This document shows, piece by piece, positions 1 to 64,000 of a DNA stretch of 64,000 bases. Below the pieces are notes generated by a model, which saw only the letters and a program-made list of their open reading frames with translations, was not told the DNA's origin and made no database searches. The stretch's first letter is position 1, and the number at the start of each line of letters is the position of its first letter. Made by a program: the position numbers and the translations under genes. The stretch comes from Cladocopium goreaui. Lineage: Eukaryota > Sar > Dinophyceae > Suessiales > Symbiodiniaceae. Where the stretch lies: positions 509,001 to 573,000 of the forward strand of contig CAMXCT020002358.1 in NCBI GenBank assembly GCA_947184155.2. Direction: 5' to 3'.

Positions 1-51
1 ACCAAATGGTAGGATCCATGTAGCAAACCCCAAAAAAATAGACAAGGTGAA

Positions 52-153
52 CTGGTTGGTGGTTGAGCCCTACCCCTCTGAAAAATATGAGTCAGTTGTG
101 GGATGATGAAATTCCCAATATATCGAAAAATAAAGTCCCAAACCACCAACCAG
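52..153. mobile_element. MITE-C copy
   Basis: MITE-C: about 100-130-bp hairpin with ends CTGGTTGGTGGT.../...ACCACCAACCAG and a core with CAGTTGGGATGATGAAATTCC. No clear target duplication. Confidence 0.85.
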
Positions 154-286
154 TTAATTATACCAGTCTTTCAGGCAGATTTTACTCTGTTTGATCTTTT
201 TCAAAGCTGCTCTAAATCCGAAAATATATTTAAAAAAACACATCTGCAATGCCCGGAGATTATTCCCCGGTTGAACCACTATCATG

Positions 287-398
287 TACCCTCTGGTAAT
301 TTAACATAGCTATGGAAAGATCCACCATGCTATTCATGGGAAAATCCACTATTTCTATGGCCATTTTCAATAGCTATGTAACAAATTACCAGAGGGTA
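287..398. mobile_element. MITE-A copy
   Basis: MITE-A: about 105-bp near-perfect hairpin with ends TA-CCCTCTGGTAA...TTACCAGAGGG-TA. TA at both ends suggests a Tc1/mariner-type target duplication. Interior contains ATAGCTATGG and CCATTTTCAATAGC. Confidence 0.85.
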
Positions 399-478
399 CA
401 AAGTGGGGCCCCCTAGATAGCTAAGTTGGTGAACATAACTCCAATAACTATGGTTATGTTAGTTTACCAGGCCGGGTA
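397..478. mobile_element. Chimeric MITE-B/MITE-A element
   Basis: Left end is MITE-B (TACAAAGTGGGGCCCCC), right end is MITE-A in its variant form (TTTACCAGGCCGGGTA). It abuts the preceding MITE-A and shares its terminal TA. Confidence 0.7.
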
Positions 479-531
479 ATCGCAAGAATTTATTCAGAAC
501 GATCACGTTCTGGCAGCACCAGAGGGTGGCA

Positions 532-618
532 TTATTTGTGCTGAACCAAAAAGAAACGTTGCTTGCTCGACAAAAGTTCAGTTCCCATATGCTCCATGCC
601 ATCTTCCCCAACTTTTAC
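532..618 (-). other. Possible exon or exon-like fragment
   Basis: Minus-strand open segment after an AG|G acceptor: VKVGEDGMEHMGTELL and a further 12 codons to a TAA. Position and strand would suit a downstream exon of the V-ATPase gene, but I see no match to the family C-terminus, so the role is unknown. Confidence 0.3.
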
Positions 619-679
619 CTACATCCGGTCATTCTGGGAGGTAAATGTAATGTAAATGTGGGTAAATATGCCATACATC

Positions 680-800
680 TGGGTAAATTATAATATTTCA
701 ATAACCTGAATTAAGGCCATAAAAGGGGATGATTTCCCTTACTCAGAATTATTCCCAGTGAGGGAGAACAGTGAAGTTGTTATAATTTACTCAGATGTAT
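680..800. mobile_element. MITE-I copy
   Basis: MITE-I: TCTGGGTAAATTATAATATT left end, inverted at the right, core AAAAGGGGATGATTTCCCTT and GAGGGAGAACAGTGA. Confidence 0.72.
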
Positions 801-1034
801 AATCCATTGATTATTGGGCCTATATCCCAACTATGGTTTATATTCCCAACAATTGGGTATAACTATAACTATGGTGAAATAACACATAATAACACCATAT
901 CTTCAAATAATCCATTGAATGGTGGTGAAAAACCATTTATGGGCTTTATAAGTCCAATAACTACGGTAACTATATGGTTTATAGGTGATATTTTTCTATA
1001 GTTTTCAAACACCAAAGATTGCAGGTTGTGCTTC

Positions 1035-1135
1035 TCTGAGGCTGAAAACCCTGCAGGTGTGGCCGCTCGATCTGGGATCATCTCACTCGCAAGACGCGTG
1101 GTTATGCGTGGCTTCGGGATCCGCTTCGTTCATGG
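1035..1135. other. GC-rich exon-like islet, strand unresolved
   Basis: Unique GC-rich stretch between repeats. The plus strand is open (AENPAGVAARSGIISLARRV) after an AG|G. The minus strand has a GTGAGATG donor-like site at about 1,085. No family match. Confidence 0.3.
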
Positions 1136-1139
1136 ATTA

Positions 1140-1700
1140 GGATTAGGATTAGTGGATAACAATGGGAAAACCATGGGATAGTGATGGTTAATAGTGGTTA
1201 ATAGATGTTAGTAGTGATGATAACCCATGAATAGTGATTTAGAACCAATTTTTGGGTGGTTAGATTAATGTGGGTAAAACAATGCCATTCTTTTACCAGC
1301 CATGACTGGGAATGGCAAACATACCACCTCTAATTTTATGGTGACTGGGGGATGGTTTATTTATGGCATTGTTTTACCTACATTACTCTATTGAACACCC
1401 AAAAAATGGTTATAAATCACTCTATTCATGGATTATCATCACTATTCACATCTATTAACCACTATTAACCATTACTATCCCATGGTTTCCCCAATGTAAT
1501 CCACTATCATTATCCAATGATGGTTATCACCATTTAACCACCATCAACCACCATTATAATCACTATTAATCACTATAAAACACTATAAAACACTATTCAT
1601 GGCTTATAACCACCATTAACCACCAGTAACCAGTACTTAACCACCATTTAACCACCATTGACTACCATTAAATAACCATTAATGGCATTGTTCTACCCAC
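1140..1700. repeat. CACTATTAACCACC simple-sequence region
   Basis: Degenerate ATTAACCACC/CACTATAAAA units with inverted GGGTAAAACAATGCC; similar DNA at 20,505-20,880. Confidence 0.7.
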
Positions 1701-1787
1701 ATGATATCGTATGATCCCCGAGCAAATCATCAACAGCTGGCTGTTAAATTCAGCCAGTGACAGCCAGTCACCTGAGGAAGAGCCTCT

Positions 1788-1895
1788 GTGACGACGGGAT
1801 GATGATCAATCTCCATTTTTTTGAAACCGCCAATCTTCGGCGAGAAATGAGAAAGTTGGAACCAGGTCCTCCATGATTATCCGTATATTACTGCA
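1788..1895. repeat. Dispersed ~107-bp repeat
   Basis: About 85-90% by eye like 43,473-43,582 (GGGATGATGATCAATCTCCAT, TTGGAACCAGGTCCTCCATG). No inverted ends seen. Confidence 0.75.
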
Positions 1896-2042
1896 GTTAG
1901 AGGGTTAAATCCTCCATTATTATTCCAGTTAGAGGGTTCCAAACAACCAACCAGGACTGTATTTTATATTACTGTATTTTAAATCTCAGCCTCTTATTAT
2001 TGGTAAACTGGCGAAATGACCACTTCGCCAGTTCTGAGCTGC

Positions 2043-2101
2043 TGACGGCAAAGCGTTTCTCCCTACAGGACTTCTTGAAGCCATCAACGGCACTTCTGAA
2101 C
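2043..2101 (-). CDS. ATP6V1C: V-ATPase subunit C exon 15, last one found
   Basis: Residues 264-282, [19 protein letters not shown], matching the family block FRKxVDDFxxKxREKxFxVRDF. Acceptor CTGAG|G; proposed GC donor A|GCAGCT, so the next exon should restore an Arg/Ser before a DF-like pair. No convincing continuation was found between 1 and 2,042. Confidence 0.85.
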
Positions 2102-5100
2102 CTCAGAAACAAAGTGACGTCCTTTCTTTAATGGTAGTTCGTGAATGGTGAAATTTGATCACCTTGGATGTTGTTCATGATGAATTTCGAAACATCTCAA
2201 TTTTTGTTCAAAAATCTTTTTGATGTGGCAATTACTGTGAATGTGAATGGTCCATTTTGATGTTAGCTGTTATTGGATACATCCTGGACAATTGTTTTTC
2301 ATGGTGAATTTGACAATAATTCGTGGACAACTCAGGTGTCTGTTGATCGCCTAGAGATTCCTAAGGTTTCAGTGATGCTTCTCCACGGGATATTGTCCTT
2401 ACATTACTATACATTACTCACATTCCAAGTCCTTTAAAGACCCATTGTGCGGTCAACTGGCTTTCTCCTTCTTTGTCCAAACACGGTTACCCTCTGTCTA
2501 TTTAACATAGCAATGGAACATGGCCCAATGATGATTTAGAAAATGATGAGTTAGAAAATGATGATTTAGAAAAACAGTGCTCGATGTTTTTTGCATAGCA
2601 GTAACTCAAGGGTAGAAACATGTAGAACCCCAGAAATGCCATATCTAAATAAGCAGTGTTCTTAAAATCCCTCTATCATTCCATGTTACATCTGGTTACT
2701 GGTTGGTTTTCGCAGCTGCCACTGCAGAAGTCCTCCCTGTCTCGCGCAACGCGCCAAGGAGGTGGCATGACGACGCGCCACAAAGTGTTGCCGTCCTCGC
2801 TGCAACGGCTGGGGCCTAATCTTCTGATCTTGGTAGCTTGAGGAACTCACCAATATACCCTCTGGTAAACTTACACTAGACGACGGATGGCCCGAGAGCG
2901 TAGAGGAGCAGGGTCTTCTCTTGTTAGTATGGAGACGCAATTTTAGAAACGATGTATGAAAGATGTGTTATAGGCAGTCGAGAAGAGGAGTATCAAGACA
3001 GGACAGTGAGAAGTGCAAGACAGTAGTTTGCATCGCAAACACTTTTACAAACAGACGCTTTTTACACACAGACGCTTTTAAACAAAAAGCTTTTACACAC
3101 AGAGGCTTTTACACAAACACTTTGACACAAATACTTTTACACACAGAAGCTTTTACATACAAACACTTTTACGCACAGACGCTTTTACACACAAACCCTT
3201 TGACACACAGACGCTTTTACACACAGACGCTTTTTACACACAGACGCTTTTTACACACAGACGCTGTCACACACAAACACATGTACACACAGAGGCTTTT
3301 ACAAAAACACTTTTACACAAACACTTTGACACAAACACTTTTACACACAGAAGCTTTTACATACAAACACTTTTACACACAGACGCTTTTACACACAAAC
3401 GCTTTGACACACAGACGCTTTTACACACAGACAACCTCTACACACAGACGCTTTTTACACGCAAACGCTTTCACACACAAACACATTTACACACAGAGGC
3501 TTTTACACAGAAACACTTGAACACAAACACTTTTACACACAAACACTTTTACACACAGACGCTTTTACACACAGACACTTTGACACACAGACGCTTTGAC
3601 ACACAGACTCTTTTACACACAGAGACTTTTACACACAAACACTTTTACACACAGACGCTTTTACACACAGACACTTTGACACACAGACGCTTTGACACAC
3701 AGACTCTTTTACACACAGAGACTTTTACACACAGACGCTTTTTACACACAGGCGCTTTTACACACAGACAAGAACGGCACAAGTAAAATTGCACTTTTAC
3801 CTCAGTTTTTGCCGATCGACCCTCATTTCGTGCGAAAGGGTTGCTCCAGGACAAGTCAAATCGCAGTTTTACCTCAGTTTTTGCCGATCGACCCTCATTT
3901 CGTGCGAAAGGGTTGCTCCAGGACAAGTCAAATCGCAATTTTACCTCAGTTTTTGCCGATCGACCCTCATTTCGTGCGAAAGGGTTGCTCCAGGACAAGT
4001 CAAATCGCAATTTTACCTCAGTTTTTGCCGATCGACCTTCATTTCGTGCGAAAGGGTTGCTCCGGGGCAAGTCAAATCGCAGTTTTACCTCAGTTTTTGC
4101 CGATCGACCCTCATTTCGTGCGAAAGGGTTGCTCCGGGGCAAGTCAAATCGCACTTTTACCTCAGTTTTTGCCGATCGACCCTCATTTCGTGCGAAAGGG
4201 TTGCTCCGGGGCAAGTCAAATCGCAATTTTACCTCAGTTTTTGCCGATCGACCCTCATTTCGTGCGAAAGGGTTGGCGTTTCGTGACTCGCCGCCGGCAC
4301 CACCCTCGGCCTTAAGAGAGAAAGATAAAGAAGGCGAGAGAGAGAAAAGAGAGAGAGATGTGAGAGAAGATGTGAAGATGAGCAGATGTGAAGATGAGCA
4401 GATGTGAAGATGAGAAGATGTGAGAGAAGGTGTGAAGATGAGCAGATGTGAAGATGAGCAGATGTGAGAGAAGATGTGAAGATGAGCAGATGTGAAGATG
4501 AGCAGATGTGAGAGAAGATGTGAAGATGAGCAGATGTGAGAGAAGATGTGAGAGAATATCTAAGAGAAGATGTGAGAGAAGATGTGAAGATGAGCAGATG
4601 TGAGAGAAGATGTGAGAGAGATGTGAGAGAAGATGTGAAGATGAGCAGATGTGAAGATGTGAGAGAAGGTGTGAAGATGAGCAGATGTGAAGATGAGCAG
4701 ATGTGAAGATGAGCAGATGTGAGAGAAGATGTGAAGATGAGCAGATGTGAAGATGAGAAGATGTGAAAGAAGGTGTGAAGATGAGCAGATGTGAAGATGA
4801 GCAGATGTGAAGATGAGCAGATGTGAAGATGAACAGATGTGAAGATGAGAAGATGTGAAGATGAGATGTGAAGATGAGAAGATGTTTTACAGACCCCCAC
4901 TATTGGAAGAACCCTGCGCTCAGACGCTCTCGGGAAAAAAGCTATTGAAAATGGCAATTTATAGTGGATTTTCCCATGAAAAATGGTGATTTTCCATAGC
5001 TATGTTAGTTTACCAGAGGGTAACACCAAGCTGAAAAAAGCACACAAACTGTTGCTGAATGTTAAACTGTTAATCAAACTTGATTGGTTGATTTAATTAC

Positions 5101-8100
5101 CAATCAACCACTGATTATCACACTCAGACAATATTAGACTTGATTACCAATGATTACTCTTGTTTTAAAATCAAACTGTTGTTGAATATGATACTGTTAA
5201 TTTTACAGGTTGATATCAAAACCATATCCCCATGAAAGCAATGCCCAGGTACTACCCCATGACTGGTTGCTTTTCACACCTATAGCCATGAAAGTATCCA
5301 GTGATGCAAGGCAAATGCCCATAAGTATTTAAATGTATTCCATATGATATCTTCATATTATCAATGCTTATCAACCACTTTCTACCTCAGGATAACCCAC
5401 ACTAGATATACCATCTGGTTATTGAACATAGCCATGGAAAGATCCACCATTTTTCATAGGTAAACCATCTATTTCTATGGGCCATCTATACCATGGCTAT
5501 GTTAAATAACTAGAGGGTACATCATATTAAATCCCATTCAACCACCATAAAATCCCATTAAAGTCCCAATGTATTCCATATATATATATATAAAACCATT
5601 GGGATACAAAGTACTGGTTGTGTCATTTTACATCCCCCAAAAAAACAATCGTGTCGTGGATCCTCTCCGGTCCAAACCTTGCCATTTTCATTGGCCCATT
5701 GGCCTCTGCCCTGAGGCATCCCTCAGATTTTCCCAGCGACGTGCCTTGTCATCCACTCCTTTGAACTGTCTTGCGGACATTGGCCTTGATTTGAAAGCGA
5801 TTTTCCAATGAAATACCCTCCGGTAAATTCACATAGACCCTGGCAGGTAGGGGTTGGAAGACTGGTGTCCACTAAAAATCGCTGATTTTCAGGGTCGAAC
5901 TGTTAATTTACTAGAGGGTACATGGGCTAAAAAACATATGCAGTGGACATTTCAGGACCCTGAAATAAAGCTACTGTACCATCTAAAGTAATATTTTGGG
6001 GTGTGTCACCTTGCATAGTCCTTACATACATAGTCCTTACATAGGCGGTTTGTATGGTAGGTATCTCCAATAAATTTGTACCTGAAACAACCATTGACAT
6101 ATGGGCCGGACCAAGAAATTCGATCAGCTTATCAACAAGAATGAACATATATTATATACATCAGCAACCATGATAATAATAATGTGTAATATCATGTTAT
6201 GTATATACCTTTGCTATTTTGTCATGCAGAAAATAAAACAGATTTTCTCGATGTCCCACATGGATGAGGCAATGAAAAGGTGAGCCATATTTATGGCTGG
6301 GTACTCCATACTCTCATTTGCAGTGACTGGTTGGTGGTTGACCTACTTGGTTAATGGTGATTAATGGTGGTTAATGATAATTAATGATGGTTGATGATGG
6401 TTGATGATGGTTGATGATGGTTGCTGATGGTTCTCTGGTTGGCGGTTGACCTACCCCTCTGAAAATGATGGAGTTCGTCAGTTGGGATGATGAAATTCCC
6501 AAGATGATGGGAAAACTAAAATTCATGTTCCAAACCACCAACCAGCTAGAAACTATAAAACGATATATCTATATATAGATTTATAATCAAAGGAAGTTTA
6601 GATGTCTACTATAATATAGCGATATAATATTATAATATATTACATCCAATATTCCCATCCAGAATTGTTGCAAACAAAATCTGCTTGGTGGTATACCAAA
6701 ACCCCTCTGAAAATTGATGGAGTGAAAGTCAGTTGGGATGATGACATTCCCATATATGAAATGGAACATAAAATTCATGTTCCAAACCACCAACCAGAAA
6801 TGCACAATGCTATAGGGTAGATGTTCATTTCCTGGGGAGCCATTTCATCCCCGCCAACCATTTTAGGGATTCCGTTATCCGCAGAAGTTGTTTCACTTGC
6901 CAAGTTGCACGATGTTTTCCTGCATGGTGTGGTACGTCTTGAGAAAATCGTCCTAGCAAGTTTGCAGCGGAAAGCCAGTCGTGCTATTCAGCTGGACATT
7001 CCCCACACTGATGCTGATGATGTTGATGATGCTGAGGATGATGCTGAGGACAAGGATGATGATGATGCTGATGATGTTGATGTTGATGATGATGATGAGG
7101 ATGAGGATGAGGACGACGACGACAATTGTTTTAGCACAATGAGCATTGTGAGTTAATTAATTTGCTATCCAGTGGTGAACGGAGGAAGCGGTTTGGAGCT
7201 AGGATGCAGCTACGCAGCAAGAGTTTCCCGTTTCCACACAATGGTGAAGAAATGTTGATCATTCATAGATATCTATAGATGATGATCATGAAAATATGTG
7301 AATTATTGTGAATTACCTATAGGTTCTAGATATTTATAGATGATGATCATGAAAATTCATGAACATATGTGAATTACCTCATTTGGCTTCCAAAAATATG
7401 GCTATCCACATCCAAGTCATGGGATTGCTGCTGCCACTTCCACGCCTCTCCACCACGTGGCACAATCACGGGAATCGTCGTCAGATGTTCGGTCCTTAGC
7501 ATTTTTTTTTTACCACTCATCTAAGGATCTTTACCAACCATTTGAAGGGATATTGTGGGATATATATATAATAAATAATAATAAATAATCATAATAATTA
7601 TAATTATGAAAAAAGGGGGGGTACCATAAAAATGTGTCATATAAAGTGACTATTTGAAGGGTACCCCCACAATTAATAAACCATAATTTATTAATCCGGA
7701 GATGATATTACAACATATTCATTGAGTTCCATCCGAACGGTTGACACGTTTGACACCAAAGATTCACGGTTCACTTCCTTCGTATTTGATGGGAAACACC
7801 AAGTTTATGCCCTCCGTTGATCAACACTTTGATCCTTTTTACCGTTGGGAAATTGTGACAACTCATAATATTTTATCACATCTATATATATATATATGGG
7901 AAAATATGATAGTGCACATCTATTATTCCATATATATATATATATTCTATATATATATACACATAACATTGGCACAGGTGATTTTCCTTATCATATTTTC
8001 CCATCTATAAACCGTGCAGGGCACAAGATCATGAAACTCCAGCACCAACTCAGCCGCTGAGTCCAGCTATTTGCAGCGCGATGTGCTAATCACACCACGC

Positions 8101-11100
8101 AACTTTGTTTCCACATACCCTCTGGCAAACATGCTTTTTATAGTTGAAAATTGCTTTTTGTAGTTGATTTACCCATTTAAAATGGTGATTTACCCATTTA
8201 AAATGGCGATTTCCATAGTTATGTTAGTTTACCAGAAGGTATGTCTGGAGAAAACCCAATTTAGTTGGACGATTTGCCTGATTTTCTGTAGCTATATGTG
8301 GGTTTCCATGGAAAATGGGGGTAACCGTTACACCCAATAGCTGGATCGTTTATTTCATGGAAAATCCCAATCTAACATGGATGATAACTAGGGATCCTTT
8401 TTGACGAAAGCTCCATATGAAAATTGCGAACAAGCTAGAGATTCAAAGCTCAATCGAATCAATCTGGTGAAATGATGGATTTGTGCCTTCAAGGATCAGA
8501 TAGGCCTCTGAACATGGCTACTTGCGCAGTTCCAGTGAACTAAGTGGCTATATAGCCATAGTCATAGGAGTTATATTCCAACTAATAGGTGTTCTGTAGA
8601 ACCATAGTTGGGATATGACTAGTTGGGATATGACTAAACACCTATTAGTTGGGATATGACTCCTATGACTAGTTATAGTTATAAGTTCTACCAATTTTTT
8701 AAACCTCAGTCCTACACCCCCACATAGATACAAAGTGGGGCCCCCTAGATAGCTAAGTTGGTTTATAACTCCAATAACTTTGGTCTATGGTACTTATAAC
8801 GAACTAGTTATTGGGGCTTTTGTTAACCAACTAACATCACTAGGGGGCTTCACATTGTAGAGACATAAACTTACCATTTTGTTTCCCCTTAATGTCCGCC
8901 TTGGGTTGCCCGCAATGGGCTGGGATCCTACTTTTGGGATGACCAAGTGGCAGTGCTTGGGCTGGGATTTTTCTTGGGATATTGGGAGGGTCTAGGACCA
9001 TAACACAAAATATACTATAATGTTAGTAAAACATTAATAAACTTTAAGTACCATCCCCAATTTCACCATTTTTAAAATGGTACGTTTACCATTCCCAGTC
9101 ATGGGTGGTAAACATGGCATTGTTTTACCCACATTAATCTGGAAAAATATACAAAAATCATGTTCCAGTCACCACCAACCAGACATCTTTACCCTCTGAT
9201 AAATTAACATAGACCCTGGCAGTCATCGGGGTTGGAAGACTAGTTTCCATTAAAAATTGGTGATTTTCAGGGTCAACAAGTTAATTTACCAGAGGGTATA
9301 TTCCATTGATCCATTGATATTCCATTCATATTCCAATATCTATATAATTTTGATCCATTAATATTCCAATGGATCAATTAATCTATACAGGGTGGGGCCC
9401 CCAAGATAGCTAAGTTGGTTTATAAGTGGTTTTACAATGGTTTATGGTAGATATAACTGTAGTTAATGGGGGTTATAATGGTTTACAAACCAACTTATAA
9501 CTGGGGGGCCCCATCCTGTATGATATTAATGGTAATCCCCTTTTTTTCAGATCTTCAGACTGATCTCACCCGAAGAGGTCGTGGCCGAGGCACGAGATGA
9601 AGTCATCGTCTGCGCCCCCATCAGCTTTGACTCTGTCGGGTGTCAGGACGTCGATCAGATCACGTCCTGGCCACGGAGCCTCCGGTTTTTACCACGCAAA
9701 CATGGTAAAAGTACGACGGTTGTGGTGTAAAATTCATCATTTTTAAGGGGGTTGAGGTCAAACTCAGCTGGTTGTGGAGATTGTTCTTCTCATATTTCAA
9801 CTTTTCCGTTCGTCTTTTTTCATTGGGGATCCGGCAACTTGTTCATTTCTCTTCTGTTTTGCTTATAACAAGCCCCAAACAGATGCCGACCAGTCGAAAA
9901 CTTGGAATCATATGGTAAACATCATCGAACCACACTTTTCCTGGAAACACTCCTATTGGCATCTCTTTTAGCCATTAGTATTATCCATTCTTCACCAGTA
10001 TATCAGCCATATAAAATCATACACAACAATAGGATCAGCTATACAACATGACCATTTTTTATAGTTAAGCTAAATCCCGACATTTTACTTATTAATCGCA
10101 CCAAAATAATATCAAACCATCTAAAAAACATTTAAACAAACATTAGAACACCACATTAAATCAATCTAAACCGGTCTCAACCATATAAAATGACATTTTT
10201 TCATGCCCAAAATGCTCCATGGTGCTGGAATATTTATCTACAAAACTGGGCCATTTTTGGGGTAAATGTAGGTGTGCATATTCCAGTACCATGGTTCGCA
10301 TCTGGGATACTGGAACTATAGTTCAACTATGTCTGCTTGGTGGTTTGGAACATGAATTTTATTTTTCCCATCATATTGGGAATTTCATCATCCCAACTGA
10401 CTTTCACTCCATCATTTTTCAGAGGGGGAGGTATACCATTAACCATATATATATACATATCATGTAAACATATAAATAATATAGATATCCCACAACAAAC
10501 ATATCCCACATTAATCATCAAAACCATCTACATTTGATCAACCATAGATAATCATTAACACATCCCAAAACCATAGTTATTATTTAATAAACCATTCGAT
10601 ATCAACCATGAACCATAGATAATCATCATTTGAACATCCGACATTTCACATCTCAAAACGCCCACCGCATGTTGTCTCCCGACCAGCCAATCTGCCCCAG
10701 GTCCAGTCCTGCCAGGTTGGCCGCATCCTTCTTGGCCAAACTACCTGTGACAACTCCGTTGAATCAATGGACACAACCAGCAATAGCTGGATGGTGCCAA
10801 TCAGGGACATCCCATTAAATGAGGAAAATTCCCATGAACATGGAAAAATTAACTATTAGTGAATTTATACTTTACCATCTGGTTATTTAACATAGCCATG
10901 GAAAATCACCATTTTTAATAGGTAAACCTCCATAAATGGGCCATTTTCCATGGCTATGTTAAATAACCAGAGGGTACTAGATGTGGATGGAAGAAATAAT
11001 TGGATAAACACCCTAAAACCATCTATATCATAGGGATATAACCTTATATATAGTGGGTTTCCATCAATGGAGGTACCTCAATAGCTGGATGGTTTATCAG

Positions 11101-14100
11101 GGAAATTCCCATTAACATGGATGATAACTAGGGGTACCACCATTTATGGAATATGATGTGGATGGAAGAAATCTATGGAAAAAACAACTATAGAAAATCT
11201 AGGGATGACTGGGATAATTAACTATTAGTGAATTTATAATTTACTAGCAATCTGATTTGGATGGTTGCGAAATCCTGAACCACCTTGGATGGTTGACCTT
11301 GGATGGTTGAAACCCTATAAATAATGGGATGTTTACCATCTATCAACTGGTGATTCGGATTTCGCTGGCCCATCCACAGTATTTTTGGTGGATTTGTTGT
11401 TCTTTTGGGTCAAAAGCCTGCGCCAGGTTTGTCAATCCATCATGCTTACTGGTGCGTTTGACGTAGGGTTGCTGGATGGGTTGCTGGGGGTTGCTGGGAT
11501 GATGACATTCCTAGTGATGACTGGGATCATTCCCGAAAATTCCCTAAGTTTAGCACGCATCAGATTTAGCATGGGTCATATTCCAAATCCCATGTTGAAA
11601 ACTCGTGAAATTCCATGTTTTCATCATGGATTTGCTGATTCGGGACCACCAAAAGTATTGGATTCCCCATTGGATTTCCGAGAAAATCAATTCCATCATC
11701 TTCAGCAACTCCAAGTCCGAAAAAACCGGTCAACCAATCCGCCATTTTACCATGTTTTTTCCCCCGACAGTCAGCAGCTTGTCACAAATCTTGGATGACC
11801 CTCGGTGATTTTCCAACAAAAAAACACTTGGTGAATCATCACACTTAGTAAGTTGGGAAAAAACAGTTCATAAGCCAGTTTCAATGGCTATGTTAGTCAT
11901 TACCAGAGGGTAACCTTGTTGCTGGTTCATCCCAGTCAGTGGGTTATACCATGTTATAACCCTAGTTATAAGTGGATTAAGCCTATTTTGACCATTTATA
12001 AGTACCAGGTGCTGCTTTTCCAGTTATAAATGGATTATATCCCTTGAAAACTACATCGATATATCAACAAAAGCCAGCCTGTGACATTGGACAACTAAAC
12101 GCACCAACGAATCGCGAACTCACGAACGCAATGGGCACCACCTTGTAGCCCATATGCGAACCATGGTGCTGGAATATGCACACCAACATTTACCCGAGCA
12201 AAATCGCCCAGTTTTGTAGGTAAATATACCCCGCACCATGGAGAATCTGAGTATGGGACAAAACACCATTTTTAACGTATTTACTTGGAAGGTCTGGGTA
12301 GACACATGGTGATTAGAGAGTTCCAAATGGGAAAGGATACCTGAAAATGTTTGGAAAACTTCAACAAATTCATGGACAGGTGGATTCCCATATTATATCG
12401 TTGGATACTGGTGGATCAAAAATCATGATCCAACCATTACTGATATATGATATATTTTATATATGATCCTCTAATACTTGGTGGATCATCCGATCATCCG
12501 ATCATCAGTTATAAGTTGGTTTGTAAACCATTATAACCCCCATTAACTATAGTTATATCAAGTTATATCTACCATAAACCATTGAATTCAACCACTTATG
12601 TTCACCAACTTAGCTACGCTATCGACTGGGGGCCCCAGCCTGGTTTAGGGTTTAGGGTTATTTCACCGAAGAACCGATTCATGGGATCCACACAGCTGAA
12701 CAAAATTGGGACTCCCAACTCATCTGCGTTTTGAAGTCGTTGAACTGCGCGGTCTTATTCCTGGCTTCCTCGTCAATGTGGTTCACCGTGGACCTTGGCC
12801 AAATCGCGGCTGGAAATTCTGGGGGGATTAGCCTCTGGTAATGACTAACATAGCATGACTAACAGTTTGCTATTGAAAATGGCCATAGAAATAGTGAGTT
12901 TTCTCATTAAAAATGGTGATTTTCCATAGTTCTGTTAGTTTACCAGGCCGGGTACAATGATTACAATGGATTGATCTGAGTTTAATGTGGCTGGATGTGG
13001 CTGGTTAAGACTGATAGTGTAGCTTTGAGTTCAACACTATTTATACTAATTGTACACATATACAGAATTATCTATCTATCTATCTATCTATCTACCTATC
13101 TATCGATCTATCGATCTATCGATCTATCGATCTATCGATCTATCAATCTATCTATCTATCTATCGATCTATCGATCTATCTATCTATCTATCTATCGATC
13201 TATCGATCTATCGATCTATCGATCTATCGATCTATCGATCTATCTATCTACCTATCTATCGATCTATAGATCTATCGATCTATCGATCTATCTATCGATC
13301 TATCGATCTATCTATCTATCTATCTATCGATCTATCGACCTATCTATCTATCTATCTACCTATCTATCGATCTATCGATCTATCGATCTATCGATCTATC
13401 TATCTATCTATCGATCTATCGATCTATCTATCTATCTATCTATCTATTACGTATACACACGTGGAAGGTTCCTAGAGAGGGATTTGTTCGTAAATAATGG
13501 ATACCCTCTGGTAATGACTAACAGTTTGCTATTGAAAATTGCCATAGAAATAGTTGATTTACCCATATAAAAACGGTGATTTTCCATAGTTTTTTGTATG
13601 TTTACCAGAGGGTACACGGGGTCTCACCCCTCCAGTTATCCAACTGTTGGTGAAACCATAGATTTCACCAAACACGGGCCTCACCGGACCTAGCTGGTAG
13701 CTTTAAGCTACCAATTTTCTTGAAAAGGATGATGTTTTTTATCCAATATGGCTTTAATATGGTTTTATATGGTTTAATATGGTTTTGAATGGTTTAATAG
13801 AGAATATATCTTGCGAAGATAAAGGATCTTTTGGAGATACCACCAAATATTTATCCCATTGTTATCCAATGATATCTGGTTGGTGGTATACCTACCCCTC
13901 TCAAAAATGATGGAGTTCGTCAGTTGGGATGATGAAGTTCCCAATAGATGGAAACATAAAAAATGTTCCAAACCACCAACCAGTTACATATATATATATC
14001 TATACATGTGTACATAGAGAAATGTACATTCATAGAGTATGATAATTACAAATAATGGATACACTTTCCCATATTGCCAATGTTTCTCCTTCACACATTT

Positions 14101-17100
14101 TTTTCTGTCGCAAGTGCCAGGGAATGGCATAGGTTCAATTATTTCACATAGGCCAATTCAATACGTTATTTCCCATTGTATCTATATATATATATATATC
14201 ATACCATCTGGTTATTTAACATAGCTATGGAAAATGGCCCGTTTGTAGACAATTTGTGATGATTTGCCTATTCATCACATATCCCATAGAAATGCACCGT
14301 AATTAGTCAAATTCATATGCCAAGAAAATATGACTTAAATCATGAACATATCCATATCTCAGTTTCTATTGTAAATCATTAACATCATAAACGATTCATA
14401 TACCAATGGTTAAATCATAAATATACCAAATTCATACAGGATGGCCCCCCTCCAGTTATAAGTTGCTCTATGAACCATTATAACCCCCATTAACTAAGGT
14501 TATATCTACCATACACCATAGAATTCAGCCACTTTTTTTAGGCAACTGAACGCGAGCTCGAACAGGGGCCCCATCCTGTATTGTAATCAATATTTTAAAG
14601 CACCATAAACCAGCCAGTTCTTCATGGTCAAACTGATAAACTGCCATTATTATATAATCTTCGAAGCTACTAAACAAATCCCCCAATACCCTCTGGTAAA
14701 CAAACATAGCTATTGAAAATGGTGATTTATTTCGTGGATTTACCCATTAAAAATTGTGATTGTTCATAGTTTTTGTACGTTTACCAGAGGGTACATCACA
14801 CATGTTCTATCCCCCTGTTTTCCTTTCCTTGAGCGCCAGGGCATGGCATAGGTGAGCATGTCAGGAATCGACCGGCTCTTAGGATATTTCGCTTCGTCCC
14901 AAGACCAGTTCCTGCGCTAACCGCCCTATGGGCTTATGAGATATCTACAGTCAACGGATGTTAATAGATGTTAATGGATATACAGTAAGTAAATGGATGA
15001 TATATCTATAGTCAATGTTAATGGATGTTAATGATAGTCAATGGATGTTAATGGATGTTCTAAACCAACAAAAAATATAGTTAATGGATGTTAGTGATGG
15101 ATACATATAAAAGTTGAGGACCCCTTAAAAGCGTTCAGTTGGTGCAAATAAGTCCAGTAACTATGGTTTATAATACTTATAACTATAGTCAATGGGGTTA
15201 ATAAACCATCTTATAACTGGGGAGTTAATAAACCATCAACGGATGATAATAGATGTTAATGGATATACAGTAAGTCAATGGCTGATATATCTACAGTCAA
15301 TGTTAATGGATGTTAATGGATGATATATCTACAGTTAATTGATGTTTTCTAAACCAACAAAACCAACAAACACCATAGTTAATGGATGTTAATGATGGAT
15401 ACATATATCAGCTGGTGCCTCCAAAATAGCTAAGTTGGTGCAAATAACGCCGATTTCACTATGGTCTATGATACACTTCTTCTGGATGTGAATGGTGCTT
15501 CTTTTCCCCAACAAAACCCAACATCCAGGCCAAATTCCAAAGCAGCGTCCGAATCACCATCACCACTACAGTACTGAGCGCTCGAGGTGAACAGTTGGGA
15601 CATGGAGCTCATCCTATGTTGATATCCACGCGAAAACCAGGAACCTGGAACCGAGTAGAGCAAAGTGACCGAAATTTAGCCATGTTTTGTGGATGTACAG
15701 TTATGGCCATTTATCAGTTATAAGTACTTATAACCCCATTTATAGAATGTATAATCCCATTTATAACCAGTTATAATTGATAAATGGCCATAACTGTAGA
15801 TCCATCATGATCCATCTCAAAGTCATCTCAAATTCAACCCACTCTTGAGGAAAATCCTCGGAAAGAACTCATCAGAGTTTGTGGATCCTACCCTACAACA
15901 CACAACTACCCTCTGGTAAACTAACATAGCTATTGAAAATGGCCATTTATAGTGAGTTTTCCCATTAAAAATGGTGATTTTCCATAGCTATGTTAGTTTG
16001 CCAGAGGGTACCCATTGCTTCTGGGCTTTCCTTGATTTGTATCTGTCACTTACGGTTGTGTCCGAAAATGCGGCATATCCTCAATGATGGCAAGCTAAGA
16101 GGGAAATTGATGATCCATTGTCCTTTGGAGCTTTACCTCGATTTTCAGCAGCCTGCAATCTTCATACAATGTGGCGCCCCCAAACGATAGCGTTCAGTTG
16201 GTGAACATAACTCCAATAACTATGGTCTATGATACTTATAACTTATAACTTCTAACTATGGTTTCACCCACATCCTACCTCCCTACGTAGGGAGTTGCAT
16301 AAAAGATGGCCCGAAACAGTTACAGTAGATTCCCCAGATTTAAACGTGGATGAATACCCCCCAATGAACCAAGCAGATGTTGAATCACCATTGCCCTGTG
16401 GTCTTTTTACATAGCTAGTGAACATGGCCCATTTTTAGTTGTTTGACCTATAAAAAAACATGGTGATTTTCCGTAGTTATGTAAACGTTTACCAGAGGGT
16501 ACATCATGTTGTTGGCGATATTATCTCAATAATATACCAATATCAAAAGATAGACATGTGTTCCCAGGAGGTAAGAGTCATAGGTGATATGTCCATAACT
16601 TCGAGGTTTCTCACTTTATCCCACTTTTCCATCGGGTTACTATGCATCATACCCCCCCACTATGAGTTTCTTCCCCTCCATTGTCTCTGGGGGTTCCATA
16701 AATGGGGGATCCCCAAAATAGTTTGGTTTAGAATGGAACATCACGCCAGAAAACATGGAGCAATGGATGATTTTTCGGGGTATCCACTTTAACTGGTTTG
16801 TGGTTTTAACCATCTTAAAACATATGAAAGTCAATGGAAAGGATTACATCCCATATATGAAATGGAAAATAATCCAGTCATGTTTGAAACCACCAACCAG
16901 ATATTATAGAACATCTATACCATCCATTAACCATCCGTTAGCCATCCATTAACCATCCATTAACCATCCATTAACAATGATTTTTCACCATCTTTGCCAC
17001 TGAAAAAGATAGACCCAACAATTCATCTCAGCCCTGCAGAATGTCTAGCCCGTCTAGTCAATTTCGGGGTCCCTAAGTAGTCGAGCACAGGCAGATCCTC

Positions 17101-20100
17101 CAGGCGGGGGAAAGCTGGAGGAAGCAACGAGGTGTTTCGATGGAGAATACCCGGCCTGGTTTTTACATACAAAAAGCGACATAGAAAATGGCCATAGAAA
17201 TAGTGGATTTACCCATTAAAATAGTAGTTTTTCCATAGCTATGTTACTTTACCAGAGAGTATGTTTGAAAACTTCATATCCCATATGCTCTATGGTGCTG
17301 GAATATTTACCAACATTTGCCCTAAAAATCGCCCAGTTTTGTAGGTAAATTACCAGCACCATGGAGCATATGGGTGTTCTACTTGGTGGATCATCCCACT
17401 TCGTAGGTTCACATACCCTGGCATTTTCAATGGGCTAAGTAGGGCAATGTTCACTTGTAACTGGGGTTACAACCCACTTACTAATTGGGATGAACCACCA
17501 AGTATCTGCTTCGGGATGATGACATTTATGATCTGTCTTATGAATGGTGGTTTTAAATATGACGGTCATGGTTTTATTATGTATATATATATATATATAT
17601 TAAGCTGGCTGGATAAATTAAAACAAATTATAAGCATCTTCTTAACATCTTAACATCTTCTCTCTACTACTATGTCGAACATTAATGGATTTGGAGATTT
17701 AATGAATGAAACAAAATGAAACAACACAAAGGATTTGATGAGGAAACCAACAATTTATCTTGCTGAATTATAACACTTCAGTAACCTGCGCGGATTTTAT
17801 GGTGATTTCATGGAAGTTAATAAGATTTTGTGGGATATTGGTATTTTCTCGGATACAATGGGGATATGGAGGGATATAGAGGGAATTAAAGGGATGTATA
17901 AATAAACATATAATATATACATGTGTATATATATCATTATATAATCAACTGGGATAAATTACAACAATTCCATCATCCCAAAAAACGGTTGTTTTGGGAC
18001 ACCCATCATTCTAGCCATCATTCCGGTAAGGTCGCAGTGAGCTCGTTATCAAATTTATCCAGGTTTTCACGGATTTTGGCATTTTGGGAAAGAGATTGTT
18101 GCAATGTGGGGCCCCCTAGTTATAAGTTGGTTAACAAAAGCCCCAATAACTAGTTCGTTACAAGTACCATAAACCATAGTGACATTGGAGTTATGTTCAC
18201 CAACTTAGCTATCGTTTGGGGGTCCCACTTTGTACTAGTTATTTTCTTTTGCGTATCATAAATCATAAATCATAGTGAACTTGGAGGCATAAACCATGGT
18301 GAAAATGGTGAAATTTGAGGTATTTCCTATAGATTTCTAGGGGGCCCCACTTCGTGAGATGTCACCACAAAGGGTAATCCCAAAATCTTGGAACACGCGG
18401 CGATCGATCCCGCGAGATTTTCGGATTTTTCGGATCCCAAAATCTTCTGCCGGTGGTGTTCGCAATGTGCCCATCTGGAAGACATCGAAAAAACTATGGA
18501 ACATGGCCCAGTTATAGTTGATTTACCATAATTTACCTATTAGAAGTGATTTAATGACTGGTTGGCGGTTAAAAAAACATCTTGAAAAATATGAGTCAAT
18601 GGGAAGGATCATCCCATATATGAAATGGAAAATCATCCATTCATGTTTGAAACCACCAACCAGGCTAGATGATTAGGGGATATTTGGGATACCCCCATTG
18701 TAGGAAACCTCCACTTGGAATATGATGTTGGTTTAGAATGTATTGGATGAAACCCCCAAGCAGTGATTAGTAATGTATTGGAATGGACGTTGGAATGGGT
18801 AAGTCCCATTCACGGATTGGTAATTCTGAAAATTGACGGAAAAAACGGTAATAACTCTTGGTATCTTGGATTGTGAATCATTACTTTTATGCTTAATTTG
18901 TTTTCAATATCAATTCATGGTTTGTTCATAAATTTATGATGAGACACATATTCATCTGGTGGGCGTTTGAGCAGTGTTCAAAACTCTGTCTTTCAATAAA
19001 GTACTGCTTGGTTGATAGGGATTCCCATTATGGACCTATCATAGTCCCCAAGAACCCTTGTCATACTCGATCACCTGGGGCATTTTAGATATGTTTAAAT
19101 GACACTTTTTCGGCTATCCCCATTACATCGCCTGTGAAACCATTTGTGTTGGTTAAATACAAACTTTCGCTGGTGAAATACCAACTTTCTGATTTCAATG
19201 GTCATTCCAGGATCCAATTTATGGAGGTACTGTACCATTCCCATTGATGAGTGTTTAATATAATTTTTCGTTGCTGAAATGCCCATTTTTGTTGGTTAAA
19301 TCCTAATGTTTGGTTGGTGAACTACACTTTTCCTTGGTGAAAAACCACTTGTTCTTGGAGGATTTCACCCGTTTTCCTTGGTCGAATATCCCTTTTTTTC
19401 TGATCGTGAAAAATGCCAGTTCTTCTTGCTGAAAAAACTCACGTTCTGTTGGTTTTTCATGTCATACCCTCCGGTAAACTAACATAGCTATGGAAAACCA
19501 CCATTTTTAATGGGACAATCAACTATTTCAATGGCCATTTTCAATAGCTTTTTGTATGTTTACCAGAGGGTAAATGTCATATCTTTCTTGATTCAATTGC
19601 CATTTCTGTTGCTTAAATCCCCATGTCTGATGGTCAAATCCTCACTTTTGGTGAACTTCGATCATCACACTTTCCGTCACTGGGCCCCTTCGCTCCTTAC
19701 GTTGCGACTTCACGACGAACCTGGCTTTGGGGTCCAGCTCAACGTACCTGGAATCAAAGCTCTGTCCATGGAGACTGGGAAGGGGGGCACTTACAAATTA
19801 GTACAATTGTTCACCTTAGGAATTCCCAAGGGGTTTACCATAGTTGCTATGGAAAACCATAGGAAAATGGTGGTTTAATGGGTTTTCATGGGATTTTCAT
19901 GGGATGTTCCATAGCTATTTACCCATGAAAATGGTGTTTTAATGGGATATATGATGGTGATTCAATGGCATTTAATGGGATTTGATGGGATATATGATGA
20001 TATGCCCTCTGGTATACAAAAAACGAACTGGAAAGATCCACCATGCTATCACTTCAAGTTCGCAAACTGTAACAGTCATTGCCAGAGGGTAAGTATAGAT

Positions 20101-23081
20101 ATATCCCCTATAGATTCCCTATAATTCCCTATAGACTCACTATAGATTCCCCAAATGGTTAATTACCAGAGGGTAGTCATTGATGGTTAATTCCATGGTG
20201 AATCACCGTCATGGTGCCTCTGTAGTCAGACGGTGAATCACCTGTTGGTGAATAGATGGTTATTCGATGGTTCATAATATAGTTACTTTCTATAGTATAC
20301 TTAGTACACAATATACATATGATTATAATATACATATGATTATAATATATATATATAAAATATATAATATATATATAATATAATATATATTATATATATA
20401 ATATATATATATAATATATAAATATATATAATATAATATATATATATATATAATAGGCACTTACCATTGAGTAGGCATATATCGACATTCATCAGAATCA
20501 TAATAATGTTGGTAAAACAATGCCATAAACCATCCCCTAGTCATCACAATTTTTATGTGGGGTATGTTTACCATTCCCAGTCATGGGTGTTAAAAAATGC
20601 ATTGTTTTACCCTCATTAATCTATTAACCACCCAAAAAATTGTTCTAAATCACTATCCATGGATTGTAATCACTACTAATCACTATTAAGCACTATAAAA
20701 CACTATAATCACTATTCATAGCTTACAATCACCATTAACCACCATTAACCACTATTAATCACTATTTAACCACTATAAAACACTATAATCACTATTAATC
20801 ACCATTAATCTTTTTCTACATTGATCACTTTTTTTGCACTATTAACCACCATTAACCCTCATTAACCATCCATTAACCCAGGAAATTCTAAATGGGATAA
20901 CCGGATAACCCACACAATGGGGACGCCTCCGATCACTCGGATGATCCTCCAATGTCACTGACAGATCTCACGAAATTCATGATCCATGGTTTTTTGGAGG
21001 GATTCACCATGAAAAACTCATCGATAGTATATATATATATATTCCATAATATATATATATTGATCCATGGTTAAGCCCTCTACAATCGATGGCTAATCCA
21101 GAAACCAGAATCGATTCCAGGTTCGTGTTTGATGATTTTTCTCGATTTTGCTTCAATCCCCAGAATTTGGAAGTCGTGAAGTCACAGTTTTGAGGCTGTT
21201 TCTCTGGCTTTCCAAATTTGCTTACGATAACAAACGCGGTCAGCCCGGTCAGTATAGCCTCCAAATCCTGAGGAAACATGCTATCGACATGTTTCTTTCA
21301 CGGAAATCATTCTGCTTTCGGGTGCAGTTAACATTGCCAATCAGCCAGATACCCAGATACCCTGCAAGATACGTTTACCAGAGGGTATATCACCACAAAT
21401 CCTGGGAAAATATAGTGACTTAGTGGGATTGAATGGGATTTACTGAACAAATTGAATGGGATACCCTGCAAGAAATGACCAATTCTTAGCTGATGAGTAG
21501 GTAGATATTCCTGTTGAAATCGCAAAAGATTAAAGGATGAGTTTCTAGCCCAGTTGGTTGACCTAGTTGAGGATCAACATGATAACCATGCTTATCTTTT
21601 TATAAGTTACCACATGTTACCACCATAAAAGATGGGATATCTCTACTCTATAACTCTGGTTATATCAATGGCCATTCCAGGAACCCAAATTGGAGGTACC
21701 TACCATATCTAAGGATAAATAAGGCCTATGTAAGGGCTAAGTTTCAGGGGATATACCCCAAAAATATGGCCTTATATGGTACAGTACCTCCATTTTAGGA
21801 TCCTGGAGATCTCCCATTGATTAGTTGGCTTAAGGTTATAGTTGATCATAGTGGTCATATCATGTTATAGCCAACTACAAGGTTCCCGACCCATAGACGG
21901 CCGTATGGTTTTAGGAGTTTTTCATCAACAAAAATGTCGTTTTCGCTACAGCGAAACGTCATTTTTTCTCATGTTGACGTGAAAAATAGGGTTTTGAAAA
22001 TCTCCAAAACTACTTCGTTTTTTGACATAAGTTCGTGTTTTTTTTGGATGCAGCACCTTTTTCCTTCTTCTCAGAAGCGCTTCATTCATTGCTTTGACGG
22101 CCTTGCAAAGTTCTTCGAGAAATCGGTGAAGTGTCAATGGTCCCAAAGATTTTCGACAACAGTAACCCAAGACAAACTTTTCCAATTCAGGGTGTTCTTT
22201 TGTGTTGACTCCATGATACAACCGTCTTGGAAAGCTTTTGGGAATATAATCTGTGTGCATGACGTGTGTGTGCAAGTTGACATGAACGTCATTGCCCCAC
22301 CCCACCCCACCCAACCCCACCCCAACATAACCATAACGTAGCATGACGTGTGTGTGCAAGTTGACATGAACGTCATTGCCCCACCCCACCCCACCCCAAG
22401 ATAACCATAACGTAGCATGACGTGTGTGTGCAAGTGCAAGAGAACATAACAATAACGTAGCATGACGTGTGTGTGCAAGTTGACATGAACGTCATTGCCC
22501 CACCCAACCCCACCCAAAGATAACCATAACGTAGCATGACGTCTGTGTGCTAGTTGACATGAAAGACCATCAAAAAACAAAACATTGCAAAAAAATCTTA
22601 AAACACCACGGCCGACTATGGGTCGGGCTCCAACTACAATCAACTAGCATCGACCATTAACTATGGAAAAAACTATGATCAACTATAATCAAAGTATTGA
22701 TAAAGTAAAATCAGCTATAATTCCCAGATGCTCTGGAAATATTGAACCTCTGGAAAAATGTGGACCTGCAGCCCTGCCCCAAATGGAAGATTTACGGGCC
22801 TTCCAGGCTCTGAGTTTCTGATTCCTGATGGGAATCTGATCTGATCTGGAAGTTTCTGAACTTCCCTAAAGTTTCCCTATTAAGGAACCACATTTCATCC
22901 CTGGTTGGTGGTTTCAAATATATGGCTTTAATATAGTTTTATATGGTTTAATATGGAGAATAATTGGATAATTTATAATGGGATAATAATGGGATAATGA
23001 TGGGATAACTGGGATAAATTGGAACCAGTTGGGGTACACGCCATCAAAGAAATGGGAACGCTAGCTGCAGTAGTCGGACAG

Positions 23082-23123
<42 letters not shown>

Positions 23124-26100
23124 GTATATATATATGTATATATATATATATGTATATATATATATAGATTCATTAATTATACATACTATATACACTATAT
23201 AAATATATATCTATGTATATATTTGGTTGGTGGTTTCAACCTACCCCTCTGAAACATGATGGAGTGAAAGTCAGTTGGGACTATGAAATTCCCAACTGAA
23301 TGGACAGTCATAAAATTCCATGGTTCCAAACCACCAATCAAATCCAATTTCAGAGTCATGTTCCCATTTATTTCACAATCATAAATTCTTCCAAGTTCCA
23401 TCGTTGATGACTCAAGTAACGGTTTCCAAAATTGGGATCAGCGGAAGTCATACCCAAAACTATGTTCACTGAATAATATACAAATTCTTTGATGAACCCC
23501 CCCTCTTTTTGTCGGCAAATATAGCAATGAACATATACACATCCCATCAATAGGGGGTGTTGTTCCGTTTATCCAATCCAGTTACATTCAAAGCAACCTT
23601 CAACCCTGGGGTGTGCCAAAGTAGTTGTTCTATCCATGTCGCCATCACATGAAGTACGTTTGTGAAGCAAAAAAACATTGCAGCGAATCGGACCGTCAAA
23701 GTAAACCGTCATAAGGGACTGCAACAATTTCCATTGTGAAACCATCAATTGGAAAAAACACCATGAAAATGCATTTTTTTATCACTTTCCAGCATTGCTC
23801 TCCATTGCGATTCAATCCTTCATTTTCATGGTTACCATCTGGTCATTTAACATAGCCATGGAAAATCACCATTTTCAATAGGTAAACCATCTATAAATGG
23901 GCCATTTTCCATGGCTATGTTGAATAACCAGAGGAATTCTATTTTTGTTGCCAGTAAAATCCCCAAATATATCTCAATTTATATCCCCAAAAATGGTTGC
24001 TGAAATACTGCTTGGTGGTTGACCAAAATCCCTTCTGAAAAATGATGGAGTGAAAGTCAGTTGGGATGATGACATTCCCAACTGAATGGAAAGTCATAAA
24101 ATTCCATGGTTCCAGTCACCACCAACCCAAAAAATATATATAAAAACACATGTAATCCTCACCTTTGAAGGATAGATCCCATATAAAATCCCCATCACTA
24201 TCTTATTGTCTTTTTGATAGATATGAATATCATATTTATAGATAAAAAGTGTCTGTATAATATTATTTGTTTTATTATTTCATATAATCATTATACAGTA
24301 TTGTTTGTTCGTACATCCTATACATATGATTATACTGTTACTTATATATAGGGCCCCAAGCCACCATGCTTGTTTCAATAATAAGTCATGGTTATCCATT
24401 ACTGACTTGGATGATTTGGGGGTACCCTCATTTTCTGATATTGTTACTAATGATACTTCCTAATATGCTTAGAATATTATGGTTGTCATTAACCATGAGG
24501 GCACTATTAACCATTAGACAATCATAATATTAATAATAATTAATAATTAGTAAACACTAGTAACTAACCATCATAATATTGTTGTCACTAGTAATCATTT
24601 TATATTGTTGTCACTAACCATGAGTAATCACAAGCCTCCATTAGTATCATTAGTAATCATCATATTCTAACCATTAGTAATCACAAGCTACTTGATTGTC
24701 TCATGGTTATGACATTGTCTAATGACCATCCCGCAAGGATGAAGTTTCCAAACAAGGTAAGTCAATTCCTCTAGACATGGAGTCTGGATTAATCGTACCC
24801 TCCAGTAAATTAACATAGACCCTGCATGACCCTGCCAAATAGGGGTTGAAAGATTAGTTTCCTCTAAAAATTGGTGATTTTCAGGGCCTATGTTAATTTA
24901 CCAGAGGGTAAATACCTTGTAAATAATGGTTAGAGGAATGTTATAACTACTCTAAATAATGGTTAGGTTATTCCTTTTTATTTAGTTATATCTGGATAAT
25001 TTATACTAATGATTATAAATGGTTAATACAGATCATACAAATACATTTATATCTGATGTTTATTTTTTTGCAAATTCACGAATTCTGAAACTTGTGGCCA
25101 ATTTGGGGATAATTCCCCTTACGAAATAATTATCTTTCGAGGGTTCGGTCGCAGTGAGGTCGTTAGAACTTACCAAATTGCATATATATATATACAATGA
25201 GAGGCCCCCAAGATATCTAAGTTGGTTTATAACTCCAATAACTATGGTTTATGGTACTTATAACTATAGTTACTGCCTCACATTGTATATATATTTATAT
25301 ACAATATATGTCAATATATTATATGATAGCATAATGTATAGTATAAATACACATAATTAAATATATATTTATTATTAGTATTATTATCACTAATCATTAA
25401 TGGTACTGTTATCATATATTCTGTTATAGTATATATATAGTATCAATACACATGATTAACTATTAGTATCATTATTAGTATGATTATTAGTTATATATAT
25501 ATATTGTTGCTATCACATGATTAACTATTAATATCAACAATATTAGTATTGTCACTATTCTTATCACTAATCTATATGTATAAGTACAAATGATTATATG
25601 TTATGATTGAATTATCACTAATTTAACGTAGCTCTGGAACATGTACAATTTATAGATGATTTACCTAAGAAAAAGTGACTTTCCATAGCAAACTGTTAGT
25701 TTACCAGAGAGTAACTGTTAATATAGTGTCATCTGGTTGGTGGTTTTAACCATCTTGAAAAATATCAGTTCGTCAATGGGAAGGATTATCCCATATATGA
25801 AATGGAAAATACAAAATCATGTTTGAAATCACCAACCAGCTATAGAAAATTCACCCACATCCTACCTCCCTACGTAGGGAGTTGCCTAAAAGATGACAAT
25901 ATATATATAAAACACATGATTATATTTACATACATATATATATATATACATACATACATATACTATGATATTATTAAATTATCACTAATGATTATGATCA
26001 TTCTTCACCATGTCAAATCTATCCCCAAAGGTCCCCAAAGGTCGGTCACTGTCGTTCCAGTCGATGAAGGATGCTGTCCACCTGGGAGTCAGCCTTCGCC

Positions 26101-29100
26101 AAGTCGTCCTGGTCGAAGTTTCGAAGTTTCGTAGGGACTTCATGGGGATTCTTCGGCCAAAAATGGCTGGATTTTACCCATAAAAAAACGTTGAAAAACG
26201 TTGAAAAACCATAGAAAACCATGAAACAAACATGGAACAAACTATGGAAAAACCATGAAACATGGTGGATTTTGCCGTGAAAACCCCTAGAGATTGAGGG
26301 ATTTGACGATTTTTGACGCATGAAATTCGTGGTGGATGAAAAACCAGATGAGACCATGAGAGCATGATTTCATGGGATGTTTGTTGGGAATACGAAATAT
26401 TCAGCAACCACTACTTAGATGGGCCATGGAGTTAGTTAACTAGTTAGTAAATAGCTTATTTCATTGGGATATTTTGGGGGTAAACAAACCCCAGTTACTA
26501 ACTAGTTAACTAACTCCATGGCCCATCTAAGTAGGGTTTTCATCTAAATTATTACCAAATCATCCATATTGTATGGTTGGAGAATGGTAATAGATGGATA
26601 TTATCCAACATTATCCAACCATTACAGTCATTATCCTCTAATATCCTTTGTTGGGAATACCCTCTGGTCATTTAACCATATGTGAGCTGGTGCAATGGTT
26701 TCATTACAAACCACCCAAAATACAACTAAGTATACCATGACATGGAGCACAGAAACAGATTCTAGATGTACCCTCTGGTAAACTAACAGTTTGCTATTGT
26801 ATAGATGGCCATAGACAGTTCGTTGATTTACCCATCAATAGCATGGTGGATCTTTCCATAGTTATGAAACAGTTTACCAGAGGGTACTCAATATTACCAA
26901 ATCATCTAAATTATATATTCAGCAACTAGGGATATCTACAGATACTATCTTTTGCTTAGAATAGGAATCTTAGTGGCCGGTTGGTGGTGTTAACCATCTT
27001 GAAAATTATTAGTCAATGGGAAGGAATATCCCATATATTCCATATATGAAATGGAAAATAAAAGTCATGTTTGAAACCACCAACCAGCTATAGAAAATTC
27101 ACCCACATCCTACCTCCCTACGTAGGGAGTTGCCTAAAAGATGACTATATATATATAAAACACATGATTATATTTACATACATATATATATATATACATA
27201 CATACATATACTATGATATTATTAAATTATCACTAATGATTATGATCATTCTTCACCATGTCAAATCTATCCCCAAAGGTCCCCCTGGGGGGCACTGTCG
27301 TTCCAGGTGGATATTAAAAACACATCATATGGCTTCCATCGAAAAAGATGGAGCGGAGATCAACCAAAAGAATCATCGAAGCAACAGAAATGTGGGATTC
27401 CCTAGAGATCCACAGAGCTATGGTTGCTACTCCTGCTGTTGGCATTTCTGTTGTTTTTGTTGCTGTTGAGGTTGCTGTTTTTGTATGCGATTTTGTTGCT
27501 GTTCGAGGTGATGAGCTGGTTTTTCAGTGTCTTTACATTTTGCTCATCATTAGTTTTTTTTGGTGAAAGACGCTGAAGCCATGCGACAAGGGTGAAAAGA
27601 ACCTTTGAAAAACATGCTGGTTTATCTTGAACACCATGCGACAAGGGTGAAAAAAACCTTTGATATGCTGGTTTAAAAAAAAAAAACACAAATTTTTATG
27701 ATCTTTTCTCTGGTTTTACATGGTGAAGTTTTCATCTTTTTTCATATGGATGTGGGTCAAAATGGAAGACCATTAATGGGACCACAGATATTAGTCTAGT
27801 TTAGTATTAACCATCCAATTGTTGGGGTACTTAGATGGGCCATGGAGTTAGTTAACTAGTTATTAACTGGGGTTTGTTTACCCCCAAAATATCCCAATTA
27901 TATGCCATTTACTAACTAGTTTTCCCTAACTCCATGGCCCATCTAAGTATGGCCTTTCCTTAAGGCATAAGCCACTCCGACTACCCATCGCCCCAGGATG
28001 CCCCAGGCTCCGTGAGTCGAATGAGGTTGTCGAAGGATCCAAACAACAACGACCGATCCCCGTCAGGGACTTCGAACTTGTAAGGCTCCTGGAGGACTGG
28101 TCGGACTGACCACAAAAAAAAACAACGGTTATATATAATTATGTGTATTTATACTATACATTATGCTATCATATAATATGTTGACATCTATTGGATATAT
28201 ATATATATATAAATATATATATATACAATGTGAGGCCCCCCGGCCAGTGATGTGAACGTTGGTTAACAAGTTGGCCCCAGTAACTAGTTCGTTATATGTA
28301 CCATAAACCATAGTGACATTGGAGTTATTTGCACCTACTTAGATATCAAACGGAAGCCTCACATTGTACGGTCTCACAACCAAAAAAAAAGTTGAGGTAT
28401 CAAAAAAACGTGGTAAAACATGGTGAATCTTAGATACCCACCAAGAAAATCTCTCATTTTTAGCTGGTGAATGTACATTTTATCATAGCAAAGGATTACC
28501 CTCTGGTAAACTAACATAGCTATGGAAAACCACCATTTTTAATGGGTAAATCAACTATAAATGGCCATTTTCAATAGCTATTTTGACATAACCAGAGTGT
28601 AAACATCCCTGACATCTTCGACCAAAGGTTGACCCAGACATTAAAAAACATCCTGAAGGCTTGCGCTTGAGCCCCGCAGGGTGGGAAACTTCTTCAACCT
28701 GGACGACGGGCGCAACGGCGCAACGGCGCGGAGCAAGCGAGATGTTGCCATTGAAACGGATCCATGTCAACACCCAAAAATCCACAATTTTTCATGGGAA
28801 GATCCACTATTTCAATGGTCATTTTCAATGGATTGGTTTAAGGGAAATTTTACAGGAAAACCCCATGATCTTCATGGGAAAATGCGGTGGAGATTTAACT
28901 GATGGTTAAAAAAAATCATCCTGATCGGATGCATCCCAACAGTTGGCTTATCCAAGCTATAAATGGTTTGTAAACTTAGAATAACCAAGTTATACGTTAC
29001 CCTCTGGTAAATTAACAGTTCGACCCTGGCAGTCATCGGGGTTGGAAGACTAGTGAAACCATGAAAAATTGGTTATTTTCAGGGTCGAACTGTTTATTCA

Positions 29101-31179
29101 CCAGAGGGTAACTGATTAGTAAACAGAGGGTTTTAGACCCTCCAAATTTCAAATGCATAAAACATCGGTATTTACAGTGTTTTATCATCATGAAAATTCA
29201 TGAAAATTCAGTCCCCCACGGGGTGCCGCCCTCTTAGAAAATGGGGTTGTAAGCCAGTTATGAATGGAATAGTCCAAGTGAATGGGGACTTACTAACTAG
29301 GCTTAGCAAAACCCGTTTTCCATGGTGAATCCTTGATCGTGTTGATCGTCCACAAAACACATGTCATCTTTTGCTGGTTGGCAGGTTCTTTTCCATACAA
29401 AGTGGGGCCCCCTAGATAGCTAAGTTGGTTTATAACTCCAATAACTTTGGTTTATGGTACTTATAAGTATAGTTATTGGGGCTTATAAACCAACTAACAT
29501 CACTGGGGGGCCCCACATTGTAGGATTAAACTGATTAAACTATATACCTATTCAAGGTTGAGGATGTTTATAGTTTATAGAAATGTTAACTACTGGGGGA
29601 TATAACGATAGTTCATGGGGTTTAGACACCAACTTACAACTGGGGTGTTGTTGTTGTTGTTGTTGTTGTTTTGTTGAATTGTTGAATTGTTGAATTGTTG
29701 AATTGTTGAATTGTTGAATTGTTGAGTAGTTGAATAGTTGAATAGTTGAATAGTTGAATAGTTGAATAGTTGATGGATATGTTTGTAAAAATATCATGCT
29801 GTTAGAAAAATATCTAAGTAAAATGATATGCAACTACAAGTGGATGGTTGTCACCCTACATTTTTTTGGGGGATTACACCGAAAGCGCAACTATCTGACT
29901 GGACAACAGCGACCAGTCCAGCCCGATTCAACAATATGCTGCAATCCAATCACAAAGAATGGTGCCTGTGTTACATTTAAAAGTTGCATATGTCAAACAA
30001 GTTTTTTTTGAAGTTCCAAAAAACATCTGGGTGTTTCTAAAGTACGGTTACCCCCAAATCATCCATTTCAATAGTTTTTCCCCATTATGAAGCATCCATT
30101 TTGGGGTACCCCCATTTTAGGAAACCTCCATCTACCGTGCTGAAATCTCTTCAAACTCGACACACATTCTCCATCTCAAATCGAGCTCCAAGAGATCTAC
30201 CTAGAAGGGACCAGTGAACTGACTGGATACCCTCTGGTGATTTAACATAGCTATTGAAAATGACCATTTATAGTGGATTTTCCCATAAAAAATGGTGATT
30301 GTCCATAGCTATGTTAAATTACCAGAGGGTATATCACCATCGTTGTATATGGGGTGATATCCAACAAAACTGGGGCTTTAAATCTCATAGTCATATCCCA
30401 ACAAAGAACATTGCTATTTGCCAAATAGCCTTAAAACAAAAGTCGTTAGCTGGTTAGTAGATATATGCCAGACGATTAAAGGATTAGTTTCTAGCCATCC
30501 AGTTGGTTGACCATTAAAAAAAATCGCCTGCAACTGCCAGAGCCAGAACTTCTGAGGGCCGCACTGTGACAGCAAGGCATCTTTCTTTTCTCCGGACTCC
30601 CTGAGGCAAAAAGGTACTCGGACATGTTAAAGAAAAAGGCCTAAACACCTAAAACAAGCGGTTTAAATATCATAATCTTTCCCGAGTTCCCATGTATATA
30701 TATATATATATATCCAATTTCCAGACACACCCATACAAGTTCTGAGATGTTCAGTGTCACACTGGATCGAGATTTCTCAGTTTAAGGGATATGGGTATAT
30801 ATATATTATATATACACAATTAACTTGTATAAAACCATAGTTATAGATGTTATATCCCAACAAAAAATGCCGGTTTATAACCAGGTTTATAATCAGAAAA
30901 GTAACTTCAACTGCACTCCAAGTGGTTCATGACATGTCCAGCGACGACTTTTCGTCACCTAACATTGCTACTTAGATGGGCCATGGAGTTAGTGAACTAG
31001 TTAGTAAATGGCTTATAATTGGGATATAGAAGGTTATAACCCCAGTTACTAACTAGTTTTCCCTAACTCCATGGCCCATCTAAGTAGAGACTTGCGCTTC
31101 TGGAGCTGTCCTTAGGCTCCCACTGTCCTTTGGCACAGCCAACTGCCACTATCCAGAAGTCTTGTCCCACAATGCTCAT
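2043..31179 (-). CDS. ATP6V1C: V-type H+-ATPase subunit C, 15 exons, 3' end missing
   Basis: Subunit C of the V1 sector of the vacuolar proton pump. In the family it links a peripheral E/G stalk to the membrane a-subunit and releases during reversible disassembly. I assembled it by eye from minus-strand exons: 31179-31124, 30600-30528, 28088-28011, 26108-26050, 19747-19696, 17097-17072, 14911-14837, 12793-12720, 10744-10709, 9666-9570, 7494-7446, 6952-6909, 5784-5745, 2795-2767, 2101-2043. They sum to 847 nt (282 codons) and every phase closes. Recognisable family blocks occur in order: DFWIVAV at the N-terminus, [41 protein letters not shown], a [18 protein letters not shown] stretch, [42 protein letters not shown]. 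The family is usually about 380-390 residues, so roughly the last hundred are absent here. All 14 acceptors are AG|G; donors are 4 GT, 6 GC and 4 GA. Family assignment is strong; exact ends of exons 1 and 15 are less certain. Confidence 0.9.
2767..2795 (-). CDS. ATP6V1C: V-ATPase subunit C exon 14 (29 nt)
   Basis: DGNTLWRVV plus two bases of Met. Continues the VDDK sequence of exon 13 and leads to [10 protein letters not shown]. Acceptor GCGAG|GAC, GC donor AT|GCCACC. Confidence 0.88.
3030..3770. repeat. Minisatellite, CTTTTACACACAGACG-type units
   Basis: About 15-16-bp units with variable spacing in intron 13. ORFs across it are repeat artefacts. Confidence 0.9.
3775..4274. repeat. 72-bp tandem array, seven units
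   Basis: GCCGATCGACCCTCATTTCG recurs every 72 bp from 3,811 to 4,243. Because 72 is divisible by 3, several frames on both strands stay open (24-residue repeats), so openness is not evidence of coding. Confidence 0.92.
4318..4885. repeat. Polypurine minisatellite (GATGTGAAGATGAGCA type)
   Basis: About 570 bp almost only A/G plus T in ATG/TGTG on the plus strand; strong strand asymmetry. Third consecutive array in intron 13. Confidence 0.9.
5409..5519. mobile_element. MITE-A copy
   Basis: Degenerate ends (CCATCTGG/CTAGAGGG), hairpin intact. Confidence 0.75.
5745..5784 (-). CDS. ATP6V1C: V-ATPase subunit C exon 13
   Basis: Residues 241-253, [13 protein letters not shown], the family V-V-P-x-S-S/A block. 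Acceptor TCAAG|G supplies the third base of the preceding Val; GC donor AAG|GCACGT. Confidence 0.9.
5814..5920. mobile_element. MITE-A copy, GACCCTGGCAG subfamily
   Basis: Same ends as MITE-A but a different core, AGACCCTGGCAG...TTCAGGGTC. Other copies of this core: 9,190; 24,796; 28,998; 34,530; 56,630. Confidence 0.8.
6435..6545. mobile_element. MITE-C copy
   Basis: Left arm CTGGTTGGCGG. Confidence 0.82.
6681..6797. mobile_element. MITE-C copy
   Basis: Left arm CTGCTTGGTGG. Ends about 110 bp from exon 12. Confidence 0.82.
6909..6952 (-). CDS. ATP6V1C: V-ATPase subunit C exon 12
   Basis: Residues 226-239, [14 protein letters not shown], equivalent to the family W-x-x-x-Y-E-x-L-x-E-x-V segment. 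Acceptor GCTAG|GAC directly follows an in-frame stop; GC donor GT|GCAACT. A plus-strand acidic ORF (6,821-7,156) overlaps it antisense. Confidence 0.9.
7010..7125. repeat. GAT/GAC triplet microsatellite
   Basis: Immediately upstream (transcriptionally) of exon 12; antisense reads as an acidic run. Confidence 0.85.
7446..7494 (-). CDS. ATP6V1C: V-ATPase subunit C exon 11
   Basis: Residues 210-225, [16 protein letters not shown], matching the family strand SEYLTTLLVVVPK. Acceptor CTAAG|G, GC donor GAG|GCGTGG, which keeps the VP-to-VP spacing equal to that of other subunit C proteins. Confidence 0.92.
8116..8241. mobile_element. MITE-A copy
   Basis: Core contains a short internal duplication (ATTTACCCATTTAAAATGG twice). 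Confidence 0.8.
8729..8859. mobile_element. MITE-B copy
   Basis: MITE-B: about 130-bp hairpin, ends TACAAAGTGGGGCCCCC.../...GGGGGCCCCACTTTGTA, core AGCTAAGTTGGTTTATAA. Terminal TA on both sides. Confidence 0.85.
9190..9298. mobile_element. MITE-A copy, GACCCTGGCAG subfamily
   Basis: Ends TACCCTCTGATAA/TTACCAGAGGGTA with the GACCCTGGCAG core; lies 0.3 kb from exon 10 of the V-ATPase gene. Confidence 0.8.
9386..9520. mobile_element. MITE-B copy
   Basis: Variant ends TACAGGGTGGGGCC/GGCCCCATCCTGTA; adjacent to exon 10 (its right end is 50 bp from the exon). Confidence 0.85.
9570..9666 (-). CDS. ATP6V1C: V-ATPase subunit C exon 10
   Basis: Residues 178-208. Starts [12 protein letters not shown] (family: R-x-L-x-D-(I/V)-V) and then has an acidic insert [16 protein letters not shown] before the LTT block. 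Donor GG|GTGAGATC is a near-consensus GT site. The antisense strand is also open (9,551-9,704) but has no family match. Confidence 0.92.
10214..10306. mobile_element. MITE-E copy
   Basis: MITE-E: about 95-bp hairpin, CCCAGATGCGAACCATGG type ends, arms GGTGCTGGAATATTTACC. Confidence 0.78.
10328..10440. mobile_element. MITE-C copy, reverse core
   Basis: CTGCTTGGTGGTTTGGAACA start, core inverted relative to the previous copies, right end decayed. Confidence 0.7.
10709..10744 (-). CDS. ATP6V1C: V-ATPase subunit C exon 9
   Basis: Thirty-six nt: a split Ser, [11 protein letters not shown], and the first base of a Gly codon. It corresponds to the family segment ending K(K/R)-N-A-G. Acceptor CACAG|GT. 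GA donor GCAG|GACTGG and acceptor CCAG|GACGTG share the bases CAGGAC across the intron. Confidence 0.85.
10873..10976. mobile_element. MITE-A copy
   Basis: Hairpin with GGTTATTTAACATAGCC arms. Confidence 0.85.
12149..12258. mobile_element. MITE-E copy
   Basis: CCCATATGCGAACCATGG left end. Confidence 0.78.
12720..12793 (-). CDS. ATP6V1C: V-ATPase subunit C exon 8
   Basis: Residues 141-164, [20 protein letters not shown] followed by KTQM. This matches the helix that in other species reads T-Q-I-D-x-D-x-(K/R)-x-(R/K). Acceptor CCAAG|G, donor A|GTTGGG. Confidence 0.92.
12829..12954. mobile_element. MITE-A copy
   Basis: Right end is the GGCCGGGTA variant. It stops just upstream of exon 8 on the transcribed strand. 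Confidence 0.8.
13062..13448. repeat. TCTA/TCGA tetranucleotide microsatellite
   Basis: About 390 bp of TATC repeats interspersed with CGAT variants; [10 protein letters not shown] ORFs are artefacts. Confidence 0.95.
13502..13614. mobile_element. MITE-A copy
   Basis: Near-complete hairpin next to the TCTA microsatellite. Confidence 0.85.
13876..13983. mobile_element. MITE-C copy
   Basis: Complete. Confidence 0.85.
14435..14580. mobile_element. MITE-B copy
   Basis: TACAGGATGG/CCATCCTGTA ends. Confidence 0.8.
14687..14793. mobile_element. MITE-A copy
   Basis: Near-complete hairpin about 40 bp from exon 7. Confidence 0.85.
14837..14911 (-). CDS. ATP6V1C: V-ATPase subunit C exon 7 (WDEAKYP box)
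   Basis: Residues 116-139. Contains [19 protein letters not shown], the most diagnostic motif of subunit C. Acceptor GCGCAG|G, GC donor TG|GCGCTC; phase 2 both sides. Confidence 0.95.
15907..16010. mobile_element. MITE-A copy
   Basis: Near-perfect hairpin. Confidence 0.85.
16390..16501. mobile_element. MITE-A copy, left end decayed
   Basis: Left end reads CCCTGTGGTC; right end ACCAGAGGGTA is intact. Confidence 0.7.
16793..16900. mobile_element. MITE-C copy, CAATGGGAAGGAT subfamily
   Basis: Core with TCAATGGAAAGGATTACATC and TGTTTGAAACCACC; same core at 18,559, 25,733, 26,977, 55,514 and 63,582. Confidence 0.82.
17072..17097 (-). CDS. ATP6V1C: V-ATPase subunit C exon 6 (26-nt microexon)
   Basis: Only 26 nt: DLPVLDYL plus a split Gly. 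It leads directly into WSWDEAKYP of exon 7, exactly as the family reads there (an LxxYL segment before the WDEAKYP box). Acceptor TGGAG|GAT, GA donor GG|GACCCC. Confidence 0.85.
17148..17261. mobile_element. MITE-A copy
   Basis: Left end CCGGCCTGGT variant; about 50 bp upstream of exon 6. Confidence 0.8.
17279..17374. mobile_element. MITE-E copy
   Basis: CCCATATGCTC/GAGCATATGGG ends. Confidence 0.8.
18099..18234. mobile_element. MITE-B copy
   Basis: Left end degenerate, right end GGGTCCCACTTTGTA. Confidence 0.75.
18559..18663. mobile_element. MITE-C copy, CAATGGGAAGGAT subfamily
   Basis: Complete. Confidence 0.83.
19465..19572. mobile_element. MITE-A copy
   Basis: Near-perfect hairpin in intron 5. 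Confidence 0.85.
19696..19747 (-). CDS. ATP6V1C: V-ATPase subunit C exon 5
   Basis: Residues 90-106, [17 protein letters not shown]. Acceptor TTCCAG|G joins exon 4 in phase (CA+G gives Q). GA donor AAG|GAGCGA. Intron 4 upstream of it is 6.3 kb and contains a Mutator-like insertion at 21.9 kb. Confidence 0.88.
20001..20091. mobile_element. MITE-A copy, shortened
   Basis: Ends GCCCTCTGGTA/GCCAGAGGGTA with a reduced core. Confidence 0.65.
20340..20455. repeat. AT microsatellite
   Basis: Interrupted (AT)n. Confidence 0.9.
21665..21820. mobile_element. MITE-G copy
   Basis: MITE-G: about 150-160-bp hairpin, ends TCAATGGGAGATC/CCAGGATCC, arms GGAGGTACCTACCATAT, core AAGGCCTATGTAAGGG. Confidence 0.84.
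21881..22630. mobile_element. Mutator-like non-autonomous element
   Basis: 750-bp insertion in intron 4. Terminal inverted repeats with CCGACCCATAG and CGGCCGT near both ends, flanked by the 9-bp duplication CAACTACAA (21,872-21,880 and 22,631-22,639). Interior: a small palindrome CGTTTTCGCTACAGCGAAACG near the left end and a roughly 80-bp tandem repeat with CATGACGTGTGTGTGCAAG and GCCCCACCCCACC. No transposase ORF. Confidence 0.85.
23080..23170. repeat. TA/GTATAT microsatellite
   Basis: (TA)n with periodic G. Confidence 0.9.
23223..23341. mobile_element. MITE-C copy
   Basis: Right arm ACCACCAATCA. Confidence 0.8.
23833..23936. mobile_element. MITE-A copy
   Basis: ACCATCTGGTCATTTAACATAGCC arm; right terminus eroded. 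Confidence 0.8.
24009..24127. mobile_element. MITE-C copy
   Basis: Left arm CTGCTTGGTGG. Confidence 0.78.
24796..24910. mobile_element. MITE-A copy, GACCCTG subfamily
   Basis: GACCCTGCATGACCCTGCC core with MITE-A ends. Confidence 0.8.
25193..25288. mobile_element. MITE-B copy, shortened
   Basis: Ends TACAATGAGAGGCCCC/GCCTCACATTGTA. Confidence 0.75.
25733..25839. mobile_element. MITE-C copy
   Basis: Part of the segment duplicated at 26,977. Confidence 0.83.
25840..26062. repeat. Intron-exon segment duplicated at 27,088
   Basis: Near-identical to 27,088-27,308. Includes the exon 4 donor end (CACTGTCGTTCCAG on plus). Confidence 0.85.
26050..26108 (-). CDS. ATP6V1C: V-ATPase subunit C exon 4
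   Basis: Residues 70-88 plus a split Q89. [20 protein letters not shown] matches the family block SDELAKLDAFVE. Acceptor ACCAG|GAC, donor CA|GTGACC. The last 11 exon bases and this donor recur at about 27.3 kb inside the preceding intron as part of a duplication. Confidence 0.9.
26411..26534. mobile_element. MITE-D copy
   Basis: MITE-D: about 120-bp hairpin, ends CTACTTAGATGGGCCATGG.../...CCATGGCCCATCTAAGTAG, centre AACTAGTTAGTAA. Confidence 0.87.
26769..26886. mobile_element. MITE-A copy
   Basis: Complete, both TACCCTCTGG/CCAGAGGGTA ends. Confidence 0.85.
26977..27087. mobile_element. MITE-C copy
   Basis: Duplicate of the 25,733 copy with its right flank. Confidence 0.83.
27088..27308. 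repeat. Duplicate of 25,840-26,062
   Basis: Copy inside intron 3; carries a detached copy of the exon 4 terminus and GT donor. Confidence 0.85.
27828..27949. mobile_element. MITE-D copy
   Basis: 60 bp from exon 3. Confidence 0.85.
28011..28088 (-). CDS. ATP6V1C: V-ATPase subunit C exon 3
   Basis: Residues 44-69, with [18 protein letters not shown], corresponding to the family block usually written as F-x-(I/V)-P-(E/D)-x-x-x-G-T-L-D-x-L. Acceptor TCCAG|GAG. The GA donor ACG|GAGCCT makes the junction LT-DDLAKAD the same length as in other subunit C proteins. Confidence 0.9.
28224..28368. mobile_element. MITE-B copy
   Basis: TACAATGTGAGGCCCCC end type, 0.14 kb from exon 3. Confidence 0.85.
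28497..28601. mobile_element. MITE-A copy
   Basis: Complete hairpin, right end one base off (ACCAGAGTGTA). Confidence 0.85.
28998..29110. mobile_element. MITE-A copy, GACCCTGGCAG subfamily
   Basis: Both ends intact, GACCCTGGCAGTCATCGG core. Confidence 0.85.
29396..29522. mobile_element. MITE-B copy
   Basis: TACAAAGTGGGGCC/GGCCCCACATTGTA. Confidence 0.85.
29645..29775. repeat. GTT and GTTGAATTGTTGAATA repeats
   Basis: (GTT)n followed by 8-10-bp GTTGAAT units. Confidence 0.9.
30228..30331. mobile_element. MITE-A copy
   Basis: Near-perfect hairpin in intron 2, 0.2 kb from exon 2. Confidence 0.88.
30528..30600 (-). CDS. ATP6V1C: V-ATPase subunit C exon 2
   Basis: Residues 20-43, including the stretch [20 protein letters not shown]. 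It is the poorly conserved N-terminal segment, placed by phase (2 in, 0 out) between exons 1 and 3. Acceptor CCTCAG|G, donor CAG|GCGATT (GC type). A second frame is open, but only this one fits the flanking phases. Confidence 0.75.
30968..31087. mobile_element. MITE-D copy
   Basis: In intron 1, 37 bp from the exon 1 donor. Confidence 0.87.
31124..31179 (-). CDS. ATP6V1C: V-ATPase subunit C exon 1 (start codon)
   Basis: Residues 1-18. It begins [13 protein letters not shown], matching the short N-terminal FW-(I/L)-(V/I)-x-A strand of the family. A CAG|G at 31,185-31,184 lies just upstream of the ATG and could be the spliced-leader trans-splice acceptor. The donor is probably CA|GTGGGA. An alternative GA|GCCTAAG donor six bases later keeps the same phase. 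The frame is also open upstream into 32.1 kb, so a further 5' cis exon cannot be excluded. Confidence 0.68.
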
Positions 31180-31426
31180 TTCACCTGCCGGAGCACAGGT
31201 TTTCTCCGGAAGCTGTTGGGTATAGATATATGATATTTACCCAGAACGCTATTTACCCATGAAAATGGTGTTTTAATGGGATACATGATGGTGATTCAAT
31301 GGCATTAAAAATGGGATTTCATGGGATATATGATGATATACCATCTGGTTATTTGTTACATAGCTATGGAAAGATCCACCATTTTTAATAGGTAAACCAT
31401 CTATTTCTATGGGTATATATGATGAT

Positions 31427-31717
31427 ATACCCGGCCTGGTAAACATACAAAAAACCAGCTATTGAAGCCATGGCCCAGTCCAAAGAGTTGATTTAGCCAT
31501 AAAATATTCAATGGGAGATCTTCAGGATCCAATTGATGGAGGTACGTAAACGTACCATATGTTTGGCCATATTTTAGGGGGATATCCCCTGAAACTTAGC
31601 CCTGAAAAATAGGCCTTTTTTCTATGGTAGGTAGCTCCAATCAATCGGATCCTGAAGATCTCCCATTGAAATATGGTGGTTTTCGATAGTTATGCTAACG
31701 TTTACCAGGCCGGGTAC
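31427..31717. mobile_element. MITE-A copy split by a nested MITE-G
   Basis: MITE-A ends (TACCCGGCCTGG/ACCAGGCCGGGTA) enclose a complete MITE-G at 31,508-31,669. Confidence 0.8.
31508..31669. mobile_element. MITE-G nested in MITE-A
   Basis: Complete hairpin, TCAATGGGAGATCTTCAGG and reverse complement. Confidence 0.86.
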
Positions 31718-31932
31718 GCCTCTTCAAACATGGCTGGGGAAATCCACACTCAATGGAGCAATGGGAAAAAATAATCAATTTTTATGGGGCATTGTCCATT
31801 GTCACGTTTGATTAATGACTGTAAAGGTTGGATCATGACCGTAATGGCTGGATAATGTTGGATAATATCCATCTATTACCATCCTCCAACCATACAATAT
31901 GGATGATTTGGTAATAATTTAGATGAAAACCC

Positions 31933-32041
31933 TACTTAGATGGGCCATGGAGTTAGGGAAAACTTGTTAGTAACTGGGGTTTGTTTACCTTCTATATCCC
32001 AATTTAACTAGTTTTCCCTAACTCCATGGCCCATCTAAGTA
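31933..32041. mobile_element. MITE-D copy
   Basis: 32 bp from the candidate exon at 32,074. Confidence 0.86.
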
Positions 32042-32073
32042 TCAAAAGACAGCAACTTACCGCAACTTACCAG

Positions 32074-32213
32074 GTTTCAACGTTCCAACAGCCCAAAGTC
32101 CATTCTGAGTTCCCTGTACGGAGAGTCTCTGGACCAGGAATCTGGTGGCAAAATCTGCATTGACGACCCCGGAGTGTGTCTGAACATGGGCTACACCCCA
32201 AATGACTGCAATG
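32074..32213 (-). CDS. Candidate exon upstream of V-ATPase start
   Basis: Minus-strand open block with FLVQRLSVQGTQNGLWAVG, ending at a double consensus donor (G|GTAAGTTGCGGTAAGT). Its phase would join in frame to the bases just before the V-ATPase ATG, so it could be a 5' exon of that gene or the tail of a neighbour. Plus strand is open too. Confidence 0.4.
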
Positions 32214-33145
32214 ACTCGGGAGAAAAAGAACTAAAACCATCGAGTTTAAGAGTACCCGACATTTTATGTTTCTTAAAAGCGCTGGTGCTCCAAAATCATC
32301 AGTCTCCCCATAAAAATTGACCAGACCTTGGACAACTTGGGGTCCATGACTTCAGAACCCCCTTTTTTTGGCCAACCCGAAACTGCCTTGACACAGTTGG
32401 TGTCTCCCATCTAACTAATCCTTGAACCAAAGCTGCCGCAATGAGAAGATGGGGTGGCAAGTACCTGAAAATGAGGGGTAAACCATGGTACACCCCGCAT
32501 CCGATCATGTAAAACATCTGTGTTCGATCAATTTTCCCTATCAACATCTGTTTTCGATCAATTTTTCCCTATCAACATCTGTTTTCGATCAATTTTCCCT
32601 AACATTGCCACTTGCGGGCTACCCGTGGTTTTCATCCCAATTCAGTTGGTGGGGATCAATCAGATTCATGATTTTGATCCTGTTTCATGCGCTTTCCCAT
32701 GTTCCATGCTGGAATCTTAGTTCATAATCTCCATGGAAACACATTTTTTTTGATCATAGAAAGTCATTGGTCAAAAACCTTCGAAGCATCGAGAAAGATC
32801 GAGAAAGATCATCAAATCATCGAGAAAGATGGAAGAATTTATCATGACTGGAGATGGGTCAAGTTAGCTATGAATATACCATGACTGACTGGGGGAATAA
32901 GCAGCAAAACCAGCTATGACTTGTTGGGTACCATCCTGTTGGGTACCAGGCTTTTGACCCATAATCTGGGGGAATAACCATACATGGGGATATACCTCAG
33001 AGCTGGATGGTTTATTTCACGGAAAATCCATCTATAAATGGATGAGAACTGGGGGTACCCACCATTTTAGGAAACCTCCAGCAAACGATCAGCATTTTGG
33101 AGGAAGCCTCGAACCAATCAATCGGGAATTGTATATCAAAATCCG

Positions 33146-33276
33146 TACAATGTGAGGCCCCCCAGTTCTAAGTTGGTTTATAAGCCCCAGTAACTAGTTA
33201 GTTATAAGTACCATAAACCATAGTTATTGGAGTTATTTGCACCAACTTAGATATCAAACGGGGGCCTCACATTGTA
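33146..33276. mobile_element. MITE-B copy
   Basis: TACAATGTGAGGCCCCC ends. Confidence 0.85.
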
Positions 33277-33809
33277 GATATGTTCATCAAAAAATTGGGG
33301 TACCATCATTTATGGCAAGTTTCATCCCGAAGGAAACTCATGGTGAAAGCAGAAGACACATCTCCACTTCCTTTGTGAATGGTGCCCTACACAAAAATGG
33401 GGATTTATCCTTATAGAAATAGGGATTTACTAAGAAAATGAGGGTTGATAGTTGATTGATAGTTGATTAGCAGTTAAGTTGATATCACGTTTTCCCCAGC
33501 TTAACATTTGTATACATACATATACTACGTACACTTAGAGAGGTTGATTTCACCAACAAAAATATGTAACTGGGCACCAACTTGGATTAGTCAATTCCAA
33601 GCTTTTGTGACCGTGCAGTTCGAGTCAAGCGTTCAACTGAAGATTTCATCAATATGGTGATTTGACGACAAAAAAGACACCGATGTGCAGCATCAATCAT
33701 GCAATTGGCAGTCAAACAGAGTTTTATTAGTTCGGTATATTTCTATAAAGCTCATTTTTCTATGATGGTCAACAGTTCCCGACATATCCCGAACATCAAT
33801 AAATGTTAA

Positions 33810-33914
33810 TACCCTCTGGTAAACTAACATAACTATGGAAGATCACCATTTTCAATGGAAAACTCACTATAAATGGCCATTTTCAATAGCTATGTTAGTC
33901 ATAACCAGAGGGTA
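33810..33914. mobile_element. MITE-A copy
   Basis: Complete hairpin. Confidence 0.85.
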
Positions 33915-33923
33915 AATCTAATA

Positions 33924-34027
33924 CCCATAGGATCCATGGTGCTGGTATATATGCTAACATAAATGGGGTATATTGATGGGATCCATGGAGCACCATATAT
34001 AGCAGCACCGTTAGGATCCGTCATGGG
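33924..34027. mobile_element. MITE-F copy
   Basis: MITE-F: hairpin with CCCATAGGATCCATGG ends and GGTATATATGCTAACAT arms. Confidence 0.78.
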
Positions 34028-34039
34028 TATAGATCTCAC

Positions 34040-34196
34040 AGCAGTCCCTGGGGCAACGCTCGCTTTTCCGCATCAAAGCCATGTTCTCAAAGCTTGCTGC
34101 TGGACCCGAAGGTGATGCAACACCTCGGCTGTCGCTCTTGGAGCTCCCGAAGGATCGGGAGAAGATGGCGATCAAACTATGGGGCTTTTGGCAAAC
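34040..34196 (-). CDS. Candidate internal exon, unassigned
   Basis: Open 52-codon minus-strand block bounded by ACCAG|G and T|GTGAGATC, a strong donor. Protein is Ser-rich, with IFSRSFGSSKSDSRG and ENMALMRKSERCP. The antisense frame is also open, so the strand rests on the splice-site quality. It lies upstream of the V-ATPase gene, so it would belong to another minus-strand gene. Confidence 0.5.
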
Positions 34197-34415
34197 CTGG
34201 TGGATTTATGTGGGTAATGATAGGAAATCCAATAGGAAATCCACCAGAACTGGGGAATCTATAGTGAATTTATAGGGAATTATAGGGAATCTATAGGGGA
34301 TATATCTATACTTACCCTCTGGTAATGACATTCACAGTTTGCGAACTTGAAAATTGTGTTTTAATGGGATATATGATGGTGATTCAATGGGATTTAATGG
34401 GATATATGATGGTAT

Positions 34416-34532
34416 ACCTTCTGGTAATGACTAACAGTTTGCGAACTTGAACATGGCACATGTATAGTTCGTTGATTTACCTATCGAAAATGGGGATTTT
34501 CCAGTTCGCAAACCGTTAGTTTACCAGAGGGT
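34416..34532. mobile_element. MITE-A copy
   Basis: Abuts the next copy; they share GGGTACCC. Confidence 0.75.
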
Positions 34533-34641
34533 ACCCTCTGGTAAATAAACATAGACCCTGAAAATAGCCTAGATTATCTAATGGAAACTAATCTTCCAAT
34601 CCCGATGACTGCCAGGGTCTATGTTAATTTACCAGAGGGTA
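34530..34641. mobile_element. MITE-A copy, GACCCTG subfamily
   Basis: Second of two abutting copies, in opposite core orientation (GACTGCCAGGGTCTATG near the right end). Confidence 0.8.
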
Positions 34642-34890
34642 CCTGAAAATGAATTACCCTCTGGTAATTTAACATAACTATTGAAAATGGCCATAGAAAT
34701 AGTGGATTTTCCCATGAAACATGGTGGATCTTTCCATAGTTTTTTGTATGATGGAAAAGAATTGACGTTAAACAGCAAGATTTGATGCCAAAGATCAGGC
34801 CAAGGCGCCCAGGCCTGCTCAGGCCACCAACAGGAGGTCTCCCCCATTGACTTCTACGTGAGATGTGGATACTGAGCCTGACCACGAATA

Positions 34891-35020
34891 CTACTTAGAT
34901 GGGCCATGGAGTTAGTTAACAAAACTAGTTAGTAAATGGCTTATTTCATTGGGATATACATAGGGGGTTATAACTCCACTTACGAACTAGTTTTCCCTAA
35001 CTCCATGGCCCATCTAAGTA
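34891..35020. mobile_element. MITE-D copy
   Basis: Complete. Confidence 0.87.
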
Positions 35021-35140
35021 CCTGGGATACTAAATGGGACTAACATGTGTATAACGGATGAAAAACCCAACAATGAGTGGCAAGTGACCCACAGAAATGA
35101 CTGATGTGACGCAAACAATGCAGACTTTCTCCCAACTCAC

Positions 35141-35241
35141 GACACTTTGCTAAGCTTTCGGCTTTCCAACGACCTGCCATTTTGCAAGCTGCACATGTCA
35201 TGGTGGAAATATGCAGCATATCTGTGGCATCTTTTGATGAT
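35141..35241 (-). CDS. Candidate exon, frame uncertain
   Basis: Bounded by a pyrimidine-rich TTGTTTCAG and a consensus GTGAGT donor on the minus strand. Two frames are open: IIKRCHRYAAYFHHDMCSLQ and SSKDATDMLHISTMTCAAC. The acceptor is not followed by G, unlike the 14 verified ones, which lowers confidence. Confidence 0.35.
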
Positions 35242-36009
35242 CTGAAACAAGACAGCCATCTACATAGCAATTTAACATAGCTATGGAGGACTACAATTTT
35301 TTGATAGGTATATCATATCTGTCAATATTGTAAATGGCCCATGCTCAAGAGCAACTTGTGAAAATTACCAGAGGCTACTCTCATGATTTTGACAGTTTGC
35401 ACCCTGCGTTTTTCGTGCTAGTTAAGAAGTCATCGTGTTGCTTAGCTGCTAAAACTTATGCCTTGACCCGTCTTGCGCCCACGGTTTGTTATTGAAATAT
35501 GTTGATTGGTTTAGGAAGTCAATGAGCATTATATCCCAACATATCCCAACATCGGGACCGCAAATCCTCATTGTTGTTGGAAAATATACTGCCAAGATCC
35601 TATTACCCTAAACATACAAAAAAAAACTATGGAAAATGGATGAAAATGGCCCAGTGATAGTTGATTTACCTAGAAATGGAGATTTTCAATAGCAAACTGT
35701 TAGTCATTACCAGAATGTAGTTCTGGTGAAAAAGATGTTTCTCTGTTGGTAAAATCCCAATCTTGGCGGTTACCTTGTTCCAACCCAGAAAAGAAACGAT
35801 CAAAGCCAGTCCAACATGGGTCCATGCGTGCTGGCTTACCCAAGTTCCTGTAAGTTGGTTGTAACCCCACTTGCAAGTAGGGCAAGAAAAGTTGTTATCA
35901 TCCACTTCCTAACTCGGGTGAACCACCAGTTGCGGATTAATATCATGAGAAACTTACAGCTTGGAAGGACAATTTAGCGGAAAAAACCCATACTTATAGA
36001 CAAAAACAT

Positions 36010-36456
36010 CCCGCCGGGGGGAAAACCGCGCCAGCGTTTTGATGGTTTTAAAAAAAAAATGTCGTTTTCGCCATAGCGAAACTACTGATTCATGCCCCAA
36101 AATTGGCTCAAAAATCCCTGGGATTTTGAAGTGATTTTCAAACGATAACCTGTAAATTACAGGGAATTTGTTCCTGAAAACTCGCCGGGTCTTTTTTTCC
36201 AACTCACATTGCCACACGGTCTTTCAAGGCTCGACCTGTGACCTCCATAAGACTGTTCGTCTTGGAGTTCATCCAACGCCAACCCAGTGACGTAACACAA
36301 GATGATATAAGATGTGCATGTGACGCAAGTTAACATGAATGTTAACATGCCCCACCCCACCCAACCCAGTGACGTAACGTAAGCTGTGCATGCTACGGAT
36401 AAAATATGTGTGTTTTCAAAAACATTAAAACGCTGGCGCGGTTTTCCCCCCGCTGG
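36010..36456. mobile_element. Mutator-like non-autonomous element, second family member
   Basis: 447 bp with inverted ends GGGGGGAAAACCGCGCCAGC, 9-bp target duplication CAAAAACAT at 36,001-36,009 and 36,457-36,465. Shares the ATGTCGTTTTCGCC module and a GCCCCACCCCACCCAACCC stretch with the 21.9-kb element, but its termini differ. Confidence 0.83.
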
Positions 36457-36547
36457 CAAAAACATGGTTTCCGGTCAAGATTTGATGAACACCAACCCAG
36501 TGATACAGAAAGATCGCCCACAGTTCCTGGATGTTGAGAATCCTCAA

Positions 36548-36672
36548 TAGCCTCTGGTAATGACTAACAGTTTGCTTTTCCAACATGACCCATTTATAGC
36601 TGAATGATCCATTCAACACCTGAAAAATGCTGATTTTCCAGTTCGCAAACTGCAACGTATTACCAGAGGGTA
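36548..36672. mobile_element. MITE-A copy
   Basis: Ends AGCCTCTGG/CCAGAGGGTA. Confidence 0.75.
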
Positions 36673-37458
36673 GTTTCTGGGGCAGCTTAAGAACCTCTAA
36701 GCTCCCATTAATCTCATGACCCTTCAGCCTTGCGTTGCTCCATAAGGTAAAACGCTTCCCTGATCATGTCGTGGTCGTTACGACCGTTGGATCATTGGAT
36801 CATTGGAAGATGGGGTGGGGTCTTTGGGATGGAATATGAGTAACCAACGAAAATCGTTGATATACCATTCCTTGAGAATCAACAACCTACAAAAACGTAG
36901 GACCCATAGAAAAAGAAATCTACAAATTTGTAGGTTTTTGATTCCTAAGGTTGATATAGAAAAAAACTAGTGGATTATAGAGGAATTATTTTGGATTCTA
37001 GTGGATCCTCGTCAAAGAAATGTTGCGATATGTGTATTTATAAATCAGTAAGTATATATGGGCCTATATGGGCAGAAAAAACACATGGGCAAAGGGAGAA
37101 GGATGCAGAACGATTGTCCTTCAGGCAAAAGGGAGGTTTTCGGGGATAGGTTTATATATGTTGGGTACCTCACTCCATCCGATTTTCAAAATAAAAAACA
37201 AAATTTGGTGTTCTCCCATTTTACAAACCCACGTCAAAAGAAAACAATTGGAATGAATATGTTGGCTTGTTCAAACACCCTAATATTGTTCCCCACCCAA
37301 TATTCTCAGAATGGATATTTCGCCGCTAGTGAATGGCAATTCTAATGGATCTTTAAGAGTCACTAATTTCTGTAGATCATTGCCATTTTCAGCTATTAAA
37401 ACACAATAACCACCATTAACTCTAGGTGTAGTTAGGCATCCCAACTTATGTTCATGAT

Positions 37459-37567
37459 TACCCTCTGGTTATGTCAAAATAGCTATTGAAAATGGCCATT
37501 TATAGTTGATATTCCCATTAAAAATGGTGATTTTCCATTGCAAAATGTTAGTTTATCAGGCCGGGTA
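37459..37567. mobile_element. MITE-A copy
   Basis: Right end CAGGCCGGGTA variant. Confidence 0.8.
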
Positions 37568-37826
37568 TGTTGTGTTTAACAGATATTTCACCGATGTTTC
37601 TTGGGGGCTGCCCGCGGCCTGAAGTTCTCCAAGGGAAACTCAGCGCTGATGTAAGGCTTGAGCTTACCATCGCTTGCCTCAGATCATTGGGGAACCAAAT
37701 GGTTTTTCAACTATAGTATCACTTATATATTCGTACATAGAACTATCCCATACATATACTAGATGATTATATATTATAACTACAAATCAAGATATTAACC
37801 ATTAGATAAGTTTTTATACCATATAA

Positions 37827-37986
37827 TCAATGGCCATGCTGGCCAGGAACCGATTGAGGACGGAGGTACCTACCATAGAAAAAATGCCTATTTTTAAGGC
37901 CTATGTAAGAGAATATCCCCACAAAATATGGCCAAACATATGGTACTAACGTACCTCCATCAATTGGATCCTGGAATTCCCATTGA
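37827..37986. mobile_element. MITE-G copy
   Basis: Flanks TATAGTATCA... recur near 37.7 and 38.0 kb. A partial copy is at 38,319-38,400. Confidence 0.8.
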
Positions 37987-38051
37987 ATCATTGGGGAACC
38001 AAATGGTTTATCAACTATAGTATCATAATGTAGTATCATATCTCAAATATA

Positions 38052-38178
38052 TACTGGATGGTGCCCCCAAGATAGCTAAGTTTACATGTAAGTCTCTTAA
38101 GTATGGTATATGGTAGATATAACGAACTAGTTAATGGGGGGTACAAACCAACTTATAACTAGGGGGCACCATCCTGCA
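38052..38178. mobile_element. MITE-B copy
   Basis: GGATGGTGCCCCC/GGGGGCACCATCCTG ends. Confidence 0.75.
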
Positions 38179-38540
38179 GTTCTCACCTTATCTGTTGTTA
38201 TCAGTAACATTCACTTATATATTCGTACATAGAACTATCCCATACATATACTAGATGATTATATATTATACTACAAATCAAGATATTAACCATTATAGAA
38301 CATATTGTAGCATATAATCAATGGGCATGCAACAGGAACCGATTTATTGGAGGTACCTACCATATACAAGGCCTAGATTTCAGGCCTAAATTTCAGGGAA
38401 TATCCCTTATTTCAAACTTTAGCCTCTTAACCTGTGGGCCTTGTGGACCATGGAGGGAACGATGGAAGGGACTATGGAAGAAACCAGGGCAATAAGGATA
38501 TCTTATAGAAGGTGATGTTAGAAACCATGTCAAGGGAAAA

Positions 38541-38735
38541 TTAGCAAGCTTTTGAAGAAGTAAAGAAACAAAACAATGCACACAGCGAGGACACATCCAG
38601 ATTCATCAATCTGGATTTGCACTCAAAGTCGTGAAGTACTTGACCTAAATTGAATTTGTATTGTGGACCGGTGATGAATTCAGTTTTGCTAATAACAAAA
38701 ACTTGCCATGGATACTTTATACCTATCTGATCCAC
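38541..38735 (-). CDS. Candidate coding segment, unassigned
   Basis: AT-rich but open for about 60 codons with a natural-looking composition (VFVISKTEFITGPQYKF, FECKSRLMNLDVSSL). No splice boundaries or family could be fixed. Confidence 0.3.
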   Translation of the reverse strand: MDQIGIKYPWQVFVISKTEFITGPQYKFNLGQVLHDFECKSRLMNLDVSSLCALFCFFTSSKAC

Positions 38736-38825
38736 AGTCTATAGATATAAAAATCTGATTGTGAGATTGGGGTGAACTTATGTTTCGGTCTTTCTTTTGA
38801 AGACTAAATCTACTTAGGTAATCTT

Positions 38826-39400
38826 AGGTGCAAATAAAATTCTACTTAGGCGTCACGAACTGACGCCTAAGTAGAATTCTATTTGCGCCAGATAGATTAT
38901 GCATTCCAAATTCTAGCCTGGGGCTGTTGGAAGACAAAATTCATGATCTACTTGGGCGCAAAAAGAATTCTGCTTAGGCGTCACGAACTGACGCCTAAGT
39001 AGAATTCTATTACTATTTGCGCCTTATTAGACCATGTCTTCCAAATTCTAGTCTGGGGCTGTTGGAAGACATAATTCATAGTCTTAGGCGCAAATAGAAT
39101 TCTAGTCTGGGGCTGTTGGAAGACAAATTCATAATCTACTTGGGCGCAAAAAGAATTCTGCTTAGGCGTCACGAACTGACGCCTAAGTAGAATTCTATTA
39201 CTATTTGCGCCTAATTAGACCATGTCTTCCAAATTCTAGTCTGGGGCTGTTGGAAGACATAATTTATATTCATAATCTACTTATGCGCAAATAGAAATCT
39301 AGTCTGGGGCTGTTGGAAAACATAATCCATAATCTACTTAGGCGCAAATAGAATTTTGCTTCGGCGTCACAAACTGACGCCTAAGTAGAATTCTATGTGC
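38826..39400. repeat. Tandem hairpin array, GGCGTCACGAACTGACGCC
   Basis: Four copies (about 38,828, 38,953, 39,141, 39,341) of a long palindrome around CTACTTAGGCGTCA-CGAAC-TGACGCCTAAGTAG, alternating with a second inverted repeat GTCTTCCAA...TTGGAAGAC. Confidence 0.85.
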
Positions 39401-39771
39401 GCTTAAGCAGATTATGCATTCCAAATTCTGGTCTGGGGCTGGCATTTGGGTGAAAATATGGTTTGCTTTTTCTTCAAGATGGGAGACATACTCAGGCGAC
39501 AGAAACAAACGCCGAAGTGGAATTCTATTTGCAGCTAATTAATTTTCTAGTGTGAGACTGGGCTAAATTCAGCTTTGATTACTTAACAACCTTGCCCCAA
39601 ATACTTGAAACCTTGAATAAATATACAACCGGCATACAGATAGTGGGTTTAATTTATGATGCTGCATTTGTTTGAGGGAAGATTCAGGCGGTTTAAGCGC
39701 AATTGGAGAAATACTTAGGTGGAAGGAACAGGCGCTGAAGTCGAATTCTATCAATATGTAATTTCAATTAT

Positions 39772-40080
39772 TTGGAAGGCAGTCCATGTGTGTTTGGGCA
39801 CGCTGAGCTGGCTTCTGCAATGTGTTCAGGCTGTTGGGATTATGTGACTTCCCTTTCCAAAAAAAGAACAAAGGCAATGCTGGTTGTTGGCTCCATTCCC
39901 ATTGCTGTCTTTTTCCCCACCAGTTCTGGACTGGATCAAAAATATGCAGTAGCGGTAGCAGTGCAACATCCAGGCTATATTGTTGGTATTTTGTCACTCT
40001 GGCAAGACTGTTGCTACTACCTTACTACCGTGCTACTACCCATACAAGAAACAAACTATACTGTATATAGCTGCCGATAA
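39772..40080 (+). CDS. Hypothetical ORF, unassigned
   Basis: About 102 codons open on the plus strand inside the repeat-poor island, with alternating hydrophobic stretches (MLVVGSIPIAVFFP). No recognised domain; the minus strand is also partly open. Confidence 0.3.
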   Translation: MEGSPCVFGHAELASAMCSGCWDYVTSLSKKRTKAMLVVGSIPIAVFFPTSSGLDQKYAVAVAVQHPGYIVGILSLWQDCCYYLTTVLLPIQETNYTVYSCR

Positions 40081-40128
40081 TTTCTTGGACCATATTTGAT
40101 ACTTTTCAGAATATATATATATATATAG

Positions 40129-40159
<31 letters not shown>

Positions 40160-40307
40160 GATAACGCTAGCGGTGGGGTTCTTGAGGGTGATGATGGGTT
40201 ACTTTCAGGTTGGGACTAATGCATCCGGAATGGCTCAACCATGTCCGTGCCTTCCGATTCCCGGGATTCTTGGCACAGAGAACCAATTTACGTGACAATT
40301 TTCTTAG

Positions 40308-40769
40308 CGCAGAGGTCTCCAGAACGGTTCGGAACGGTTCTGCAGACCTCCAGAACGGTTCGGAACGGTTCCGCAGACCTCAACTTTGCACGGAGATATT
40401 TCTCCACAGCTTCCAAACCCCCCAAAAAAACGGTCAAGAGCAGTTCCTCCTGTTTCGCATTTTCAAAACCTTCCAAAGAGCCGCCCTGTGGCTCCAAGGG
40501 CCAAGGCTACAAGAGAAAGGAGTCAGAAAAACGACAAAGGGAAGGCAACTTCTCCGCCTAAGTCTTTAAACAGGCAGTGCAAAGGCATGCTGAGCACAAG
40601 GGAGAAGGTGAAACTGGATGTAGACTACAAAAGGCTGGAAGTTTCTCAGCTGTTTGTTCATGGAAGGCGTGGCCCCTTTCAAAATCTTACCTGTCTTGAA
40701 AACTGTTCTGTGGAATCTTTTCTAACAAAACCATACAACTGTGTAGTTTGTATTGAAGTATCCGTTTGA
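40308..40769 (+). CDS. Basic hypothetical protein, C-terminal ORF
   Basis: Longest non-repetitive ORF in the window: 154 codons including the stop, opening right after an in-frame TAG at TTTTCTTAG, so it is probably the 3' exon of a gene rather than a complete one. The middle is Lys/Arg/Ser/Pro-rich (PPKKRSRAVPP, RAKATRERSQKNDKGKA) and the end contains LSTREKVKLDVDYKRLE before a TGA. It starts within copies of an AGAACGGTTCGG repeat and stays open through AT-rich sequence. I recognise no family. Confidence 0.45.
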   Translation, partial: RRGLQNGSERFCRPPERFGTVPQTSTLHGDISPQLPNPPKKRSRAVPPVSHFQNLPKSRPVAPRAKATRERSQKNDKGKATSPPKSLNRQCKGMLSTREKVKLDVDYKRLEVSQLFVHGRRGPFQNLTCLENCSVESFLTKPYNCVVCIEVSV

Positions 40770-41068
40770 AAGTATCGCTTGTGTCGAATCATCATTGCTT
40801 ATGGTACTAGTATGTGTTTATTTGTTCAAACTCTATGTATTAAAGTTAAATAATTATATAGTCAAAATATGCTATTATACAAGTTAACATATGCTATTAT
40901 ATGGAGGTCTCCGGAACCGTTCCGAACCGTTCTGGGGTCTATAGGCTTTGAATCCAGAACCGTTCCGGAACCGTTCTAAATAGTTCTAAATAGTTCTGAG
41001 GTTTTGGAAGTATCCGGAACCGTTCCGAACCGTTCTGGGGAAATCTCCGGAACCGTTCCGAACCGTTC
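40315..41068. repeat. AGAACGGTTCGG/CCGAACCGTTCT inverted repeat set
   Basis: Two direct copies at 40,319-40,375 and, in inverse orientation, at least four at 40,912-41,066; the basic ORF lies between. Confidence 0.8.
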
Positions 41069-41069
41069 T

Positions 41070-41960
41070 GCAAACCCCAAATAATGGCTTATATGTTAAC
41101 TTACTTTTATACTTGTATATAACTTGATAAAACCAAATATACACACTTGTAGCTTATAGCTACTTTGTAAAATACAACTCATAATCCATAACTCTTGACT
41201 ATCAAACTTCAATAAATCAATTTATAAGGTTTAGGAACTGTTTTAAAATTGAAACACATTGTTATAACTGTTAATTTGCAACTTAGAGCTTCTAGTTATG
41301 ACTTGACACTAAAAACTGTGTAACTTATAACTTCGTAACCTTTTAACTTTGAACTTACAACTTGTAGCTAAAACTTAGAACCTTGAACTTGTAACATAAC
41401 TTTGACTTTACTTCTCGATTTGACTTCAACTGTTTAACTTTATAAGTATATTTTTGATGTTTGCTTTACTTTACTTGCTTTGTATTTATGATTTATATCA
41501 GACTGTTTGAGTTTTTAGATGAATTATATGTTCTTGTTTGTTCGTGTATGTTTCAAAGTCTGGAAGTATATCGACGGGGTTTGTTTGTATAAAACGCAAC
41601 AATAAAGTTTAAGCGTTGTATTTGGATAAAATGACATATCTATAATGATTGTAATCTGTTACTGCAACACTGCTACGGACCAATGCACAACAACGTAGCG
41701 ACAGAAATACAGTAACACATCTTTGATCTGCTACAAATACGTAGGATTCCGTTTGCAGTTGATAAATTTGTTTCACCATGTTTTACCTAAGTTTTACCGT
41801 GGTCTTCGCAGCACCGAAAACAATACTTAAAAACTGTGGATTTGCATTTGCAGTTCATCCATGCACATGAGCACACAGCCATACATACACTCATCAATGC
41901 ACTAGTTAACCAATTTTACAGGATACAGGGTCACATCGTAATATTATTTTTAGGAGTTTT
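41070..41960. other. AT-rich spacer without recognised features
   Basis: Degenerate AACTTGTAACTTATA-type sequence from about 41,130 to 41,450, otherwise unremarkable. No MITE ends, no credible exon. Confidence 0.5.
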
Positions 41961-42271
41961 TTTTTCTAGTTGGAGCTTGCGCACATGCATTCTTTGGTGT
42001 TCTCCTTTTTGAAGAAATATGGGGCCCCGAATTACACAGATGTTGTATATTGTTGTATACGGTTTTCCTTTCCAACTTACGGACCAATATTTTCAAAGTG
42101 GTGGATTTCTTCATTGGGTGACATTTTTAGTGGAAAGACCCCTTATTTCCATGGATTGCTACATAGTTCTTTCCATAGTTCTTTCCCTGGACATATGAAA
42201 TCAACAGGAATCCAAATTTAAGAGACTAAGGTTTGAAATAAAATATCCCCACAAAATATGGCCTTATATAG

Positions 42272-42420
42272 TACAGGGTGGGGCCCCCCAGTTATAAGTT
42301 GGTTTATAAACCATTATACCATCCATTAACTATAGTTACATCTACCATTGAATCTACAATAAACCATAGTTAAGCCACTTATAAGGCAACTGAACGCTAT
42401 CTTGCGGGCCCCATCCTGTA
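42272..42420. mobile_element. MITE-B copy nested in MITE-G
   Basis: Inserted at a TA inside a MITE-G whose right part resumes at GTACCTCCATCAATTGGATCC and ends at 42,458. Confidence 0.82.
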
Positions 42421-43339
42421 CAGTACCTCCATCAATTGGATCCTGAAATTCCCATTGAATGGTTGATGTTTTTTCATGAATTGTCCAACATCTTTGGGCA
42501 CCAAACCCATATTGTTGGCGATAAAATCTGGATAAGTCATCACAATTCTGGATGTTTATGGTAGATCTGTCCATAATCAATCATGGGTTACCCTCTGGTT
42601 ATGACTAACATAGCCATGGAAAATGGCCCATAAAAAAAGATGAAATTCCCATTGAATCATTGGTGAAGCGGTTGAAGATCTGGACCTGACCATCAGACAT
42701 AAATCGGATAAACCGCGAAGAACGACGACTGGAAGGCCGTAGAAAAATAAGAAGATACCGGTAATGTGTTACATAATTATGAAGAATCACCATGTTTAGT
42801 ACCACACCAATCTATAAATCGGCTATACAAAAAATGAAGGATAAACGGATAAACCATGAACAAACATGCAGGATGAAAAAAATAGAAGGCCATAGAAAAT
42901 GGGGAGGCCATAGAAAATGTAGACTTAAGCCAAAACAAAAATAGGATCTTTAAGCATATGTCCAAGTTCGGCATCGCCCCCCAAGTTTTCTGGCTATTTT
43001 GATGTGGAGTTTCTGTGAGACAAACTAGAGTCTATCAACTTAAAAACAAAAAACAGGTTAAAATCCAAAGACCTGACATGATTCATCCTGATTGATATGA
43101 GTACTAATTGATGATCATTACAACTCCAAGACTTAACAATCTTAACACCTAGCCGACGTTTGGAAAAACAATCTTCATTTCAGCACACCAAATTTCCATG
43201 TGCCAAATTTCCCACAATTCGACCCACTGGGGCGCCCCAACTAATTTCAGTAGGTCCACCATGGTCTGCTGGGCCAGTTGGGGTTCCAGTCCTTACACCA
43301 TCCCAAAGGGCAGAAGCAGAAAAAAAACAGACAGAATTT

Positions 43340-43436
43340 CCCATAGGATCCATGGTGCTGGTATATATGCTAACATTTGGGGACATATTGATGGGATCCA
43401 TGTTACCATATATAGCAGCACCATGGATCCTATGGG
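43340..43436. mobile_element. MITE-F copy
   Basis: Near-perfect: CCCATAGGATCCATGGTGCT and its reverse complement. Confidence 0.86.
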
Positions 43437-43472
43437 TTTGGAAGATCCTCAATTTTTGCAGCTCTGGTAGAA

Positions 43473-43582
43473 TTTAGCCATGTGACGATGGGATGATGAT
43501 CAATCTCCATATATGAAACCGCCAATATTCGGCGAGAAATGAGAAATTGGAACCAGGTCCTCCATGATTATCCGTATATTAC
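43473..43582. repeat. Dispersed ~107-bp repeat, second copy
   Basis: See 1,788-1,895; here it is directly followed by a MITE-C. Confidence 0.75.
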
Positions 43583-43584
43583 TG

Positions 43585-43712
43585 CTGGTTGGTGGTATAC
43601 CTACCCCTCTGAAAAATGATGGACTTCGCAACATAGAAAAATATGAAAGTCAGTTGGGATGATTATTCCCAATATATGGAAAATAATCCAAATGTTCCAA
43701 ACCACCAACCAG
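43585..43712. mobile_element. MITE-C copy
   Basis: Complete. Confidence 0.83.
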
Positions 43713-43926
43713 AATATGTATATTTATATATGTGTATATATGGTCCATATAATCCAAGACATATATATATATATATTCCAAGAAACACACATATATATAT
43801 AATCCAAGAAATATATATATATATATATATTTACCTTGGTTGATGTTTTTTTAAATTTCACAATCCAGTTTTGAGGATTAGAAAAGTGGATCCACCAGCT
43901 GCTGGGAGTTTTGATTTCCAGCTCAC

Positions 43927-44096
43927 CCACGCCGCAACGTGGCAGCATCTTCGGCAGCGAAAGGGCTCCAGTTCAGCTCCAGTTTCCCCCGTTTGAACGA
44001 GGACTGGAGACGTGGAATTCTCTCCACGTTTTTGAGGTATGCACCACCGAAACGTGAGGTATGGCCATTTTCGTTGATCAAACTGGCTGAAAACCC
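43927..44096 (-). CDS. Candidate internal exon, unassigned
   Basis: Fifty-six codons plus two bases between AACAG|GGG and GG|GTGAGC (strong donor). Contains LINENGHTSRFGGAYLKNV and KLELNWSPFAAEDAATL. Fits the AG|G rule of the verified exons. A second minus frame is open. Function unknown. Confidence 0.55.
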
Positions 44097-44378
44097 CTGT
44101 TTAAACCATGGTGAAAACCCCTGACATTCTCTTTGGTGAACCCTTGCAGGTTCAAAAATCATCTTCTTTGTCAGTTAAACTCTTTTGTTGATGAAACCCT
44201 CTATATATATATACTTTTCAAATCATATTACATCATATTAAACTAGTTTGTTGGTTAAATTGTTTGTTGATTAAATCATATTAAACCCTACCTTATAGGG
44301 CTTAGCAGCTAGCACAGTCGCACTAGCCGTCTCGTCGTCTTAGGAGATCCGGCCCCAATATCAATCAGTGTCATCTTG

Positions 44379-44543
44379 TCAATGGCCATTCCAGGATCAC
44401 TGGCCATCTCAGGATCCTAAATTGGAGGTACCTACCATCTATAAGGCCTATATAAGGCCTATGTAAGGGAATATCCCCACAGTTCATATGGCCTTATATG
44501 GTACTAACGTACCTCCAAAAATTGGATCCTGAAATTCCCATTG
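44379..44543. mobile_element. MITE-G copy
   Basis: Flanked by ATCTTGTC on both sides. Confidence 0.83.
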
Positions 44544-44582
44544 ATCTTGTCACTGCTCAAGTGTCTTACATCGAACTATACA

Positions 44583-44699
44583 TACCCGCTGGTAATTTAA
44601 CATCATAGCTATTGAAAACGGCACATTATTAGTTCGTTGATCTACCTATTATTTTTAATGATGATTTTCTATAGCAAACTGTTAGTTGACCAGATGGTA
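44583..44699. mobile_element. MITE-A copy
   Basis: Degenerate ends CCCGCTGG/CCAGATGGTA. Confidence 0.7.
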
Positions 44700-44766
44700 C
44701 TGTTACAGGGTTGCTTAAACCACGACTTTGGATGATTAAACAAATCTTAAAACATCATATATTTTT

Positions 44767-44889
44767 CTGGTTGGTGATATACCTACCCCTCTGAAAAATA
44801 CATAAAAAATAGTGAAAGTCAGTTGGGATGATGACATTCCCAACTGAATGGAAAGTCATAAAATTCCATGGTTCCAAACCACCAATCAG
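44767..44889. mobile_element. MITE-C copy
   Basis: Complete, right arm ACCACCAATCAG. Confidence 0.83.
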
Positions 44890-44980
44890 CTATATAGATA
44901 ATATCAATCATATATCACTATATAGATAATATCAACAGTAATTCACTATATCACTGTATCAACACTAATCACTTTAATAA

Positions 44981-45084
44981 TACCCTCTGGTAATTTAACA
45001 TAGCTATTGAAAATGGCAATTTATAGTGAGTTTTCCCATTAAAAATTGTTATTTTCCATAGCTATGTTAGTTTACCAGAGGGTA
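44981..45084. mobile_element. MITE-A copy
   Basis: Flanked on both sides by ATCACTTTAATAATA, a longer duplicated flank than expected for TA. Confidence 0.85.
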
Positions 45085-45295
45085 ATCACTTTAATAATAA
45101 ATGTTCCAAACCACCAACCAGTTTTGTTTCACAATTTTCCAGAAGCTGTAGGACAATCACCGTTTCCAGAAATCCGCTTGGTTGATCGGAACTCCCGCAT
45201 TTTTTTTGGGTGATCATATTCCTTATATTGGATAGGACAATCCGCTGTAATATATATATTATATATTATATTATATATACACATATATAATTATA

Positions 45296-45581
45296 CTTCA
45301 GGAGGAACAAAGTTTATGCTTCTTGAAAGCTTTACAAGGCATCCATGTCGGTCAACCGCGGATCGCATTTTCAAGTCCGTTTTGTGTGGCAGGTGTGGGA
45401 CGGTCAATTATCACCCTCTTTTAAATATATAAGATTTTAAGCTTTTGGAGGGTGGAAATGCGACCGGGGTACGACAAAGCTCCATGCTAGGATTCTACGG
45501 GGAAAGGGTGTGCAGAAGAAGAAGAAGCCAAACATGTTCACTGTGGGAAGCTCAACAAGCGCAACTTTTGTCCTACCAGTG
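45296..45581. repeat. 286-bp direct repeat, left copy
   Basis: Starts CTTCAGGAGGAACAAAG, ends TCCTACCAGTG. Differs from the right copy by only a few bases. Flanked outside by TA-rich microsatellite DNA. Confidence 0.88.
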
Positions 45582-46795
45582 CGTCACGGCACATGTGTAG
45601 CAGTGCAGACAAAGAGGTAATGTCCAAGCTGAAGCAGGTGCAAAAATCAGCAAATGACGTGGCAATTCCCACTAAATAAGCTTTTCGTACCCTGCGTCAC
45701 GGCACATGTGTAGCAGTGCAGACAAAGAGGATGGAGACAGACATGCTATGTGGAGTAATGACCAAGCTGAAGCAGGTGCAAAAATCAGCAAATGACGTGG
45801 CAATTCCCACTAAATAAGCTTTTTGTACCCTGCGTCGCAGCACATGTGTAGCAGTGCAGACAAAGAGGATGGAGACAGACATGTTATGTGGAGTAATGAC
45901 CAAGCTGAAGCAGGTGCAGAAGTCAGCAAATGACGTGGCAATTCCCACTAAATAAGCTTTTCGTACCCTGCGTCACGGCACATGTGTAGCAGTGCAGACA
46001 AAGAGGATGGAGACAGACATGTTATGTGGAGTAATGTCCAAGCTGAAGCAGGTGCAAAAATCAGCAAATGACGTGGCAATTTCCACTAAATAAGCTTTTT
46101 GTACCCTGCGTCACGGCACATGTGTAGCAGTGCAGACAAAGAGGATGGAGACAGACATGCTATGTGGAGTAATGACCAAGCTGAAGCAGGTGCAAAAATC
46201 AGCAAATGACGTGGCAATTCCCACTAAATAAGCTTTTTGTACCCTGCGTCGCAGCACATGTGTAGCAGTGCAGACAAAGAGGATGGAGACAGACATGTTA
46301 TGTGGAGTAATGACCAAGCTGAAGCAGGTGCAGAAGTCAGCAAATGACGGGGCAATTCCCACTAAATAAGCTTTTCGTACCCTGCGTCACGGCACATGTG
46401 TAGCAGTGCAGACAAAGAGGATGGAGACAGACATGTTATGTGGAGTAATGTCCAAGCTGAAGCAGGTGCAAAAATCAGCAAATGACGTGGCAATTCCCAC
46501 TAAATAAGCTTTTTGTACCCTGCGTCACGGCACATGTGTAGCAGTGCAGACAAAGAGGATGGAGACAGACATGCTATGTGGAGTAATGACCAAGCTGAAG
46601 CAGGTGCAAAAATCAGCAAATGACGTGGCAATTCCCACTAAATAAGCTTTTTGTACCCTGCGTCGCAGCACATGTGTAGCAGTGCAGACAAACAGGATGG
46701 AGACAGACATGTTATGTGGAGTAATGACCAAGCTGAAGCAGGTGCAGAAGTCAGCAAATGACGTGGCAATTCCCACTAAATAAGCTTTTCGTACC
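45579..46795. repeat. 138-bp satellite with 414-bp higher-order repeat
   Basis: Nine units: a shortened first unit, then eight of exactly 138 bp starting at 45,691. Three unit types (GTCACGG...GACCAAG; GTCGCAG...CAGAAG; GTCACGG...GTCCAAG) recur in the order A-B-C. Each unit can be read KRMETDMLCGVMTKLKQVQ up to a TAA on the plus strand; the 83-codon minus ORFs are a by-product. Confidence 0.9.
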
Positions 46796-47082
46796 CTTCA
46801 GGAGGAACAAAGTTTATGCTTCTTGAAAGCTTTACAAGACATCCATGTCGGTCAACAGCGGATCGCATTTTCAAGTCCGTTTTGTGTGGCAGGTGTGGGA
46901 CGGTCAATTATCACCCTCTTTTAAATATATAAGATTTTAAAGCTTTTGGAGGGTGGAAATGCGACCGGGGTACGACAAAGCTCCATGCTAGGATTCTACG
47001 GGGAAAGGGTGTGCAGAAGAAGAAGAAGCCAAACATGTTCACTGTGGGAAGCTCAACAAGCGCAACTTTTGTCCTACCAGTG
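46796..47082. repeat. 286-bp direct repeat, right copy
   Basis: Second copy (one extra A). Contains an open stretch with GKGVQKKKKPNMFTVGSS in the plus direction, present in both copies. Confidence 0.88.
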
Positions 47083-47173
47083 TATATATATATATATATC
47101 CCAGCTTATGTTGCTTTTTAGTATAGTTGAACCCATTTAAACAAAAAAAAACTGCATAAACTCTGTTGTTCAC

Positions 47174-47266
47174 TTCGGCGGCACCGCCAGTCGCACCCAG
47201 CGCGTGGCGCGCAAACGCAGCTCTGCGTCGCGCGTGCAGTCGCTCAGACTTAGGGGTTCGAAGGTC
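47174..47266 (-). CDS. Candidate exon, unassigned
   Basis: Very GC-rich islet with strong third-position GC in one minus frame: TFEPLSLSDCTRDAELRLRA. Bounded by TTTAG|G and AA|GTGAAC; phase 2 in and out. Reading on through the donor gives a TGA, so it might instead be a C-terminus. Confidence 0.55.
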
Positions 47267-47634
47267 CTAAACTTCGCCAAGACATGGAGGTTTTAGTGTG
47301 AAAATCTGGGAAAAATCATGGGACAATCACGTGAAAATATGGGAAACTATGAAAAACATGACAATCATGGGGAAAATATTGGAACATATGGAAAAATGTA
47401 CAATCATGGGAAAATATTGGATAATCATGGGAAAACACATGTCAAAAGGGACACTCATGGGATCAAATGGGGAAAATATGGGAAATTTACGGACAACACA
47501 TGGTGAACGAAATGTTGGGGGTACCCCTTTATCGCTCGCTGGCTGGTTTATTCATTGAACATCCGATTGAAATGGATGACATGGATGAGAACTCGGGGTG
47601 CCTCCATTTTAGGAAACTTCCATAAGCCATAAGC

Positions 47635-47763
47635 CATAAAGTGGGGCCCCCTAGGTAGCTAAGTTGGTTAATAACTCCAATAACTATGGTTTATGGTACC
47701 TAAAACTATATATAGTTAATCGGGTTTATAAACCATCTTATAACTGGGGGGGCCCACCTTGCA
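47635..47763. mobile_element. MITE-B copy
   Basis: Right half nearly identical to the copy at 48,046. Confidence 0.8.
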
Positions 47764-47929
47764 TAAACCACAGATATCGAACAGCTAAGAGAATTCCCAG
47801 AAGATCTAAGAGTTTTTGCAGGTAACAATACAAAAGGGACCTCATTCATGGCCATTGATAAGGCTGGATCCCACGAATCCTACATGGCTCATGAACCACC
47901 AGTTCTATATGGCACCTATCCCAGATGCG

Positions 47930-48017
47930 AACCATGGTGCTGCAATATTTACATATATTTACCCTAAAAATCGCCCAAATGTCGGAACATATTCCGGCAC
48001 CCTGGTTCGCATCTGGG
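47930..48017. mobile_element. MITE-E copy
   Basis: CCCAGATGCGAACC/GGTTCGCATCTGGG ends. Confidence 0.82.
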
Positions 48018-48045
48018 TATGATTAATATGATATATATATATATA

Positions 48046-48174
48046 TACAAAGTGAGCCCCCCTAGATAGCTAAGTTGGTTTATAACTCCAATAACTATGG
48101 TTTATGGTACCTATAACTATATATAGTTAATCGGGTTTATAAACCATCTTATAACTAGGGGGCCCCACCTTGTA
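48046..48174. mobile_element. MITE-B copy
   Basis: Inserted in a TA microsatellite. Confidence 0.85.
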
Positions 48175-48436
48175 TATATATATATATATTACAGTACATA
48201 TATTTACATCTATGGCTTATGGATCAACCAAAAACACGTCTTTCCAACGCATCCAGATTCCGTGTTTATCTCCGCCAAGGTACAGTGGATCAGCATATCT
48301 AAAAATAGTAACCACATTTCAAGTTAGGCCATCAACATCGTTAGCTCATGACTATATATATATATATCAGTGTTTAACCTCTAGTTAGCATAGGATCTTT
48401 ATCAGCTCATGATGTCAATAAACCACTTATGGCTGG

Positions 48437-48551
48437 CTGGTGGTTGACCAAAACTCCTCTGACAAATATGAGTTCGTCAGTTGGGATAGTTGGGATGATG
48501 ACATTCCAACTGAATGGAAAGCCAAAATAATTCTTCCAAACCACCAACCAG
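48437..48551. mobile_element. MITE-C copy
   Basis: Left arm CTGGCTGGTGG. Confidence 0.82.
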
Positions 48552-49274
48552 TTATTAAGTATTTGCTAGTAACCATAGTATGTCTATTTCCCCAATAAAC
48601 ATAGTAACCAATCAACTATATAGATAATATCATATATCACTAGATAGATAATATCAACACTAATTCACTATACCCTCACAACTTCCGAAAATCCTCCGGC
48701 CAGGGACAGTGGACAATGACCACATCTCTTCTCCAAGGCTTTTGCCAAATTGCTGCGTTCGAAGACGTGGCCATAGGGTGATCTCACCTGGGTTTCGGCC
48801 GGGAAATCACCTGCTTGGAGTTTTCACCACTACAAAAACAAGGTGGTGTCCCCGATGTGAATGTTGGTTTATAAACCGTAGTAAGTATATAGTAAGTATA
48901 TATATATATATGTATATATATATATACCTGTCCTAGTTATTGGAATTACAAATCAACTTAGCTAAGTATGGGGCACCACCTTGAATGTAGGGATTTAGAG
49001 ATGTAATATCTGGAAGCATCTGGAAACTCAACCTGAAGGATGTTCAAAACATGGACAAATTTTGGTGCATGGAAAATCCACTATAAATTTCCATAGTTAT
49101 GGTGTGGATCTTTCCATAGGTATGTTACTTAATCACCATTTTTCATGGGAAAATCCACTACAAATTGCCATTTTCCAGAGTTTTTTGTATGTTTACCAGG
49201 CCGGGTGCATGGAAAGATCACATCTTTAAACGTGGGAAATCCATGTCGAGTCACAGGATCCATAAGCAGCTTAC

Positions 49275-49321
49275 CGTCCAGAGCGCAGCAGAGATCTCGC
49301 GGAGCTTCGCGAATGATGTCC
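49275..49321 (-). CDS. Candidate 47-nt exon, unassigned
   Basis: TSFAKLREISAALWT between GCGCAG|G and ACG|GTAAGC, both good sites. Other frames and the plus strand (SAAEISRSFANDVPALG) are also open, so assignment is tentative. Confidence 0.45.
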
Positions 49322-49769
49322 CTGCGCTGGGCCGCGACGACCGAAAGAAATGGAGGAAGTGGAGGACTTGGTTAGTGTTATCTACACTATTCCCTATGGA
49401 TCCAAGTACCTTCTTAGGAAGTGTTTGGGGTATAATTTACTATAATTTGGAGGGTTAAGTACCTTCTCAGACAGTGTTTGGATCCATAAGGATTGAGGAG
49501 ATACTTTTTGGAGATCTGTAAGAAAATTACCAATATATTAAAATATACACAAACATATAATATAGTTATGGAGAATGCCAAGTTATAGATGATTTATCTG
49601 GGTAAATGATCATACTGAAACTTGCGGCCATATAAAGGGGATGATTTCCCTAAAATAAACCATGATTCCCAGGGTTCGGGAGAACAGTGAGGTCGTGATC
49701 AAATTCACCGTCATTATGGAGAATGGGTAGTACTTGGCTATTATGTACCAATATGATATGATTATACTA

Positions 49770-49917
49770 TCAATGGGAGATCTCCAGGATCCTAAATTGG
49801 AGGTACTGTACCATATAATGCCATATTTTGTGGGGATATTCCCTTACATAGGCCTAAAAAATAGGCCTTATATATGGTAGGTACCTCCAATCAATCGGAT
49901 CCTGGAATGGCCATTGA
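49770..49917. mobile_element. MITE-G copy
   Basis: Complete. Confidence 0.84.
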
Positions 49918-50141
49918 TACTAATTACTATACTATTATACTACTTGCTTATTATGGAGAATGGATAAACATGGATGAACATGGTCAAATCCTGCACTTCA
50001 AGGTTCAAAATCTTGGGGTATGCCTGGAGAGTTCATGAAATGCTGAAACACTGCGAGGCAAATATTGCAACCCAGCAGAGATTCCAGGATACCCTATAGA
50101 CATTGCTTTTGACAAAAAGAATATGTTTTTTCAAATCATCA

Positions 50142-50414
50142 TCAAAAGGAATGAAACATGTTCAAAAAGATGAAGAACACATGTTCTATAGAACACATCA
50201 TCTTCAAAAGGATGCCTACATGTTTCAAATCATCATCAAGTTCTCCTGGGAATTGTAGGCATCTCCATCCAATCAATGAAACCATCGTGGCCTCATAGGT
50301 CGCTTGTCCTAGCATGAGGGTACTCACTGAAATTGCAAATTCTTGCCGTTTCAAAAAATAATTTCGCAGGCTAGCCTTGCTTTCACGCCCCAGGCTTTGA
50401 TGGTTAAAAACCAC
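50142..50414 (-). CDS. Candidate coding ORF, exon limits unclear
   Basis: Ninety-codon minus-strand open frame containing SLGRESKASLRNYFLKRQ and EATMVSLIGWRCLQFPG. It holds a GTGAGT at about 50,333 and a GTAGGC at 50,216, either of which could be the real donor. No family recognised. Confidence 0.4.
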   Translation of the reverse strand: MVFNHQSLGRESKASLRNYFLKRQEFAISVSTLMLGQATYEATMVSLIGWRCLQFPGELDDDLKHVGILLKMMCSIEHVFFIFLNMFHSF

Positions 50415-50933
50415 ACAGTAGAAACTCGGATTTGCTCAAGGATTCTGACAAACAATAAGTCATCTTCCCTTTAGATCCCCATTTTCCAGTGGATTTCCCC
50501 TTGGAAAAAATGCCATGGAAACTGCGAGATCATCTGATCTACGCCCCACCAAGAGTGGCAAAATGATTCAAACGTTTTGAGTTTTCTTTGCTCAAAGAGG
50601 TCAACCCATCTTAAAACCCCAGTTTCATTGTTGACTTATGCTGATTCGCCCCAGTTTCAAAATGTCTAAACAAACACGATTGATTAGAACACATCCGTCC
50701 GATCCGTCCTACAAGGTGATGATCCCCCACTTATAAGTTGGTTTATAACGCCCATTGACTAGTTCGACATATCTACTTATAAACCATAGAATTCACCGAG
50801 TTATTTGCACCAACTTAGCTATATCATAAATCAGCTATACATCCCATGAAAACTCCTAATGTTTCTTGGCGAAATCAACATTTTCCCATATCATAAACGA
50901 TACTTGACCTCCTTGTAAACCATTCACTATACA

Positions 50934-51034
50934 CTGGTTGGTGGTTTCAAGCCCTCTGAAAAATATGAGTTAGTCAGTTGGGATTATTCTTCCTATATGG
51001 AAACATAAAACATGTTCCAGTCACCACCAACCAG
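50934..51034. mobile_element. MITE-C copy
   Basis: Complete. Confidence 0.84.
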
Positions 51035-51072
51035 ATATCTATCAACGGGTCAACTATGTTGAATCATATATC

Positions 51073-51202
51073 TACAAAGTGAGGCCTCCAAGATATCTAA
51101 GTTGGTGAACATAACTCCAATGTCACTATGGTTTATGGTACTTATAACTATAGTTACTGGGGCTTTTGTTAACCAACTTATAACTGGGGGCCTCACTTTG
51201 TA
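51073..51202. mobile_element. MITE-B copy
   Basis: TACAAAGTGAGGCC/GGCCTCACTTTGTA, near-perfect. Confidence 0.88.
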
Positions 51203-51283
51203 CAAAGTGAATGGGTGACACAACTTGCACCAACTTAGCCAGTCCGAAGTGAAGTGGGGCAGCACCGAAACGAACACGAAAAC

Positions 51284-51373
51284 GGCCGGCCTGAGACTCG
51301 TCTGCACCTTCTTCTTCGGCTCGCTCGTCACCGCTTCCGCTGGTGGTGGTGGCGCTGGTGGAGGAACCGCTTC
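51284..51373 (-). CDS. Candidate Pro-rich exon, unassigned
   Basis: Thirty codons, EAVPPPAPPPPAEAVTSEP then KKKVQTSLRPA, after TTGAG|G and before GCC|GTTTTC. Composition suggests a linker. The plus strand is open as well. Confidence 0.42.
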
Positions 51374-51524
51374 CTCAATAATGCTGGAGGCAATCCATTC
51401 GTTACAATGGGACATCCCCCCCCGTTGTCATCAAACGTGGCAAGGAAAAACACACTACTATAAATGAGTTGTGTTGTTATGTGTTTTTTTTCCTTGCTAA
51501 ACCGCAATACACAAATTGGGACAC

Positions 51525-52165
51525 CTACGCGGGGCCTACGCAAACCACTCCTCCCATGCGAAACTGCCTACGCGAGGGTTACCTTTTAAGAAGTGCCTAC
51601 GCGGTTGCCTCCGCGAAAGTTGCTGCAACGATCTCTTTACTTGACGTGATGTGGTCACGATTCTGGTTCAGAGGAGGAATACGAAGAATTGGAAGATGAC
51701 GATTCTTTGGATGACTTGTGAAAGGAAGGCGGAAACCTCATCAAGCGTGGAGCACTTTGTCATGGAAGATAGTTAGATATTGTTGAGCTTGGAAAAACTT
51801 TGGATGGGCTACGGGGCCACAATTTGACCTGAGGGCCTACGCGTTTCCGACGCGAGGGCCTACGCGGAGCCTACGCGAAAGTCCGAACCGAAAATGGATT
51901 TCTGAAAACTTGGCACGGTAATTTTCTGAAAAAGCGTTTGTTTCTTTAATTTCCCTTTCTTCCAGCTATATGAATCATACAATCCAGTTTGCATGCAAAA
52001 TCATTGTAACCCACCAAGAAAAAACAAGAGTCCGAGGTCAGAAACAAACAATCTAGAACACCTAAACAAGCGCCTACGCGAGACTGCCTACGCAGCCTAT
52101 CCTACGTTATCCTACGCCATATGCCTATGCAGGACCTACGCACCAAGCAGAACAGCCTGCGCATG
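51525..52165. repeat. Dispersed CCTACGCG-type motif cluster
   Basis: More than ten copies of a short motif around GCCTACGCG, irregularly spaced and not in tandem, occur in this stretch and, as far as I can see, nowhere else in the window. See findings. Confidence 0.6.
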
Positions 52166-52346
52166 AATGATGTTAGTTCCTCCTCAATCTAAATTCCATC
52201 ATCTGGAAAAAAAAACGTGGCTCAAATGGAGGTGGCATGGGAAAAACCATCTATAAATTTCCCCAGTAATATGGAGGTTTATAGCTGGGAAAATCTAAGG
52301 AAAATAATCTATAAATAGAGAATTGTCCTTTGCCATGATGGTAATC

Positions 52347-52464
52347 CACTTAGATGGGCCATGGAGTTAGGGAAAACTAGTTAGTAAATGGCTTATTTCA
52401 TTGGGATCTTTTGGGGGTTATAACTCCAGTTACTAACTAGTTTTTCCTAACTCCATGGCCCATG
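52347..52464. mobile_element. MITE-D copy
   Basis: Flanked by GGTAATCCA on both sides, a likely target duplication; outermost element bases differ from other copies. Confidence 0.78.
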
Positions 52465-52808
52465 GTAATCCAAGATCATCGTTCTTAGTGAACGGAATAA
52501 ACACCAGACCTTGGTCTGGAACGAAAAAATGGTGCATCCCCAAGGTATGTCTCCATCATGGGTTACATCAAAGCAACAAAAACTGAAACCGCCAAGCCAC
52601 TTTTTAACAGAAATTACGAAATAGGGGCCGCATTTTGCCACGTTTCTGAACATGCAGTGTTTCTTGTATATCATATTTAATAATCTTTTTTATAGACCTT
52701 GAATACGTTCCAAAAAACTAGTTTAACTTTGCATCAACAATTCAGCAGAAACCACTTGGTTGGTTTAATAATAAATGAAACGGGATATGCTATATATTAG
52801 CAACAAAA

Positions 52809-52898
52809 TGGTTTCAACCCCTCTGAAAAATATTACTCAGTTGGGATGATTATTCCCAATATATGGAAAAATAACAATTCTTCCAAACCACCAACCAG
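52809..52898. mobile_element. MITE-C, left end missing
   Basis: Right arm ACCACCAACCAG intact. Confidence 0.7.
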
Positions 52899-53065
52899 GT
52901 TTGCCTAGATATGATGACAATCAATAAAACCATCACCCAGTTTCCACTTCACTTTCCACCACCTCATCTCTTTCCACCAGTGGAGCGCTGCCAATGAAGT
53001 TGTACCTTGGCGCACGCAAGTGTTCAATGGCCCAAGAAAAAAAACAAGAAATCCACCCCATACCA

Positions 53066-53224
53066 TACAGGATGGGCCCCCCCAGTTATAACTTGGTTTA
53101 TAAACCATAACAAAACCCCCCATGAACTAGTTCGTTATATCTACAGTATATACCATAAACAGGAAGTTAATTCAGCAACTTTTTTTTAGGCAACTGAACG
53201 CTATCTTTGGGGGCCCATCCTGTA
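53066..53224. mobile_element. MITE-B copy
   Basis: TACAGGATGGGCC/GGGCCCATCCTGTA. The following 100 bp also resemble the flank of the 14,435 copy (ATTGTAATCAATATT...), so a longer segment was duplicated. Confidence 0.82.
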
Positions 53225-53334
53225 TTGTAATCAATATTATAAACCACCATAAATCAGCCAGTTCTTCATGGTCAAACCGCAATTATCATATAATCTTCGA
53301 AGCTACCAAACAAATCCCCCAATACATCACACGT

Positions 53335-53431
53335 CTGGTTGGTGGTTTCAACCCCTCTGACAAATATTAGTCAGTTGGGATTGATATTCCCAATATATGG
53401 AAAATAAAACATGTTCCAAACCACCAACCAG
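53335..53431. mobile_element. MITE-C copy
   Basis: Complete. Confidence 0.84.
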
Positions 53432-53988
53432 ACATGTTCCCGTATTAGTTTATGGGGATGGCTGAGTTTTCTTTGCTGCTCGTCCCCCGTCTAACGAAAC
53501 GATCTTTCAGGGCGCTAAATGTCACCATCAAACCGTACTCAAGAAAACACAACACATCGAAGCACCCACAAATAAAGCACAACCCCCAACAAGAATGGAT
53601 GAAAATCAATCCACCAAAAAAATAGGTGATGGAAAAACACTACAGAACAAAATCTGATGTGTCAGAAATCATACACAACAAAAATCCACAAGATCTCTCA
53701 ACCAACCTTTGGTTCTTCCATTCATCTACTTAATTAAATCACCAGTTTTCCTAGTTAAAGCCAGAAAAAAATACAAGAACACCCAGGAAAACTTCACAGA
53801 CATCTTCCCAAGATGATGCAAATACAGTAAGTCTACCTGACTTTGCATCTACCCTCTGGTTATTTTCCATGGCTATCTTAGTCATAACCAGATGGTAATA
53901 GGTAAATCAACCATTATTGATGGGAAAATCACAATTTTTAATGGGAAAAAATCACCATTTTTAAATAACCAGAGGCTAATTCGGCTAC

Positions 53989-54172
53989 CGTGTTGGAACG
54001 GCGTCCAAGTGACCAGGCTTCCCAAGTCTCCGGATATCGCCGTTTCCCCTTCTGCCGCGCCAGGCGCGTGGTCAGCTCCTCCCTCTGCGCCTGGGAACAG
54101 CTTCCCAGACGCTCCGTCAACCGGCGGATCGCGTGGTGTCCCGGGGCGAAGCCGCTGTTGGCGGCTAACAAC
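53989..54172 (-). CDS. Candidate internal exon, unassigned
   Basis: GC-rich islet, 61 codons between TCCCAG|G and ACG|GTAGCC. The frame with the highest third-position GC reads ...AIRRLTERLGSCSQAQREEL and RRYPETWEAWSLGRRSNT. A second minus frame (VDGASGKLFPGAEGG) is fully open. No family recognised. Confidence 0.5.
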
Positions 54173-54189
54173 CTGGGAGTTGGCTTAGT

Positions 54190-54339
54190 TCAATGGCCAT
54201 TTCAGGATCCAATTGATTGGAGGTACCTACCATATATAAGGCCTATTTTTCAGGCCTATGTAAGGGGATATCCCCACAAAATATGGCCTTATATGGTACT
54301 AACGTACCTCCATTTTAGGATCCTGGAATTCCCATTGAT
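54190..54339. mobile_element. MITE-G copy
   Basis: Abuts candidate exon 53,989-54,172 and is followed by the same downstream segment as the 21,665 copy. Confidence 0.84.
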
Positions 54340-54479
54340 TAGTTGGCTTAAGGTTATAGTTGATCATAGTGGTTATATCATGTTATAACCAACTACAATC
54401 AACTAGCATCGACCATTAACTATCATAAACTATCATCAACTATAATCAAACTATTGATAAAGTAAAATCAGCTATAATT

Positions 54480-54579
54480 CCCAGATGCTCCATGGTGCTG
54501 GAATATTTACCTACAAAACTGTGCCATGTTTGGGGTAAATGTAGGTGTGCATATTCCAGCACCATGGTTCGCATCTGGG
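54480..54579. mobile_element. MITE-E copy
   Basis: Complete; follows the repeat that holds an empty site for the 21.9-kb element. Confidence 0.82.
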
Positions 54580-54595
54580 ATTCTATAATGAACCA

Positions 54596-54692
54596 ATATG
54601 CTCCATGGTGCTGGAATATTTACCAACATTTGCCCGAACAAAATCACCCAGTGTTGTAGGTCAATATTCCAGCACCATGGAACATATCTGGG
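54596..54692. mobile_element. MITE-E copy
   Basis: Tandem neighbour of the previous copy. Confidence 0.8.
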
Positions 54693-54808
54693 TAAATTAT
54701 AATATTTCACTAACCTGAATTAAGGCCATAAAAGGGGATGATTTCCCTAAAATAAACCATGATTTCCAGTGAGGGAGAACAGTGAGGTCGTTATAATTTA
54801 CCCAGAAC
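54688..54808. mobile_element. MITE-I copy
   Basis: Best copy, ATCTGGGTAAATTATAATA and inverted ATAATTTACCCAGA. Confidence 0.78.
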
Positions 54809-54948
54809 ATATGGGTAAATATTACGAGACAAACCAATATCAACGATCATCAGTTTCTGCAACTCCAGGCAGCGTAATAGAGGCCAGGCAGGTGATGTCA
54901 CCTGAGTTTCCGAAGCCATGGGACCATGGGATTTACCATTCCCCATGA

Positions 54949-55122
54949 CGGATCCTATAAATGGTAACATTTACCATATATTTTCTTGGGTATATTGGGT
55001 ATATATTGATATTTACCTGTGGATATATTCATTGAGGTATATTGATGGTAAATGGTATATTGATGGTATGCTATATATGGTAACATGGATCCCATCAATA
55101 TACCATACATGGATCCTATGGG
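54949..55122. mobile_element. MITE-F copy, expanded core
   Basis: GGATCCTATAAATGGTAACA left arm, CATGGATCCTATGGG right end, core of TATTGATGGTA repeats. Confidence 0.7.
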
Positions 55123-55225
55123 TTCGGAATTTGATCTCGAAATGCTTGGGGGTTTTCCGCATCTATGTTAGTGTGTGCAGGAGGGAAATTAGGAACATTT
55201 AAGGAACATGATGTTCGCAACCATC

Positions 55226-55352
55226 CAGGATGGGGCCCCCCAGTTATAAGTGGGTTTATAAACCATTATAAGCCCTATTAACTATAGTTATATCTACCAT
55301 AAAGCCACTGAAATAAGGCAACTTAGCTATCGAACGGGGGCCCCATCCTGTC
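55226..55352. mobile_element. MITE-B copy
   Basis: CCAGGATGGGGCC/GGCCCCATCCTGTC. Confidence 0.8.
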
Positions 55353-55674
55353 ATTCTTTTTGAGTTTTCCCACCATGTGCAGGGCACCAAATCGACATTG
55401 TGACATAGTCCATCTACCAAGTTGCGGGCGCAAAAGGCCGAAACATTTTACCCAAAGCCAATAAGCATCAAGAAGCATCAACAAAACAAAACATCAATCA
55501 ACACCAAGGTAATCTGGTTGGTGCTTTTTAGTAATTTAACCATCTTGAAAAATGATGGAGTTCGTCAATGGGAAGGATGACATCCCATATACAATAGACA
55601 ATAAAACATGTTTGAAATGGAAAAATAAAAAAATCTTCAAAAAAAAAAACAAGCTCAGCTCACCAGTGACTCAC

Positions 55675-55868
55675 CAGGTCACTGTAAGCTTCATCAACCC
55701 ATCTTGGCAGCGCTATACAACAGAGCTCCGCCGGTGGCGTCACATGCCCTGCCAACTGCGCAAGCTCCTGGAGCAAGCCGCGGCCAGGGCGCTCCGGCGT
55801 CGCGAAGAACAGCGCCCACAAACTGTGGCGATGCATCGAGGTTTCTTCGATGAAAGCGTCCAAAACAC
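55675..55868 (-). CDS. Candidate internal exon, unassigned
   Basis: Sixty-four codons between ATCCAG|GT and CTG|GTGAGT, a perfect donor. Includes FIEETSMHRHSLWALFF and PAELCCIALPRWVDEAYSDL. The antisense strand is open over the same span with another plausible protein, so strand depends on the donor consensus. Confidence 0.52.
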
Positions 55869-56129
55869 CTGGATTTCGGATGGGGAAGTTGGGATTCGTC
55901 TTGGGCATATCATGAAAATCATGATTGATATCATATATGAATTCCATATATATATATATATATGTGGGAGAAAATATGTTTCAGATTATTGGGATATCAT
56001 TGCTTCATATGGGAGTGTTTGTTGTAATATTATTGTGGCATGTAATAGATGTTCGACAACAAATGCCAAGAATATGATTGGGTTTCAGATTGGGTCCCCA
56101 AAAACAATGCTAAGGAAGAATCGAAATGG

Positions 56130-56239
56130 TACCCTCTGGTAAACTAACATAACTATGGAAAATCACATTTTTTTATGGGTAAAAATCCGCGAACTAAATC
56201 ACCATTTGATAACTAGCTATGTTGGTTTACCAGGGGGTA
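56130..56239. mobile_element. MITE-A copy
   Basis: Complete hairpin, right end CCAGGGGGTA. Confidence 0.8.
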
Positions 56240-56474
56240 TATCATCATATATACCATTAAATCCCATTTTTAATGCCATTGAATCACCATCATATATCCC
56301 ATTAAAACACCATTTTCATGGGTATACATAGCTATGGGTAAATATCATTTATTGAAAAGATAGACGCCTGACAGTCATGGTGATAAAAATAGGCTCGGTT
56401 CCATGTGGGACAACGTGCGACGAAAAAACGTGTGATCTTATGCGACGTGTGCGGATCGGTTTCTATTACAATGG

Positions 56475-56601
56475 TACAAAGTGGGGCCCCCTAGATAGCT
56501 AAGTTGGTGAACATAACTCCAATAACTATGGTTTATGGTACTTATATCTATAGTTAATGGGGTTTATAAACCATCTTATAACTAGGGGGCCCCACCTTGT
56601 A
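56475..56601. mobile_element. MITE-B copy
   Basis: TACAAAGTGGGGCC/GGCCCCACCTTGTA. Confidence 0.87.
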
Positions 56602-57108
56602 GGGTAGCCCTAGGACTTTCATCTGGTAAATTAACATGACGACCCTGGCAGTCATTGGGGTTGGAAGATTAGTGAAACCATAAAAACTAGCCTATTTTCA
56701 GGGTCGAACTGTTGAGAAAAAACAAGAGGGTATCATCTATTTTCAGAAAGGACTTTCCATATGGTTTATTAACCATCCAGCGATAATTTGGGTACCCCCA
56801 TTTAGATATGAATACTTAAACACTCTTGGAACACTGAAAAATCTCTTAGTGGACAAACATTGTCGAACTCAGATCAGAATCCAGGAGACGCATTTGAATT
56901 ATCAGGAACAGTATGTTCATCAAATTACTCTATTGGAACATATGGCAGCGTGTCAAAACCTTGTACCCCTGGTGAACATCAACATAGCTGGTAAATGGAT
57001 GTTCATCCCACTAAAAATGGTACTTATAGGTATTGATCCATAGCCATATTGGAACACTGAAAAATCTCTTAGTGGAACACTTGACTCTGAATTTCTATTC
57101 ATTTTAGA

Positions 57109-57245
57109 TACAATGTGAGGCCCCCAAGATATCTAAGTTGGTTAACAAAAGCCCCAGTAACTAGTTCGTTATAAGTACCATAAACCATAGTGACATTGGA
57201 GTTATTTGCACCAACTTAGATATCGAACGGGGGCCTCACATTGTA
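57109..57245. mobile_element. MITE-B copy
   Basis: TACAATGTGAGGCC/GGCCTCACATTGTA. Confidence 0.87.
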
Positions 57246-57995
57246 TGAATACCATAGAAAACTATGGTTAAATACATAAATATCTATGGATTAACTGACT
57301 GGTTTAACTGACTGGTTGAACTGACTGGTTGAACTGACTGGTTTATAGTGATGATAATCCATGGTGTAGAAAACTGACTGGTTTTTCATATGTTTTTTTC
57401 TTTTTTATAGTGATGATAATCCATGAATAGTGATTTATAAACAATCTCTGGTTAAATAAATCTATGGTTCAATAAATCTCTATATGAATATGGTTTATCT
57501 GATCTATGGTTTATGTTGAACTATCAAACTGGTTTTTCTATGGTTTTGTTGTATGGTTTTGTTATGGTTCTGTCTACTTGGAGGATAGTGATGATAATCC
57601 ATGAATAGTTTTTCATATGTTTATAATCCATTTTAGCTATGATTGTTTTAAACTGCTCAATGCACGTCATCTTCGGGCTCATCATCCAAGTAGGATGGAG
57701 ACAACGAATTTACCACCAACTGCTTTCAATGTAGGGTGGTTGTTATTGGCTAAATTTAGGAATAACAATAACCATCAACTAAAGCATTTTATGGGATCTT
57801 AATTGTTTTGTTTTTTTTTAAAGTTAAAATGAAAACTCCATGAACATCGCATGAACATCCCATAAACATATCATATAAAATCCAAGCGTAAATGCAAGAA
57901 CAATCTCTGAGATCTTCAACGCTGATGAACAAAAAATAATCCAAGGAATCCAGTAGCCCTATCCACCCAGTGGTTTCGCAACTCATTATCTTCAT

Positions 57996-58115
57996 TACCC
58001 TCTGGTAAACTAACATATAACATCATATAACTATGGAAAGATCCACCATTTTTCATGGGTAAATCCACAATAAATAGCCATTTTCAATAGCTTTTTGTAT
58101 GTTTAAAAGAGGGTA
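57996..58115. mobile_element. MITE-A copy
   Basis: Complete left end, right end AAAAGAGGGTA. Confidence 0.8.
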
Positions 58116-58328
58116 TTTCATCGCAAACGGGGTCTACCCCAGTTATGGACCAATCAAAAAATCCTACAAACACCTGGACCCAAATCTGGAGTCATCACTC
58201 TTTTACCATACCACTAGCTTTATGATCATCAACAACGGAAACACACATTCGAGTTGAACTCAGAAACCCACTTTTTCTGGACAAAAAAAATCTGTTTTTT
58301 TTTCAGTTCATCGTATTTCGCCTTTTGG

Positions 58329-58444
58329 TACTTAGATGGGCCATGGAGTTAGTTAACTAGTTAGTAACTGGGGTTATAACACCCTATATCCCAATTACAA
58401 GCCATTTACTAACTAGGAAACTAACTCCATGGCCCATCTAAGTA
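58329..58444. mobile_element. MITE-D copy
   Basis: Complete. Confidence 0.86.
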
Positions 58445-58644
58445 CGACTCCGAAAAAAGACCTCCCCACCTTCCGCGTCCAGCTTGCTGCTGATACTGGT
58501 CTCCTGATGGTCACCATCAATGACCTCTTTCCATGCGGAAGTGCTGCTCTGAAGCGGTTGCATCCTTGGGACCCAGATTGGGACCCAGATTGGGACCCAG
58601 ATTGGGACCCAGATTGGGACCCAGATTGGGACCCGGCCTGGTAA
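58445..58644. other. Exon-like islet joined to 12-bp repeat
   Basis: Plus strand reads LPTFRVQLAADTGLLMVTIN and then six WDPD-type repeats from the ACCCAGATTGGG array (58,569-58,640). The minus strand is also open with GTGGGG donor-like bases. Strand unresolved. Confidence 0.3.
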
Positions 58645-58721
58645 ACTGTTGCATAAGGAATGTCTATTGACTTGTTAAGAATTTGTCATTTCTTGCAGGG
58701 TATCTGGCTGATTGGCAATGT

Positions 58722-58842
58722 TACCCTCTGGTAAACTGTTACATAACGAACTGGAAAGATCCACCATGCTATCAATGGCTAAATCCACGAACTTTCGACT
58801 GGGCCATTTTCCAGTTCGCTATTTTGACATAACCAGAGGGTA
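58722..58842. mobile_element. MITE-A copy
   Basis: Both ends intact. Confidence 0.85.
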
Positions 58843-58940
58843 CCCAGATTCCGTGAAGCTGATGTTCTAGGGACCCAATGGTTTCCCCATTTCATGTGGC
58901 TTCCCAAAACAAGTAGACACATCATCAATTGAGCAACGTC

Positions 58941-59060
58941 TACTTAGATGGACCATGGAGTTAGTTAACTAGTTAGTAACTGGAGTTATAACCCCCTATA
59001 TCCCAATTATAAGTATAAGCCATTTACTAACTAGTTTTCCCTAACTCCATGGCCCATCTA
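58941..59060. mobile_element. MITE-D copy
   Basis: Left end TACTTAGATGGACC; right end lost after CATCTAA. Confidence 0.8.
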
Positions 59061-59150
59061 ATTAAATTAGTGGCTGCGGTATTGGTCCCATATCAAAACA
59101 CTATCCAGAGTTGATGGGAATAAACACATCTTCAGCAAATTCAGTGTTCT

Positions 59151-59260
59151 TACCCTCTGGTAAACATACAAAAAACTATGGAACATCACCATTTTTCATG
59201 GGAAAATTCACGAACTAAATGGTGATGTTCCATAGTTATGTTAGTCATTTCCAGAGGGTA
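59151..59260. mobile_element. MITE-A copy
   Basis: Both ends intact. Confidence 0.85.
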
Positions 59261-59515
59261 ACACCTAACTTTCAATAGACAAATTGATCTAAATCATTGG
59301 CTCAGCAAATTCAGGGCTGGTAAGTATTGTGTGACAAAAATCCAGTTAAATCGTGGTTCAATCGTCCTTGTTCATACTTAAAATCTCCATGTGAAACATG
59401 GGTTGCAACTTACGTTTGATTTCTACATCGTGAAATCATCAGCAAGTATCCATTGCCAATCAGCCAGATACCAAAAGACTAAAGGATTAGTTTGTACCCA
59501 TCCAGTTGGTTGACC

Positions 59516-59586
59516 TACCCTCTGGTAAACTAACATAACTATGGAAAATCACCATTTTCAACAGATGTTTGTATGTTTACCCATCT
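59516..59586. mobile_element. MITE-A, truncated copy
   Basis: Left end and core only. Confidence 0.65.
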
Positions 59587-60341
59587 AAGATTGACCTAGT
59601 GTCAGAGCCACCAGGAATGAAGCCAATGAAGAGACACAGTGAGCCTCTTGAGTGGAAGACCTTGGAAATCAGGAAACTGCTGCGGGGATGTTGGATGCCT
59701 TAAGGCTTGAAGGAGTGGTTAATTATAGGGAATGTGATGACAACAGCACGGCTGTGGCCCATCAACCAGTATAACCAATTACTAATTACCATGTTACCCC
59801 CTATCAACATACACAAAGATGTGAAGAACCCACTAATTACATACCAGTTTCCCAAGAAAACCGTTGGTTTTCCACATCTTTTTGCATGTTTACCCCATGT
59901 TTAGTTAATAGTTAATCAGGTATGGGTTGATAGTTGTTCAACTATGGTTGTTGTTGAGACTTAGTTGATAGTTAGTACTTAGCCTTCGGCTATAAAAGGG
60001 ATAGCCCTTCTATAGGCGAGGTTATCTTAACCCCACTAAACACTTTGTAAATGGAGAACCAAGTAACCAACAAAAATTGTGATCTAACTAAGAAAACACT
60101 GGAAACAACCATCAAAATTAAGCACTTTATTGATTTAACCATGGAACATGATAGCCTGTGCTGATGGAAAATCCCCGAGTCGCAACTGTAGTTTTTTTTA
60201 TCGCTGGGAAAATCAACCTTGGGAGATTTTGGGAGATCTTCCGGCCTTCCGGCCATGTTTGATGACACCGGAGGGCAAACGGATTCTAAGTTTGAAATTC
60301 ATGGTATGTTTTCCTATGTTTTCTCCATGTTTCAAACATAT

Positions 60342-60470
60342 ATCTGGGTAAACTATAATATATTTCACTCACCTGAATTGTAAGGCCATAAAAGGGGATG
60401 ATTCCCCTTACTAACTATGATTATAGTGAGGGAGAACAGGCTTTGGTCGTGATGAAATTTACCCAGATAT
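60342..60470. mobile_element. MITE-I copy
   Basis: TATCTGGGTAAA/TTTACCCAGATA ends. A partial copy lies at 49,602-49,695. Confidence 0.74.
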
Positions 60471-60564
60471 ATCGACTTCACCAACAAGAACAAATCCCAG
60501 AAAAAAAACATCATTTACAGCGAAATCCAATAAGATCCCCGAAAAATGGCTGATAAATCATCCA

Positions 60565-60700
60565 CCACCCATGGGTTTTTGTAGGTTTTTTGGATGTTGT
60601 TTGCAGGTTTTCGCAGGGTTTTGTAGGTTTTTTGTAGGTTTTTTTGCAGGTTTTTGTAGGGTTTTGGAGGGTTTTGCAGTTTTTTTGTATGTTTTTGTAG
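60565..60700. repeat. TTTTTGTAGG minisatellite
   Basis: GGTTTTTTGTA-like 10-13-bp units. Confidence 0.85.
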
Positions 60701-60714
60701 GTCCATAGGTCAAG

Positions 60715-60827
60715 TTACAAATGGTTGACCGCTGCTGCGATCAGATTGGCATCGCTGGCTGCTTGAGCCAAGCGCGATCGATGTAGATCCGAGCCCACCA
60801 AGCGTTCACCCAGAGAGAAGCCGCCGC
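60715..60827 (-). CDS. Candidate exon, unassigned
   Basis: Minus frame is the only long open one here: GGFSLGERLVGSDLHRSRLA then QAASDANLIAA. Acceptor ATTTAG|G. Either a GC donor (GCA|GCGGTC) or the TAA at 60,715 ends it. Confidence 0.5.
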
Positions 60828-61278
60828 CTAAATCCTGAGAGGAGGTATCAACTGGTAAAATTTAGAGTAAGGTTTAACAAATTGGTAAACTAACATAACT
60901 AATTTGAGTAAACCAAATGATGGTTATAACTATGAAATTCCCATTGAGAGGTGGTATCAACTGGTTTCAACCATGACCTGTGGATGTCAACATTTTAGTT
61001 GATTGTAGTTGATTATAGAGTTTATTCCATAGTTAATGGTCGATGCTAGTTGATTGTAGTTGGTTATAAGTATGATATAACCAACTATATATGGTAGGTA
61101 CAACTGGTTTCAACCACCCTCTGGATGTAGACATTCAGTGTAAACTAACATACCCTCTGTATTTAACATAACCATGGAAAATCCCTTATAAATGGAGGTT
61201 TTAATGGGAAAATCATCTATAAATGGGCCATTTTAGTGTAAACATTTAAAAACCCTCTGGATGTAAACATTTAGTGTC

Positions 61279-61339
61279 ACCCAGATGCGAACCATGCTGC
61301 TGGAGTAGGTAAATATTCCAGCAACATGGAGCATCTGGG
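61279..61339. mobile_element. MITE-E, internally deleted
   Basis: Both ends, loop region lost (61 bp). Confidence 0.75.
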
Positions 61340-61756
61340 ATAACTAATTTTGGTAAACCAAATATATGTTTAAACAATTAGTAAACTAACATAGCTAATT
61401 GGTAAATCAAATGTTTAACCATTAGCCTCTAACAGTAAACATTTATAAACTAACTAATGGTTGAAACTATATAACAGATTGGTAAACTAGCATATTGGTA
61501 AAAATTAGAGTAAGCTTTAACGGATTGGTAAACTAACATAACTAATTTTAGTGTAAACATTTATAAACCAACTGGATTCAGCATTTATAGGAAACATAAC
61601 GAACATAACTATGGAACATCACCATTTTTAATGGGTAAATCAACGAACTAAATGGCAATGTTCCCTAGCTGTTTGTATTTTTACCAGCGGGTATCCAACA
61701 GAGGATATTAGAGGACAATGACTGTAATGGCTGGATAATGTTGGAAAATTGGATAA

Positions 61757-61887
61757 TACAATGTGAGGCCCCCGTTCGATAGCTAAGTTGGTTTATAACT
61801 CGAATAACTATGGTTTATGGTACTTATAGCTATAGTTATTGGGGCTTTTGTTAACCAACTAACATCACTGGGGGGCCTCACATTGTA
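61757..61887. mobile_element. MITE-B copy
   Basis: TACAATGTGAGGCC/GGCCTCACATTGTA; it splits a segment reading GGATAATA...TCCATCTATTGCCATTC that appears uninterrupted at about 31.85 kb in related form. Confidence 0.85.
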
Positions 61888-61936
61888 TCCATCTATTGCC
61901 ATTCACCAACCATAGAAATCCATAGGATATGTTAAT

Positions 61937-62099
61937 CTGGTTGGTGGTTTCAACCTACCCCTCTGAAACATGATGGAGTTCGTCAGTTGGGATGATGAAA
62001 TTCCCAATATATGGAAAAATAAGGTGAATTATAGATACTTTAAGCCATATCTAAAATTAATATATGGAAAAATAAAAAATATTCCAAAACACCAACCAG
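61937..62099. mobile_element. MITE-C copy with internal insertion
   Basis: Arms intact; about 60 bp between two ATATATGGAAAAATAA copies is extra. Confidence 0.78.
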
Positions 62100-62277
62100 G
62101 TAGGGTTAATCTTATAACTGGGGTGAACTAACCTACCTGCATGACGTGGGATGATGTACCCCCATGACTATGGAAACCCCCATGACTAACTAGGCGTATG
62201 GTAGATCTATATCCCTACAGGATGGTGCCCCCCCAGTTATATGTTGGTGAGGTACCCCCAAATCATCCATAATATAA

Positions 62278-62377
62278 CCCATAGGATCCACATATGCTAT
62301 ATATGGTAACATTTACCATCAATATACCTCCATATACCCCCAATGTTAGCATATATACCATACATGGATCCTACGGG
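62278..62377. mobile_element. MITE-F copy
   Basis: CCCATAGGATCC/GGATCCTACGGG. Confidence 0.8.
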
Positions 62378-62484
62378 TAATGGGTATGTAATTCCCTTCA
62401 TCATCAGAGGTGTTCCTCAAAAGCCATGGAATCCAAAAAAACAATTACTTTACTTCGTGTGATCCCCACCATGACATTTATACA

Positions 62485-62870
62485 TGTTCTTACTGGCACA
62501 TCTTCTGGCATTCTATCTGACATATCTTCTCTTCTGGCATTCTATCTGGCATATCTTCTGGCATTCTATCTGGCATATCTTCTGGCATTCTATTTGGCAT
62601 TCTATCTGGCATATCTTCTGGCATATATTCTGACATATCTTCTGGCATTCTATCTGGCATATCTTCTGGTATATCTTCTGGCATATCTTCTGGCATTCTA
62701 TCTGGCATATCTTTTGGCATATCTTCTGGCATATTATCTGGCAAATCTTCTGGGATTCTATCTGGCATATCTTCTGGCATATGTTCTGGCATTCTATCTG
62801 GCATATCTTCTGGCATATTTTCTGGCATCTTCTACCTGGCATATCTTCTGCATTCTATCTGACATTTCTA
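62485..62870. repeat. ATCTTCTGGCAT minisatellite
   Basis: About 12-15-bp units (TCTGGCATATCTTCTGGCAT). Confidence 0.92.
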
Positions 62871-62873
62871 CTA

Positions 62874-63215
62874 CATGAGGTCCGGCAGGGAACACTTGGC
62901 TACTCGCGGTTGAGGTCCGGCAGGGAACACTGGGCGTGGATGGTCGTGGTTGAGGTCCGGCAGGGAACACTGGGCGGGGATGGTCGTGGTTGAGGTCCGG
63001 CACGGAACACTGGGCGTGGATGGTCGTGGTTGAGGTCCGGCAGGGAACACTGGGCGTGGATGGTCGTGGTTGAGGTCCGGCAGGGAACACTGGGCGCGGA
63101 TGGTCGTGGTTGAGGTCCGGCAGGGAACACTGGGCGTGGGTGGTCGTGGTTGAGGTCCGGCAGGGAACGCTGGGCGTGGGTGGTCGTGGTTGAGGTCCGG
63201 CAGAGAACACTGTGG
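62874..63215. repeat. 40-bp minisatellite, eight to nine units
   Basis: GAGGTCCGGCAGGGAACACT every 40 bp. The period is not a multiple of 3, so all minus frames show the same peptide pattern. Confidence 0.93.
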
Positions 63216-63235
63216 ATCGCGGGTCGCAGTTGAGC

Positions 63236-63355
63236 CAGGACGACGAGGACGACGAGGACGACAAGGACGACAAGGATGACAAGGAGGACGAAGAGGAGGA
63301 GGAGAGGAGGACGAGGCAGGAGGAGGCGGAGGAGGAGCAGGAGGAGGAGGCAACT
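63236..63355. repeat. GAC/GAG-rich acidic-codon repeat
   Basis: GACGACGAGGAC units passing into GAGGAGGAG; probably simple sequence. Confidence 0.8.
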
Positions 63356-63581
63356 GACATAAAATCTAACAACCCTCACCTGGCAGGTGGGGAAAAACAT
63401 GCACAACTCGCCAAGTCTCGGGATTTGTGGATTTAACCAACAATCGATCCAGGGATATTAGATGGGATACAACGGTTGGTGGTCAAAAAACCATGGTTTT
63501 ATATGGCTTTAATATGGTTTAATATGGATAATAATGGGATAATAATGGGATAATAATGGGATAATAATGGGAAAAATAATA

Positions 63582-63691
63582 CTGGTTGGTGGTGCAATGT
63601 GCCCATCTTGAAAAATGATGGAGTTCGTCAATGAGAAGGATCATCCCATATAGAAAATGGAAAATAAAAAATGTTTGAAACCAACAGCCAG
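63582..63691. mobile_element. MITE-C copy
   Basis: Right arm ACCAACAGCCAG. Confidence 0.78.
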
Positions 63692-64000
63692 GATATATCA
63701 AGTCGACTAATTAGCCAATGAACTCCATAATTGTCTATCATCTATTTTTTTAAGGTAATCTTCTCCCAAGTCTCATCCATTTTTCATCCATACCAATATA
63801 TTATAGCATATATTATACGTATATATATATATTATTTATATATACACGATATGTGTCTACCATCATTTTTTCTCTAACATGGGTGTTTCTGAAAATAGGG
63901 GATCCCAAAGTCACCATGGGTTTCCGAAGTGATGGTCGTCCATGACGACTGGATGATTTGGGGTACCCCCATGACCAAATGGAAACCTCCACGTCAGTTC

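Follow-up and report, generated by a model that had tools for sequence, protein, structure and literature searches.

Can a gene be recognized when its coding sequence appears to be scattered in pieces of a few dozen bases over tens of kilobases, or does joining such pieces only assemble a protein by chance? The question arises at a 64,000-nt stretch of DNA (the window; C2358:509001-573000 in a 1.17-Gb assembly), in which a sequence-only reading had proposed a gene for V-ATPase subunit C. Members of this family form the clamp that connects the V1 peripheral stalks to V0 subunit a, and they govern the reversible assembly of the pump. Judged from its sequence, we predict with a probability of about 0.9 that the locus is a single nuclear dinoflagellate gene for V-ATPase subunit C (PF03223), apparently functional and divided into many short exons.

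A permissive tblastn search with plant and mammalian subunit C returned a long and noisy list that contained weak minus-strand segments in family order (at 26108, 14907, 12795, 10784, 7502 and 2118). The conserved W-D-x-A-K-Y-P box is present as WSWDEAKYP at 14907, and a GGADDDF box lies at 9619, both on the minus strand. For a quantitative comparison, we used a purpose-written spliced-alignment program with a three-member profile (Arabidopsis, mammalian and yeast subunit C), set to introns of at least 30 bases, favoured GT, GC and GA donors and an AG acceptor. The minus strand of 1-31300 scored 248.1, compared with 138.4-192.0 in 67 controls. Among these, shuffling in blocks gave 143.0-179.8, first-order shuffling 138.4-175.3 and shuffling of the profile columns 140.7-185.1 (20 controls each). 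Six other strands, reversals or halves gave 154.0-192.0, and the reversed profile 156.5. When the locus was extended by 40 kb of contig to the left of the window, the score rose to 380.8, against 226.9-248.0 in six controls. The subunit C signal exceeds chance. The proposed gene identity, its family order and phase and its WSWDEAKYP anchor are borne out.

A PF03223 match alone is weak proof of this, because exon picking on six non-gene sequences also beat the Pfam cut-off of 23.1 bits, giving best chains of 32.7, 38.1, 88.9, 44.5, 49.3 and 69.0 bits. All six controls thus show that the identical procedure can build a passable family member from non-gene sequence, as a chance assembly extended exon by exon from one conserved box in AT-rich repeats would require. 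Such an origin is nevertheless exceedingly unlikely here. The automatic chain on the real strand reached 284.9 bits, far above every control, and the C-terminal exons were found in order beyond the window, where they scored 79.9 bits by themselves. Our hand-refined model scored 242.6 bits over profile positions 31-371 of 371; the automatic chain scores higher because it holds a few pieces that we rejected, such as 29712-29638. The exons inside the window, when joined, matched PF03223 as the sequence-only reading had anticipated, with 96.8 bits in a first version (30.9 bits with these exons in reversed order) and 138.1 bits in a fuller one, values to be read against the chance chains.

The gene lies on the minus strand, where it begins at an ATG at 31179 and reads leftwards. 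It does not stop at 2043, where the sequence-only reading had placed its end, 4 nt too far; the last exon in the window ends at 2047 and the gene continues 11.3 kb beyond the left window edge to a TGA, for a total span of 42,529 bp (42.5 kb; C2358:497651-540179). Seven of the modelled exons lie left of the window, at C2358:497651-508743. The modelled coding sequence consists of 19 exons and 1041 nt, which read as a single open frame (346 codons and the TGA); because exon 2 is missing, exon 1 is linked artificially to exon 3. Exon sizes range from 18 to 98 nt with a mean of 55, and introns between adjacent listed exons from 0.5 to 8.9 kb, leaving 2.5% of the locus as coding sequence. The coding sequence has a G+C content of 53.5% and a GC3 of 66%, compared with 37.9% G+C for the locus and 39% for the window. 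The microexon architecture proposed earlier holds up, but the count of 15 exons with 847 nt in about 3% of the gene gives way, inside the window, to 12 exons with 690 nt between 31179 and 2047, or 2.4% of that span. Neither is the remainder all repeats, as had been stated: self-BLAST repeats occupy 42.1% of the gene span and the same 42.1% of the window.

The stability of the exons (Table 1) was judged over six runs with differing intron penalties. Exons 3, 4, 6, 7, 10 and 11 recurred in every run, some with varying ends, and exons 5, 12 and 13 in five. Exons 8 and 9 were chosen in half of the runs, and a piece at 8899-8828 took their place in the others. Seven splice sites were placed manually or with a finder that rewarded a G, namely four acceptors (exons 3, 9, 12 and 15) and three ends (exons 8, 11 and 15). 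Exon 1 resembles Arabidopsis MTSRYWVVSLPVKD by eye, lies outside the PF03223 local alignment and has three candidate donors, after 31128 (GA), 31124 (GT) and 31096 (GC). A longer form of exon 7, to 12702, is possible and scored 2.1 bits lower (233.6 versus 235.7). The acceptor of exon 9 is uncertain among 9609, 9624 and 9632, with the 9624 form scoring highest in Pfam. Exon 13 is joined at GCC/gtcagc (slashes mark splice boundaries), at 2047, because VRDFE is supplied by the next exon, beyond the window. In isolation, exons 9 and 15 score no higher than random stretches; phase and order are what support them. Candidates for exon 2 (about 20 residues), for the eight family residues NAINRKQS between exons 7 and 8 (before SLAKKD) and for an extra exon before the last one were all no better than random stretches; the last of these gaps closes in phase without an added exon. 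A FWLISAP segment at 27369, identical to mammalian subunit C in seven of seven residues, is out of order, has no nearby AG acceptor and has an E value of 7.2, and we regard it as a chance match.

Table 1. Modelled exons, a candidate trans-splice acceptor and dispersed elements. Positions follow window numbering, negative values lying left of base 1; runs are all six unless marked EL (the two of the six made on the extended locus).
Feature	Position	Strand	Runs	Remarks
Candidate spliced-leader acceptor AG/G	31184..31186	minus		predicted; five bases ahead of ATG
Exon 1	31126..31179	minus	1/6, as 12-nt fragment	ATG at 31179; placed by eye
Exon 3	28011..28088	minus	6/6, start 28082-28085	AG/G start picked by hand
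Exon 4	26050..26108	minus	6/6, one ending at 26054	GT donor
Exon 5	17072..17155	minus	5/6	GA donor; 8.9-kb intron before
Exon 6	14843..14911	minus	6/6	GC donor
Exon 7	12720..12793	minus	6/6, three ending at 12713	GT donor
Exon 8	10709..10744	minus	3/6	end by hand
Exon 9	9594..9624	minus	3/6, start 9609	(A)DGGADDDFI(S); GT donor
Exon 10	7446..7494	minus	6/6	
Exon 11	6901..6952	minus	start 6/6; automatic ends 6909-6911	donor gcaagt; end by hand on phase
Exon 12	2767..2815	minus	5/6, starts 2808 or 2820	GC donor; modelled start by hand on phase
Exon 13	2047..2101	minus	start 5/6; end 2047 in EL 2/2	last in window
VRDFEYSKD exon	-257 to -284	minus	EL 2/2	
Exon 15, YVKLEQQRKNVEESVK	-1116 to -1167	minus		by eye and phase
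Exon 16, AMLCQAAWSDVFV	-3093 to -3132	minus	EL 1/2	AG/T acceptor
Exon 17, AWMHIK	-4226 to -4243	minus	EL 1/2	18 nt; probable
AMRVFVESVLRFG exon	-5897 to -5937	minus	EL 2/2	
PPSFASFIMSP... exon	-6643 to -6716	minus	EL 2/2	
Last exon, ...DDEFFPYVS	from -11252	minus	EL 2/2	runs on to ...PYVSLSFT, TGA at -11349
~136-bp element	8724-8859, 18102-18237, 28224-28328, 29395-29522, 33146-33276, 48041-48174, 51073-51202, 56475-56601, 57109-57246, 61753-61887			
Related family	14433-14689, 42272-42420, 53064-53325			ends like TACAGGATGGGCCCC
~155-bp element	21660-21825, 31508-31654, 37826-37986, 38317-38406, 44393-44545, 49766-49923, 54185-54343			

The sequence-only reading had singled out an acidic stretch in its exon 10, which corresponds to our exon 9, as a novel insert. 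Most of it is an ordinary family segment (VKPEDIVES), as indicated by the alignment and the Pfam scores: the family consensus at this place is NL-VK-PEDIVES-EHL, and ADDDFIS of the window aligns to PEDIVES. Without the five residues ADGGA, the model falls from 242.6 to 238.6 bits in Pfam. The short form of exon 9 ends at the donor CTC/gtgcct and joins TEHLTT in phase, with no insert, and CLGHDLFG is added only with the next in-phase donor, CGG/gtgaga, after 9570. The latter is a good GT donor that also keeps the phase, and the combined coding and splice score is higher for the long form (26.5 versus 13.0). Adding CLGHDLFG costs 5.5 bits with all else equal, however (242.6 to 237.1), and two less clean comparison pairs, differing by 2.9 and 1.7 bits, also go against it. 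A lineage-specific insert in exon 9 is thus doubtful, and CLGHDLFG is not needed; we retain the short form.

The conserved WMHIK-A-x-R-V-F-V-E-S-V-L-R block is contributed by AWMHIK, encoded by a probable 18-nt exon, and by the AMRVFVESVLRFG exon that follows. The alternative is a single 82-nt exon (-4162 to -4243, VSGRLADWIIREFTVFSTSNEAWMHIK) in place of both AMLCQAAWSDVFV and AWMHIK. It was picked by the stricter of the two extended-locus runs, has a good acceptor (ttttttgcag/G) and is in phase with exon 15, and exon 16 of the two-exon form carries an AG/T acceptor. The two-exon form likewise fits in phase, and with all else equal it scores 242.6 bits in Pfam compared with 238.7 for the 82-nt form. 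In the alignment, the 82-nt form disrupts the F-x-x-W spacing common to plant, mammalian and yeast members, which the two-exon form preserves. The single long exon is therefore the less likely choice, and the 18-nt exon is probably used, by odds of roughly three to one.

The splice sites have a dinoflagellate character. Donors were GT in seven, GC in six and GA in four of 17 cases, a mixture that is consistent with such a host and not independent evidence for it, as the search favoured these three. AG/G was found at 16 of 18 acceptors (the exceptions being exons 9 and 16), compared with 23% expected (p = 5.6e-9), and at 13 of the 14 acceptors that the program had set without a G bonus. The 21-nt core of the dinoflagellate spliced leader, in a form that agrees with PMC5029490, had 81 + 91 = 172 exact matches in the assembly, spread over many contigs, whereas a reversed-pattern control gave 0 + 0; within the window, the spliced leader occurred at chance level only. 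The G+C content of the locus (38%) and of the window (39%) is low beside the 43-60% of published dinoflagellate genomes, which is the reason to consider another host. Prorocentrum cordatum, for example, has 59.7% (PMC10666404). Set against the 172 exact leaders with none in the control, and the GC and GA donors and AG/G acceptors of the gene itself, a host other than a dinoflagellate is highly improbable, and the earlier guess at a dinoflagellate holds. For comparison, a genome scan with PF01496 (subunit a) gave three matches, two above cut-off on C1136 (99 and 174 nt) and one under cut-off on C5869; the two on C1136 show that the assembly contains a gene for subunit a of the V-ATPase. Inspected by eye, the interval between these two matches accommodates an 88-nt intron that has a GC donor. 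On this one comparison, the subunit C gene is probably not alone in mixing donors, and long introns are not universal in the assembly.

Could the locus be a decayed subunit C pseudogene whose exons have stayed open by luck? Two family stretches, exon 2 and the eight residues NAINRKQS, are indeed absent from the model. Decay is nonetheless very unlikely in view of a 346-codon frame that is free of stops over 19 exons, ends in the right place with a stop after PYVSLSFT and has a GC3 of 66%. As exon choice excluded stops, this frame counts only in part as independent evidence. A protein search across the entire assembly yielded 15 matches; this locus accounts for 13, and the other two were weak (26% and 36% identity; E values of 0.99 and 7.7). 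Among the 18 candidates that were scored from the 1.17-Gb assembly, there was no second or intronless subunit C copy and no better one. A genome scan with PF03223 returned five candidates and no match, probably because no single exon is long enough to score by itself; 14 control genomes likewise gave none, so that this null scan does not show absence. An apparently intact and functional gene remains the preferred interpretation.

The window holds several repeat families in and around the gene. Of 12 exons tested with earlier exon ends, 11 were free of self-BLAST repeats, and in exon 4 they overlapped 11 of the 59 bases. A duplication of 92.2% identity over 335 aligned positions (25735-26060 and 26979-27306) has copied the boundary of exon 4 with intron 4 (the final 11 exon bases, the donor and the beginning of the intron) into intron 3, where it forms a possible decoy exon end. 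The ~136-bp element occurs in ten copies in both orientations, 81-92% like the seed, with inverted ends like TACAAWGTGRGGCCCCC...GGGGGCCYCACWTTGTA; by eye it resembles a MITE of the mariner type with TA target sites. Another dispersed element, ~155 bp long, has inverted ends ATCAATGG...CCATTGAT and appears in seven rows, one of them partial. There is also a tandem array at 45617-46797 (138-bp unit, 8.6 copies, 96%) and, in the intron after exon 11, a tandem block of 16-, 72- and 8/16-bp repeats at 3042-4885. At 53983-54172 and 55654-55913 lie long G+C-rich, coding-like stretches that are free of stops on both strands. Two chains that include these stretches, built from part of the coding-like segments and drawn from the right half of the window, matched no Pfam family over cut-off (best 10.8 bits). 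No tRNA and no Rfam family was found in the window, and a viral-contig match (29.3 bits, 28 residues) was attributed to chance.

The modelled protein keeps the conserved blocks of subunit C (Vma5, DET3 or ATP6V1C1) in their usual order, from YKFEVP through to PYVS at the C terminus. Its best structural relatives are 7uw9 (171.8 bits) and 36qu chain O (161.8 bits). It differs in about 20 N-terminal residues that were not found, in the eight-residue gap where plants have NAINRKQS, in being shorter before WMHIK and in a shorter C-terminal linker. Among dinoflagellates, G(C/A)-AG introns are described for Symbiodinium (PMC5029490). For six species, Table 2 of PMC10666404 (Amoebophrya left out) gives 23.6-74.9% GT, 25.0-58% GC and 0.1-23.8% GA donors, 79.7-97.1% AGG acceptors, 8.0-17.2 exons per gene, average exons of 98.7-239.9 bp and average genes of 8.8-26.2 kb. 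The subunit C gene is like those tabulated genes in its mixed donors, AG/G acceptors, many exons and great length, but is longer (42.5 kb), has smaller exons and is lower in G+C. Its mean exon of 55 nt is about half of the 99-120 nt of four of the six species in that table. It is a known type of dinoflagellate gene, extreme in its short exons and long span. A search of the open-access PMC literature found nothing on dinoflagellate microexons or on this subunit C gene. Microexons are known in animals and plants, and the gene resembles them in that it probably has an in-frame exon of 18 nt flanked by introns of kilobase size. Since this exon would encode a conserved part of a protein with a housekeeping role, it should be constitutive and not a switch.

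Exon order, phase, splice dinucleotides, a family match through the C terminus and spliced leaders in the assembly are directly supported. We infer from them that a pre-mRNA of at least 42.5 kb would be transcribed and cut at each junction into about 19-21 very short exons, the 18-nt exon for AWMHIK probably among them, by a spliceosome that tolerates GT, GC or GA at the 5' site and is strict about AG/G at the 3' site. A leader may be trans-spliced just ahead of the ATG. The product would then act as the clamp that links the V1 peripheral stalks to V0 subunit a and controls reversible pump assembly. The combination of short exons and long introns most likely reflects an old richness in introns followed by repeat-driven intron growth, rather than a special function. 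Exon G+C is 43-65% in surroundings of 38%. We raise only tentatively, as an unlikely reading, that exon recognition must rest on something besides the 5' site, be it the AG/G end, exon G+C or repeats that pair across introns.

Motif-anchored, exon-by-exon assembly needs matched controls, as chance chains pass the Pfam cut-off. In such a genome, an essential gene can escape standard annotation though apparently whole. If exons of 18-31 nt between introns of 0.5-9 kb are indeed recognized without a strong donor consensus, the locus would be a test case for the lower size limit of exon definition. The probable 18-nt constitutive exon may offer a handle on how dinoflagellate spliceosomes locate tiny exons.
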